Shown here piece by piece: positions 1-64,000 of a stretch of DNA of 64,000 nt; position 1 is the first letter of the stretch; each line of letters starts with the position of its first letter. This stretch comes from Phoenix dactylifera. Lineage: Eukaryota; Streptophyta; Magnoliopsida; Arecales; Arecaceae. The DNA lies in contig NC_052404.1 in assembly GCF_009389715.1 (NCBI RefSeq), forward strand, positions 12,701,756-12,765,755. The letters run 5' to 3'. The notes under the pieces were generated by a model, which saw nothing but the letters and a program-made list of their open reading frames with translations, ran no database searches and was not told where the DNA came from. The position numbers and the translations under genes were made by a program.

Positions 1-548
1 AGCAAAATCAGCCAAGATGAAACGAGATCTCCCACAATCAAAGTAGAAATCGAACCTAGAGAGCATCTTCGGGTCATTCCTTCATCATGTCCTTATCCTT
101 TGGTCTTGCTATTGAAAGATAAGCTCATGGGTTCACCTGAAATTCGAAGAAAATATTTTTTTTTTACCTTTTATTGTTGACAAATAAGGCTCGGCTTGTG
201 ACATTGCTCCCAAATTTTCTTGTTTTAGGGCTATAGGTAAAAAGTGGTTACCTTAACTACGCATGGTGTTGTTTTTTTTTTTTTGTGTGTGTGTGTGGTT
301 TTTGCTCTGTTTTGGGGATTTGGTCTTCATTTTTGTGACAATGTTTATCATGTTTGCTTTCTATAAACATAGCGAGTATATTCTCTTTGGACCCCTGATA
401 TTGTATCTATGCTTGTTGTTTGCATGCTCTGAGACAAGATGGAGTGGATGTCTCATGCTTTGATAAATTATTGATTATCCCCAAACTATGAGACATTATG
501 TAGCAATGGTGGTAATTTAAGTTGGGCTTTGATTCTATTGCAATCGAA

Positions 549-745
549 TGCTGATGTGGTCCCTAGCATGTTAATCGTGGTTTTTTGTCATGAAATTTTG
601 TAGTGCCTCCTTTGCTTGTCTGTGGCATGGGTGTTCTTTTTGTGGTTATTGCTCTATTTTTGTGGATTTTGTAGTGGAAGTACTTTAGCTCCCTAATTTA
701 TGGAAAATTGACTGCTAATATGGTCCCTAGCATGTTAGTCGTGGA
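549..745. repeat. Diverged short direct repeat
   Basis: The segment at about 550-580 (core GGTCCCTAGCATGTTA, then TCGTGG) recurs at about 712-745 with a few differences, roughly 160 bp apart. Its class is unknown. It may be part of an old non-autonomous element. Confidence 0.4.
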
Positions 746-3221
746 CTTCTATCCTAAATTATTGTAATATCTCCAATGTTAGCCATAGGTTTTTATGGTA
801 ACCTGACTCCCATTATTTGTGTGGCCCCTCACTTGTCAATAATGTTATTGTTGCCAATATAACTTTTGCGTTGGTTTTAGGAAAATTGTATTTTTCCTTC
901 TTTACTTAAAAATGCATACTTTTTACTATTCAGAATTAGATATTGAGGTGATTACAATTGAGTTGCATCATGATGGTTCACTATTGTTCTTCCCATTTAT
1001 GCAATCCAGAATTAGAATGCATTCATATATGTAAAACTATCTTTACTTTTAGGTCCTAAGAAACTATTTTGGCCTTAGAAGCATATTGCTTGTGCCTCCC
1101 TAAGGGATACTTCACAAGCCACCAAATCTAACTAGATCAGGACCAAGTGCATAAATCTATAATTCTTTATGTGGTAGACTAAAGTAGAGATAAACATTTT
1201 GGAGTGATATTTATTGGGCTTATGACTGTAATTTAGTTAAAGGGCGTTGGTGATTGGCTTTTGTGCTAGTTCTGAAATTTAGCAGGGAAATAATTATGTT
1301 TCTGGTGTTAGCGTACGTGCTATGATAGTAAATGTAAGTTTTGATGTACAATTGCTAATTCTATGAGTAGGACATGAATAAATTCATTTATGGTTAGACT
1401 AAGAAAAACAGGATGTATGGTTGGAAACACTGAACTAATGAATTTTGCTAAGACTTAAAATCACAAAAAAATCACTGATCTTGTATCTTGTTCATGTACC
1501 ATGTTTAAACCAATTTGATTTTTCGATTTCAAATGCATTGGATTTCAAAGATCAAATGTACAGTGTGGATTAAATAGTTTGTTTTTGACTCAAGTTATAG
1601 TGCGGATTTATTGTCTGTGTATTTAAGCTCCAGCTAGTCTGATTTATTTCAGCATCAATTTGCTGTTGGTGGATGGGATACTATATGAAATGGATTGGAT
1701 TGTCTCTAAAAGGTTATGAGATGGATTGGATTGACCGGGAATGGTTGAACAATTGCAATGTAGTTATCTATGATGTAGTTTACTTATGCTACTGGAGTCC
1801 CTTAAAGCCTGACATTAGTAGCCTCTCAAGTAGTTACTAAATCCTTTAATCTATTTTCACTTCAATCTCAAGTAACTGAATAGTTACGCACGCAGTAACT
1901 AAAATCTTTAGTTTACTTAAGCTTAATATAAGCTTCGATTACTCTTAAGTAGTCTTAGTAATATATCAGTAGTTTTAATAAATAGTTTATTTATACTAGC
2001 TTGTGGTTGGATTAGATTCAGTGAATCATATGATATTTCAATCTGCCCGCCGCTCTTTATTCATCTTGACATTTGTTTTCTGGAATCCAGGTGTGCATTC
2101 AGGTCGACAACTTATTTTTCTTTGCACTCAAAAACCCTGCACCTGAGTCTTACATGCACCCACACCATTGTTACACCATACGCATAATACCACATACAAA
2201 ATCTCTAATACTCCTCATTGCACCTGAGTCCGCGAAACCCTCAACCTCGCTAACATTAATACCTAAGAGTAAGAGTATCATAAGGCAAGCTCACTTTTGC
2301 GTCCCAATTCTAGCTCAATGCAAGCACTTCCCTTGTGAATAGCCATGATGCTGCCAAGTACTTGGTGAGGCATTTTTTTGTCTCTGCAGGTCCAGGTCTC
2401 ACCCTCTAGCTTTATGTTCCGTTGGATCAGTAGCTTCCGTATTTCTCTCGCGTGCAAACTCGTCGGAGGATCGTACCGTGAGAATAGCCATTGCCTCGGT
2501 AGCCTGCAACAACTATTTGAAGAAGAACAGGTAAATGGAGAAGAACAAGGCGTCAACAGCTTATTTGAAAGGGTGTCGTCTTGGGTTTGCAGCAGCCATT
2601 GTACCTCAAAATAGGACACCCCTAAAAGATCGGCCAGGATTTGCAGCAGTCCATGAGCTCTGTAGTCAAGATCTCCTTCTGCAGTGGCAAAGACGATCGG
2701 CATTAGTTGCAAAGATGCCAGAGCTCTTGCTGAGCTCTATGGTAAAATATGGTAAACTCTCTTTTTCCTACTCTCTGTTGCCTCTTCTACTTCTTACCAA
2801 AATCTTTTTTTTAGAGGAGAATGCCGTCTTTGGTTTGTCCCTTGGCACCATGTCTTTTACGCTTAAATTATCTCTTTTACCCTTAAATGGGCCAGATAAA
2901 GCTACAAGAATCTACGGGCATTTGAGGGAATTATGACTTAAAATTAGTCGAGTGAGGGTCGCTTGACGTCTTTATGTTAACAGAGATCGACAGATATATC
3001 ACATTACATCTGAAAATTAACCTGAGGATCATGATTGAAGATTTTTAAAAAAGAAGGGCCTATTATAAAAAATGCTAAATTTGAGGAGGTCAAAAGTTTT
3101 TTTTTTCCCCTAGAAAACAATCCTCATTACCATACGTTATTTTTGCAGTGGAATGATAAAAGAAACCAAAGATTCTTTTTCTGACACAAGACAAGAAGCT
3201 GTTGCGTGCAATTTTCACTAC

Positions 3222-3273
3222 ATAGATATAGTTGTTTTTTTTTTTTTTTTTGCTAAAATAGATATAGTTGTTT
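3222..3273 (-). mobile_element. Micro-insertion with oligo-A tail and 16-bp target duplication
   Basis: The 16-bp word ATAGATATAGTTGTTT occurs at 3222-3237 and again at 3258-3273. Between the copies lie a T run and GCTAAA, which on the minus strand reads TTTAGC followed by oligo-A. A long perfect target duplication next to an A tail is the signature of LINE-type target-primed insertion. The body is too short to name a family. Confidence 0.6.
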
Positions 3274-4154
3274 CGTTTGCCCTCTAGGTCAAGTCCATTT
3301 GATTTGAGTGGAGGCAACTTAAAAATTTGCAAACCGTTGACATTGAGATGCGAGAATCTCTTCCTTCTTGGAAACTCTGATTATGATCGTATGCTCTCTT
3401 ATAATTGCAGGATGTTCCTGATTTTGTTTTTGTACTTAGTTTGATTGCTCTCAACAACCAATTAAAGCTTACTGCAGGTACCCTAGACAAAACAAAGTCA
3501 AGCCAAATTACGTTTGTGCAGGTGCAAATGTGCACGTTATCCTCCTTCATTTGTCCAATCAATATGCACGCAGACACATTGAACTCTGTTCAGAGCAGGG
3601 CACTGGTGATATTGCTCAAATTCTATCCGACTATATTTTAATAATATAAAAATATAAAAAGTGTAGATCAATTCGTTCGATTCATGATGATGAAAGACGG
3701 GAGCTAATCTGCCATAAAGAGCTAGAAATCTGCATACAAAAAAAAAAAAAAAAAGGTTCACCAAGATGGTTTTGGTCGGTCTCTTCGGATATTTAAATTA
3801 GGCAGAATTTTGATATAATAGTGAGAAATAGTAAAAAAATAAAAAGTATATTTTTTGGACCGTTAGATCTGAATTTAGATGCTCGGCCATACGGTAATTA
3901 ATATTGTCTTGGATGCTTGATGTATTGCTCGGTCTAATCCGTCAAGCATAAAAAACAATAAGAGCGCGGGGCAATGCTGACATGCACAACTAAACTACGA
4001 AATAAATCGTCATATCGTGATCCGGTATGATGTAAAATATAAAAGACAGGTACAAATATGCCGGAGCACCATGGGCACGATGGAATTAATTTCTGGTCCT
4101 GAACAATGATAAAATCTTACGGTAGGTGTTGCAATATTTACAGAATTACAGAGA

Positions 4155-6153
4155 TCATGACCTGCCATCTTCCTCGTGCGTTGGATCCGAATCCTCTACG
4201 TCGAGTGCAGCAACCTTGGAATGGCCAATCCTTGGGAGGGCCTGAGCTCTGGTAGGTGGACGCGCGCTGTTCACCATTGCATCGCAGCCTGGCTTCTCCT
4301 CTTCCAGGTCCCCCGGAGGCAAGAAGCAGTCCACGGACAAGCCCCGTATATTAAAGTCTACCTCTTCGACGGCCCACGCCTCTTCCATGCGCGTCCTTGT
4401 GTGCCCATCATCGTCGGAGCCGCCGAACCGGAACAGAGATGCAGCGGTGCGCCCGGCGTGCGCGATATAGATGCCATCAATGGGCCGGTAGTCTTCGACG
4501 AATGACTCCATGGTGGTCTCCCAGTAGGCGCTCTCCTCGCTCGCGGATTTGATCCGGAGGAGAAGGGAGTCTTCTAATTGGACGAGCAGGCCGGTCCGCT
4601 GGCTGAAGTAGCCCCACACCGAGTGCCTGATGATCTCCACGCCGCCGCTGCTTCGGGCTCGCAGGGCCGCCGCTTGGGCGTCCAGCCTTAAGACGAAGCA
4701 ATCCTCGCCGTTCACCGCCTTCTCCCCGAGGCAGACAGCGTCGGAGAATAAGCTGGCCGTGGACCTTGGATCGAGACCCTGCGATGATGAAAAAGTCCAT
4801 CGGATTAATTGGCCGTGACGTCGTAAAGTGGACTTTTTGTCCGAAACCTACTGTGCTGCGCCCACGGAAACCGGCGAAACAGCGGACATCCCACCCACCA
4901 TGTGAGCTGTCTGCACTTGGCACATGGCTTCACGTTGGGCGGTCGTCCTCCGTTTAGCCTTCTGGCTCGAGAACGTACTCGATGCCGTGTACAAACAGAT
5001 GGCAAGACGGCGGCCCACTTAACTCTGACAATTGGTATACGTAACAACTGAATCCAAACGTGATTGACATGCATTAATTTTGATCAACGCGGTCTAGTTT
5101 CAGGGTCTAATTAAAGAAGGGTACCTGCTCTAGTGCTCTCCTCCTCTACAAGGATCAAATTTTAAGTAACTCCTCCTACTTGCTAAGATCGTATCGGGTC
5201 AAGGCTTAGTCTCAGCAGGGTTCTAATGTGGGCGAATAATCGCTTAACCGGCCCGCTGCTTAATTATGATTAAACTAACGCCCCCATGGAAGCAGCAGCA
5301 TGTTAATTTTGTTATGTCGTGTTGTTACCTGAAGAGCTCGGCGAAGGGGTCGTGGAGGTCCCCTAGAGGCATGGGACTGGTGCCATGGTGTTTGCCTCCA
5401 CGCCACCTTGCCGTCGCTGCCGGCGCTGATCTTGCGCCCAGCCACCACCAGCTCGAGGCACCACAGGTCCGGCTTCTTCTGCCAGAGCACGAACCCTCCC
5501 ATCTCCCCTCCACGTCCACCTTTGGTCACCTTCTTATTGGTAGGGCCGGTGTCATTGCCGTTCGCCGTGAGGAGTACTTCTGAGGCTGTCATCCTAACTT
5601 TCCCAATGGCATACATACTATTCACCGAGTTTAAAGCCTGCTCCCCGCCTGACGCTGCGATGTATTGCTGTATTATGTATTTCGCCATCGATGCCTCCTG
5701 CCATTTACACGGAACAAAAGGAGAGTAAGGAAAAAAAAAAAAAAAGAGGGGGGGTGGTTATAAATTAGGAGAAGAACATCTAGATGTTAACATCAAGAAT
5801 AGCTGTTTTTAGCACTGTTCGATAAACGTTAACATGCACAACGAAACAAGTCTTACAATAGGGTCCTCCGCTTTGATGTGGTGGCTGATGATGGATTTTT
5901 GGGCTTGGACGGGGAGCGGGACGAGGGGCGCACCGATAACGCCGAGCATGAGCTGGAGGAGCTCGGCTTCTCGGCCGAGAGAAGAGGGTGCAGGACGGTC
6001 TACATGGGATCGCATCCACGCCTTCATGTTGGTGTACAGAGATTTGTGGCTTCTAGAGTTGCCTCCGGACGAGAACATCTCTTCAGGGATTGGGACTTCG
6101 AGGACGGTGTCCAGACCATCTTCTCGGTCTAGGTTTGCGCTTAGCTTCCTCAT
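4155..6153 (-). CDS. DUF620 family protein, three exons
   Basis: Exons are 6153-5857, 5697-5329 and 4778-4155, giving 429 residues plus stop. Introns were placed at GT-AG pairs that keep the frame (donors after CCTATT and CTTCAG; acceptors ATGGCAG and CATCGCAG). The product follows the plant DUF620 family (PF04788) from end to end. The N terminus starts MRKL and carries DREDGLDTVLEVPIPEEMF. The middle has KYIIQQYIAASGG, FVLWQKKPDLWCLEL, WRQTPW and PPRPLRRALQGLDPRST. The C-terminal part has DGIYIAHAGRTAASLFRFG, HTRTRMEEAWAVEEVDFNI and GLSVDCFLPP. The start is the family's usual MRKL methionine. No signal peptide or membrane segment is apparent. The biochemical function of the family is unknown to me. 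Exons are markedly GC-rich, as is common in commelinid monocots. The frame is intact, so the gene looks functional. Confidence 0.9.
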
Positions 6154-6356
6154 GGAAGAAGAACCAGAAGAGATGCCGATGGAGACGCTGCAAATTATAA
6201 GTCTTCTTTGGCTTCTTCTTCTTCTCCACTTTTAACTCTCCATAGGGCTTGCCCCTGGTCGACAACTGGGCCCTTGCTGACTCGCTCTTCGATCGTGGCC
6301 GCACGCTCTCTTTCCTTTCTTCCTTCCTTTCTACCGGACGAGACTGACTTCGGTGT

Positions 6357-6370
6357 GCTTTATTTAAAGC
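6357..6370 (-). promoter_or_regulatory. Possible TATA-like element of the DUF620 gene
   Basis: On the minus strand this reads GCTTTAAATAAAGC, about 205 bp before the DUF620 start codon. The core TTTAAATA is a passable TATA box and the position would give a leader of about 175 nt. This is inference from motif and distance only. Confidence 0.3.
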
Positions 6371-7609
6371 GTCTTCCGGGTTTCTGCTTTTGTACGTTTC
6401 TTTTGTGTCCGTAAAGTCTTTCGTTTTAGACGTTGGGACACTGGTGGCGGGTCCCCAACGTAGAAGTAACCAAAGCGGCCGGCGTTTGATCAAGAATCAA
6501 GGGCTGATTGGTCTAATGATGGTTCCCCATGCTGTCGGGGTTGTTGGGATTCTCGCCGACCTCCCGCAATTTGACAGCTAATCCTCAAAAATTATTGTGC
6601 GTATATATATATTGAATGTTAATTTATATTAATCATGTTGGAAATCAAGCTTGAAATTGAGCTTGAATTCAAGCTTGGATTAAATTGAGAATTTACAATT
6701 AAGATCTATATTCGGCCCGGTTCAAAGTTAAGCTCAAATGAAATTAATAATAGTAAATAATAAATCATGCTTGAACAACAGTAAACGGAGCACCGGCCAA
6801 GGGCAGGGACGGAGGCGATGAGGCGTAGGGTGCCCTTAACATCAACAAGAATTAAAGTTATGCATGTTCTCTCTCTCCCCACCCGCACGCTGGCATCTTT
6901 AAGTAACAAGAGGCACGAAACCATGTATACTTTAGGGAATGGCTTAGAGGTAGAATCTTATCCCCGTTGAGATTGCGCACCGACCACAAGGATATGCGAG
7001 GAATGTTTGGAAGCTTATCATAATATGAGATGATGAGCGTTGCGTTGGAGGCTGAGATCATATACAATTAAAGAACATGATGGTTATTGCTGTTGAAAAA
7101 TTGTTGACGCGGTCGGTGAGGATTATGTTCAGAACGACCTGGATTTGCTGCCAGTCTTTGTGTATGATGATAGGCCGAGGCTGAGCTGTAATATATAAAT
7201 GCTAGTTTGAGAGAATTTGAATAACTTTGTGCATCCTCAACATACTCCTATTAGTTGGTCCGCCATGTTGGCTAGGATGTGCTCCGTACCATGGATGGCT
7301 AATTTAAAAGCCGGCGAGATAGAGTCAATCGAGATTGTGCCTTCCTTCTCGCCGTGGAAAGAGGGTGCAAAGCAAGTCTCATGGCGTCCTCCGCAGCCGC
7401 AACCCCAACATTGCTACGATCCACGGGAACCGTCTCCACCGTCCAAGCGTGGCTTGCAACCTCCACAACGAGCATTGGTTGACCTTGACGAGATTTTCGG
7501 CGCGGGCTCCAGAGAAGAGGGTTCCGAACATTGAATCTCGCGGAGGCTGCTTTCAAGACGTATCCTGAAGAAAATTGAAACGTATAAAGTTGTGTTCCAT
7601 GGGTGATTC

Positions 7610-7663
7610 GCCACCGCCTACCAGTTTTTTTTTTTTTTCCGCTTTGCCACCGCCTACCAGTTT
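7610..7663 (-). mobile_element. Micro-insertion with oligo-A tail and 18-bp target duplication
   Basis: GCCACCGCCTACCAGTTT is present at 7610-7627 and again, perfectly, at 7646-7663. Between the copies are a T run and CCGCTT; the minus strand reads AAGCGG followed by oligo-A. The length and perfection of the duplication make chance or replication slippage unlikely. Confidence 0.6.
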
Positions 7664-8113
7664 GCTTCAAGATTTCCATCACACAACGCGTCCGGATTCT
7701 TCCAATTACAGCATCCAAAAATTAAGACTCTGAATCATATAATTAATTCAACTTAGAATGCCGCACGAACGTAACTTTGATATCTCTATGAAGAAGCGAG
7801 GAGAATACGAATTCTACCAGTCTCTTTGGATTGCCTCGTGTTTCGTCGACGAACGAGCTGCACGGTATTTCGTGCCAGTCTCTTGAATTCTACCATCTAA
7901 CTTTGATGAGAGTGAAATTAAAATTAATAAATATGTACTCAGATGGGTTCCCAAGCACAGCATTACCACTCGGCCCAATACCCAAGCACTGTTTTTTTGC
8001 AAGCGAACCCATTTCAAATACGACGGGCCAAAGGCCCACATGATGGCTGCTTTGGCTAGGAGTCGCTTCCTATGGAGGATATGCAAAACACCTCGTGGCA
8101 CTCCTGAGACCTG

Positions 8114-8114
<1 letters not shown>

Positions 8115-8150
<36 letters not shown>
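8115..8150. repeat. (CA)n microsatellite
   Basis: Uninterrupted CA dinucleotide run of about 36 bp. Confidence 0.95.
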
Positions 8151-8152
<2 letters not shown>

Positions 8153-8301
8153 GTTTAATTGGGCTCACAACTATGCATTTGGCTATTTCGTAATCAACTG
8201 AGCAGCATGTATGGCAACAAATGCTGGGAGAGGGTTGCATCTTTCATGCCATCATTCATTTGCCTGCATAGATCTTGTTGGGAGATTACCCAAGTCACGA
8301 C

Positions 8302-8421
8302 AGAGAGGCGCCCGACCGAAGGGCGCCGACCAGAGAGGCGCCCGACCGAAGGGCGCCGACCAGAGAGGCGCCCGACCGAAGAGCGCCGACCAGAGAGGCG
8401 CTCTACTAGAAAGCGTCGACC
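8302..8421. repeat. 30-bp hairpin repeat, four copies, in U3 of the 5' LTR
   Basis: Four head-to-tail 30-bp units, the last one diverged. Each unit contains arms GGCGCCC and GGGCGCC around a 7-nt loop, so every unit could fold into a small hairpin. The same array has seven units in the 3' LTR. Confidence 0.9.
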
Positions 8422-8956
8422 AGGGGCAATCCCGCCACAGGACATTCCGCTAGGCGACCTGCTCGGCTCGGCACCTCTGCTAGGCCCATGCCTTAGCCGA
8501 ATATCCAATCACTGCCTAATCCTCCAACAGGTCCGACGACCAAGTACGTAACTCCACTACAACCTGCCACCATCCCTAAGCCATCAAAGCACAGGATCTC
8601 CACAGGAACTCGGCATGACCTGTCATTAATGCATAAGACCCCCTCGGGCCTCCGATGCACTCAGTCATTAAATGAACATAGCTCAAAACGATCTCCGGAT
8701 CACTGAACCATCAGAGCGTATGGCTCTCCCTGACCGCCGGTTCATTCGATAATAAATGCACTTACCATCCACGGACCCCAGGTCCACCATAGCCAGCGGT
8801 TCAACCACTCCAACAGGTCCGATCGACCGTGACAACTCCCTGATTCCGGTCCGATTCGGTCCCGTTCTCCACTACGCCATTAATGGGCCAAATCGTGCCC
8901 AATTATTACACAAGAGGATAAACCTCCTGTCACCTCCCAGGTAACAAAAATCCTCC

Positions 8957-8964
8957 TATAAAAG
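8957..8964 (+). promoter_or_regulatory. TATA box of the 5' LTR
   Basis: TATAAAAG in a CCTCC-TATAAAAG-GAAACC context; the 3' LTR has the same box at 19386-19393. Placement about 380 bp before the LTR end gives a normal U3/R/U5 arrangement. Confidence 0.7.
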
Positions 8965-9335
8965 GAAACCTGGAGGGAAAGGAAGGGGGGCCCCGAGAGA
9001 GAGAGAGACAGAGAACCCTCCTGGACCGGATAGAAAGAAGTAAACAGCATAGACACAAGGGAGGGGACGATCCTCTTCATTTTTCCTTATCTTATCCAAA
9101 TACTCTCCGGCCTGCTCTCTCCACATATTCCCCCTCTAACTTAAGCATCGGAGGGCCGGCGCCGGAGAGCCCGGCCACCGGCTTTTTTGCAGGACAGGCC
9201 AGGACGCACTCTTCTCCGCTCTCTCATCCCCGCGGAGGACGCAGTCGGCCGGCGCACCGCCGTCCGCCCTCCCGGCAGCGGAGCTCCTCCTCCCCTGGTT
9301 TCGCGGCGGCCCCCGGGTCCAATTTCCAGCAACAG

Positions 9336-9352
9336 TTGGCGCTAGAGGAAGG
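9336..9352 (+). other. Primer-binding site
   Basis: TTGGCGCTAGAGGAAGG follows the 5' LTR after one or two bases, where minus-strand priming starts. The TGG start fits pairing with a tRNA CCA end. I could not name the tRNA. Confidence 0.6.
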
Positions 9353-12300
9353 GCCCGAGTTCGCTGCCATGAAGCTAAGAAGCAAAGGGGCTTCCAACGC
9401 CTCTCGACGTCCTCCACCCAGTCCTGAGCATTCCGTCCGGAACTCACCACCTCCGGCCGAGTCAACCCCTCAGGTTCGGCCGAAGCAGTTTGATGCCCTG
9501 GTGCAACAAGTGCAAGCCTTGGCTACCGTTGTCCAAAGCTTGCAACCCAGGGGCATCCCAACGGCACCGCCTCCTCCGACTCCAGCTCAACCGGAGCCTC
9601 CTACAAGCGGACTTCCCCATCGAGGTCGGGACTCCCAAGTCCAGGCCTCCCTCTGGAGAGAGCATCCAGCCAGAGGCTACGGAGGCTGGCCACAGCCTTC
9701 AGAAGCCGAGTCGGTTCCAGGGCAACCTGCGCTCGAACGAACCGCTGCAGCGATCCTCCAGAATGATGAACTCGACAAGAAGGTCGAGAAGCTGGAACGC
9801 CAAATCCAGGCGCTCCACGGGAGAAAATCAGGACGTGATAACGACTTCGAGTTCACTACGAAGTCTCCTTTCTCCCCGGAGATCGAAGATGAATCGGTCC
9901 CACTACGGTTCAAAATGCCCCAGGTGGAGCCCTACAATGGCAAGGCCGATCCCCTGGACCACCTGGAGAGTTACCGGGTCTTAATGGCCCTACAAGGAGC
10001 CTCGGAGGCCATGATGTGCAAAGCTTTTCCGGCGACGCTCCGAGGGCCAGCCCGGCTTTGGTTCACCGGGCTGAAGCCGAGTACTGTCTCTTCCTTTGAG
10101 CAGCTCGGCAGACAATTTGCTGGCAACTTTGCCGCCAACCAGCCCCAGTGGCGGACATCCGACTCCCTCCTTGACATTAAACAAACGGAGGGAGAATCTT
10201 TCAAGGAGTACTTGGACCGGTTCACCGCCGCAACATGGGAGGTCCGGGAGCTCGACCAGTCAATCGCCATGTCGGCATTGAAGACTGGAGCCCGGTCCTA
10301 CAGATTCCTCTTCTCGATCGAGAAGAATTTCCCCACAGACCTCACCGAAATGATCACTCGGGCGCGGAAGTATGCCAAGGCAGAAGAGGCCGTGGCAGTT
10401 AGGCGGGGTGGGACCGAGCAGAACCCCAAGAAAAGACGCCGCGAGGAACGCGGCCGGCCCAGAAGCCCGTCTCCACGACGAGCTAAGAATCCGCCCCGCC
10501 CGAAGAGTCCACCCCGGTTGAGAGGACCGCCACAGCAGAGATCACCACTCCGCCCGAGGTTCCCACTGCAGGCCCGAGCACCCGAAAGGAGGTATGAAAA
10601 GTATACTCCCCTCAATGCTCCTCGGGCTGAAATCCTCATGGAGATTGAGAGTCGGGATGGCATCCGGCTCCCACCTCCGAAGCCAGACACCAGAATCCGG
10701 CGTGATCTCCGGAAGTATTGCCGTTTCCACCGGGATCACGGCCATGATACCGAGGATTGTTATCAGCTTCGAAATGAGATCGAAGCACTCATTCGCCGAG
10801 GGGTGCTTGATCGGTTTGTGCAAGGCCGGCGTGAAGGGAAGAAGCCAGCCGAAGGAGCAGCACAGCCTGAAGGTTCAAATGCCAACGGGCCCATCGCCGG
10901 CGTCATCAACACTATCCGAGGCGGGCCCTCGGCGAGAAAAGCCTCAGGAGAAGAAGCCTCCTCGAAGCGCCCGCGCACCACTGAAGCCATCTCCTTCTCT
11001 GATGACGATCTAGAGGGAGTCGAAACTCCCCATGATGATGCCATGGTCATCTCCATGATCATAAATAAATTTGATGTAAAACGCATCCTGGTTGATAATG
11101 GAAGCTCGGCGAATATTTTGTATTTTGGTGCTTATTGTAAAATGGGGATGACAAGAGAACAGCTACGGAGGACGAATGCTCCGCTAGTTGGATTCACTGG
11201 GGATTCAGTTCCAGTAGAGGGCGAGATCGACCTTCTGGTCACAGCCGGGCTCGCCCCACGTAAAAGTACCGTGGGAATGGGCTTCCTTGTAATACGCCTG
11301 CCCTCGGTTTACAACGCCATCCTCGGAAGGCCAGGACTCAACGCCCTCCGAGCAGTGGTCTCGACTCACCACCTGCTGATGCGATTCCCCACCAGCCAGG
11401 GGGTCGGTGAAGTCCGAGGGGACCAAATGGTGGCAAGGCGATGCTACCTAGCGACCCACGAGGCAAGACGACCAGCCGAGGTGCCTGCTCCAACGACTGA
11501 CCAGCCCTTAACTGAAGTTATGGAGGCACGGGTCAACCCCCAGAAAGAGCGGGTAGAGCCTGGTGAGTTGTTAATTCAAGTTCCCTTACGAGAGAACTTT
11601 CCCGAGCTAACCATGCAGGTCGGCTCTGGCCTTGGCGAAAACGAGAGGAGTCGCCTCGTCGACTTCCTACGGGACAATATGGATGTCTTCGCCTGGTCGC
11701 CTGCAGACATGCCGGGGATAGACCCGGAGGTCATGGTCCACCGGCTTCAGGTGAAGCCGACCTGCAAGCCCGTGCGACAAAAGAAGCGAGGCGCCGCCCC
11801 TGAACGACAACGAGCAGCAGCCGAGGAGGTCAGCAAGCTCCTTGAAGCCGGCTTCATCCGGGAGATATCCTACCCGGAATGGCTCGCCAATGTGGTCCTC
11901 GTCAAAAAAGCTAGCGGGAAGTGGCGTATGTGCGTGGACTACACCGACCTGAATAAAGCCTGCCCAAAGGACAGCTTTCCACTTCCCAGCATCGACCAGC
12001 TCGTGGACTCCACCTCAGGTCACGAGCTGCTAGCATTCATGGACGCCTTTTCCGGATATAACCAGATCCGCATGGCGCCAGAAGATGAGGAAAAGACAGC
12101 CTTCATCACCGACGGGGGAACCTACTGCTACAAAGTGATGCCGTTCGGTCTAAAAAATGCCGGGGCGACTTATCAAAGGCTGGTCAACCGGATCTTTAAA
12201 GACCAAATAGGCCGAAATATGGAGGTCTACGTGGATGACATGCTGGTGAAAAGCAAGGCGGCGCAAGACCACATAGCCGACCTCAATGAAGCATTCACCA

Positions 12301-12797
12301 CACTCCGAAAGTACCAGATGAAGCTCAACCTAGCTAAATGTGCATTCGGGGTCACCTCCGGTAAATTCCTCGGCTTCATCATTACACAACGAGGAATCGA
12401 GGCCAATCCAGAGAAGATCCGAGCCCTCCAAGGGATGACGCCTCCCAGGACGGTCAAGGAGGTACAGCGGCTCACGGGCCGAGTGGCAGCCCTCGGGAGG
12501 TTTATCTCCCGCTCGGCCGAGCGCTGCCTTCCATTCTTTGCAGTCCTCAAGAAGCCGAAGAACTTTTTGTGGTCGGACGAGTGCCAGCAATCTTTTGAAG
12601 ACCTCAAGCACCTGCTGGCTTCCCCTCCCCTGCTCACGAAGCCTCAACAGGGTGAGCTCCTCTACTTGTATTTAGCTGTCTCCCCTGTAGCAGTAAGCTC
12701 GGTCCTGGTCCGAGAGGAGGGGATATTATTGGCCGACACTCCAGAAGGATGCTATGGATTTCGTCCAAAGATGCGACCGGTGCCAAAGGAACGCTAA
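9336..12797 (+). CDS. Gag and first part of pol (protease, reverse transcriptase)
   Basis: One long open frame; the first ATG is at 9369. From N to C it contains the following. A Gag domain (Retrotrans_gag type) lies at about residues 190-345 (e.g. PLDHLESYRVLMALQGA, then SFKEYLDRFTAA). A basic Arg/Pro/Ser-rich stretch follows. A zinc-knuckle-like motif with CRFHRDHGHDTEDC comes next. The aspartic protease has VDNGSSANILYF. The reverse transcriptase has WRMCVDYTDLNKACPKDSFP, AFMDAFSGYNQI, MPFGLKNAGATYQRL and the catalytic YVDDMLVKS. In family elements this polyprotein builds the particle and copies RNA to DNA. It is treated here as a fossil part; the whole pol set is not intact. Confidence 0.9.
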   Translation: MALEEGPEFAAMKLRSKGASNASRRPPPSPEHSVRNSPPPAESTPQVRPKQFDALVQQVQALATVVQSLQPRGIPTAPPPPTPAQPEPPTSGLPHRGRDSQVQASLWREHPARGYGGWPQPSEAESVPGQPALERTAAAILQNDELDKKVEKLERQIQALHGRKSGRDNDFEFTTKSPFSPEIEDESVPLRFKMPQVEPYNGKADPLDHLESYRVLMALQGASEAMMCKAFPATLRGPARLWFTGLKPSTVSSFEQLGRQFAGNFAANQPQWRTSDSLLDIKQTEGESFKEYLDRFTAATWEVRELDQSIAMSALKTGARSYRFLFSIEKNFPTDLTEMITRARKYAKAEEAVAVRRGGTEQNPKKRRREERGRPRSPSPRRAKNPPRPKSPPRLRGPPQQRSPLRPRFPLQARAPERRYEKYTPLNAPRAEILMEIESRDGIRLPPPKPDTRIRRDLRKYCRFHRDHGHDTEDCYQLRNEIEALIRRGVLDRFVQGRREGKKPAEGAAQPEGSNANGPIAGVINTIRGGPSARKASGEEASSKRPRTTEAISFSDDDLEGVETPHDDAMVISMIINKFDVKRILVDNGSSANILYFGAYCKMGMTREQLRRTNAPLVGFTGDSVPVEGEIDLLVTAGLAPRKSTVGMGFLVIRLPSVYNAILGRPGLNALRAVVSTHHLLMRFPTSQGVGEVRGDQMVARRCYLATHEARRPAEVPAPTTDQPLTEVMEARVNPQKERVEPGELLIQVPLRENFPELTMQVGSGLGENERSRLVDFLRDNMDVFAWSPADMPGIDPEVMVHRLQVKPTCKPVRQKKRGAAPERQRAAAEEVSKLLEAGFIREISYPEWLANVVLVKKASGKWRMCVDYTDLNKACPKDSFPLPSIDQLVDSTSGHELLAFMDAFSGYNQIRMAPEDEEKTAFITDGGTYCYKVMPFGLKNAGATYQRLVNRIFKDQIGRNMEVYVDDMLVKSKAAQDHIADLNEAFTTLRKYQMKLNLAKCAFGVTSGKFLGFIITQRGIEANPEKIRALQGMTPPRTVKEVQRLTGRVAALGRFISRSAERCLPFFAVLKKPKNFLWSDECQQSFEDLKHLLASPPLLTKPQQGELLYLYLAVSPVAVSSVLVREEGILLADTPEGCYGFRPKMRPVPKER

Positions 12798-13701
12798 TGT
12801 TCAGCGCCGGCCCTCGGCTCCCTTGACTCCTATCAGCTCCCCTTGGCCTTTTGCCCAGTGGGGAATTGACATCCTCGGGCCATTTCCACTGGCCACCGGG
12901 CAAAGAAAGTTCCTGGTCGTCTCCATCGACTATTTCACCAAGTGGGTGGAAGCTGAGCCCCTCGCCCGGATCACCGAGCAGAAGATGCGGGATTTCGTCT
13001 GGAAGTCCATCATTTGCAGATTCGGGCTTCCCCGCATCCTTATCTCTGACAACGGTCGCCAATTCGACAACATCCATTTCAGAGAGTTCTGCTCCGAGCT
13101 TGGCATTGACCACCGCTTTACCTCGGTCGCGCATCCTCAGACAAACGGAGAAACCGAGGTAACAAATCGTACTATTTTGCAGGGTCTCAAAACCAGGCTC
13201 GACAAATCCAAAGGACAATGGGTCGAAGACCTATACAATGTCCTGTGGGCTTACCGGACTACGTTCCGCGTCCCCACCGGCGAGACTCCCTTCAACCTGA
13301 CATATGGGACAGAGGCCGTCATTCCACTAGAGATTGGGCTCCCCTCTCCAAGAGTCGAGCACCACGATGCTAGCTCCAACTCTTCGCAGCTCAGAGGCAA
13401 CCTCGACCTGATCGAGGAAACAAGGGAGATCGCCCGAGTGCGTATGGCAAGGTACCAGCAAAAGACAGCTCAGTACTACAACACCAGGGTCAAAGTCAAA
13501 TCTTTCAGACCAAGGGACCTTGTCTTAAGAAGAGCTGAAACCTCCCGACCAACTGAGCGAGGGAAGCTGGCCCCGAATTGGGAAGGACCATACCGAGTCA
13601 CGCGCATTCGCCGACCCGGAACTTATCAATTGGAGTCTCTAAATGGGACTCCCATTCCACGGAGCTGGAGCTCTGAAAATCTCCGCGTGTACCACCAGTA
13701 G
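12754..13701 (+). CDS. Integrase part of pol
   Basis: An open frame separate from the gag-RT frame. It carries the DDE integrase core: WGIDILGPFP, then LISDNGRQFDN, then AHPQTNGETEVTNR. The typical plant gypsy tail follows (VLWAYRTTFRVPTGETPFNL, then LAPNWEGPYRV). In the family it inserts the DNA copy and makes the 5-bp target duplication seen at the element ends. Fossil part of the Tat element. Confidence 0.88.
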   Translation: MDFVQRCDRCQRNANVQRRPSAPLTPISSPWPFAQWGIDILGPFPLATGQRKFLVVSIDYFTKWVEAEPLARITEQKMRDFVWKSIICRFGLPRILISDNGRQFDNIHFREFCSELGIDHRFTSVAHPQTNGETEVTNRTILQGLKTRLDKSKGQWVEDLYNVLWAYRTTFRVPTGETPFNLTYGTEAVIPLEIGLPSPRVEHHDASSNSSQLRGNLDLIEETREIARVRMARYQQKTAQYYNTRVKVKSFRPRDLVLRRAETSRPTERGKLAPNWEGPYRVTRIRRPGTYQLESLNGTPIPRSWSSENLRVYHQ

Positions 13702-13944
13702 AACCCTGAGGGGTTCCCCATTATTCAACCATTGAATTTCATTCTATAAATTTCATTTCACAATAAACCGATGGTTTGCGAACTTATTCCGAGCTCCCCA
13801 ATTTTCCTGATCATCTCACGGTACAAGGTTTATTCTTCTTCCCCGACCACGGTTGGGATGCCCCGATGCCTCGGGATGATGGAGTACCTGCGTGGACCCC
13901 CTGAAGATGTCCGTGAGTTCGTTGTGCGCTCCCCATCAACCAAC

Positions 13945-14774
13945 GAGCTCGGCTCGTGCTCCATCTATTGAGTAGCGGTCCTCTCTGACCGGACGAGCCC
14001 GGCTCGTGCTCCATCTATTGAGTAGCGGTCCTCTCTGACCGGACGAGCTCGGCTCGTGCTCCATCTATTGAGTAGCGGTCCTCTCTGACCGGACGAGCTC
14101 GGCTCGTGCTCCATCAACTATTGAGTAGCGGTCCTCTCTGACCGGACGAGCTCGGCTCGTGCTCCATCTATTGAGTAGCGGTCCTCTCTGACCGGACGAG
14201 CCCGGCTCGTGCTCCATCTATTGAGTAGCGGTCCTCTCTGACCGGACGAGCCCGGCTCGTGCTCCATCTATTGAGCAGCGGTCCTCTCTGGCCGGACGAG
14301 CTCGGCTCGTGCTCCAACTATTGAGTAACGGTCCTCTCTGACCGGACGAGCTCGGCTCGTGCTCCATCAACTATTGAGTAGCGGTCCTCTCTGACCGGAC
14401 GAGCTCGGCTCGTGCTCCATCTATTGAGTAGCGGTCCTCTCTGACCGGACGAGCCCGGCTCGTGCTCCATCTATTGAGTAGCGGTCCCCTCTGACCGGAC
14501 GAGCCCGGCTCGTGCTCCATCTATTGAGCAGCGGTCCTCTCTGGCCGGACGAGCTCGGCTCGTGCTCCAACTATTGAGTAACGGTCCTCTCTGACCGGAC
14601 GAGCTCGGCTCGTGCTCCATCAACTATTGAGTAGCGGCCCTCTCTGACCGGACGAGCTCGGCTCGTGCTCCAACTATTGAGTAACGGTCCTCTCTGACCG
14701 GACGAGCTCGGCTCGTGCTCCATCGACTATTGAGTAGCGGTCCTCTCTGACCGGACGAGCTCGGCTCGTGCTCC
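13945..14774. repeat. 50-bp minisatellite, 16 units plus a partial, with higher-order structure
   Basis: Head-to-tail units of 50 bp (53 bp in a CATCAACTA variant). Each begins with the hairpin ACGAGC - 3 nt - GCTCGT and ends with CTCTCTGACCGGAC. Units 4-8 and 9-13 carry the same order of variants, so a block of five units (about 253 bp) has been copied as a whole. It lies between integrase and the antisense gene of the Tat element. It is not a CRISPR: there are no unique spacers and the unit varies continuously. Confidence 0.93.
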
Positions 14775-14927
14775 TACCCCGACCTCGGCCGGGATGCCTC
14801 GAGATGTCGAGATGCCCCGGTTCATCGGGATGCCCCGATACGTTGGGATGATTTCTTTATTGGCCAAACAAGCTCGGCTCATTCTCTACCAGCTTCAACC
14901 AACGAGCTCGGCTCGTTCTTCATCGCT

Positions 14928-15375
14928 GGATTTCTCTGCCGACGTCCCCAAAGAACGGAGTCCGAGCAGAGAAGCGTCTTCAGTCGCCTCGGCGCCAGGA
15001 CGCACACGGTACAAGGTACCCATTTATTTAACATTTTTTATCTATTCTGCTTTTGGATTTCTCTGCCGACGTCCCCCAAGAACGGAGTCCGAGCAGAGAA
15101 GCGTCCTCAGTCGCCTCGGCGCCAGGACGCACACGGTACAAGGTACCCATTTATTTAATATTTTTTAATCTATTCTGCTTTTGGATTTCTCTGCCGACGT
15201 CCCCAAAGAGCGGACGCCGAACAGAGGAACGTCTTCAGTCGCCTCGGCGCAAGGACGCATATGGTACAAGGTACCTATTCATTTAATGTTTCTACATTGT
15301 CTTGGGTTTTTCTCTGCCGATGTCCTCAAAGAACGGACGCCGAGCAGAGGAGCGTCTTCAATCGCCTCGACGAAG
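14928..15375. repeat. About 127-bp tandem repeat, four copies
   Basis: Copies start near 14928, 15055, 15183 and 15304, each opening with TTTCTCTGCCGA and containing CGGACGCCGA/CGGAGTCCGA, GCAGAG and GGTACAAGGTACC. Identity falls in the fourth copy. No coding role is evident. Confidence 0.85.
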
Positions 15376-15896
15376 GAGTGCTCATGACACCAGCATATTA
15401 TTACACTAAGTCCGGTGAATTTCCGTCACGAGTTGACGAGCATTCGACCCATTCGTTGGAAACGAATCTGGTACGCCCCGACAACGCGAGGGTCGAAGTT
15501 TACTAACTTCGCAAAAATAAATTTTAAGCCGAACCCAAACCCAAACCTTAGAGCTTGGTCGAAATCTGGGCTAGGCTCAGAAGGACTCTCCGAGCCCAAA
15601 TCCTCTGAGCACAAGCGGTACTTTACCACTGGTCGAAGGACTGAGTAATGGAGCTCGACAAGCCGAACCCAAACCCAAACCCTGTGGCGGGTAAAGCTCA
15701 GGCCCTAGAGCCCATATCCTCGGAACCTAAAACAGATCCGAGCAGAGAAACTTAGACTACAATAGACGAGTTTCCACACATGAATATTCATTTCAAAAAG
15801 CCCGGAGGCCTAGTACAAGAGCTCGGACCCGGCTTTAAAGTATAGAGGCCGCTCCGGCTTACAAAAAAGAAAAAGAAGATAGGAAAAAGGGGAAAA

Positions 15897-18109
15897 CTAC
15901 ACCAAGGGCTCAGGCCCGGCGACTTCAGGAACAGTTGGCTCTTCTGCGGCCGAGGCCCCCACAGTGGCCTTGGGAGCTGCCTCGGTGACCTCGAGAGCGA
16001 TCTCGCCTTCTTCAGCTTGACCCTCCTGGTCGGTCCCGCCAGAGGTTGGAACCTCTACCTCCGCCTCCGCTTCTGGGTTTTCGACCCCAGCGCCTGGTTG
16101 AAGCAGGCTAAGGTCGAAATCTGGGAGAAGTCGCCGCAACTGATTGCGGAAGTCCTTGAAGCCCTGGATGAGACCATTGACGCCTTCCTCTTCCATCAAG
16201 TCGCGAAAGTCTTCCGATTCGCGGAAGAGCTTGACGGCGTCCTGGGCCTGCTCCCGGGCCTCCTTCTCTCGAGCCTCGTGGTAGGCGGCCTTCCGCTCCA
16301 AAATCTTTATCTCTCTTTCGCGATCCGCGAGCAGAGATTGCACGTCAAGTAGACGGATCTCGAGATCTCGGACCTTTATTCGAGCCTCCCCCACCTCCTG
16401 CTCGCGTATAGCGAGCGACGATTCGGCCTCCGTCCGGCGGGCCTCCGCGGCGCGCACTTCAGACATAGTCAAAGAGTGCGCGCCCTTCTCCTCTTCAAGT
16501 TCGGCGACCAGAGTCCGAACCTCGTCTTCGGCCGCCCCTAGCTTCGCTTGAAGCACTTTCTGCTCGGCCTCAGACGCGAGGAACTTTGTTTCGGCCTCCT
16601 CGCGCCCCCTTTGATGCCTTCGGGCCCGGTCCCGGTAGTCCTGGATGATGTGAATCATCGTCTCGGTCTCGTGGAGGCGCTGCAAGAGGGACATGTAAGA
16701 AACAGTTCTAAGCCGAAACACAAATTTGCACAGATAAAAGCTGACTTACTCGGATGGAAGAGCAAATAGCGGAGTCCATGAACTCGCCGTAGTTCATGGA
16801 CCGAATTTTGGCCTGGTCGGCCGGGAGCAGCGCGACCCGAAGAACTTCGCGCGCCACTTGTGCATTATCGAGGGCCGAGTCGCCCTCGAAAACAGCCCAT
16901 CCAAAAGCGTAAGGCATCCGCTCCTGAGGACCCGAAGAACCCGCCAGACCGGCCTCAGCTGGCCTGGGTGCGGCCGACCCCGTTGCTTCTTGGCTATTCC
17001 CCGGCTCAGAGCTGGGGAATTGGGGTCGAGTAGACGGCTGACCGGACCGCTGCGTGGTAGAGGTGGGGCGTGCGAGCGCCAGATCTGTTGAGGTCCTCCC
17101 TCCCTGGTCGGAATTTGGAGCTTCCCGCCGACCAGGGACTTGCGAAATCGGCACCGAACACGGAAGTGCCATCGTGGCTCCGCCAGAGCCCACGCCCTCT
17201 CCCCGACCAGCCTCAGGGCGCACGGGGCGAGAAGCGCGCGCCTCAACTGTTGTGGTCGTCGAGGTCTTCGCCGAGGTCTTTGCTTTCTTCCTCGGCTCGA
17301 TCGGTTCTCCTGAGAGTTCGGCCGCTCTCTTCTGAAACCGGGCATATAGGACCTCGCTCTTGGTCACCATCTTTGCGATATCTGCAAGGACGAGCAGGAT
17401 TAAAACTTAGAAACTGTAACAAAAAAAAAAACACCCTACTGCTACTCTTACCATGGGGACGCGCCGAGCTCAGCCCAACATTCACTAGGGCATCCTCACT
17501 GATGAGGCCGCTCAGTAAGATGCCGCCCCCAAGGCTGCGAATAGTGTCGAGGACCCCTTGCTCGCGCGAAGAAAGCTTAGGGATTTTGTTGACAGACTTG
17601 AGTTGGGTTGGCCCCCACCTAGGGTTAAATCCCCATGTCTGTTCAGACCCTAGGAGGAAGAACTTCTTCTTCCAGTCATGAATGGACGAGGGGGCACCCT
17701 GAAAAAGTGGCCGACCCGCCCGAAGGGCAATATAGAGCCACTCTCCGTCTCCCGGATTCGACTTTAGCACAAAAAGTCGCCGGAAAACGTTAACAGAGGT
17801 CGGAATCCCGTGTAATAAGCACAGCGACAGGAACCCGATCACTGTTCTCCAGGCATTCGGAGCGAGTTGCGCCGGAACCAGCTGGTATTCCGTTAGCAAC
17901 TCATTCACGAAGCCGTGGAGAGGAAACCGTAGGCCAGCCCAGAGTGATTCCAGATACACTCCAATCCGGCCTACCGGAGGGTCGGTCACCCGATCCCCCT
18001 GCCTGGCGGGTTCCAACCGGAACCCTTGGAGAGGAAAGAACCATTCCTCAGTCATTTCCACCTCCAGTACACCCATGGTGGACTCGACTTCATTTGGACC
18101 GGAACCCAT
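15897..18109 (-). CDS. Antisense accessory gene of the Tat element (PF04195-like plus coiled coil)
   Basis: Three open blocks lie on the minus strand, in order about 18109-17450, 17385-16740 and 16685-15897. The first starts MGSGPNEVEST. It has the features of the plant 'putative gypsy type transposon' domain (PF04195), e.g. GFVNELLTEYQLVPAQLAPN, WRTVIGFLSLCLLHGIP and SIHDWKKKFFLLG. The second is Pro/Ser/Arg-rich and low in complexity. The third is a long Glu/Arg-rich coiled coil ending in an acidic Ala/Glu/Pro tail. The gaps between blocks have GT and AG edges and could be short introns. Antisense reading frames at this place are known from Tat-lineage elements; their role is unknown. A TATA box lies just upstream. 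Treated as a fossil part. Confidence 0.75.
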
Positions 18110-18247
18110 TAGGAAAAAGGAAAAGGGATTTTGGGAGAAAAAGAAGAAAAGGGAAAGGGACCTGTGAGACGCCGGGAACAAAAACCTCGGACTGAGAAAA
18201 ATTGGAGGAAAAAGACAATAAGAAAGGAGAAGGAAGCCAGGTGAGGG

Positions 18248-18258
18248 TTTATATAAAT
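18248..18258 (-). promoter_or_regulatory. TATA box for the antisense gene inside the Tat element
   Basis: The minus strand reads ATTTATATAAA about 140 bp before the antisense ATG at 18109, and about 360 bp inside the 3' LTR border. It is a near-ideal plant TATA box with a fitting leader length. It suggests that the antisense gene is driven by an internal promoter and not by the LTR. Confidence 0.6.
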
Positions 18259-18600
18259 CCCTCCAACGGCCCAGATCAGCGAGGAAAAACGCTGCTCCCC
18301 ATTCGGGTTACGACTCGTGTCAATCCAAAAGACAAAACGCCGCATTTATTCCGGGCTGACGCTTCGGACACAGAAGCGCCCTATCGAATCACACGGCCCC
18401 ATCATGAGCCCACGACGCGAGGACGCTTCGAAGAAGGCGTCCCGATAATGGGGTATCCTCGGAAAAGAAGAAACGCCGCCTATTAAAGGCGCCTCAAAAC
18501 GCGCAATAATTCGAGAACGTGCAATAATTTTAAAAATTTTCCATAATAACCCAACTAAAACTACTTCCCGCGCTCAAGCTGGTAGCCAGCTAGAACTAGG

Positions 18601-18614
18601 AAGTCGGGGGGTAG
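18601..18614 (+). other. Polypurine tract
   Basis: AAGTCGGGGGGTAG directly precedes the 3' LTR start TGTTGGGAG, the usual place for plus-strand priming. Confidence 0.7.
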
Positions 18615-19770
18615 TGTTGGGAGATTACCCAAGTCACGACAGAAAGGCGCTCGACCGAAGAGCGCCCACCAGAGAGGCGCTCGACCGAAGGGCGCCGACC
18701 AGAAAGGCGCTCGACCGAAGGGCGCCGACCAGAGAGGCGCTCGACCGAAGGGCGTCGACCAGAAAGGCGCCCGACCGAAGGGCGCCGACCAGAGAGGCGC
18801 TCGACCGAAGGGCGCCGACCAGAGAGGCGCTCTACTAGAAAGCGTCGACCAGGGGCAATCCCGCCACAGGACATTCCGCTAGGCGACCTGCTCGGCTCGG
18901 CACCTCTGCTAGGCCCATGCCTTAGCCGAATATCCAATCACTGCCTAATCCTCCAACAGGTCCGACGACCAAGTACGTAACTCCACTACAACCTGCCACC
19001 ATCCCTAAGCCATCAAAGCACAGGATCTCCACAGGAACTCGGCATGACCTGTCATTAATGCATAAGACCCCCTCGGGCCTCCGATGCACTCAGTCATTAA
19101 ATGAACACAGCTCAAAACGATCTCCGGATCACTGAACCATCAGAGCGTATGGCTCTCCCTGACCGCCGGTTCATTCGATAATAAATGCACTTACCATCCA
19201 CGGACCCCAGGTCCACCATAGCCAGCGGTTCAACCACTCCAACAGGTCCGATCGACCGTGACAACTCCCTGATTCCGGTCCGATTCGGTCCCGTTCTCCA
19301 CTACGCCATTAATGGGCCAAATCGTGCCCAATTATTACACAAGAGGATAAACCTCCTGTCACCTCCCAGGTAACAAAAATCCTCCTATAAAAGGAAACCT
19401 GGAGGGAAAGGAAAGGGGGCCCCCGAGAGAGAGAGAGAGAGAGACAGAGAACCCTCCTGGACCGGATAGAAAGAAGTAAACAGCATAGACACAAGGGAGG
19501 GGACGATCCTCTTCATTTTTCCTTATCTTATCCAAATACTCTCCGGCCTGCTCTCTCCACATATTCCCCCTCTAACTTAAGCATCGGAGGGCCGGCGCCG
19601 GAGAGCCCGGCCACCGGCTTTTTTGCAGGACAGGCCAGGACGCACTCTTCTCCGCTCTCTCATCCCCGCGGAGGACGCAGTCGGCCGGCGCACCGCCGTC
19701 CGCCCTCCCGGCAGCGGAGCTCCTCCTCCTCTGGTTTCGCGGCGGCCCCCGGGTCCAATTTCCAGCAACA
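18615..19770 (+). repeat. 3' LTR of the Tat element
   Basis: 1156 bp, TG...CA ends, TATA box at 19386-19393, followed directly by the target duplication GATCT. It is 97 bp longer than the 5' LTR, mainly because the 30-bp hairpin array has seven units and a GA run is slightly longer. Confidence 0.95.
18641..18850. repeat. 30-bp hairpin repeat, seven copies, in U3 of the 3' LTR
   Basis: Seven head-to-tail 30-bp units of the same family as 8302-8421. Units alternate AGAAAGGCGC and AGAGAGGCGC starts. The last, diverged unit is shared with the 5' LTR, so copy number changed within the array and not at its end. Confidence 0.9.
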
Positions 19771-19775
19771 GATCT

Positions 19776-22426
19776 TAAAGCGACCGGTGGATGATCCAAT
19801 GGTAAATTCGTGCGAAGAAGAATTCTTTTTTCTCGCCCCGAGAGCCTCATAGCATTATTTGACAGCGAAACAAGTGCAACAATGGGGTTGGCGTAGTATT
19901 ATGACGCTATCCAATGAGAGCCTCACAGCATTACTTGAAAGATACTGGAGACCCGGTGCTCAGGAATGTTAAGCTCAACTTGCCTCGGGCATGCTCTTAT
20001 AAATTTCCATTGGCGAGCATTTGGGAGGAATATGGCATTCTAAATCCAAATACTGCAGTAGTTTGGATCTGGCTTGGATGCCCGGGCAAAAAGATATGTT
20101 TTACATACATGTGGCTGATCAAATAGAGGTTTGAGCATAAACCATGCAACAAGGAGGGAGCATTTAATCATTATATAAACTTTGATAAACAGCCTTCACA
20201 ATCTATACATGGCCAAAAAGTAGAAGTTTGAGAAGAAATAATTGCGCAGGAGCAGTGTCCGGGTTCCCAACAGCCGAAGCCCCTGCCGCTTTCTCTGAGA
20301 TTGGTGCCTACTTTCATGAGAAGGAGGACACACAAGAGAAGTGGGTTTTCTACTATCCGCTTGCTTGAACGGCTTGATTGAGCATCTTACTAGAAAACGG
20401 GAAGTACTTTGGAAATAGGTTCAAAAAGGAAAACATCCCTCAAATGGAATTGATAATTCCATATGGCACTCGAACATAGGTTGATTAGAGGTGCAAAAAG
20501 ATCGGATCGGATTGGGTTATGAATGACCCCGACCTAACTCAATTCCTTGTTCGGATTCTAATATTGGACCCAGACCCAATTCAAGAAGTTCGGGTCGGGT
20601 AGGGTCGAATTGCGTTAATTGCTAAAATTTATGACCCAACGGGTTATTCAGGTTGGGTCGGATTCATGTATAATTTAGTCCCAACCCAGAAATTCAGGTC
20701 CGGGTCGGGTCCAATTCAGATCTTTCTCTCTTTATCCTCTATTTTACCTCTCTTTTTTCTCAAGTTACTTTTCCTCTCAAAAGGTGCCTTTAGTCTCCTT
20801 CTAAAACCAGAAGCTACAATGGTTAGATTATCATATCCCAAAACTTCAATGCCGAGATTTATGTTAACATACCAAGCTCCTGTTTGCCTCCTTTATACTG
20901 CTGCAAAATACTGAAAAAGCGACAGCATGAATATAACGAAATATTTCAATTCATATTAATTTCTATGAGAGACAACAACAATAAGAACAACAACTACTAT
21001 ATAGAAATCTAAATAAAAGTAGAATTTTATGTTTGTTAGCATTAGAAAGTTTTTTTTTCTATCTTGGAGATACTAAGAGAAGCTTTCAAGAAACTTTTGT
21101 ACTTCGGTTGCTGATTTGCTAATGATGTTCAAAGCTAGCAGGTTAATTAATAAAACTTATGCTAATTAGCATTTTTTATAGACGAACAAAGATAGCTAGG
21201 TTGTGATGTATTTTTAAATTTTGAAATAATAAATTATAATTTCATAAATTTATATATTTGGTTCTGCAGTGGGATTCAAAATTTTTCTAATATAATGAAA
21301 TTAGAAATTCCTATTCTTGTAGGCTCTTCTAGTGTCTTATTCTCTTATTAATTTCCATTCTAGATCTTTATCTATCTGATGGCTCCACGCGTTTGGCCGG
21401 CTGCAAATTCTCTCGTGACCTCGAAGCCTCTTGGTCCCCTTCGTAATTCCAACGCGTCCTGCGGTTCTCAAATCATAGATATCATTAAAAAAACAAAAAT
21501 CAACGTCCGGGGCCTAAAGAAACGCCGGAGGTTCCCAGGTAACATGCTTCCTAGCATCGGCAAAACCCTTTATGCGGGCGGGGAGGGAGACGAGGCATTT
21601 GAATTCAGTACTTTGGAAACCCGGGAGTTTTTTTTTAAAAAGAAAAAGAAAAGAAAAAAGATTTGATTCGCAATCGTTGCGGCGGGCGTGGAGCAACATT
21701 ATCGTTATGCTGCCAGGGTAACGGACGATTGGTGGCAGGCAAGGCTGAGCCTGAGGGAACATCGAACCCGGTGAGCGCGGCGGAACGTGGGATGGTGGGG
21801 CGGCCCCGCCTTGGTCGGACGAGAGACTCCTCTACATTTCTCCCCTTCTACTCCACCCAAATTACACACCGCTCCTCCCCCACGAAGCATCCAACGCTTT
21901 CCTTTTTTTTTTTTTTCTAATATTCATTTCAGTGGTGCGAAATTAAGACAGAGACCATCTGCCCTCTCTCCGGGTGCCTTTTCCTTCCGGAATCAAATTA
22001 ACATCGCGTTGATCTTGATCGTCCGATGCGCGTGATTTTTTCCAGCTGTCGATTCAAGAACCGCCTATCATTTGGGTGCCTCCTGCAGCAGCAGAGGCGG
22101 GCCAAGGAGATGTGGGGGCGGAGGCGGAGATAACGACGAACACCGTGGTTTAAATTGTCCATAGAACATTATCACGCCCTCGAACCATCTTCCCTTGTTT
22201 TTTTTTTTTTCCTTTCTTTTTCGTTCTCCTCACTGGGTGCCGCGAAGAAGCCATCTCTCTAAATCGGCCTTCCACGCTTCTCCCCCTTCCTTCTCTCAGC
22301 CAACCCGCGAGGTCGAGGTCGAGGTCGCGTCAAGGAAGAGCGACGCCTCCACGAAGATCCGTGTCGACCCCGCGTTCGCGTTCGCCTTATTTAAAGAAAG
22401 GGAGGGAGGAGCCCACCGGAAGGCCA
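19776..22426. other. Intergenic DNA between the Tat element and the IPC synthase gene
   Basis: No gene recognised. 20500-20730 is rich in GGGTCGG/GACCC words. The rest up to about 21350 is AT-rich. From 21360 the sequence becomes GC-richer, with poly-T tracts at about 21901-21916 and 22198-22210, and probably holds the upstream promoter of the following gene. Confidence 0.5.
20500..20730. repeat. GGGTCGG-rich dispersed repeat
   Basis: Multiple GGGTCGGGT, GGATCGGATTGGG and GACCCAA words on both strands, a pattern seen in many plant interspersed repeats. The element class and ends cannot be set from this copy. Confidence 0.4.
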
Positions 22427-22434
22427 TATAAAAG
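22427..22434 (+). promoter_or_regulatory. TATA box of the IPC synthase gene
   Basis: TATAAAAG, 436 bp before the start codon at 22863. Transcription would begin near 22460 and the leader would be about 400 nt, containing two upstream ATGs. Confidence 0.55.
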
Positions 22435-22804
22435 CTACGGTTTATTTCACTCTTTCCCCGCCATAAACGAGGTTCTTTATAGAAATAGGAAGAAGAGAAG
22501 AGAAGCCCTGTTGCATCGGGATTTTTCATTTAGTTAAATTTAATTTCGTCAGCCTAACCGACGGACCTGCCGATCTCCATCTCCTCCGAGCTCTCGATCG
22601 GGGGAACATCACCGACGTCCAGGCTCTTTGATTTCGAGCAGGAAGTCGCTTCCGATTCCGCCGCCCGATCCGCCATTGGAGCGGCTTTTATAGGCGATCG
22701 GAGGCCTCTCGATAGGAATCAGCGATATCCGCCCCCGAGTGTGGGGTTCGAAGACCGTCTCGTTTCGTGGCGAGAAAGAAAATTTCGCCGGAGGGGGGAG
22801 CAAG

Positions 22805-22831
22805 ATGTCCCGAATAAGCGTTGGATGCTGA
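22805..22831 (+). other. Short upstream reading frame (8 codons) in the IPC synthase leader
   Basis: ATG at 22805 and TGA at 22829-22831 encode MSRISVGC. The ATG has A at -3, a fair initiation context. It ends only 6 nt before a second upstream ATG and 31 nt before the main ATG. Confidence 0.5.
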
Positions 22832-22837
22832 AAGACT

Positions 22838-22865
22838 ATGGAAGTGCGTGCCCTTGGCGGAGATG
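22838..22865 (+). other. Strong upstream ATG whose frame overlaps the main coding region
   Basis: ATG at 22838 has A at -3 and G at +4, a better context than the main ATG. It is out of frame with it by one base. In the spliced message this frame stays open through exons 1-3 and stops inside exon 4, so ribosomes starting here would miss the main start. Whether it lies in the mature leader depends on the true transcription start. Confidence 0.5.
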
Positions 22866-25800
22866 ACGCTTTACATTGCTCGCGAGGGTTCCAAGGTCTC
22901 CTCTCCTACTTCCTCCTCTATTTCTCCCAATTTCTTTTTCTTTTCTGCACTTCTTTTTTGATCATTTATGCGTCTCTCGCGGCGATCTCTGTTTGTTTGC
23001 ACTTTGCAGCTATGGAGGAAGATTTGCATCGAGACATCGGTAGAACTTCAACTTCTTCTGGAGAAGTGGAAGCTTCTGCTTGCAGGACTCGTCTTTCAGG
23101 TATTACTTGGGATGTTTTTGGGGGGGTTGTAGCCAAGTCATGATCAAGTTTTTTTTTATTATATATATAGAAAATGAAAAGCCGAGAATTTAGAGCGATT
23201 CTTCTTGATATCCTGGATAATACCTTCTTCTTTATGGAATGTTTAATATCTAGGGATATTTATGCTTTAATGCTGGATTGGGTGTGTTGTTTCGTATCTC
23301 GATACATGTACTGTTTATTCCTTGGCATTTTCTTAAATTGTGAGTTGATGGAAGCATGGTGATGTCTCCTCGGTGCTCTATACTGTGCAACAATCCTCAC
23401 TTAGTGTGGATGTCTATAGCTTTCATTCAATTTAATGCTCCTTCAGGTTGGACTTGTTTGAGTGGTGGATGCAACTTTATTTGCTAATTGGAGGATCTCT
23501 TGTCTTCGCCGATCATGTATTGTCATTTTCGTAGAAACTTTGTAAATCAAAATTCCTGTTCAAGTAAGAAATTTGTCGCTCATTGTGATGGCAGAGTTGG
23601 ACTAACCCAGGAAAGTGGTAGAATATCATTTTTCAAAGTTTCCATTGATGAGATTCTACCACGAAAAAAATAAAAGAAGGGCATTCCATTGTTTGTGCCA
23701 CAACATTCTACCATTCCACTTGAAACTTAAAGATTATTTTTTATGCTTTTACTATAACCATATCTATCTAGTCTTTTCCCAGCTACTTAGGTTCGGCTTA
23801 TAAATCCTCATTGACCAAGTTTTCCAATTAGGGTCATCTCTGATGTTATTCTAGTTTCTTTATATCTTTCATCACAATCTTTATCCATGTTATCTTAGAT
23901 CTTCCTCTCCTTTCCTTGCCACCTTCAGCATATACCAAAGTACCTCTCCTTACTAGAGTCTCTTCAGATCTCTATTGTACACATCTATATCATCTCAATC
24001 AATTTTCATCATTTTGTTCTTAATTTGCGCAACTCCTATTAGCTTCTCTACATTATTTATTTTACTATTGGCTATCTCTAGCTACCATCCTTACTTTTTC
24101 AATACAACTCCTGAATCCTATATACATGCAATATTCTCCCTTCTTAGGAACTTAGCATGTTTCGTCTTTTGCAAATTCGCCATCTTTTTTTTGTTTTGCA
24201 CATTGTGTACTCGAGAAAATTTTTACATGGTTTTCTGATGCATACTTGGTCACAGGAAGTGGTTGTTATATCTTTCTGATGCATCCTTACTTTTTATTGC
24301 TGGGTTATGTTGATAGAAATACCACAACAATCTCTGTTGCATAATAATTTCTCTGTTTCATTATTTTGTTAAAAATAATCTCTTTTGAGATAGTAATATC
24401 TATGATGTGAATGTAGTAATTGGAAAAAAGAACAATTCTCTTTTCACAACTATTCTAGTATCAAACCTTGATTCACCAATTTAAATCTCTTTGCATGTTG
24501 ATATTGTTAGCTTTATTCATATACTGTTAGCTTTGTTCATCATGTTTCGGATGGTCCGAACTAGGTGAGATATCGTTAAGTTCATATTAGTTTTCTCAAT
24601 AAAGCTTCTGCTAGCTGGCAGCTAGGTAGTGTGTTTATTACTTATTGCTAAGTCTATAAATGGTGATTATTATAATAAGCCAAACTGCTATTATGATATG
24701 ATAGTTTTTTCATATGATTTTTTAAAAAAATTATGTTTCTGCTGGTAGGCAGGTAGTTTTATTATGTCTGTGGCTTAGTTCTGTGTGTACAATTGGTGAT
24801 TGGTGTAAAGGGCATGCAGTAATCGTATGCTTATGCATGCAATATGTCTTGTTTATTTGATATATCTTAATTCATCAAGTGTTTATTATAATTTTTTTGG
24901 CCAAGGTATGGATTAATCTGCAGACTTATGCCATGATTTTGACTATCACTAGTATATTCATGGGTTGGCTGCTCGAGGAGTTCATTATTTACACAGACCT
25001 GGACCAATTCTACAAGATCTTGGATTTATGTTCCTTCCAGTGAGTATATTATGTGCAATCTGCTGCCTTGCTTAATAATATATGTTAAAGATGTGGAATC
25101 TTAGTCTAGTTCTAGAACTGAAATGTTGTTGCTTTCTGTGCTTTGCAATATAGGAGCTTGGAAAAGAAAGAGGGTACATCAGTGAGAGCGTATTCACCTT
25201 TATCTTTTTATCCTTTGTGCTGGTATGGATCTCTCTTTTTTTTTTATCTTCATGAATCTGTCTTATATAAGTTGCTGCACCAGGTTATCCTTGTAGCAAT
25301 TAAGTTGCTGTTTGACCTTTTTGGAATTTGTGCATGGAGAATAATGCTTCTTAAAGCAGTTTTTCAGTTATTTGAAATTAGTCATGTTTATTCACTTTCT
25401 TCTTTCTTTGGGCTCTAAATTTCCTTCTACATTCAAAAAAGGACTATGCATGTATTTTTTTCGTTTTTGTTACCACTGAGTCATACGTTTGTAGCCTGTG
25501 GACGTTATTTTCTATTGGGATCAATTAACAACTCCTCTAAGATATAGTGAGGAAAGTGAAAAACATGTCTATGGTAATGGATGGAAGTGGATTTATACAA
25601 CTGTAGGAGGTTGCATATGCATATATGTGTCCATAGGTGTTGCTTTTGTCAGTTCACATTCATATTGTTTCCTCTTATATGTCACGTCATGGGGAAACAC
25701 ACATGGCATATGCTATTTACATTCTTTTTTAACTCCATTCAATCTAAGCACTGGATTGCCTATGCAGGGACAGCTTGATGCACTGATAGGAATTGAATAA

Positions 25801-28800
25801 GATAAGCAATTCTTTGGTTAATATGCATTTATTTTTCTCTGAGCAAAATAATTCAAATGTCCTGAAGAAGAAAATTATCAGTTATAGTTATATTTTGGTG
25901 GTGCTTTGATGGTGTTGAAGTCAAAATGGAGGTGTGATACATCTCAAATAAAGTAATGAAGATGTGGATTTCAGTAGTGGTTGCAGCCGCTAGACAATAT
26001 CTTATTTCCTGCTTGGTAGTGGACAGTGAACTGGGAGAGTGACCTGAAGGATGCAGTCCCAGTAGCAAAATGAAAAATATTTTTTAGTCATCGTGCAGTT
26101 AACAGTGGTGAGGGTGGATGGTAACCCGAGGTCTTCAGCAGATGAGGCGAATGAAATGGTTAGTTAAACCATGATTGAAGGTTCCCAGTTAAGACAAGGT
26201 GTGCTTTACTGCCTGAAGATGAGATACCCATGGTGCCCTAAGAAGAAGTGAAATGAGAAAGAAGCGAGATCAGACGTACAATAATGCAGAATGGCAGCGA
26301 TGGAGTGAAATCCTATGCCTTTTGGGAATCTGTCTTCCATTAAAAATAATTAAGAATTTCCTGTGTGGAAATAAATCTGCATTTTGCATGTGAAAACACT
26401 CTAAAAGCGATGGATTCTACTTATTTTGTGAAAGACATATAACACAGGATTGCAACACTTTCAATTGTAAAAATTAATTCTGATTGGTCTCACCTTTCTT
26501 TCTCTATCTCACTTGAAGAGGGGGATGGAACCCAGATTACATCATGCTAGTGTTTGTACAACCCCTAGCATTCACTTGAACCAAAAAAGCAAGACTATGA
26601 TTGGTAGGATCACTCCACAAAAACTCCTTGTTAGTCTCTATTGGATGCGCTGCCAGCCAATCAGCTGGCTGGTTACCTTTGCGGAAGATATGGGACGTGT
26701 AGACTATCTATCAAGTCCCATAAATCAAAAAGCAAATGGAGATAACACTGATGCCTGCTACTGTGATTTGAAATCCATTAAAAAAATGTATTTGGATCTC
26801 CTTCCAGCAAGATATGCGTGGCACCCAATATTTGGCAGGCAGCCTTTACATCTCTTGTGTAAACACTTTGAAATTCAGACTCAAACTTCTGTTGCTGCAA
26901 CTGCTTACAATTTTATCAAGTACTATTAATTGATTAGTTGTGATTGCCATCACTTTATGGTGGATATGGTTAGCCTTTTAGCGCAGTTTTCCTGTAGTTT
27001 GTAATCCTTTTTGTTGATAACTTATGTTTTTAATGTTTTTCCTGATGTGTTTATGCTGTTACTTTTTATGTGCTGGAATCTTCACTTGTTCTGATCAGTT
27101 AATGTGTTAATTCTGACTTTTCCCCCTTGATTGTCACCATTGCATGCGGATGTTTCTTTGAAAGAGCTCATTGTTGTTTTCGTTTTGTACCTCGTTGCAT
27201 GCGGATGTTTCTTTGAAAGAGCTCATTGTTGTTTTTGTTTTGTACCTCGTTGCATGCAGATGTTTCTTTGAAAGTGCTCATAGTTGTTTTTGTTTTGTAC
27301 CTCCTGCCAACCTTATTTATTTTTCACTCTCTCTTTGTGATTGTTTAGGTTACATGATACCATTGGCTGTATCTGGTTTCTGAGTATTTGTTGTTGTGAC
27401 ATGGTATTTCTTCTATTGCAGTGGACATTTCATCCTTTTGTCTATCACAGCAAACGCTTTTACACCGTCCTACTCTGGTGCAGAGTGTTGGCATTTCTAG
27501 TTGTAAGTTCACATATCTTTTTGCTGTTTTCTTTTATTCCTTTGTCTTGCTAGATCTAATGTGAAATACGTTCCTTGCAGGCTTCTCAGGTTTTACGGAT
27601 CATCACATTCTATTCCACCCAACTTCCTGGTCCTAACTATCATTGCCGTGAGGTAAGAACCTGTATCATGTTTATCAACAGTTAAATATCGTTTAACTCC
27701 TGAAAACATTTTAATTTAAAAAATTATTTCTGAAACTACAGTAGCTGAGATGTTTTTTTTTAATGAATTCCTTCAGGGTTCAGAGCTTGCCAGACTGCCT
27801 CCACCACGTAATATACTTGAAGTGCTTCTCATTAACTGTAAGTGCCCCTTTTTTGGTTTTGACCTATCCTTGAGAAGTGTGTCATCCTATTAACTATATG
27901 TTTGTTTGGCTTATTTTGTTTCCAGTTCCTCGAGGAGTCATTTATGGTTGTGGTGATCTGATATTTTCCTCGCATATGATATTTACTCTGGTGTTTGTCC
28001 GTACATACCATAAGTATGGTTCTAAAAGGTAAAAGATGTGTCATCTTGATCTTGGATTGGACTCAGTTAATGCATTGGAATTTTTAAAAAAAAAATTGCT
28101 TTTGGTATCGTCAAATTCATTGGGAAAAAGCATATTCAGAACTACTACTACATGTTATATGTACATATCGAAATTGTCTGTATGTTCTTGCAGGTTTGTC
28201 AAGCTGCTTGGCTGGTTATTGGCCATCTCTCAGAGTCTTCTTATAGTAGCTTCACGCAAGCATTACACAGTAGATGTTGTTGTTGCATGGTAGAATATTT
28301 CACTAGAGCAGTATTAATTTCTGTTTGCATTTTTGCTTTTGCTTTGTTTTGAATTTTCTTTTTCCTTTTCTTGTCTGTAGGTATACTGTTAATTTGGTGG
28401 TATTCTTTGTTGATAAGAAACTTCCAGGTGAATTTTGAAGTAATTTTTTGAGCTATCATGTTTTGTGCTGGGAAGTAGAGATTGTAATATGCAGATTGCC
28501 ATTTTGCAGAAATGCCAGATCGTACTGGTGGATCCCTGCAATTGCTACCCTTGAGTGTCAAAGAAAAGGACAGCAGATTCAAAGAAGAGAACCACAAGCT
28601 ACTGAACGGGACTTCAGGGGACGCTACTGATTGGGTATGTAGCAGGTTTAGTACATTGCTCTCTTCTCATGGAGAAGTTGATTTTAATATGGTTAAGTAA
28701 TGAGGTCATGTTCTCTGAAGAAAATCAGGTTACTTCATTTTGAGTTTTTATGAGTCAATCTTGAGTTTTTATTGTTTCACCTTTGCTTGCGAACACTGCT

Positions 28801-29448
28801 GCAATTGAAGAGCTGCTCTTGTTTCCTATTTATACAAATTCCACTGTCACTAGGGGGAATGCCTTAATCCGATAGGTTACTTTTTGGAAGCTGCTGACAT
28901 GGGAACGATGGCATAGAAACGAATGTTAAACAAGGAACTACAAATACAGTACATTAAGACTAAACCAGCAATAAGATGCAAGGAGATGGTGCTTTAAAAC
29001 TAAAAGAAACATTATAATGGAACTGTGCAGGCTGTGAAGGTTCTGTTTGCTACTAGATTGACCAAATTAAGGGTGCGGTGGGTTATCTACTGTTTCTGTG
29101 GAAATTTATTTTAGCACAATTACTTTCATTGCCTAGTTAATTTATTTCTTTTCAATTTTCCTTACAAATTAGTTGGTGGAAAAGTTAAGTTGGCATGGGG
29201 TAAGGTCGTATCTCATCATCAATAGGTCAGGAATCTTAAGCAGACACATTTTTCTTGCTGATTCTCTTTAGTATCCACATATCTATCCTGAGTGGTGTAT
29301 TCATCATTATTTTCGACCATTTTTTTATTTTCTCTGAAGTATCTACATGTGATTTTTTTCCCCCCAGAGACAGAGGCCACAAGTAAATGGGAAGCATGCT
29401 GACGATGGGAACCATGCCCATTCCGAAGCAACTTTGAGTGGTACATAG
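22863..29448 (+). CDS. IPCS: Inositol phosphorylceramide synthase (ERH1/IPCS type), 12 exons
   Basis: Exons: 22863-22895, 23010-23099, 24953-25039, 25154-25222, 27422-27502, 27581-27652, 27777-27837, 27926-28028, 28194-28289, 28381-28427, 28510-28634, 29368-29448. The sum is 945 nt, 314 residues, with GT-AG introns and intact frame. It matches plant IPC synthases along the whole length: start [17 protein letters not shown], then [55 protein letters not shown] and [15 protein letters not shown]. The catalytic triad of the sphingomyelin-synthase-like PAP2 domain (PF14360) is H181, H222 and D226. Several hydrophobic membrane segments are present. The C-terminal tail is polar and probably cytosolic. 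The enzyme moves phosphoinositol from phosphatidylinositol to ceramide in the Golgi; Arabidopsis IPCS2/ERH1 limits ceramide-linked cell death. Introns 2 and 4 (1.9 and 2.2 kb) carry LINE relics. Two upstream ATGs may dampen translation. Confidence 0.95.
23771..24130 (-). mobile_element. RTE-type LINE 3' fragment (antisense, in IPC synthase intron 2)
   Basis: On the minus strand, broken frames read [10 protein letters not shown] and [20 protein letters not shown]. These match the C-terminal end of plant RTE-like reverse transcriptases (usual form: VGVAPIEDKM ... GRPKKTW ... V+KD). The DNA ends with GCCGAACCTAAGTAGCTGGG, the usual 3' end of these elements. It has several stops and frameshifts and is an old 5'-truncated copy. 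A better copy of the same end lies at 36790-36965. Confidence 0.6.
26590..26850 (-). mobile_element. L1-type LINE fragment, RNase H part (antisense, in IPC synthase intron 4)
   Basis: Minus-strand frames read HILLEGDP..., then [11 protein letters not shown], then [18 protein letters not shown]. This is the order found in the RNase H domain at the end of plant L1-like LINE polyproteins (xEGDS ... hxFREGNxxADWLA). It is interrupted by frameshifts and stops. No poly-A tail or target duplication was found, so the ends are eroded. Confidence 0.55.
27142..27303. repeat. 55-bp tandem triplication in IPC synthase intron 4
   Basis: Three head-to-tail copies of a 55-bp unit starting GCATGCGGATGTTTCTTTGA. 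Copies 1 and 2 are almost identical; the third has a few changes. It ends about 120 bp before exon 5. Confidence 0.9.
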
Positions 29449-30052
29449 GTAATGTTGGATGCCATTGCTATTGTGGCTGTTTTTTCTCAAAGGAGAACCA
29501 GCCGAAGGGAAGGAGGTGCCTCTTATCTCTGTAGGTTAAAAAAGTCTCGCTCCCATCACCATATGTAGTAGGGTAGGTTAGTAGCTGAGCCGCATGGGTC
29601 CTCCGTTTGTAACTCAACGAGGAACCGAATCCTGGCTACAGTTGACAAGGAATTTGCTTCTTTCAAGATGTGTGTGGATATGTATCTGCATGTGTATTCT
29701 CTTGTAAATCTGTTCTCTCCTGAAGAGCAGGCATAGGGAAAATGGTGCAGAAATAATTGTTGCTTTTTTGATCTTTGAGACTGGTTAACTGGGGATTTTT
29801 TATTGTGTGTTCTGGCATCTGGGTAACTGCCCATGTGTTGTAAAAACTCCAAAAACTTATTTCTAGCTTCGTGGGAAGTCTGGCTGGCATCGCGTGCCCT
29901 GGTCTCTAGTGCAGGGCCCTTTACTAGTTTCCACGGTTCCATCATTTTTGAGGTCTGCAGAAAAAATGGATGCACCTCGGGAGGTCTATGCTGAATTTTT
30001 CGCATTAGACCTCACAAATACTGAAATTTTTTTTGGCATCCTTCAGGGGAGC

Positions 30053-30058
30053 AATAAA
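30053..30058 (+). terminator. Possible polyadenylation signal of the IPC synthase gene
   Basis: AATAAA about 600 bp after the stop codon at 29448. No recognisable coding sequence lies between. Position is plausible, but other near-signals cannot be excluded. Confidence 0.3.
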
Positions 30059-31443
30059 ATGAGAGCCGCTGCGGTGGTTGTTCTTGGAGATGGTTGGTTG
30101 CCCGCATGACTGCAGACAGCCAAGAGACTTGCGTACCATGCGGACGTGGGGCGCGCTTCCTACCTTTGCTGTTCCCCCGGATGCTCGGCGTCCAGCTTTA
30201 CGACCCAAGAACGCACGCTTACGACATCGATTTTCCTTTTTCCCACTTCTTTTAGCTGAACTGCCTGGGCTGGATACACAAAATCCCATGGCTGTTACGG
30301 GGAGAAGAAAACGTCCCACAATTAGCGTAATCTTTCAACAACATTCCACCCAAGTGTGCTTTCTTATGTTAATTAAATTTAGCTTTAGAATTATTATATT
30401 CTATTGAAAACCTTGATACGAAAACGAAGACAAAAACCTTCCAAGGTGGAGAAGGTGTTGGGTGGAGAATTGAAAGCGCCCTCCCTGAAGGAATAAAAAA
30501 AAAAAAAAAAAAGGTTACCTGCCTTTGTGGGTTGGACTCCACTGGGCCCCTACCTCTCCTACATCACTTAGAAGTGAGCGTTGTCGCCATCATCCCGTGG
30601 CAGGTCTGAAGATGGTCCCTCTCGTGCCCCATGCTAATGGCTCTGGCCCCATTGGCAGTGGGAGCCATTATTAAACCACCAGAAGATTTGGATGATGACC
30701 GGAACAAAAATCCTTTGATGGAGGCAATTGTATGGAGAGGGCTTCTTTTTTGCCGCATCTTATATGGCGTGTATCTTAATGTAAGGAACTCAAAAGAGGC
30801 ATATTGGTACCATAAATAATAACCGGCTAAATAGAAATCCTAATAAGATTAAGACTTGACAATAAATCTCAACATTCTCTTTTACTGCAAAGTGCATATG
30901 GAGAACGCTGGACTTGTCGATAATATAAAATGTTACAATAGCCATTGCTATTATTACCATAATAACAACAAAATATAATAATAACTTGTCAAACTAATAA
31001 TTAAACAATTCGTCTTCTTTATTGGCTTGAATAATAACTACTTTATTGATTTGTTTCTTTTGATATATGTCTTGCGATCAACGATGTCTTCTAATACTCA
31101 CCTTTAGCATTGACTCTATGGTTATTATGCCAAAATTCTATCGAGCCTCCAACTTATACCAACAATTCAAAATTGCCTATTGCAATCACTATAAGCACTA
31201 GCCATTACCTGCACCTAGGTAAAATCAACAAAAAAAACTTTGATTGTGTGTGTGTGTGTATATATATATATGTATAGAATCAATTTCTCATATGTAGAGT
31301 TCTGTAAATATTCAAACTTTGTAGTAACTTTAAAACTAATTAGTGTACCAAAAGCTGGCACAGTATGTCAAAATTAGTAAGTTTTTCATCCTCATAGCTA
31401 ACTAAATCTCTTCCTGCTACATTGATGATTTGGTTGATGTGAA

Positions 31444-31485
31444 TTTGTAATTTCTTTTTTTTTGGGTACAATTTTGTAATTTCTT
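31444..31485 (-). mobile_element. Micro-insertion with oligo-A tail and 13-bp target duplication
   Basis: TTTGTAATTTCTT occurs at 31444-31456 and 31473-31485. Between the copies are a T run and GGGTACAAT; the minus strand reads TTGTACCC followed by oligo-A. It lies 85 bp before the kinase exon fragment, within what would be the flanking intron of that fragment. Confidence 0.5.
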
Positions 31486-31569
31486 GAGTGTCAATAAAAT
31501 TTCATTTGCCATCTTTTCCCTATCATGTTTCTCTGAGATCATGTTACCATCATAATTCCTCTCTGGCAG

Positions 31570-31715
31570 CTCTCTTTCCAAGTGTGGACCAGCCAAATGC
31601 AGGAGACTTTGGAACTCCAAGAAATATGGAGACAGTGCGGTTCAGGCTAAAGATTTTGGAGCAGCAATTGATTCCTATACAGGGGTTTATTCAACCAGCC
31701 CCACTAAGTTACACT
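31570..31715 (+). pseudogene. Exon fragment of a brassinosteroid-signalling kinase (BSK) gene
   Basis: Directly after an intron-like acceptor (CTCTGGCAG) the frame reads LSFQVWTSQMQETL. One base out of frame it then continues KKYGDSAVQAKDFGAAIDSY. Plant BSK proteins have LSFQ(M/L)WTxQMQETLNSKK-GD-AF-AKDF-xAID-YTQFI at the start of their C-terminal TPR region. There is one 1-nt frameshift after QETL, another near the YTG, and homology stops soon afterwards. The neighbouring kinase domain and later exons are absent. The retained acceptor says the piece came from genomic DNA and not from a processed transcript. Confidence 0.7.
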
Positions 31716-33119
31716 GCATAACATTTAGGTATTCATTGTAGAATGTCGTCATTCAGTCATTCTGTTAAGTGACTAAGTGGAGAATTCGCTGATGAAATGG
31801 ATACCTTTATTATCATGTATTCACTCTTTTATCTTGTATTTATCCATCCTTTCTTTGGTTATCACTAATCTGCTTCAGTAGTTCCACTTCAGTGTTCCTG
31901 GTGTTGATATGTTTTAATCAGTCAGATGAGTTCGTATTTCTCTGTACTGGGTGTGTAGGATCATCTGTATTTTGGACGAATATGGAGAAACAGATGATAA
32001 TAGTCCTAAAAATAATATCATACGACCAGAAAGAATATGCAATCCTTTGTTGAAAAAAGAGGAAAGAAAAGAAAAGAACATACATTTCAATAAGATTTAA
32101 CAGACTCCAGCTGATAGCAGCTCCTCGTTTTTCCTGAACACCGGATATCCCGTAAGCTTGAAAGTCTAGACTCTGTTTTAAGGTGTTGGATGAAGCATCC
32201 AATACCAATGGCAATAGTCTGCAACTCTGTTACGGAAGACCGATATCAAGATGGAGCTTTACCTTCTACATCTTGACCGGCATGGATGGAAGGTGGGAAA
32301 GTAGCGAAAAAGATGAATTGGAACGCAAATACAATTTTAAGTCTAATACAGCAAATTATTCATTCCCCTTTTGGATTGCATCCTGTAATATCCAGAAACA
32401 CGGATTTATGGCAAGGGCGAACTTCTGACATGCATTATTTCATCAGCGAGTAATCCATACTGGTAATGTATCTCAGCCGGAGAGAAGATACAAACACACC
32501 CACAGTATGTAGAACTTGGCTGACAGGCTGCTCATGCTTGCCCTGCGGGAAAGATGGTGAATTTTGACTTTTAGTGCTCGTCCATTAGTTAGATGTTAGG
32601 CTATCAGCTCTCTCATGAATGACATATTTGATAGATCAAAGCCACCAGTTTGAAAACATCCAGTTTGATTATAACCAGGTACTACACAGAATTTTCCAAT
32701 GCTTGGAATCAGGCAACTGAGAGGACATTCAAGCTCGGAATGCATCAGAAGCCTAGATGAGAAACAAGGAAAATATGACATAATTGGAAGAATACGACAC
32801 ACATCAACACGGCAGTGGAACGCTCAGCAGCATCAAAGATCTGACTCCTGGAAGCTTATAGGCAGAACTAAATCTGCAGCATGATCATTTTCTCTATTCA
32901 CAATAAACGGGCATATGTTTCGACTCCTAATAGGAGCCATCTTGTTCTTCCACCTGCCCCCGTCTTCACTAGCAACAGATTCATAACAGAGCTTTGCCTC
33001 CTGGCAATTCCACCTAATCTTCTCGGGTTTCTTTGTAATGGTTCTGGCCAATGGGTTCCTACCAGCAATAGAGATGAATACGTCATGATAATATGGGAAC
33101 CTGGCAATTTTTACTGGTA

Positions 33120-36100
33120 TCAGCCAGGAACATTGAAGTGAAAGAGCCAGGAGATGACAAACGCAAACACCATGCAGGCAAGCAAGAAATTGAGGAACCG
33201 GTGCCCCTGCCAAAAGCTCCGGGTTTCAGATGGCTGTGCAGGTGGTGCTGCAGTATTGCTTGTTTCATTCCACTGCTCAATGAACTCAGTCTCGCCTGTG
33301 CCAACCACGTTCCGTGCTGCTGAGCCACAAATCTCACAGATCCTGAAAGAAGAAACCAAAATAGCAAGACTTAAATCTTCAAATGTGAATAAATGTTACC
33401 AAATTGAAAATGGAAAAGCATATAAGGTAACTGCAGAGGAGATAAGCATGTCAATTGCAGTGATTCTTAGCCATTAGTGCAAGGACCCAACACAGGAATA
33501 AAGCATGGATAACATTGTCAACATTGATTTTCCAAAATCTGTATCATGTTTCCATGCTGTTATGCAATAAAAATGGTGAGAATGGTTCAAGGAGGCTCCA
33601 ATTTGACCTCGGATAGAGTCAATGTCGAAAGAAGTTGCTATGTTATAACATATGTAGCATAAATAAAAGGGAAGATCCAGTAAGAATTGGACCCAAAAAA
33701 ACACTGCAAAAATAATAATGCTAAAAAGCTTGCATATTTAAGATGAAGAGTCTACTAAAGAAAGCTCACATATTTGTTTACCAGAAAAAGCTTGCACATC
33801 TCATCATAGAAAACTTTTCTGAGAGAAATCAGCAAAAGAAACTTTAGATTAAGAATCTATTTAAAAATCAAGAATGTAACTCCACATAATACAGAAATAT
33901 TTTCTGCACCATCATGACCTAAGTATTCTGACAGTTTGCCAAATAATGAGCACATGACATGGCTAAGAAAGCTGTTTGCAACCAAATGATGTTTTGGCAT
34001 CTGGCCTAGCTTATTATAATAACTTAATGAGTAATTAATATTAGATGGAACAAGCATATGATGTTGACCACGAGCATCCAAGCCGACAACTTAAAACCTC
34101 CAGTTACATTGATCAGAGGTCCAATTAACTATTAACTGAGTGCTTGTCAGTCCATTCATTCCCTTCTCATTGTTTCTCCCATCTCTGAAGTTTTTTCCAG
34201 CCAGTGCAATAGAGATTTTCTTTTTTCCATCAACAATACGAACCTTCTAGGAAATACCAAAGAGAAAAACAAGGACTGAAATGAAGGAAGAATAGGGAGA
34301 GTAGAATCAGCGACAAGAAACATATTTATTAGTTTGAAATATCAAATTTCATAAACTGTCTCCAGTTCCTAATTGCATAGACTTTGTCAGAGCCAGCATT
34401 GAAGAAACTCTGCCTAGTTCATCCCTAAAAATTCAAGTCCCAAGAAAAGCAAACTACCAAGAAGCTTAGAATAAGTCAGATCACTAGGCAGATATAAAAT
34501 GGCAAGCAGCAGAACCACAAAAACAACCAGTCTGCCCAGTGAGAGCCCGAACGGGGGAGGTGAGAACATACAAAATAATTCTTCAGCAACAACATTATAA
34601 AATGACTTATTTCGTGACATCTAAAATGCAGGTAACAAAACCTATATTGGCACAGTGCAGTTTGATTGAAAACTTTGCAAGGGCAAAAGTAGCTAGCAAT
34701 GCCATTTAATTAGTAGAGTGGTATAAAAGAAATGCCGAAATATATTCAGTGCAAGATCTAATTGTCCCTACAATTTCTTTTTCCCACTCGGACGATGACT
34801 TGATCATTTATGTTGTGGCTCATTGTTTTTTTTTTTTTGGTGCACCTGTGGCTCATTGTTCGAGGAGCAGTCCCACATCAAGGAACAATTTGACATCATG
34901 TGTTCCCTATGGAAAACTATGGAAGATCCCAGTTATGATGGCCAATTAAGTTTCGAGAAGAATTTGACAATAAAGTACAGGAAAGAGGATCTTCAGAAAA
35001 GTCACTTACAAATGAAACATAAGGAAAGAATTTCAAAACAATAGTGCACAAGTGCTACAAAGTGACAACCAATAACAGTAAAATTCAGCTGATTTGCCAT
35101 GACAACATATAGCAAGGATGCTAGTGATGCCCAAGTGCTTTTAACTCTACAAATTATGGAAACTTCTGATGGAAAGACATTGATGGCAGATAAGACTTAC
35201 CATCATCAGATGCCTTGGTTAAGTAGAAGAATTAGTTATCTCTGTTACTTCAAGAAAATGTGCCACAAGGGTCGCCGTACTTGTACCAGACTCTATACCG
35301 GTGTCACACTAGCATAGAATTGGTACGGTACAGAATTTTTTTGACATACCGAGGTTCGATACGCCACCTAAACCGGTACGGTACATCCGGTATGGTACGG
35401 TACGACATACCATATTTTGGTCTCATCGATTGTGCCACATCTTATACAAAATGATGTACAACAAAGCGGCAAAGAGCTACAAGATTGTAGCGACAGTTGC
35501 CAAGTCTATTTGATGGCCTCTTCTGATGTACTAAATGGCAAGGAGATATACATAATCGAACACAATAATTCAGATAAGAAAACATCTACATGGAGTCATT
35601 GGTCTTAACCAAGGATTGTCGAATCATGTTGAACTGGTTAGTCCGAGTCCGTACTAAAACGAACCAGTCGGTTACCAGTACAGCCAAAGGACTCTTCAAA
35701 ACTGTAAGTCCTCCCGCTCCCAACGGCTTCAAAACCATTGCCTCCCCTCTCACCTCAATTTCAAATTGGTAAGTCCTTTCGGCCTCTCGCCCCCCCCCCC
35801 CCCTTCCAATCTCATGGTAAGTCCTTTCGGCCTCTCTCTCTCCCCCTTTCCAATCCCCCACCATTCTCTTCCCCAAATCCGATCTCCTTCCCTTGTCCTT
35901 CCACTAGATCCTCCCTATTCCCGCCCTGATCCCAATTCGAGCCCTAATGGCCCATTCCAATGGAATTCTAGGGTTTTTGAGGTGTCTAGGGCTGGACGAT
36001 GGCCCCGATCATCCCAATTCGAGCCCTGATCCTTTTTGGACGATGGCCCCCTCTCTCCCCCTCTTGAATCCCCCACCATTCTCTTCCCCAAATCCGATCT

Positions 36101-39100
36101 CCCTCTGTCCTTCCACCAGATCCTCCTTATTCCTGTCCCAATCCTCCTAATTCGAGCCCTAATGGCCTATTCCAGTAGAATTCTAGGTTTTTTGAGGCAT
36201 CTAGGGCTAGATGATGGCCCCGATCATTCCAATTCGAGCCCTGATCCTTTCTGAACGATGGCCCCCTCTCTCTTCCTCTCCAATCCCCCACCATTCTCTT
36301 CCCCAAATCCAATCACCTCCCTCTCTTCTTCCATAGAATCCTCCCTATTCCACCTCAATCCTCCCAATTCAAGCCCTAATCTCCTATTTTGGTAGAATTC
36401 TTGGGTATCTAAGGCGCATGTGGTTGAACGATGGCCTCAATCCTTGATCCTCCTTGGACAATGAGGGCGACGTCAACGACGGCAGCAAGGAGTCTCCTTT
36501 CTTTCTTTCTCTCTCCCCCTCCCTATCCTTCCTCTCTGTCCCTCTCCTTCTTCCTCTTTGTCCCTCTCCCTCTCCCTCCCCATGGTTCCGAAACGCCATG
36601 GTTCGATACGGCATGGACCGGCACCTTATCATACTAGTCATTAGCCGGCATGCTTGCCGGTACCGATTTTGCAATCCCTGGCCTTGATAGAACCAATATG
36701 GGCATTTATATTTGCCTGAGCATCACGTAAAACAAGTCTCAAGAAACACAATCTTCAATTTAATGCATATATACCTTTACATTTTATACAAAGTATGTAG
36801 ATGGTGGGAAAGACATAAGTTGGCATGGATGGAGGTTGGGAGAAAAGATATGGAGAAACTTGAAATGATACCAAAGGTGTCCCAAAAGTTTTGGTGAACA
36901 AAGATTCATAAAACCGGCCTCAAATAGTTGGGATAAGGCTTGATGGCTATGGTTATGAAGGACCTCGGATGGCAAAAACTAAAAGAATGCACTTTCTCAT
37001 AAGTAGATGATGTATCACCATCAACCTGCTGAATAGTTATTCCTATGTTTTAACATTTTCTCTATATAGTTTATCCTGTATTTTCGTTAAACATGCAGCA
37101 ATTGCAGAGTGGTAGCTTATGCTTCAGGAGAAACCAAGAACATAAATTTCACATGTTGAACAACATGCCATACAGCTTAGTGATGATATTTTATATATAC
37201 TCTGTTTGTTCAAATGAGTAGAGTTATTATTTAAAAACAAGAATTCAAAGAATGATTTCAAAAAGATGCCCCAGTATTATTGGTATGCAGAAATCTAATC
37301 ATCAATGCATGCAAAGAATAACCTTTTTCACAGTTGACAACTCAATAGTGAGGAATAAACTGTACTCTGTAACTGCCTAATTCGCAAATATTGGATCAAT
37401 TTAGCATGTGCCTTGGAGCACATATAAGAGAATACATCAGATTCAAGAATAATGAAAAGAACTTGGCCTTTATACATAGCCTATATGCTAAAGGTTGTCC
37501 TCTGATCCTTGGAAAGTTATCATCATTCATCACATACTGAGGATATCAAGAATTGCGTGCAAAACTAATTGATGAAATTTGACAGAACATATCACTAAGA
37601 AGTGTTTCTAGGAGGTATGTGTATTATATAGAAAAATAAACTGTCAATATTCTACCCATATTACTTTGGAAGTTTTATTGTTTCCTGTTGTGGGCATAAA
37701 TTATACACTTGAGGGGAAATGAACAAAATATGAATGACAGGAGCTACAATGCCCTTCAATATGTAATCATGAGGTGATAATAACTATATAGATATATCTA
37801 ATATAGACCTTCTATGTAACCTGAAGAAAACAAATATCACAAAATTTGGCCCAAGAAAATCTTAAAGAAATTGGAATCAATGTAGTTCTTTCTATTTATA
37901 AGATCAGTTCCCACCATGTGATTCTTTTAATGCACTATTTAAACAGCAACAGGAGATAATGCAACCGATAGATACTGCAGTTCACACAACTTTTACAAAA
38001 GACAAATTCCTGTCATCTAACTCAAGTATAGGTTGAGTCCATCATAGGAGTCAAAGCTCCACTTTTCCTAGGATTAGAGTCCGAAATGAAAAGTGGATAA
38101 AAGAAGAATGAAAACAAAGATATTGGAAATGGATCCTCAGAATTGTTATACCCAACACCAGGTACCTAATGTCTCTCTTTATCACTTAAATATCTCAGAA
38201 TAGTTACAATTAAGATTCCTAATGCCCTACTTTATCGCTTTAATTTCTTAATGCCTCTAATTTAATACAGGCTGCTTGCTTTTCCTTTTTCCACTAAAGG
38301 AAGACCATGCTTGTCATGTAAGCTTCCATTACCATGGGCAGCACAGAGATTAGATGCCTCAATTCCAATAATAAGAAACAAAGGGTGCTTCCTACACAAA
38401 TTTCCACAAGTTATTGCATACTCGAGCATCTTCCATGCTGCTGTGAGGGCTTGGACTGATCAATCATGATCACAAAATAATGAAATCCCACCAGCTCGGG
38501 CAATTTGCCTGAGTTGGACATGAAAAACGAAAAAGTAATTTGTGGATAAATAAAAAACATTGAAGTGGCATACATGATGGAGATCCAAAAATAAAAAAGC
38601 ATCCAAAAGTAATTCCTCCATTCCTCAAAGCAAGAATCCAGAATCTAATTCGTAACTCATAATTTCACAGAATATAATGGAAGGTCAATTTCACGTACTT
38701 GTTCCCTTTGATTTTAAACCATGTCTCGGCACATTGCTTGTGGGCAGCAGCCAAATCACCCTTGCAAGAACAACCCAGTACAATCGGGATGCCCGACTCA
38801 GGAGCAGCGGCCTCCAAGCTGAGATGACAAATCCTGCAATCCTTCTCGACTTTATCCTTGTTCGCTTTAATCTCTGGAATTCCGCTCTCCAAGTCGGTCT
38901 CCCCCGAACAGTCCGAGGCGCAGGATTTCCTGCATGACTCTGGAACTCCATCTATCTCGTGATGGGAAGAACCCGAGAAGCGGTACTCATCGAAGGCCGA
39001 ACCAGCACGGTTCGAATTATACGGCGAATGCCAAGACTGGTCCTCTGCATCCGAGAAGCAGAGGCTATCATCACCATCATCCGCAGCGGGCCGGTGCGGC

Positions 39101-39144
39101 CCAGCTTCTATATCTCCATGGGGTTTCTCTGCCTTCGTTGCCAT
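33120..39144 (-). CDS. RING-CH (RINGv) zinc-finger membrane protein, two exons
   Basis: Exons 39144-38699 and 33342-33120 are joined by a 5356-bp intron (donor GTACGTGA, acceptor TTCTTTCAG), giving 222 residues. The N-terminal 100 residues are acidic and Ser-rich. The C4HC3 RINGv finger is C103-x2-C106, C125-x-C127, H135-x2-C138 and C151-x2-C154, all spaced as in MARCH-type ubiquitin ligases. The intron falls between H135/C138 and the last cysteine pair. One membrane segment lies at about 199-217 (FLNFLLACMVFAFVISWLF), leaving only a few residues after it, so it looks tail-anchored. A likely role is E3 ubiquitin ligase on an endomembrane; the substrate is unknown. If the intron is retained, the frame ends after YVKLTFHYIL and the finger would be incomplete. 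The start is the only ATG before the acidic region in frame. Confidence 0.88.
34814..34860 (-). mobile_element. Micro-insertion with oligo-A tail and 14-bp target duplication (in RING-CH intron)
   Basis: TGTGGCTCATTGTT occurs at 34814-34827 and 34847-34860. Between the copies are a T run and GGTGCACC; the minus strand reads GGTGCACC followed by oligo-A. Confidence 0.65.
35270..36690. repeat. Unclassified composite repeat with GGTACGG borders (in RING-CH intron)
   Basis: The left part (35270-35420) is rich in GGTACGGTAC and ACCGGTAC words on both strands. The right part (36585-36680) has related words (CCGGTACC, GGTTCGATACGG). Between them lie C/T-rich tandem duplications: an AAGTCCTTTCGGCCTCTC unit twice (35763 and 35818) and an about 215-bp unit roughly three times (anchors CCCCACCATTCTCTTCCCC near 35855, 36067 and 36288). 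It may be one non-autonomous DNA element, but I see no clear terminal repeats or target duplication. Confidence 0.45.
36790..36965 (+). mobile_element. RTE-type LINE 3' fragment (in RING-CH intron)
   Basis: The frame reads LAWMEVGRKDMEKLEM, matching the end of plant RTE reverse transcriptases (TWxEVVRKDMxxL). It is followed by CCTCAAATAGTTGGGATAAG, the well-known 3' terminus of these LINEs. It is 5'-truncated and in the opposite orientation to the RING-CH gene. Confidence 0.65.
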
Positions 39145-40548
39145 TTGTCAGGGAACCCGGACGCCAATGACTTATAATTTTTCGAGAAATCACAAGGAAA
39201 GGCCTGCTCTCTGGCATGAAAAGCCCTACAGGCGGTGATCTTTAGGGAGTCCAAACCGAGACAATAAAAGACAAATTTTCTTGCAAGAAACACCTAGAAA
39301 CACGAGATCGACAAGCTCTTTGGAAGGCCTAGCAAGGAGGAGGACGCAAGATGGGATCTTTCACTCTAACCGGGAATAAGAAGTCCGATCCACGGAAGGA
39401 CTCAGAGTCACTTCAAGACGGAAACTTTGGTGGGTCGATCTAAGCCTTCAGGATTAGCTTTGTTTAACGATCCGAAAACCTAGATTTTTAGGTAACACTT
39501 GAAGGAGTGGGAAGAAAGAAAAAAACAAAGAGGAAAGATTTACCAGAATGGATTCCAGGAATGATCAAAACCCAATCTCTCGGAAGCAGCAGAAGATTCA
39601 ACAAAAAAAACACTTCCTTTTTTGGATGCTACAATGTAGCTCCCAACAAACCAGAAATGATGCATTAGAAACACTCCTCGCCGAACCGATCGAAATAGTA
39701 AAATTTCCGGAAGCTTCTGCCCTATTTTTCCGAACCACGGCTAAAAGAATATACAAAAATCCATGTAATTTATGGAAATCACGCGAAGATGGGATCTTGG
39801 AGAGGTTTCTCAATCCATAACCCTACAGAAGAAGGAAGGGAGGTGTGAGAAAGAAACGTAATGGATTCGAATTCGAACAAGTGTCGGTTCTTCAACGCGA
39901 GACCCATGAGAAAATAAAGAGATTGAAAAAGACAGAAAAAAGAGAGCATTGGCGGAAGAAAGAAAAGCGACCGAGAGAGAGAGAGAGAGAGAGAGAGTTA
40001 AAAAGACGAAATTTACGGTCTCTTTTTCTGGATTTTACTGGACCGAGGAGGAGACATCGATAAAGAAAGGACTCCTACCGCCCGAGGTCAAGACAGAGGT
40101 AAGGAAAAGCAGTGTGGTTTATATAGAGGAGAGGGCTTGCTACTCTGCACCGCACCGCAGTATTAGATTTACAGGGATTAAGATAAGATTTTTCTTTTTT
40201 TAAAGATAAAAAAACAGAAAGCTATTTGTACGTCAAAATTTATTTGTCTGTATCCTATCTCATCTTCCGGTCACCCGAAGGGAGCAACTTATTAGATCGA
40301 GGGCGTAGCCGTCCGATCAAGACTCGATTTGCGACTCCCTTCCCTTGGCCGTGGGAATGGAGCCCCCCTTCACCGATGGAATGGACCAAACACCAATCAA
40401 GACTCTAAGAGTGAGAGCCAGCTGGTTGGAGTTGACGGAAGAGCAATCGTTCCAACGTGGCCCAGTCCACGGGAAGGAGAGACACTCTTTTGTTAAAGCA
40501 AATCAGCGGTTCGAAAACGTGACAGGCCGAAGTCATCGGCCTCTGCAG

Positions 40549-40583
<35 letters not shown>

Positions 40584-43089
40584 GGCAGTGCGTAGTTGGG
40601 TAGAGTCAGGTGAGGTAAATCTTGTATCGTACGCAGCAAAGGAATCGTGAAAAAGAACAGGTCCTGAATTCCCGTTGTACCAAAAAAAAAGAAAAAAAAA
40701 AAGAAAGAGAACAGGTCCAAAACAGATAAGAAGACTCGGTCATTACCTCAAAACACGCAGGGATGGAAGAGTATCTATCATCCAAACAAAAGAACTAAGA
40801 AGACCGCCAACTACATTTCGATGGAGATGTTTTGCATCGCTTTCATGGGTGCCATGGTGGTGAGGGAAGCCCAGCTCACACAACACTCCACAAACAGCTT
40901 CACTTGGAGGGGGAGGGGGAGGTACCCTCCCTTTTTGCAGCAGCGGCGGAGTGCCAAGGGATTCGGTGAAACGACTCCCTGGCAGGTTTACCAGAAACAA
41001 ACACATCCATCGTTATCCCAGAGTTCATCTGTTTCCGATTGGAAGAGATATGGAGATCTTGAGTGCTTGCTTTAGCCTCATGGTAAGACGACGGGATAAA
41101 ATGAAGATCATCCAAATAATACATCATCCGTCGCATCTCGAGCGACGGCTTTTGTTGCTTTATGCATGGTCTGGTTTTTGAGATTCCTCGTGTTCAGTGC
41201 GGCCTCCAGTCGCCTTCAAGGATAGGCTATATCCCAATCAGCTCTATGAGCAATCTCATTAAAATTCTTCACATGCGAAACAAAGGAAAAAGAATAAATA
41301 ATAATAATAATAAAAGCCCCGAGCCCCATCTCACAAGTTTAACTGAAACTCCCTTCTATATCTGGATTGAGTCCTACCACTATTGGAAGACATTTGAGTA
41401 GACGAGCAAAACCATACAATCAGGTTAGAATTCGATTGCAGACGGCACACGGACTAAGTTGCGGATCGGTGCCTAGCAGCTCAGAAGCTACCTTCTACAA
41501 TTTCATTTACTCCGAAAACCGAAAGAGAACATTTGGTAATTGCAGTATTCTCCTCTACATACACGAACAAAGAAATAGCCACAAGACTGTCATCTTTTTC
41601 CTTTAAAAAAAAGGGCAAAAAAAAAAGAAGAAAGAGGATATAGCCCCATGACAATCAGTTGAAACAAAAATGGCTTCAACAATATCGATCAGAAAACTGC
41701 TTCTAACACCTATCCTTGGAAGCATTAAGAAGCAGGGAAAAAAGGAATAGCAAGGCAAATAACTTCCAAGCAAATGATCATGCAAACAGACCATACGCTA
41801 TCATATTTTGTACACATTCGATAACTACACAGGTCTAGGTTCATGTCGATCACAATATTTGACTCACTCGATGGGAATTTGTATATTTCAACTTCAAGTA
41901 TACATTATACAACACATAAAATCTTAAAAACACAATCCCGTTCCCTCTTATTGTCAGGATTAAAATGGGTTAAGACTAGGAAACAGTTTTTACCATACAG
42001 TGTGTATCAAGCAAACAGAATGGAGGAGAGAAGCCGATGATGATGGCGCAGAATGGTAAAAAAGAATTAAGAATAAAAGGGTAAGTATAGGTGGGCTAAT
42101 AATTAGGATAAAACGAGGCAGAGAAACCAAAAATTACGAGATTGCGGTCAAGTCTTGATCATTCTGTGCGGGCTATAATAGAAAGCTGCAACCACCAATA
42201 TATTTGTGTGGTGACGGTCTAAAAGTGTCCCGTACCTTGGACTCATCCATTGTTTGATTGCAAAGCCGTGATTAGGACAGAGCACCAACTCGGTACATCG
42301 AGGGCTCAAGCCTTGCTACATCTCATTTCAACTATAAAAGGTAGATAAAGCAGTCAAAAACACAGGTACAAGGGTGGCAGAGGCAACCATACATAAAAAA
42401 TGCAGTGGGCTGCATTTGATATATGGTAGAGGACATAAATGCACAAGCAAGAAGATACACAGAGAGAAGCCATCCTAGCTTAACAAAAATAAGAGCATAT
42501 ATCTTTAATAAGTATTTTATAAAACTAAGATACATGAGAGCTTCCAGACAAGATAATGGAAAATAATAGCCCCTATAGAAAAAGAAAATAAGTTCAGAGA
42601 GAATAGCAAATTCTCACGCATAAGGAGTGAAAAACCATAATCATGTGATATTCAGTAACCATATTTTCATTCAAGCCTCTTTTACCTTTTAGAGACCATC
42701 AAGAATATTTAATGCAAATTGAGCTCAATAATACTGCTTAATCATGCTCCATCTATTAGGGCTTAAAAACAAACCCAAGCACCAATAGAACACGAAATAT
42801 CTAAGAAATATACACTGCATGACAAAAACAGTGAATGATTATGTCCTAGATGCCAACTATCTTAAGCCTACAGTGTTTTACAGCACAAATAAATCGAATT
42901 TTTCTAAGAAAAACAAGTATTCTGACCCGAAAATATAAAGAAAAGACCAATGATGGTTAACAGTTATAAAACATAAAGAACACCAGAAATTGAGAGTGCC
43001 AACAATGTTTTCCTGCAGTCTTCCATAATAGCAACGATATAAATGCACCCAACATAACAATCGATGAGACCAAAACAACCAATATACAT
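39145..43089. other. Flank of the RING-CH gene and intergenic DNA
   Basis: 39145-40130 should hold the leader and promoter of the RING-CH gene: a minus-strand TATATAAA lies at about 40116-40124, with a possible donor CTG/GTAAAT near 39545, but the leader structure is unresolved. Also present are a GA microsatellite (about 39971-39998), a TA run (about 40555-40580), a micro-insertion (40654-40718) and an AAT run near 41298-41312. No further gene was recognised up to the MYB relic. Confidence 0.45.
40654..40718 (+). mobile_element. Micro-insertion with oligo-A tail and 11-bp target duplication
   Basis: AGAACAGGTCC occurs at 40654-40664 and 40708-40718. Between the copies are TGAATTCCCGTTGTACC and a long A-rich tail with a few G. 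The shared word may be longer because it begins in the A-rich tail. Confidence 0.55.
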
Positions 43090-44404
43090 AAAGGCGCTAC
43101 TAGTCTGGAAGCCAGCTCTAAGCCATGCAATACTGCTTAATTCCGAAGCAGCTGAATCCAATTCAAGATTTAGAACAGGTGGATGCTCCACGAGCTCAAC
43201 AAACTCAGGGGCCAACAAAGAGTTTTGAGGATGACCCCAATTTTGAATGCTACAGCAGCCATACCTGACCTGATATTCACTGCAAATACCACCAAGCAAT
43301 TTGCAGAATCCACAGTCAGGTGGAAAGGCTTGGGATAATGCCATGCATTTGAGCTGGTCTTGACAATAAAGGACCACCTTATTGACCAGGTACATGATTA
43401 TAACGGCAGAAAGCAGTTACTTTGGCAACTGGTTGAAACAGGTAGGTGGATCCTCAGGCTGAGAAGTGTCGCCCGTAATATGAACCATGTCTTCAGAGCT
43501 TTCAGAAATGTTTTCCCTTGAATTAATATCTCTTCCTTCAAAGATTTAAAGGAATTGATATTCCCAATAGATGGAGTTTCTTCTGAAGATCCTTTGGCTT
43601 TTTCTACACTAGTATTGTCCAAAGCATCATGTCTGGCAGTTTTGTACCAATCAGTCTCAATGCATCTACACCTCCGAGTGGAATTCCAGTGATTCTTCAT
43701 TGCATTGTCTGTTCTCCCCTCCAAAAGCCTTACACTTGATGCCCATTTGTTATCATGGACTGCATGGGCAGCAATTATGACACAGTCCGCCTCCTCTGTA
43801 GCAAATGTACATATCATTGTTCTTGCTCATCAAGCTTCAGGGACATTGATCACATATACAATTATATGCCATAACAGCTACAGGGATATTAATCACAGAT
43901 AGCAAAAATCAAGGCAATTGAATACAAAATACAATTATATGCAATAAGATTATTTTTAAATGTACTAGTTATTAGCACATGCATGTGCAAATAATTCCAA
44001 AACAATTTGCTCCTTTTTGAAAAACAATGGAACTTCCTTTGAATGTGAAAGTATGGTCAGTTGTATGGTGCTTTCCACAAGTCAAATCCAGAGTTTCCAT
44101 TCTGTGAGGCATAGTAGATCATTTACTTTCCTGTTGACCTGGATCACGACATCTTAAAACATGATGATAAATATGGGAAGGTGTAGTTTATTACATAGAC
44201 CATTAGGATTTGATAGAAAATGATGGGACTTCTATTTTGATGGTGATATATTTAAGGAACTTATAAAATATACTCTTTGTTCAGATACAGTATTTTCTGA
44301 TTTTTCATGAGATTTTGCATGCTCTCATGCATGTCCCTCGACGACACTTAAGTACATGACAGAAAATATACATATAAAAATTGTAAAACACATTTAGTTA
44401 TTGG

Positions 44405-44585
44405 TTTTAAATAGCAAGCAGGGCACAACCTAGTTGTTGGTACCATCCCCTCTATGATAGAGTTTTAGAGATTCGAGCCTCGGCAGTGACTCGATGAGAA
44501 CAACACAAGAAATTGCAAATGGTTGATTATGCATGGATCAATACCCATCTATGGCCTTACGAATGATGATGATGATGAATTAAAC
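44405..44585 (+). mobile_element. tRNA-derived SINE candidate (in MYB relic intron)
   Basis: An A-box-like word (CCTAGTTGTTGGTACC) is followed about 45 nt later by a B-box-like GATTCGAGCCTC. The sequence ends in a GAT repeat (GATGATGATGATGAA), a common plant SINE tail. Target duplication was not resolved. Confidence 0.4.
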
Positions 44586-44787
44586 AGGGGATGAAGCAAA
44601 ATATCTCATACCCAACTCCTTGACAGATATGAACTTCCGAAAATGCATTTCATTGCAGTATAAAACTGACATAGCAACACAATAGGTGTTGAATCAACTA
44701 AGGTATGCCATCAAGGAAGGATGGAGGGAGGGAATTATTAGAAGTTGCCAAGCACTCCAAGCACAATCATTCCATAAAGATACTTAG

Positions 44788-45006
44788 GGCCTATTTGCTT
44801 GCTCGTAACTGGGTATCCGAAGTCAAATTGGCCCATCGGGAGCCAACTTTAGGTGTAGGTTAGCCCAAGGTGGACTGAAGTGGGATCCTGAAATGGCCTA
44901 CAAGGGGAAAAATGGCCCAAAGTGGCTTCAGCTAAGAAGAGCCCAAGTCCCTTCGGCGAAGTGGGCTCCTGCTCAGCCCAATTACACTGAACCAAACATT
45001 GCCTTA
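44788..45006. mobile_element. MITE-like element, possibly hAT-type (in MYB relic intron)
   Basis: Begins TTAGGGCCTATTTGCTTG and ends AACCAAACATTGCCTTAG. The ends are imperfect inverted repeats of the GGGCCTGTTTGG type common in monocot MITEs, and TTAG is present outside both. The inside is GGCCCA-rich and non-coding. Class assignment is tentative. Confidence 0.35.
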
Positions 45007-45140
45007 GTATGCTTTGTTGGGTCCAACGAGCTTACCTGATCATGCAATGCCCCTATACAAATTAACCAGGCCGGTCTGACAACATACCTACCTTGTAGAA
45101 AAGATGGTGATTTGGCCTTATAATTTAAGTTCTAGTAAGA

Positions 45141-45305
45141 GGGCGAGCCTTGGCGCAACGGTAACATTACTCTACCGTGACCTGAATGTCATGGATTCTT
45201 AAACACAGAAATAGCCTCTCAACATGCAAGGGTAAGGCCGCGTACATCCGACCCTCTCTAGACCCCACAGTGGTAAGACCTTTGTGCAGAAGGCCACCCT
45301 TTTTT
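45141..45305 (+). mobile_element. Au-like SINE (in MYB relic intron)
   Basis: Starts GGCGAGCCTTGGCGCAACGG (the Au SINE A-box region), then has TGACCTGAATGTCATGGATTC (damaged B box). ACAGAAATAGCCTCT, GGGTAAGGCCGCGTACATC and AGACCCCACAGTGG follow, and it ends in a short T tract as Au SINEs do. Substitutions in the B box suggest an old, inactive copy. Confidence 0.85.
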
Positions 45306-47886
45306 CTCAGAATATTTTGTACTCATAATCACAAGATGATACTTGGAAAGCTAATATGGCTAAATATATTCAATTGTTAGCACCTTTCCATTAAACAACT
45401 AAGAAAGTTAGATAATCGAGAAAGATAGTTGGATGTTCTATTGAGTCTCCTGCATGCAACCAAACACCAAAATAAATTAATTATAAGACAAAAACCCAAA
45501 ATTTTTCCACATATAGAGCATAACTTCCTGATTAAAGTTGCATAGTAAATTCTATCGTGAATTTAGTGCACATCCAACTAAGACAGTATGCTTTTTCATC
45601 TTTCATATAGGCTGCCGGGTAGTATAATCCCGGCTTTAGAATTCAGGCTGCAAGCTGCTTTAATAACTCATGCAGCCTAAGGAACTACCTAGGCACTTAC
45701 CGAGGCACGCAGTGGAATGAGCCAGTAATGCCAATGTAGCAACTTTGAATAAAAATGTGATCATTATCAGAGATCACGGAAGTAGGGATCACCTTCTAAG
45801 AATTTGAAGACTCCACAATGACATAGAAATCCTTCTCCATGTAGAATTCCTCTAAAGTCTTAATGGATTCTACTTTCTTTTCATTTTCTGCTCTTAGGAG
45901 TCTATGTGGCATAAGAATAGCTACGTTTGGAAGTTGGCACATCTAAATCTGGAAAGGTTTTTTCAATGTTTTGGAAACCTACATTGATTAGAGTAGTAAA
46001 AAATATGAAGTACACACGTTAAATGATATATATCATTTGCAAGTATGCTAATGAGGGTCTGCCAGTTGGCACCTCTCTCATCAGTGCTTTTTCTGGGGAG
46101 AGGTACAGCTTTCAACTTGGAAAGGTGGTGCTCCCAGCATCGTTCTTTTATTGTTAATAAAAAAAAAAAAAAAGAGCACAGATACATGAACAGTCTAAGA
46201 GACTTCGATATATGAAAAAAGCCTACAGAAAATACAAAAAGAGGCAGAATTATACACATCTTGTCAGTTTCAAATCACAATCAGCAAAATGTAGAGAAGA
46301 CATTGACAACATGTCCACTGTACTGGCAGCTGCCATAGGTAAAACATAGTCACCAAATGAAATCACTCAACAAAATGGAACATACCAAACCTATAGCACA
46401 ATGATTTGAAGTGCAAGTAAACAACCCACCAATCTCAATTATACTTGCAATCTCAAGTGATCGCTTATGCTCACATGCACAGAAATCATCAAAGATACAT
46501 AACACTTACTCAATATATATAGCTACTTTGTTGTCAACCTGATTGGTAGACCCAAATCAAATGCTCTCTCACAAACCTTCCTTATTTTCTTTTCCTTGAA
46601 TGTTAATATATATGATAGTCTAGATAATACGGATGATAAGGAACAACCAAATAGATTATACTTCAAGTGAAGACTCAAATAGTTGTGCATATATTCTGGC
46701 TCAATTGCGGCACCATATCTATATCAATTTAAAAGCTAATTATGTAAGACGTTAAAGAACAATGTGGGCCATCATCCCTTATGCTTCTTTATGATATATT
46801 TGATAAAAGAATAAGCGGTTGATGATTGATCACAAGACTAAAGGGAAACCTGCAGAATAAATATTGCATGGATGTTGAATCTGGCAAGAGAAGGAAATTA
46901 TTTAGCTAGATGACCTTCAAGAATTTCACAAGCCGACATAGCTCTTTTGTAATAGGTTGTTTGATGGTATTTCAGATTTTTTTCCTTCTTTTTTTTGCAT
47001 AATGTGTGTAGTTTGAAGGTAGCATCATCTCTAAAATACTGCAGACCTACAAAAACCCTAAAGTGATGCAGGCTGCATCCATTCTCAGACCAGTTGCAAC
47101 TCAAAAGGATCAACACCACTGAGGTGGAAAATGCATACATGCAGTTGGCATAAGAAGGAGGGAAAAAAACGTGTATTGAGCTCCCAAGCCATGACGAAGC
47201 CCTACTAAAGTTAACAGATGGACATTTCCTATCTGCAACACATGTACATTCATATAGGCACGCACATAATAGTCTCGAGAGAAACCTACATTTTAACAAA
47301 ACCCTCAGTTTGAGGGTTTTCGTGACCCACCAATCTTATACCAAAAGCAAATGCAGATTATCAGCACTAGCACCAGAAAAAAAAAAAATTGTTCAAGAAA
47401 TACTAATATAAAGATCACTAATCAGATAGGCGAAAATTTCTTGGAAGATTAAAAGAAAAAGGAACGCGAAAAATATGGTACCGAGGTGAAGGGTGCACTT
47501 GACGGAAGGGTCCAGTTGGTCAAATCATCGGCGGCGGAACGATTTTCCAGAGCGGCCAGGGATCCCCGGAGAGATTAGACTCGGGTTCGCCCCCGAACTT
47601 GCGCACCAGGCTGCTCCGCGTCGCGTGCTCCTCCGGAGACCACGGCCCCTTCGCTCGGTCCTCCGCCGGCACCGCTTCCCAACCACATCCGCCATTGGTG
47701 CCGCCCCTCCGCCCGCAGAATCCGGCGGGACCGGTCGCCCATTCCACCACGGCAGTGGAAGGGGGAGGAGGAGACGGGCGTAGCCGGCGACGAATGAGGA
47801 GGGGAGGGTTCTAACCCTACCTCGGCCTGTACTCTCCCCATCAGGCGGTCGATAGCAGGATCTAGGACCTTAACCGCGATCAACAT

Positions 47887-48524
47887 CGTTTGTGATCGAA
47901 CCTCCTCTTATGCAACTGATGAGAAGCCGTACCGTCCGATCTAAAATTCCATGGTAATGGATCAGATAGTGTATGTTTTAGATTGCGCCCGATGATTTCC
48001 GGGGACTTCTCTGCGGTGGGCTGGCCAGCCCATTTCATGATTTGCTTAATCTTGGGTGTCTGAGTCCGACGTCTGTTAGATACCAGGCCGGCCCACGGAA
48101 GTTTGCCTACCAATGCTAAAGCTGACGTAAGACCGACGCATAGGGACCCACGGGCAGGTGCGTGTGGTTAAGGCTTTGAGAAAGATCTGACGACGCTTTG
48201 CTTTAAATCTTTATTGCATCCTGCCTGGTGGCAGCTCACGCTTAGTTGCCAATGGACGATCCAAGTCATTCAATCCAAGCAACGTGGATCTTATTTCTTT
48301 TACCTGGATTATGCGTTTGGATCCAGCTAAAGCCTAAATAGCATCTGGAATTCCTTCTGTCGCATGAGTTGGGGCGGATCAAGCATGCCATGGTGATGTG
48401 ACCTGTGACACACGATGAATGCTTAAGAAATGTCATGCTGTCTAGATCAGATATGTTCTTCGAGAAGCGAATTAAGTAGTTGCTAATTAGATCTTCTTAT
48501 TTGCTATAGCTTTATTGTAGCTAG

Positions 48525-48593
<69 letters not shown>

Positions 48594-49373
48594 AAGAAGC
48601 AGCAGCAGCAGCACCTTCGTGGGCTTGACCCAGCTCATGAATATGAAATATCATCGACCAGCTGGTTAGACTCCCGAAAGACGAGACACGAGGGACACGA
48701 AAGATTCCGTATAACTTGCCAGGCCATTGGTCCGGTGGTCCCCGATATGGAGTCTCCCGCCGGAGCAATGCTGTCACCTTTTGAACCAATTTATCTCTTT
48801 TTTAAGTAAATTGCAAAATACAAGATTATGGTGCGGCAATCCTGTCACTTTTTGACACCAGGCCATCACAGATTGGTTCAAAACTGAAGAGCCTGGCAAG
48901 TAAATTGCTTATAACGCGGCAAAGTAAAATCGGGTACCGATGCTGATGCAAGTAGAATATTGAGAAACTAAACCCGCTAGATCGCGACCTGCATCAGTGA
49001 CATTGTGATAGAGAGATCGTAACTCCGAAGTCCGACCAAGGGAATTCCGAAAGGCCATATTATCGAGGTCTCTCCTGCTCAAATACAATTTCGATGCTTC
49101 GTAGGTAGATATATCCTGACAGTAAGTCAATAACTGCTTAATATTGTTGATTAAAAAATAAATTAAAATTACTCAACAAGTAGAAATTCAGAGGTTCACT
49201 ATGGCTTGTGTACCAAAATCAAAAAATGGAAAGGGGTTCGCTATGGCTTCTAAGTGGTTTGCTAAGTCACGATACTCGCAGTGATTGACTTAGCCATATA
49301 AATTGCAGGATAGTGGTGCAAAAGCAGTAGCCTTGTGGCTGGTGAATATGCCAAGCAAATTTTGAACATAAAA
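47887..49373. other. Intergenic DNA with a long TA microsatellite
   Basis: No gene recognised. 48529-48590 is a TA dinucleotide run of about 60 bp, followed by AGCAGCAGCAGCAGC. The last five bases (49369-49373, TAAAA) are the target duplication of the adjoining TRIM. Confidence 0.6.
48529..48590. repeat. (TA)n microsatellite
   Basis: About 31 uninterrupted TA units, likely length-variable between individuals. Confidence 0.95.
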
Positions 49374-49812
49374 TGTAACAACCCAGGACCTCACCCAAAA
49401 TGGCTAGTCGGAAGGTATTATTTGGATTCCTTGATCCTGTATAAATATCCAAGATCTACTCAGCGAATAACCGATGTGGGACTAAACATACGCCCGCACG
49501 GATCCTCACATACTCCCCCCCATTCAAGCCCTGACGTCCTCGTCAGGCTAAGGGTTCAAATCTATTCAAATCTAATCACAAACACCACGATCGGCTCATA
49601 GTTAGCCCAAATGGATCCGTGCTGCAATGTCCCCTAGTCCACATAGATTGTGGACCGGGTCCGCTCTGATACCATTTGTAACAACCCAGAACCTCACCCA
49701 AAATGGCTAGCCGAAATGTATATTTGGGTTTCTTGATCCTGTATAAATACTCAAGATCTACCCAGCGAATAACCGATGTGGGACTAAACACACGTCCGCA
49801 CACGTCCTCACA
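49374..49812 (-). mobile_element. TRIM (miniature LTR element), whole, with target duplication
   Basis: Two direct LTRs, 49374-49510 (137 bp) and 49677-49812 (136 bp), start TGTAACAACCCAG and end CTCACA. They flank a 166-bp inside. TAAAA is duplicated outside (49369-49373 and 49813-49817). Next to the right LTR the plus strand reads GCTCTGATACCA, which is the initiator-Met tRNA primer site on the minus strand. Next to the left LTR is a C run, the purine tract of the minus strand. The element therefore points leftward. It has no coding capacity, as usual for TRIMs. The LTRs differ at roughly a tenth of positions, so it is some millions of years old. Confidence 0.9.
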
Positions 49813-49817
49813 TAAAA

Positions 49818-51581
49818 TATATTTTTTTTCCATTAAAAATTTCATTGTCTATCATTTCCATATATAGGATTGTCACCGTAGCCGCCTATGTGTGGCAGTT
49901 GGTATACTTGCTCTCACCTAAAACTGCCTGATTTGCTCTCTCTATATTGCCATTGGATCTCCTTGAACCACCATCTCCTGGGCTTGTCAAATGATTGGAA
50001 AACGACAAGGGCATCCGGTCTCACGGAGGCTTGGCTTGGTCGCGCCGATGGCTACGTGGTGTCTTGCACATCTCTTTTCCAAAAGTGATCGTCGACAGGT
50101 TCATGCCTCTCCGTCTTAAATCAGCAATTATATGTACGTAGGTGTCGAGATCTACTGCTCGAGTAGTTTACCAATCCATTCATCCGAGATGCATAGCTAC
50201 CAATATGGGGAGGGATGTCGATTCAGCGGTTGGAATGAGTTACGTACGTCCTGAGAGTGCATGCACCATTTCCCCTGTTCTGGAAAGTGGCTGACCAAGT
50301 TTATCTGATCTGATGCTTAATTTGCCACATTAAGCAACTGTACTCTTTTTTTCTTTTTTTTTTTTATGCATTCGTTTCAGCTTCTGCTTTATTATATTTT
50401 TCTCAAAATTTTGCAAGTCTACCTCTGCTTTATGTCTTCAACTTCTGCATCATGCTCGCATATTTAATTAGATATATTTTAAAGACAGTTTCATTGCCAG
50501 GTTCGCCTTGCACATGTATTGAGGTATGGAGATAAAGGTAAAACCGATTAAAGAATAAAAACAAAGGAATATATGCTTTGAATTAGCTCTCTCTATAGCA
50601 TTGCCAGCAAAGTAATGTTGTTCCTTCCAAACTAGCTAGCTGATTGAATTAATTGCCCTAGAAACAATGGGCAGGAAGCCGCACCTTTGGCGACGGTATA
50701 GCTCCACCTACTGCTCAACATATATTGGCCCTCCTAATTCTTAGACCATGGGTAGAAACCTTAAGACACTCAATGCACATCCACAGGGAAGTCGAGGCTA
50801 TATTAGCACATTACCGTACTGTATAGCATGTATAAAATAGCTCCAGGTCATACGACAATTGTCAAGCACTTACCCATAACGACCGAGACATCTTAACCTC
50901 TAAAGGCCACTCGGAAAGCAACATGATAAACAAATAGAAATACGTGGACACGACAACGAATCAAGCCGCCTTATTGTTTAGTGGTTTGGGAATGTGATGA
51001 CAATTGGAGATTGCGGGAATGCATTTATTTTGAAGCACTCAAACCGGTATCACAACTGGAGAAAAGGGCAGCTCCAGTTCGACTCTTAAGGCCTGCTAAG
51101 TGGATGACTGCTGAATCCCCCTTCAATATAAAGGGATGGACGTGGGCTCTAGAAAAATACTAGTAAAAGAGGTTTTTTTCTGTTTTTTTTTTTTTAAAAA
51201 AAACTTAGAAAGGTCAGCCAAGCCGGCAAACAGTTAGTTTAGGAAGTGACCAGCAACATAGTGACAGAATTTCAGTCATCATTGGCACATATGTACAGCC
51301 CACATATATATCTAACCTAAACTAACCTTTCTCTTCTTTCCTTTCCTTTGCAGACCGTTTAGTTGTTAATTTATTATGCAGAATTTAGCTAACCTATCAG
51401 CTGTTCAAAAAGTTGGATACCGAATACCAAGCTAATTAATTAATGACCTGAATTGTGAGAACATTCATGCACTGTTTATATCTTAATCACGTTCAACTAA
51501 TATTGCTAACGCGGGCTCTCGAGAAAGCGTGGGCAAAGACGCTATCTTATTTTAATATGACTCCTGTGCCTCCCACATGTT
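49818..51581. other. Upstream region of the laccase gene
   Basis: AT-rich, no gene recognised; T runs at about 50345-50366 and 51188-51206. It likely contains distal promoter sequence of the laccase gene. No clear motif beyond the TATA box was found. Confidence 0.5.
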
Positions 51582-51589
51582 TATATATA
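51582..51589 (+). promoter_or_regulatory. TATA box of the laccase gene
   Basis: TATATATA in the context GTTTATATATAGG, 154 bp before the start codon. This predicts a leader of about 120 nt. Confidence 0.6.
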
Positions 51590-51735
51590 GGTTTGAGTGC
51601 TCAATGCACCCATTACACTACATGAGGACTAGATAGTTTGTGCGTAACTAGCAAGTCCAAGAAAGGAAAAGAAGACTTCCTCTCCAGCTCCAAGGCTGCT
51701 TCTATCTATTCGTTCTTTACCATCTTCTCCTGAAC

Positions 51736-54700
51736 ATGGCACAGTGCGTGCCAATTCTAGTGTTTGTTGTAGCTTTCCTCAGATTCATGGCTGACGCAGC
51801 TGTTGTTGAGCATACGTTCCGTGTAATTTAATCTATTCAAACGCACGCCTTTATTTCCTGCAACATTAATTCTTACCGGCCATCTCTCTTAATTAGTGCC
51901 TTGAGTGTGGTCCTACTGTTTTCATTGCTAGTAGAATACCAATGCTTTAGTTGCATTTTGGCATGCGGTGCTCGAGAATCTCCCTCATGGAGTAACGGGG
52001 AATGATACATGCATGACTTTAATGGTGTTCTGTATGAGGATAGCTGGTTGTGATGTTAGGGCACAACGGGCGGCAGCTACTCATTTGCGTGTGAGCCGCT
52101 GCCTCGATGGATAGATAGCACAACTATTATAGCTAGCACGTGCCAAATTAGAGAACCCAAGTTGATAGGGTATGCAGACGCGTATGCTTGTAGCTCGAGC
52201 TCATTCTCGGAATTGCCCTGTTAATTATTGCACCTGATCATCTTTCTCCACGGCGGTCTATAATTTGTTCCACCATATTATCAATCAAAAAACCATTCGG
52301 AAGCTGAGGTGCCAGATTGCTTCTCAATTTTCTCAATTTTGTTGGTACATATATAATCACCTCCAAAGTTCTGTCGGTTAATCGGAGCACTCATTTTAAT
52401 TAAAATAATTTTTTTTTTCCATTGCCGCTGAGAACCCAGCATCAAATCTGAATTTTACTAGAGCTATATTTATCTCTCTCATTGAGATATAGATGATGCC
52501 TAGGTCGCTGCCTATATAATCCTCTTTGGTTCGAGGCGTGGGGAGAGAATTCATTCAACTAATCCCACCAACTTGCGCTAGTTAATAATGGCCGCATCCA
52601 AGCCTCACATCTTTAGGAATCTTGATGCAGCATCCTCATCACTGAGTAATGCCTCAGTTTCGAAGGGAGCACTACTGTAATTATATTATTTCTTAATTTA
52701 AAGGTTAGCTCCAAGTTTTATTAGATTAAGCTGATGATGATGATGTTGGTGTGACATGGGCGGCATATTATATTGTTTGTTGCTGGAACTTTATTAGCAT
52801 ATTTTGGTGATGAATTCAGCTGGGTCTTCTGGGACTGGAGCAAGCTTGATGGTGTTGTGCTATCATGTGTAGGTGGGAAACCTCACGGTAAGGCGGCTGT
52901 GCGAAAACAGGGTGATCACCGCTGTGAATGGCCGTTTACCGGGGCCGACCATAGAGGTCCACGAGGGTGATACCTTGGTGGTTCATCTCATCAATGACTC
53001 ACCCTACAACTTAACAATTCACTGGTAAGATGATCCGTAACGTCCATATATAAGCTTTATTTTAGCTTAACAAGATGAGGCCATGTTGGTGGGTGCAGGC
53101 ATGGAATATTTCAGCTACTGTCCGGTTGGGCCGATGGGCCGAGCATGATAACCCAATGCCCAATACAACCTAGGAACTGCTATGCCTACAGATTCAACAT
53201 CACCGGCCAAGAGGGTACGCTGTGGTGGCATGCCCACAGCTCCGTCCTCCGAGCTACAGTCTATGGCGCTCTCATCATCCGACCCAGAAACGGCACCGAG
53301 GCCTTCCCCTTCTCCAAACCTGACAAGGAAGTCCCCATTCTTCTAGGTATAATTCATTACTATAGCACACTCTTCCATTACCATCGATCGATCGCTAGTT
53401 CACCACCTACGTGCGTGAGCTCTGCATGACGGCCGAGAACGCACTGACATGCAGGCGAGTGGTGGAACGATGACATCGTCGACATGGATAGCCAGGCCTT
53501 TCTAACGGGTGGCGCCCCCGGTGATTCGGACGCATATACCATCAATGGAAAACCTGGCGACCTCTACCGCTGTTCTAGCAACCGTGAGTCCACAAAGTCC
53601 TAGCGGTTTTGTTCATCTGGGATGTCTCGAACAATAGAAACTAGTTTTGCCGCATTTACCAAAAAAAAAAAAAACAATAGAAACTAGCCAGCAGAATTTT
53701 ATTGCAATAAACTGGGCGCTGGTTCATAATCTGATCGTTGCATCTGTGTTGGCCTAGCTGCAGAGATGTACAAGCTGGAAGTGGAGCAGGGGAAGAGCTA
53801 CTTGCTCCGCATCATCAATGCGGCTCTGAGTAAGGAGCTCTTCTTCAAGGTTGCCGGGCACTCCTTCACCGTGGTAGCAGTGGATGCCAGCTACACCAAA
53901 CCGTACGAAACGGATGTCGTTGTCATCGCCCCAGGCCAGACGGCCGACGCCCTCATGGTCGCCGATGCCCCTCCTGCAGCCAGCTACTACATGGCTGCCC
54001 TCCCCTACATCAGCACAGCTCCCTCACCTCCCCCACGGCCATCCTTCGACAACACAACCACCCGAGGCATCGTCCGGTACGAGCCCGCCATGCCATCGGC
54101 CGCCAGCTCGCGACCTGTGATGCCAGCGATGCCCTCCTTCTTCGATAATGATGTCGCCCACCGCTTCTTCACCAGCTTAACCGGTCTCCTAAGGCCGGGA
54201 GACCCCACCGTCCCTCTCCATGTGGACGAGCACATGGTGGTCACCTTCGGGTTGGGCGTCGCTGCTTGCGAAGCGAGCCAACTGTTGTGCAATCGGAGCC
54301 GAGGAGCGACCGCTGCCAGCATGAACAACGTGTCCTTCCAGTTTCCAACCAAGAAGTCGCTGTTGGAGGCCCATTTTCGGGGTGAGAAGGGGATCTACAC
54401 ATCGGACTTCCCTGACACTCCACCGGTATTCTTCGATTTCACAAACCCTGCCGTGAATGTAAATCCGGCCCTGCAGTCCTTGTGGTTCACGACCAAAGGC
54501 ACCAAGGTGAAGAAGGTGAAGTACAACGCGGCGGTGGAGATGGTGCTGCAGAACACGGCGATACTCGGGATCGAGAACCATCCGCTGCACCTCCATGGCT
54601 TCAACTTCTTTGTGCTGGCACAAGGGTTTGGCAACTACAACGCGACCAGCGCAGTGAAGAGCTACAACCTGGCGGACCCGCCGGCGAGGAACACCATCGC

Positions 54701-55029
54701 CGTGCCCACCGGCGGATGGGCGGTCATCCGATTCACTGCCAACAATCCAGGTATACGTATATGTATGCTCAGTGTTTTAACACTCTACCGATCGATACCC
54801 ACCCTCGGCAGCTAGCTGGTTAATTAGGACAGTGGAACTAACAATCTAATTACTATGTGCTTCGACTGAATTAATTTGTGTTTTGACTTGATCTATAGGT
54901 GTATGGATCATGCACTGCCACCTGGACGCTCACCTGTCCTCGGGGTTGGCGATGGCGTTCGAGGTGGAGAACGGATCCACCCCGGAAACGACCCTCCCCC
55001 CTCCACCTCCGGACTATCCCCGTTGTTAG
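51736..55029 (+). CDS. LAC: Laccase (plant multicopper oxidase), six exons
   Basis: Exons: 51736-51822, 52873-53024, 53099-53346, 53455-53583, 53758-54750, 54899-55029. The total is 1740 nt, 579 residues, the usual laccase size. A signal peptide ([21 protein letters not shown]) is followed by [17 protein letters not shown]. All four copper-ligand segments are intact: H79-W-H81-G, W-W-H124-A-H126, H480-P-L-H483-L-H485 and H542-C543-H544 with H548. The type 1 axial position is L553. Many NxT/NxS glycosylation sites are present. The protein is secreted and oxidises phenols with reduction of O2 to water; roles in lignin or flavonoid polymerisation are typical. The exon 5 acceptor is ambiguous: TAG/CTGCAG/AG allows NPAEMY or NQMY, a two-residue difference. 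Coding exons are GC-rich, intact and without premature stop. Confidence 0.93.
53630..53687 (+). mobile_element. Micro-insertion with oligo-A tail and 15-bp target duplication (in laccase intron 4)
   Basis: AACAATAGAAACTAG occurs at 53630-53644 and 53673-53687. Between the copies are TTTTGCCGCATTTACC and about 12 A. The gene's splice sites are not touched. Confidence 0.65.
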
Positions 55030-55889
55030 AAGCAGCCCAACGAGGTTACAGACAGCGGCCGGACAAAGACGAAGGCCGCCGTCTCGACCGCAAGTTTATT
55101 TCTATTTTATTATACTGTTCGTTGCAATATCGTAACACTGCGTCATTCCCTCTGCCTTCGTTGCGATTTATTTTGTTGGTTTGGTTTGGAATGAATTTTG
55201 TAAATTGATTTGTCCTTTCTATCCGTCCACTCTTTGAAATATTTATATATACTGCGACCGCCGACCAGCTTTGTCTTCTTTCCTATGAACCGTCATCAAG
55301 TGAATTCAATAAACTGCAAGCTCGAACATCTCATAAGTCATAGCAGTATTATTAATTATTGGTAACTAATGACTAACAGAATTTTCTCGAAAAAAAGTAA
55401 GAGAAGTTTGAGCTGTAAAGAATCAAGTAACCCTCATTTTCCCCGCTTGAAGGCGTTCATCCTGTAACGTAGCCCACTCGATCTGTAGCGTTTTCCAATA
55501 GATGAGCGTTCTCCATGCAACCTGTCCAAGTTATTCCGGAATTTCTACAAATCCCTTTTTTCGTGATAACATTGCGGCTTCGATTTATTTCTCAAGAAGA
55601 GACATCGTGGGAGGAAATATAACTTTACTGGCTTCTCTCATTTCATTGACACTGCTCCTCGACGAAAATGGAAAACATATTCATCTGTACATGACACGAC
55701 CCGCTTCGTACGTTCTCCGGCCTCGCATCGCCGTTGGGCTCAGACTACCGGGCTCGAGCGGTCACCAGATCGTAATGGCACGTGCCAGATCCTTCCCAAC
55801 AAGGAGCTATTCATAAAATCTGGTCAGGCATTACATCAAACACTTATCATGCACCATGCTTAGCGGATCCCCCGCGCTTCATCTCAAGG
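55030..55889. other. Downstream flank of the laccase gene
   Basis: It holds the presumed 3' untranslated region (AATAAA at about 55308) and otherwise unassigned sequence. No gene recognised. Confidence 0.5.
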
Positions 55890-56660
55890 CCACATTAAGT
55901 TAGCAGAGAAAGAGGACTGCGTTCCTTCCGAGGTATTGTCCACTTTGGGTGCTCCGGCCCGCGCGTCCAGCGCAGACGGGGGGAGACCACTGCCCTCACG
56001 ATTTTGCCCTTCAAAAGGCATCTCGAGAGGAAAGGATTTCCATCCCCCATTTAAGGCACAAAGAAAACTGAAGCAATTGCTACATTTAAAATCTGCTGCG
56101 CTACAAAATCCTCTAAGATAGGCACTTTGCCATACCACAAGGCATGCTATAAGGAGTCGCATCATCCAAAATGTGATGTCTGCCATGAAACCGCTACTTG
56201 CCGATGTGGGACTAAATTCAAGGCCCCTCTCCCCCCCAACATAGCCCCCCAAGAGGAAAGGTTCTTGAGTCTCTGCAGTTCCGAGGGGTAGTCAACGGTG
56301 GGAGGAGGCGCCCCCTACCTGGCGCGCCATCTGTTGCGGGGACGGCTTTTGGCCGGAGCCTCACACAACAGCATAGCCCACATTAAGCTAGCAGAGAAAG
56401 AGGACTGCGTTCCTCTCGAGGTATTGTCCGCTTTGGGCGCTCCGGCCCGCGCGTCCAGCGCAGACGGGAGGAGACCACTGCCCTTTGAGCGCTCCGGCCC
56501 GCGCGTCCAGCGCAGACGGGGGGAGACCACTGCCCTCACGGTTTTGCCCTTCAAAAGGCGCCTCGAGAGGAAAGGATTTCTATCCCCTATTTAAGGCACA
56601 GAACCTTTCCGCTACTAGCCGATGTGGGACTAAATTCAGAGCCCCCCGCGCCCCGCAACA
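55890..56660 (-). mobile_element. Very short TRIM-like LTR relic
   Basis: The right LTR (56332-56660, 329 bp) is bounded by the inverted ends TGTTGCGGGG and CCCCGCAACA. The left copy ends at 56241 and is damaged. They share CACATTAAG-TAGCAGAGAAAGAGG, CTCCGGCCCGCGCGTCCAGC and GCCGATGTGGGACTAAATTC. The inside is only about 90 bp. It has a minus-strand purine tract beside the left LTR and a primer-site-like TGGCGCGCCAGGTAGG (minus strand) beside the right LTR, so the element points leftward. There is no coding capacity. It is broken (one LTR). Confidence 0.75.
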
Positions 56661-56751
56661 CATATATTTGTCAGCTCGCAAGGGCTTCGCGAGAAAGAAG
56701 CATTTGCTAGCTACTTCTGAATCGGAGTCTTCATTTTCCTTATAATCTTCG

Positions 56752-56799
56752 CAACATAGACCATCTTTTTTTTGCTAGGACACAACATAGACCATCTTT
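56752..56799 (-). mobile_element. Micro-insertion with oligo-A tail and 17-bp target duplication
   Basis: CAACATAGACCATCTTT occurs at 56752-56768 and 56783-56799. Between the copies are a T run and GCTAGGACA; the minus strand reads TGTCCTAGC followed by oligo-A. Confidence 0.65.
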
Positions 56800-57094
56800 A
56801 ACATCCAAAACTGATTTCTACCTCTGCAGGATTCAATGGGATGGGATGCCCAATCAAATTCTTGCTCAAAAAAAGGTGAAGGTCTGTCTCTGGTTGATAT
56901 TTCACCTGAAACGAGAGAGAGAGTTCTAATTTTTCTTATTTATACTTTTTTTCACAGCCGTATAAAGATGTAAGGAAATATCTTTCAATCAAAACACTCG
57001 ACGCAATCTACTACCATGTGTGTGTGGGAGAGTCCTGGCGCAACGAGGAGGATGATTTATTGTGGCTTGGGAAATAATCTCTTTCGAAACAGGA

Positions 57095-57370
57095 ACTTGG
57101 TGGGATTTCCTTTTTTTTTAATTTTTGGTGTATATAATTGATGTTTTAATGCTCACAAAAATCATGATTATAATGTAAACATTGCCTAATTTGGAATCAA
57201 ATAAGTTTTAAGCACGACCATGCAGAGCCTCTCCCTACACAGGCATTTAGTGGGATTTGGGATTTGTTTAATTTTGGGGTGCTTCTAATCGATGCTTTAA
57301 TCCTCGCAAAAATTATGATTATGAATTTATAATGTAAATATTGAGCAATTAATATGTAATTAAATAAGCA
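57095..57370. repeat. Diverged tandem duplication, unit about 150 bp
   Basis: The segment from about 57095 (GGTGGGATTT, then TTGATGTTTTAATGCTC, ATCATGATTATAATGTAAA) recurs from about 57248 (GTGGGATTTGGG, CGATGCTTTAATCCTC, TTATGATTATG, TTATAATGTAAA). Identity is moderate. Non-coding. Confidence 0.6.
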
Positions 57371-58289
57371 CTGGCAATAACCATGACCAAAAGTTGTTAT
57401 ATACCATCAATTTTTTTTTATATTAAGGTCAGAGACCCGAGGCTGGACAGCAGGGACCATAACACATAGCAGGAATCCGCTATGTGAAGAAAGTAGGTGC
57501 TCATTATGACCAACAAACTCAAATGCAAATTTGAAAAAAAATGTATACTAGCTGATGCGTATGGAACAAACAAGGAATCCCGATCAATTTCTTTTAAGTT
57601 TATTTTTGCTGAGAAAATAAACTTTGTATAAGAACGCTTGAAAAAAAATAGTCTGAAACAGGGGGGAAAACCATCGGAGCAGGCGCAGCTGCCGCATCCA
57701 ATTTGCCCGCAATCGCACCGGCGACGGGGCCGGGAGCAGCCCCAGAACTGAGTAGCTCCACCAATTGCCCGGTGTGGATTCACAGGCCGCGCCTCGCACG
57801 ACTCTGGAAGGAATACACCTGTTTACATATCAATACCTCCGTTAGATCAAAGTCTCGCGTTGCCTTGTTTCAAACTCGTTAGCTCACAACGCAAGGGAGA
57901 TTCGAGCAAAGCGTCTATTGACCGGTCTAAGGTTCCTTCAGGCATGGGCTTTGTCAGTACAACATGCAGGCTTTTTGTGCACGCTGTTGGATTGACTCGA
58001 CTCATTGCCTGGTCAGATTACTGTTGCACTAGTCCATTCATTTGGTTAATTTTATATTTCTTGGGACTAGATCATTAAATTTGACCCATCCAAAATTTTA
58101 TTTATGTCTCAGCCACACCCTGGCTACTGAAGTCCCTAGTTTTTTATAGGTCCAAAAATTCACCATCGGAGGCCAATATTTTCCAAGAATTACCTAGTGC
58201 ATAAGGGAAGCTTAAAAAACTGTTTCACTAAATAGAGTTTTTTTTTAGCTACGGCCTTATTATATAAACTATAGATTAACAATATTTTA
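57371..58289. other. Intergenic DNA upstream of plastid FBPase
   Basis: A GC-rich island at about 57670-57800 could code on the minus strand (e.g. TGQLVELLSSGAAPGPVAGA), but I recognise no family. The rest is AT-rich and unassigned. Confidence 0.4.
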
Positions 58290-58672
58290 CACTATATTAT
58301 ATAGATATGAAAGTAATATTATAATATATTATTATTATAAGATAATATTGATTTAATATTATACTATGTGATAATGTATGAAAATGTAAAAATAACAATC
58401 GTAATGCTTTGTATAAAAATATTGTATTATAATTATTAACTAATAATAGATGCATTTCATCGTATAATATTATATTATATTATATCATATTATATTTGTT
58501 ATATTATATTAATAGCTATACTGATTTTTTATTTTTTGTAGTTTTATGGAAAAAATTATGACATGACATGACATGATATGATATTTTATTATATTATATT
58601 ACATTACATTACATTACATCATATTATATTATATTATGTTATATTATATTATATTATATTATATTATGGAGA
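58290..58672. repeat. AT-rich region with (ATATT)n repeats
   Basis: Long runs of ATATT/TATTA words, with uninterrupted pentanucleotide arrays near 58470-58510 and 58618-58668 and ATTAC variants between. It ends about 300 bp before the FBPase start codon, so it lies at or near the core promoter. Confidence 0.85.
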
Positions 58673-58967
58673 GAGACCAGATTTATTTTTTTTTAAAAGT
58701 TTCATTCCATTGCAGCATAACCAACCGAAGCAGAATATCCGACTAAAGCCAAATCCAGAGAAAGGTTGAGGGCCGAGGATAAGCGGACCCCACTGGAAGT
58801 GGAAGCAATGCCATCCTCACAATTCCAACTTGCCGCAGCGCCTCATCCATACTTCCCGGTTACACCCAAGCAATGGATGGCAGAAATCTGGACCGAAACG
58901 TGGGAAGCGAATCAAGAGGACAGCGTCACGAACCCTCTCCTCTAAATTCACAAGCAGAACCGGAGTG

Positions 58968-60509
58968 ATGGCTGTAGCCACAATCTCTGCTGCGTCCCAG
59001 CTACTCCTCTCCGGAGGATCATCAACCCGCTCCTTCTCGCGTCTCTCACCCTTCCATCTGAACCTCCCCGGCCACCAGAGGACCATTTTTTCTGCCAAGC
59101 AAGGACCGCAGCGGCATGGCTGGGCGGGCATCGAGTGCGCCGCAGTGGACACCACGGCGACGGAGGTGGAGACCAAGAAGAAGAGCAGCTTCGAGCTCCA
59201 AACGCTAACCACCTGGCTACTGAAGCAAGAGCAGGTCGGCAACATCGACTCCGAGTTGACCATCGTCCTCTCCAGCATCTCCATGGCCTGCAAGCAGATC
59301 GCCTCCCTGGTACAGAGGGCCAATATCTCCAACCTTACCGGAGTCCAGGGCGCCGTCAACGTCCAGGGAGAAGACCAGAAGAAGCTGGACGTGGTCTCCA
59401 ATGAGGTCGGGGTGTATTATTATTCATTCCCATGCTAATAATTAATGATCAGAGGCTATCTGTTTTCCATCATCAAGCTAATTCTGAAGCCACGATGATG
59501 ACAAAGTAACAGGTGTTCTCGAATTGCCTGAGGTCCAGCGGACGGACGGGCATCATCGCATCAGAGGAGGAGGACGTGCCGGTCGCCGTCGAAGAGAGCT
59601 ACTCCGGGAACTACATCGTCGTCTTCGACCCTCTGGATGGATCCTCCAACATCGACGCCGGCGTCTCCACGGGCTCCATCTTCGGAATCTACAGCCCCAA
59701 CGACGAGTGCCTCGCCGACGCGGGGGACGGCTCCACCGTAGGATCATCTCGACCGTCCCGGTTGCACGCTGCACTTCTGTTAACGGTAGTAGAATTCAAC
59801 TCTAGCTGATATTGGCACGTGCTGTGGCAGCTAGGTCAAGGGGAGCAGAAGTGCGTGGTGAGCGTGTGCCAGCCCGGGAGCAACCTCTTGGCCGCGGGCT
59901 ACTGCATGTACTCGAGCTCGATCATATTCGTTTTGACGGTGGGGAAAGGGGCGTATGTGTTCACGCTGGACCCCATGTACGGGGAGTTCGTGCTGACCCA
60001 GGAGGAGGTGAAGATACCGCGGGCGGGCAAGATCTACGCCTTCAACGAGGGCAACTACCTGCTGTGGGACGACAAGCTGCGGCGGTACATGGACAGCCTC
60101 AAGGACCCCGGACCCACCGGCAAGCCCTACTCCGCGCGATACATCGGGAGCCTGGTGGGCGACTTCCACCGCACGATGCTTTACGGCGGGATCTACGGCT
60201 ACCCGCGGGATAAGAAGAGCAAGAACGGCAAGCTGAGGCTTCTCTACGAGTGCGCTCCCATGAGCTTTCTCGTGGAACAGGCCGGTGGGAAGGGATCCGA
60301 CGGCCACCAGAGGATTCTCGACATCGAACCCCAAGAGGTGACTCTCATATTCTAATCTCATGTGTTCCACTACTTTTTCCCTTTTTCCCTTTTCTTTTTT
60401 TTTTTTTACATTCCTTTTGCCGTCATGAGCTTGGCAGATTCATCAGAGAGTTCCACTATTCATTGGAAGCGTGGAAGAAGTGGAGAAGCTGGAGAAGTTC
60501 TTGGCATGA
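58968..60509 (+). CDS. cpFBP1: Fructose-1,6-bisphosphatase, chloroplast (redox-regulated type), four exons
   Basis: Exons: 58968-59405, 59513-59737, 59831-60337 and 60438-60509. The sum is 1242 nt, 413 residues. The first 55-60 residues ([19 protein letters not shown]...) are a Ser/Thr-rich plastid transit peptide. The mature protein matches spinach and pea plastid FBPase throughout: [11 protein letters not shown], the metal-binding [17 protein letters not shown] (D185, D188), [48 protein letters not shown] and the end [12 protein letters not shown]. The regulatory loop keeps the three cysteines C212, C229 and C234 reduced by thioredoxin f. It hydrolyses fructose 1,6-bisphosphate in the Calvin cycle and feeds starch synthesis. 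The frame is open further upstream to 58830, but the ATG at 58968 gives the expected transit peptide. Confidence 0.95.
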
Positions 60510-61922
60510 GCATTCATGCACGAATTCTGAATTCCTTCCCAAGCGATCAATGTTCACCTCGGCCTAACCAGGTGACGAATGGTCTGTTCTCCAAGAGACT
60601 TTTGAAACTAGTTCTGCAGATGTTAACAAGTCTTGAGTACTGTCTTTGCAAAGCAAAAGCCACCGGTTACATCCGCCATGCTCGAATGTTGTTGCTGAAA
60701 CACATGGGCACTCTTACTGTGTTCATTTTCGACGGCGCTGCCAAAATGCCATTGAATTATAATGTTTCAATTGTTTCGAGTCATGCAATCTCACTTCGTG
60801 TATGCTGTTTAACGTGAAGAGCCTCTTTACTCCATTTACAATCCACACAGAACAACACCCCACAACATGTTATAATAATTTGCAATGGAAACAATCTCAT
60901 GGGATCATCATCCAAATAATCATGGAGGTGAAAGTTAATACTCTCGATTTGAATGATCAATTTTCAAAGACCCGGAAGTCTGAAAAAGAGAAGAGATCAG
61001 GGCACAGCCTGCACATCAATATCAATGCAAACAAACAAGTGGTGCAAGTGGTGAAAGGGATGTTAATTAGCGAAGCGAAGCCTCTCCAACATCTCCCAGC
61101 GAAGCTCGATCTCCCACGCCGGTACAACATCTCCGGTGGCGGGCCGGCCACCGGGCCCCTCTCCATTCCTCTCTCTCTCTCTATCTCCCCTCTCTTCTCT
61201 CTTTTCTACCTCTCCTCTTCTCGTTTTCTTCCTAACTTCCTCCCTCTTCTTGTTCTCGGCACCATTAATGGTCACATGCATCTTGTCATCGCCAACTGGA
61301 TCTGCCCGTTGACCAGCCGCCGAATCCCCTTCTCTCTTCAACATCCTCTTTCTCTCCCTTCCCCTTCTCTCCCTCTCCCCCCATCCTGTGAAGGCGATCC
61401 CTCGCCCGGCTGATCTGGCCCCCATCTCCCGGCCACCTGACCCCCACCCTCTCCCTCCCTCCCCTCTGCTCTCTCTCCTCTTTTTCCTCTCTCTCCTCTC
61501 CTCTCTGCAGATCTCGGCGCATCTCGGCCATCTCTGGCCAGTGCCCAGCCTTCTCTTCTTCGACCCTCTCTCTTCATCTATGATAGCGCCGATCAAATCG
61601 CTCGATCCGCTCTTCCCGGATATGAATCCCTCCTCATTTACTTTTTTTTCCTTTGTCTATGCCTCTCTCTCTCCCTCTCACCTCTCCCTCCTCTCTCTCT
61701 CATTAATGCAGCCCCCAAATCCGACCCTTCCCTCCTCCCTGTTTCTCTCATGATGCAGCCTCCAGATCCCCATTGATGTCCTTCCCTCCTCTGTCTCCCC
61801 CTCTCTCTCTCTCTCATGGATGCAGCATATCATCTTGATCTACATCAGCTCCAGAAGGTGGAAAAGCTTCTTCTGGTTTAATTCACATTGCAGGTTCTTG
61901 CGGAAGGAGTTAGTTCTACTAA
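60510..61922. other. Downstream flank of FBPase and CT-rich DNA
   Basis: Up to about 60800 this is the probable 3' untranslated region. 61160-61830 is strongly C/T-rich (CTCTCC runs); long open frames on both strands there are low-complexity and not genes. The CT-rich stretch resembles the leader or LTR of a retroelement, but no boundary was found. Confidence 0.5.
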
Positions 61923-61934
61923 TGGTATCAGAGC
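61923..61934 (+). other. Copia-type primer-binding-site-like word
   Basis: TGGTATCAGAGC is the standard initiator-Met tRNA primer site of plant copia elements. The bases before it (TTCTACTAA) would be an atypical LTR end, and no matching second LTR was seen in this window. It is possibly a relic of an LTR element. Confidence 0.35.
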
Positions 61935-62248
61935 AAATGTTTAAAAGGCTGCTTTTGTGATAGATAGCAAAGAAATTTGAAACGAAGCTTCTTGTCTGTC
62001 CAAGAGAGCCCGACATAGATGCCGAACTTAGCTGTTGCTTCTGGGCAGCTAGAGTTGTCTCTTGATCTCCTGGTTTGTATTCCAGCTTGTTTCAAAGCAT
62101 CTACTGCTCACAATCTCCCCGAGTTCTTCTCTTCTCTATAATGCCTTCCTGGTTTTCTTCTTGGCTCTGTAATCTTCCATTGTAGAACATCCTGCATTGG
62201 CAAAACAATAGTTGAGAACACTAACTGAACAAATTCGGTGGGGAAAGG

Positions 62249-64000
62249 TGTCGCGCCCCGAACCCGGGGCCCGGGGCGCGAGCAGACGCCGCGCACCTGC
62301 AGGGCGGACCCCGCAGGCACGCAAGGCAGATAAATCAGATCAACCATCAATAACTAATTAAAGATAAATTCCAGTTTTCATATCAAATGTCCATATATAT
62401 ATACATAAGTCAAAAGAAAAGTCAAAATCTACTAGCTAAATACATCATGATCACTCCATCCCGTAATCCCTATAATCATATGTCATCACCTGCAAAAATG
62501 TAAATAATAGGAGTGAGTTAACAGCTCAGTAGGCAACATCATGCAATAAAGTCATCATATAACATGTCATGATGTATGTAAGAAAGCAGCTAAAACTCAT
62601 GAATCTAAAGATCCACACGATAATCCGTAAATCCGATCCGAGACTCAAAATAACTTAACCACATGACTACGGCCACATCACCCAGTGGTATGGTTACACC
62701 GAAGTGCCAATACAACTCTCCGAAGAGCCGCTCCACTGAGCCAACGCACCACTGTGCCGCACCCCTTGGTGCCAAACTCACACTCCACCGAGCCGCTCCG
62801 AAGAGCAAAACGCACCCCTGTGCCGCCACTATTCTATCACCGGTGGTCGTGGTATCGGAACTAGTTCCTCAGTACAAGTCGACAGGGCCAACGTATCATC
62901 CCATTGGTGGGGCCTAGACTATAGTCACGCGGATTTTAAAAATCAATAAATTAACTTTCCACATGGTAAATTTCCAAATCAAAGTCATGATCATACTCCC
63001 AATAATAAAGCACATAACAGTTTATGAAATTAAATATTTAATTCTAATTCTAACATATATTGCCAATAATAAAACATAACATCGACATATGCAAGATACA
63101 TGTTAAAATTCTACTTTAAAGCAATAGGTCACCTACCTGGGCTCGCTTAAAAATCCCTGCCACAAATATCACGAACCCCTGATTAAACATAAATATTAAT
63201 TATTTAATTAATTAAAAAACATAATTTAAACTAATTCCAACCCCTTAAACTCCTAAGTTCATAAATCCAAGAATGGGCCCCCAAGATCAAACATAGACCC
63301 TAAGAACAAGTAAACCAAATCCCAAAAATCAGAATCCTTTAAATCCAAAACCAATTGTGGCCCAACACAGATTAGGCCCAATTGAACCAAACCAGATTAC
63401 AGGTCCAGATCAGATCTCAGGCCCAAACCAACCCAGCCCACAGATCCAATTAGGTTCAACTCAGCCCAACACAGATCCCCAACCCAACTCAAACCAGATC
63501 TGATCAGACCAGATCAGATCAAATCTTGACGAACCAGATTATACTCACATCAGGCTAACCCAAATTTCTGACTCAGATTCAGACCCTAACCAAAACCCAT
63601 TCACTCAAACTTGGATCAAACCCCATTCACGGAATAGGTGGAACCGGTTCACAGTTTAAACCCGGTTCAAGATCTGGTTCACAAATGAGGCACAGACTTC
63701 AAAGCAAGGAAAACTCAGGAAGAATAAAGAAGAAGAAGAAGAAGAGAAGAAGAGAGAAGGAAGAGAAGAAGAAGGAGAAGAAAAAGAAGAAGAAGGGGAA
63801 GAAGGAAGAAGGGGTTGCTGGTGGTTCCGGTCGGCCCTCGGCGGTCGACCGTGGCCCTCGGCGGCGGCGCTCGGCCAGTCGCCGTCGGCCACCCCACTGT
63901 CACGAGCGGCGGAAGAGAAGAAGGAGAGAAGAAGGAGAGGAAGAAAGGGAGGAAGAGAGAGACCGGGGCTGGGAAGCCCCCCCCCCCGTTCGCCCACCTC
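62249..64000 (+). mobile_element. Probable LTR, left end only, runs off the window
   Basis: TGTCGCGCCCCGAACCCGGG follows a purine tract (GGTGGGGAAAGG), as a 3' LTR start would. The following sequence has features I associate with gypsy-type LTRs: a CATCACCCAGTGG...CCCATTGGTGGGGCC block (62680-62920), no long reading frame, and an AGAAG-rich tract plus GC-rich CGGCGGTCGACC block near 63720-63900. The right end is outside the window, so length, family and age are open. Confidence 0.5.

Follow-up and report, generated by a model that had tools for sequence, protein, structure and literature searches.

How can an A run come to stand between two long, perfect copies of the same word when almost nothing else was inserted with it? 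This question is raised by the window, a stretch of 64,000 nucleotides from Phoenix dactylifera, for which a preliminary description reported seven ultra-short oligo-A insertions (at 3222, 7610, 31444, 34814, 40654, 53630 and 56752). All seven are present, each with a perfect duplication of 11–18 bp. They are listed below together with an older case; tails and bodies are given on the A strand.

3222..3273, minus strand: micro-insertion with a 16-bp duplication (3222–3237, 3258–3273), an A17 tail and the body TTTAGC
7610..7663, minus strand: micro-insertion with an 18-bp duplication (7610–7627, 7646–7663), an A14 tail and the body AAAGCGG
31444..31485, minus strand: micro-insertion with a 13-bp duplication (31444–31456, 31473–31485), an A9 tail and the body ATTGTACCC
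34814..34860, minus strand: micro-insertion with a 14-bp duplication (34814–34827, 34847–34860), an A13 tail and the body GGTGCACC (8 nt)
40654..40718, plus strand: micro-insertion with an 11-bp duplication (40654–40664, 40708–40718), an interrupted A tail and the body TGAATTCCCGTTGTACC (17 nt)
49190..49248, plus strand: older micro-insertion with the duplication AGAGGTTCACTATGGCT / AGGGGTTCGCTATGGCT (2 mismatches), the body TGTGTACC (8 nt) and a decayed A tail
53630..53687, plus strand: micro-insertion with a 15-bp duplication (53630–53644, 53673–53687), an A14 tail and the body TTTTGCCGCATTTACC (16 nt)
56752..56799, minus strand: micro-insertion with a 17-bp duplication (56752–56768, 56783–56799), an A8 tail and the body TGTCCTAGC, i.e., T followed by GTCCTAGC

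The case at 49190–49248 is weaker than the others, because its scan score of 9 is also reached by shifted controls.

Occurrence in the Window and in the Genome

A strict scan of the window, requiring a run of at least eight A adjoining a perfect word of at least 11 bp, recovers six of the seven sites and misses 40654, the tail of which is interrupted. The window contains 46 A/T runs of at least 8. In the comparison with shuffled sequence that the preliminary description had proposed, 200 shuffles with the A/T tracts fixed in place yield 0.025 cases on average and 1 at most, compared to six strict cases in the real sequence, which rules out a chance origin. With words of at least 11 bp, bodies of 20–10,000 nt are represented in the window by just two long-range matches, below the shuffle yield, and one match within a tandem array. 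A short candidate at 35322 (body 32, A7, word TGTACCGTACC) has no AA start and was excluded as probable chance.

The density of one event per about 9 kb, as put forward earlier, holds for the window (7 per 64 kb) but not for the genome. A random sample of 20 stretches of 10 kb elsewhere in the genome, with 196,726 known bases, contains six cases, or one per 33 kb. In this sample the short insertions are as numerous as the longer tail-bearing LINE ends (six, counted by eye). Dropped before the counts, as low complexity or chance, were 35322, L030 (2241, body 39; 1299, body 98) and L035 (30, body 618), and L005 and L010 were retained despite their low-complexity duplications.

Target-Primed Insertion

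The duplications, flawless at all seven sites, lie within the range of about 7–20 bp used for target-site duplications. The A tail stands at the 3′ end and adjoins the downstream duplication only: at the strict threshold there are six such cases in the window and none of the mirror arrangement, in which the A run adjoins the upstream copy; at the loosest threshold (A run of at least 6, word of at least 9) one mirror case appears. The duplication starts with AA in 13 of the 18 listed cases and in six of the seven in the window, a test that is only partly independent since extending the duplication as far as possible into the tail biases it toward A. At 34814, an empty site was found on contig C3, where a paralogous stretch of about 70% identity carries a single TGTGGCTCATTGTT, without the T run and without the body. 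This one intact target copy speaks for insertion and against the slippage or gap repair that the preliminary description had named as a possible refutation. Empty-site searches covered 3222, 31444, 34814 and 56752; flank searches for 3222 and 56752, and a search with 31380–31560 for 31444, revealed no empty paralog. From the position of the A run, the AA starts and the empty site at 34814, it follows that the structures are target-primed insertions, and together with the LINE tail words described below, these observations bear out the LINE-driven process proposed at the outset.

LINE Origin of Most Bodies

In the window itself no tRNA genes or Rfam families were found, and a scan for LINE reverse transcriptase with [FY][AVMI]DD hit only a gypsy element and one stop-filled frame. 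A search of the window with a LINE 3′-end profile returned a single weak match (48404–48504, E 0.0011). Genome-wide, A runs are preceded 21–308 times by the tail word of each of four sites and, for a fifth, by a related word. Before A10 or A9 runs there are 308 copies of GTTGTACC (the word of 40654; control 0), 187 of GCTTTAGC, 35 of GTCCTAGC (56752; control 1), 32 of ATTGTACCC (31444, with A9; control 0) and 21 of CGCATTTACC (53630, with A10; control 0), compared to 2 for a permuted word and 0–1 for reversed words. The longer copies show that most of these tail words are the 3′ ends of related plant LINEs. Upstream of GTTGTACC, the source loci, read to 1.5 kb, contain the C-terminal part of ORF2, with zf-RVT in L027, L040 and L025 and RVT_3 in L027 and L040; a 485-aa frame of L027 scores 1.6e-20 for RVT_3 and 2.7e-14 for zf-RVT. 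SINEs, characterized by Pol III boxes and bodies of 80–350 nt, do not match the bodies of 6–18 nt, and the longer GTTGTACC copies that were checked have ORF2 upstream.

The other words can be placed in a similar way. Stem-loop LINE ends are present in five of the eight GTCCTAGC copies read, and of the body at 56752, 8 nt come from the LINE and one base is additional. L012 holds a LINE 3′ end terminating in ATTGTACC, to be compared with the body ATTGTACCC of 31444. CGCATTTACC is a putative LINE end. The combination of ATATCTATTTTAGC and A17 occurs at three loci besides 3222, there below LINE-like stem-loop sequence; because of these loci, the LINE match at 3222 is put at 6–14 nt, of which at most 8 nt are common with the target. 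GGTGCACC plus A10 has six copies (control 0), and L062 and the duplicate pair L061 and L063 likewise carry GGTGCACC beneath LINE-like stem-loops. A possible source in tRNA-Gly or U2 snRNA was set aside in favour of these LINE ends.

The comparison with LINE 3′ ends of the genome, suggested in the preliminary description, thus gave recurrent matches for five of the seven window ends. Of the two or three source families expected there, the ACC and TAGC groups were recovered as related LINE subfamily ends, but AAGCGG (7610) has no recurrent family: its tail word plus A10 is present in four copies genome-wide, which is background, and matched no source family. Three bodies of the random sample, CTTCAAAC, TGTATC and AGAATATTTCAATC, likewise lack an assigned source. 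The enrichment of ACC/AGC outside the window alone is weak (2/6 compared to 10/177, p 0.05).

The 3′ Stem-Loop and the Length of the Bodies

The longer LINE ends share a stem-loop, and 8 nt separate its base from the poly(A). A search for the outer stem in 52 longer ends peaks at a tail of 8 nt, with a z of 11 against upstream shuffles that is inflated by relatedness. Each pair of the inner stem is formed in 44–55 of 57 ends, and in nine of ten chosen ends, representing five tail words, five or six of the six outer-stem pairs are formed (4/6 in L027). The stem tests left out L032 (offset). Covariation inside a single LINE family is weak: in the GTTGTACC family, the outer stem reaches a pairing of 0.678, below the best shuffle (0.705), and the inner stem does no more than tie with the best shuffle, at 0.847.

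The 14 body lengths from the scans (6, 6, 7, 7, 8, 8, 8, 8, 9, 9, 14, 16, 17 and 24 nt, the last with a C run) cluster at 6–9 and 14–18 nt. The 17-nt body of 40654 extends to the base of the inner stem. No LINE-assigned body has 19–41 nt, and the next class (42, 49 and 53 nt) covers the entire stem-loop. In five stubs found by family words (L041, L050, L079, L056 and L058) the LINE match is exactly 8 nt; longer matches would have been accepted, and the word searches are blind to those under 8 nt. L079 sits in an older local duplication. Altogether, the tiny size of the bodies appears not to be merely random, their length being set, as it appears, by the LINE RNA's 3′ stem-loop.

Proposed Mechanism and Alternative Explanations

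The structures are probably abortive LINE insertions, in which the 3′ stem-loop of the LINE itself halted reverse transcription. A plant LINE protein would nick the target beside AA(A) and prime on the poly(A) of the LINE RNA. The A tail and about 8 unpaired bases beyond it would be copied, until the foot of the conserved stem-loop brings synthesis to a halt; by a rarer route, the outer stem would be opened and the stop would occur at the inner stem, 14–18 nt in. The stub cDNA would still be joined, often via a few bases of microhomology, giving a full target duplication of 11–18 bp. Judging from few events, the stem-loop, perhaps gripped by the LINE protein itself, would be the cause of the stop.

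Ordinary 5′ truncation, by which reverse transcription ends anywhere and the stubs are the tail of a broad distribution in which the stem-loop is irrelevant, we regard as unlikely. It agrees with the range of the GTTGTACC copies, from stubs via 42–53, 135–275 and 668–806 nt to more than 1,500 nt. Stubs are a minority in this family, since 44 of the 50 copies read (out of 308) keep the stem-loop region; it is absent in six, three of which have a perfect duplication. Against truncation, the number of stubs exceeds that from even truncation over at least 1.5 kb: window and random sample together hold 13 stubs and, bar one set-aside case, no duplication-flanked body of 25–1,500 nt. The bunching of lengths at 8 and 14–18 nt, with nothing LINE-assigned between 19 and 41, points the same way.

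Still less probable is that a relaxed LINE enzyme worked in trans on short adenylated RNAs of any kind, such as mRNA ends or fragments of tRNA or snRNA. The five window ends that are recurrent LINE 3′ ends argue against it, as do the stem-loops above GGTGCACC, a word that presumably resembles the 3′ end of tRNA-Gly or U2 and that would otherwise be in its favour. The body at 7610 and the three random-sample bodies without a LINE family are consistent with it. According to PMC3747384, plant L1-type enzymes are thought to accept any poly(A) RNA. Double-strand-break repair (a tandem duplication accompanied by filler DNA) or slippage was rejected as extremely improbable. Such repair in plants is reported to yield short duplications with filler, and elsewhere in the window there are about ten isolated direct repeats of 11–22 bp without A runs; the constant A-run polarity, the AA target sites, the filler made of recurrent LINE words and the clean empty site at 34814 all contradict it.

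Relation to Known Elements

The proposed arrest at the stem-loop can be compared with stringent-type LINEs (UnaL2, ZfL2, and maize and sorghum L1 with ZmSINE2/3; PMC4176376, PMC5135761 and PMC3747384). The layout is alike: a loop tops an inner stem of 5 bp, which an asymmetric internal loop separates from an outer stem near the 3′ end; the layout in section 7 of PMC5135761 matches the LINE ends here. In those elements the stem-loop serves recognition, whereas here it is proposed also to limit product length, which is not stated in the accessible parts of the three papers. In human L1 ORF2p (PMC10830416), the protein anchors a stem-loop, from which 15 nt of template run single-stranded to the active site. 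Such anchoring would account physically for a stop close to the stem, although that study concerns the human enzyme with a synthetic template, and its available part describes no stub insertions.

More tentatively, with a somewhat less than even chance, the recognition stem-loop may act as a checkpoint for the LINE's reverse transcriptase. Most starts would then give an abortive, yet integrated, product of 8 or 14–18 nt, so that stubs would rival conventional LINE copies in number and scatter A/T tracts and small indels through the genome. As each stub records the point at which the enzyme stopped, a genome-wide set would map its pauses from sequence alone, and would show that integration requires at most about 15–45 bases of cDNA. 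This class of insertions escapes homology-based repeat annotation, and its members may be taken for microsatellites or indels. A literature search for stub LINE insertions in plants gave no such title or abstract among the matches listed; reports may exist elsewhere.

The 5′-truncated L1 copies and processed pseudogenes share the A tail, the target duplication and the AA-type target, but their bodies measure tens to thousands of bases instead of 6–18. Plant L1-clade LINEs, the ORF2 of which has a C-terminal zf-RVT and RNase H, are probably the source of the bodies and have the poly(A) tail and target duplications of the usual length in common with the insertions described here. The likeness of the sources to them is known from the 3′ ends and from the ORF2 C-terminus just upstream; the copies here differ in being stubs of 6–18 nt. 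Ohshima reportedly described a monocot L1 lineage with a conserved hairpin, in which CGAG follows the stem on its 3′ side and the loop contains UCU. GAG follows the inner stem in most of the LINE ends found here.

Micro-insertions in the Window

The preliminary description had named seven sites at which a very short body and an A run lie within a perfect duplication, and all seven were confirmed at these places, with duplications of 11–18 bp:
3222, minus strand, micro-insertion
7610, minus strand, micro-insertion
31444, minus strand, micro-insertion
34814, minus strand, micro-insertion
40654, plus strand, micro-insertion
53630, plus strand, micro-insertion
56752, minus strand, micro-insertion

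At each of them, the order on the A strand is duplication, short body, A run, duplication. The mirror arrangement occurs in the window 0 times at the strict threshold (A run of at least 8 adjoining a perfect word of at least 11) and once at the loosest (at least 6 and at least 9). An equal density in shuffled sequence would have spoken against insertion; 200 shuffles, in which A/T tracts were kept and the rest was shuffled, gave a mean of 0.025 strict cases and a maximum of 1, versus 6 observed. A search for longer bodies in the window gave none above chance, a tandem array excepted. An eighth, older case lies at 49190–49248 (duplication with 2 mismatches, score 9), which is weaker because shifted controls also score 9.

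The empty site that insertion predicts was found for 34814. A paralogous stretch on contig C3, approximately 70% identical to the flank, holds one TGTGGCTCATTGTT between flanks that match, and both the T run and the body are missing from it; removal of the insert from the 34814 flanks raises the alignment score with this paralog from 192 to 202. An ATC repeat lies just upstream in the paralog, and the left flank is blurred past the last few bases. Judged by sequence comparison, 34814 arose by insertion and not by slippage. Flank searches of 3222 and 56752 and the query 31380–31560 found no empty paralog.

Some ten isolated direct repeats of 11–22 bp have no A run at the junction (1690, 24232, 28740, 33723, 35322, 35767, 35993, 36537, 62999, 63833) and are possibly break-repair duplications. 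The two copies at 35767 are separated by a C14 run. Adjoining the 56752 insertion, outside it, 56711–56741 is a 31-base exact match to C14:17651965–17651995, on another contig.

Source of the Bodies

The words preceding the A runs were counted throughout the assembly (773 Mb, 2,391 contigs; the window is C13:12,701,756–12,765,755).

Table. Genome copies of tail words; counts are lower bounds for repeats, and the control is the reversed word.
Word (site); copies; control
GTTGTACC+A10 (40654); at least 308; 0
GTCCTAGC+A10 (56752); at least 35; 1
GGTGCACC+A10 (34814); at least 6; 0
CGCATTTACC+A10 (53630), family known here from the count alone; at least 21; 0
GCTTTAGC+A10; at least 187; 1
ATTGTACCC+A9 (31444); at least 32; 0
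CAAAGCGG+A10 (7610); at least 4; 1
TGTTACGC (permuted GTTGTACC); at least 2; 0

Copies were read for GTTGTACC (50 of 308), GTCCTAGC (8 of 35) and GGTGCACC (4 of the 5 lying outside the window). A stem-loop region was found upstream in 44 of the 50 GTTGTACC copies, many of which run on into long LINE sequence; in several, LINE homology extends to the 1.5-kb edge of the locus. Three loci (L027, L040, L025) encode an ORF2 zinc finger, and L027 and L040 an RNase H domain as well. Duplications also flank longer GTTGTACC copies, whose bodies measure 232, 668, 699 and 806 nt, besides weaker candidates. Other LINE ends, in random 10-kb stretches, are ATTGTACC, TTTTCACC, TTTTGACC and GCTTTAGC. The 3222 body, TTTAGC, fits a subfamily ending in ATATCTATTTTAGC, and ATATCTATTTTAGC+A17 stands below LINE-like sequence at three other loci; since up to 8 nt are common to the target, between 6 and 14 nt at 3222 match the LINE. 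Altogether, the insertions at the seven sites are almost certainly LINE-made, the body of most being a LINE 3′ end.

The insertion at 7610–7663 has the body AAAGCGG. Its reverse complement, CCGCTTT, stands before AGC in the LINE end of locus L008. This correspondence is possibly a coincidence.

Frequency

Seven stubs in 64 kb compare with 6 in 196,726 bases of 20 random stretches. At the latter rate, the window would hold 7 or more with a probability of 0.004, so it is stub-rich or was chosen for richness. Counted by eye, the random stretches also contain 6 A-tailed LINE ends of greater length, the same number as stubs. In 30 LINE loci (90 kb), no stubs were found beyond the focal elements and set-aside candidates. 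ACC or AGC precedes 7 of 12 duplication-flanked A runs of at least 8 versus 11 of 217 others (p 3e-6), these 11 including 40654 itself (one) and LINE ends (three); outside the window alone, the figures are 2 of 6 versus 10 of 177 (p 0.05).

The 3′ Stem-Loop and Stub Length

The LINE 3′ ends share an inner stem, in which −32 to −28 pair with −20 to −16 around a 7-nt loop (44–55 of 57 ends paired per position), and an outer stem, in which −14 to −9 pair with about −41 to −36. Outer-stem pairs in different families include GGTTGC/GCAGCC, GGGTG/CACCC, GGATG/CATCC and GGCGT/ACGCT. When each tail length (nt between stem-loop base and poly(A)) from 4 to 15 nt was tried on 52 ends, stubs left out, outer-stem pairing peaked at 8 nt (z 11.1 versus shuffled upstream sequence, with 7.0 and 6.5 at the two adjacent lengths). 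Counting against the stem-loop, outer-stem pairing in the GTTGTACC family is 0.678 and falls short of the highest value among 500 re-pairings (0.705). Inner-stem pairing there, at 0.847, equals the highest among 1,000. Since the copies are decayed and related to one another, neither figure is a probability.

Stub lengths across all families in the window and random sample (n = 14) are 6, 6, 7, 7, 8, 8, 8, 8, 9, 9, 14, 16, 17 and 24 nt, the last including a run of six C. The 34814 body is exactly the 8-nt tail, and that of 56752 is the tail plus one T. Five stubs from the word searches match the LINE over exactly 8 nt, of which some are shared with the target (L041, 4; L050, 1; L079, 3; L056, 2; L058, 0); these searches are blind to matches below 8 nt, and longer ones would have counted. 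The inner-stem base is reached by the 17-nt body of 40654 and by the 18 nt preceding the C run in L010. The next longer bodies, of 42 (L038), 49 (L081) and 53 nt (L035), contain the whole stem-loop, and no LINE-assigned bodies of 19–41 nt were found.

The stub at L010:7882 consists of a LINE end, a run of extra C, possibly an untemplated addition, and an A tail. An older local duplication of 34 bp encloses the L079 stub, which is why its target word is present twice upstream.

The human L1 ORF2 protein is described as holding a stem-loop of its template, from which 15 single-stranded nt lead to the active site (PMC10830416), and an account of fish LINE proteins has them bind and require a 3′ stem-loop (PMC4176376). 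Two further papers describe a bulge 4–6 bp from the loop in LINEs including a maize L1 (PMC5135761) and a conserved 3′ hairpin in one monocot L1 group (PMC3747384). On these precedents, arrest at the stem-loop is proposed for the palm-type enzyme. This enzyme would begin in the poly(A) and then copy the unpaired bases; in many events it would not pass the stem-loop, and the stub cDNA would be joined afterwards, with the usual duplication formed. We infer the stop at the stem from body lengths; the remaining steps are evident in the sequence. The stem-loop probably sets stub length.

Other Features of the Window

8301–9335 and 18730–19771, direct repeats, 98.6% identical, flanking gypsy-type domains
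9336–13701, gypsy-type gag, RT and integrase domains, between these repeats
17243–18181, Transposase_28 frame, between these repeats
8301–8423 and 18640–18832, 30-bp arrays, one at each direct repeat
13943–14774, array of approximately 16 units of 50 bp, inside the LTR retrotransposon
4155–4715, exon, DUF620
38665–39144, exon, RING-variant protein
53766–54815, exon, multicopper oxidase (laccase-like)

The element at 8301–19771 is a fairly young LTR retrotransposon. GC3 is 0.70–0.75 in two gene exons, a value that points to a monocot. The 53630 insertion lies upstream of the laccase-like exon, at a distance of 79 bp.
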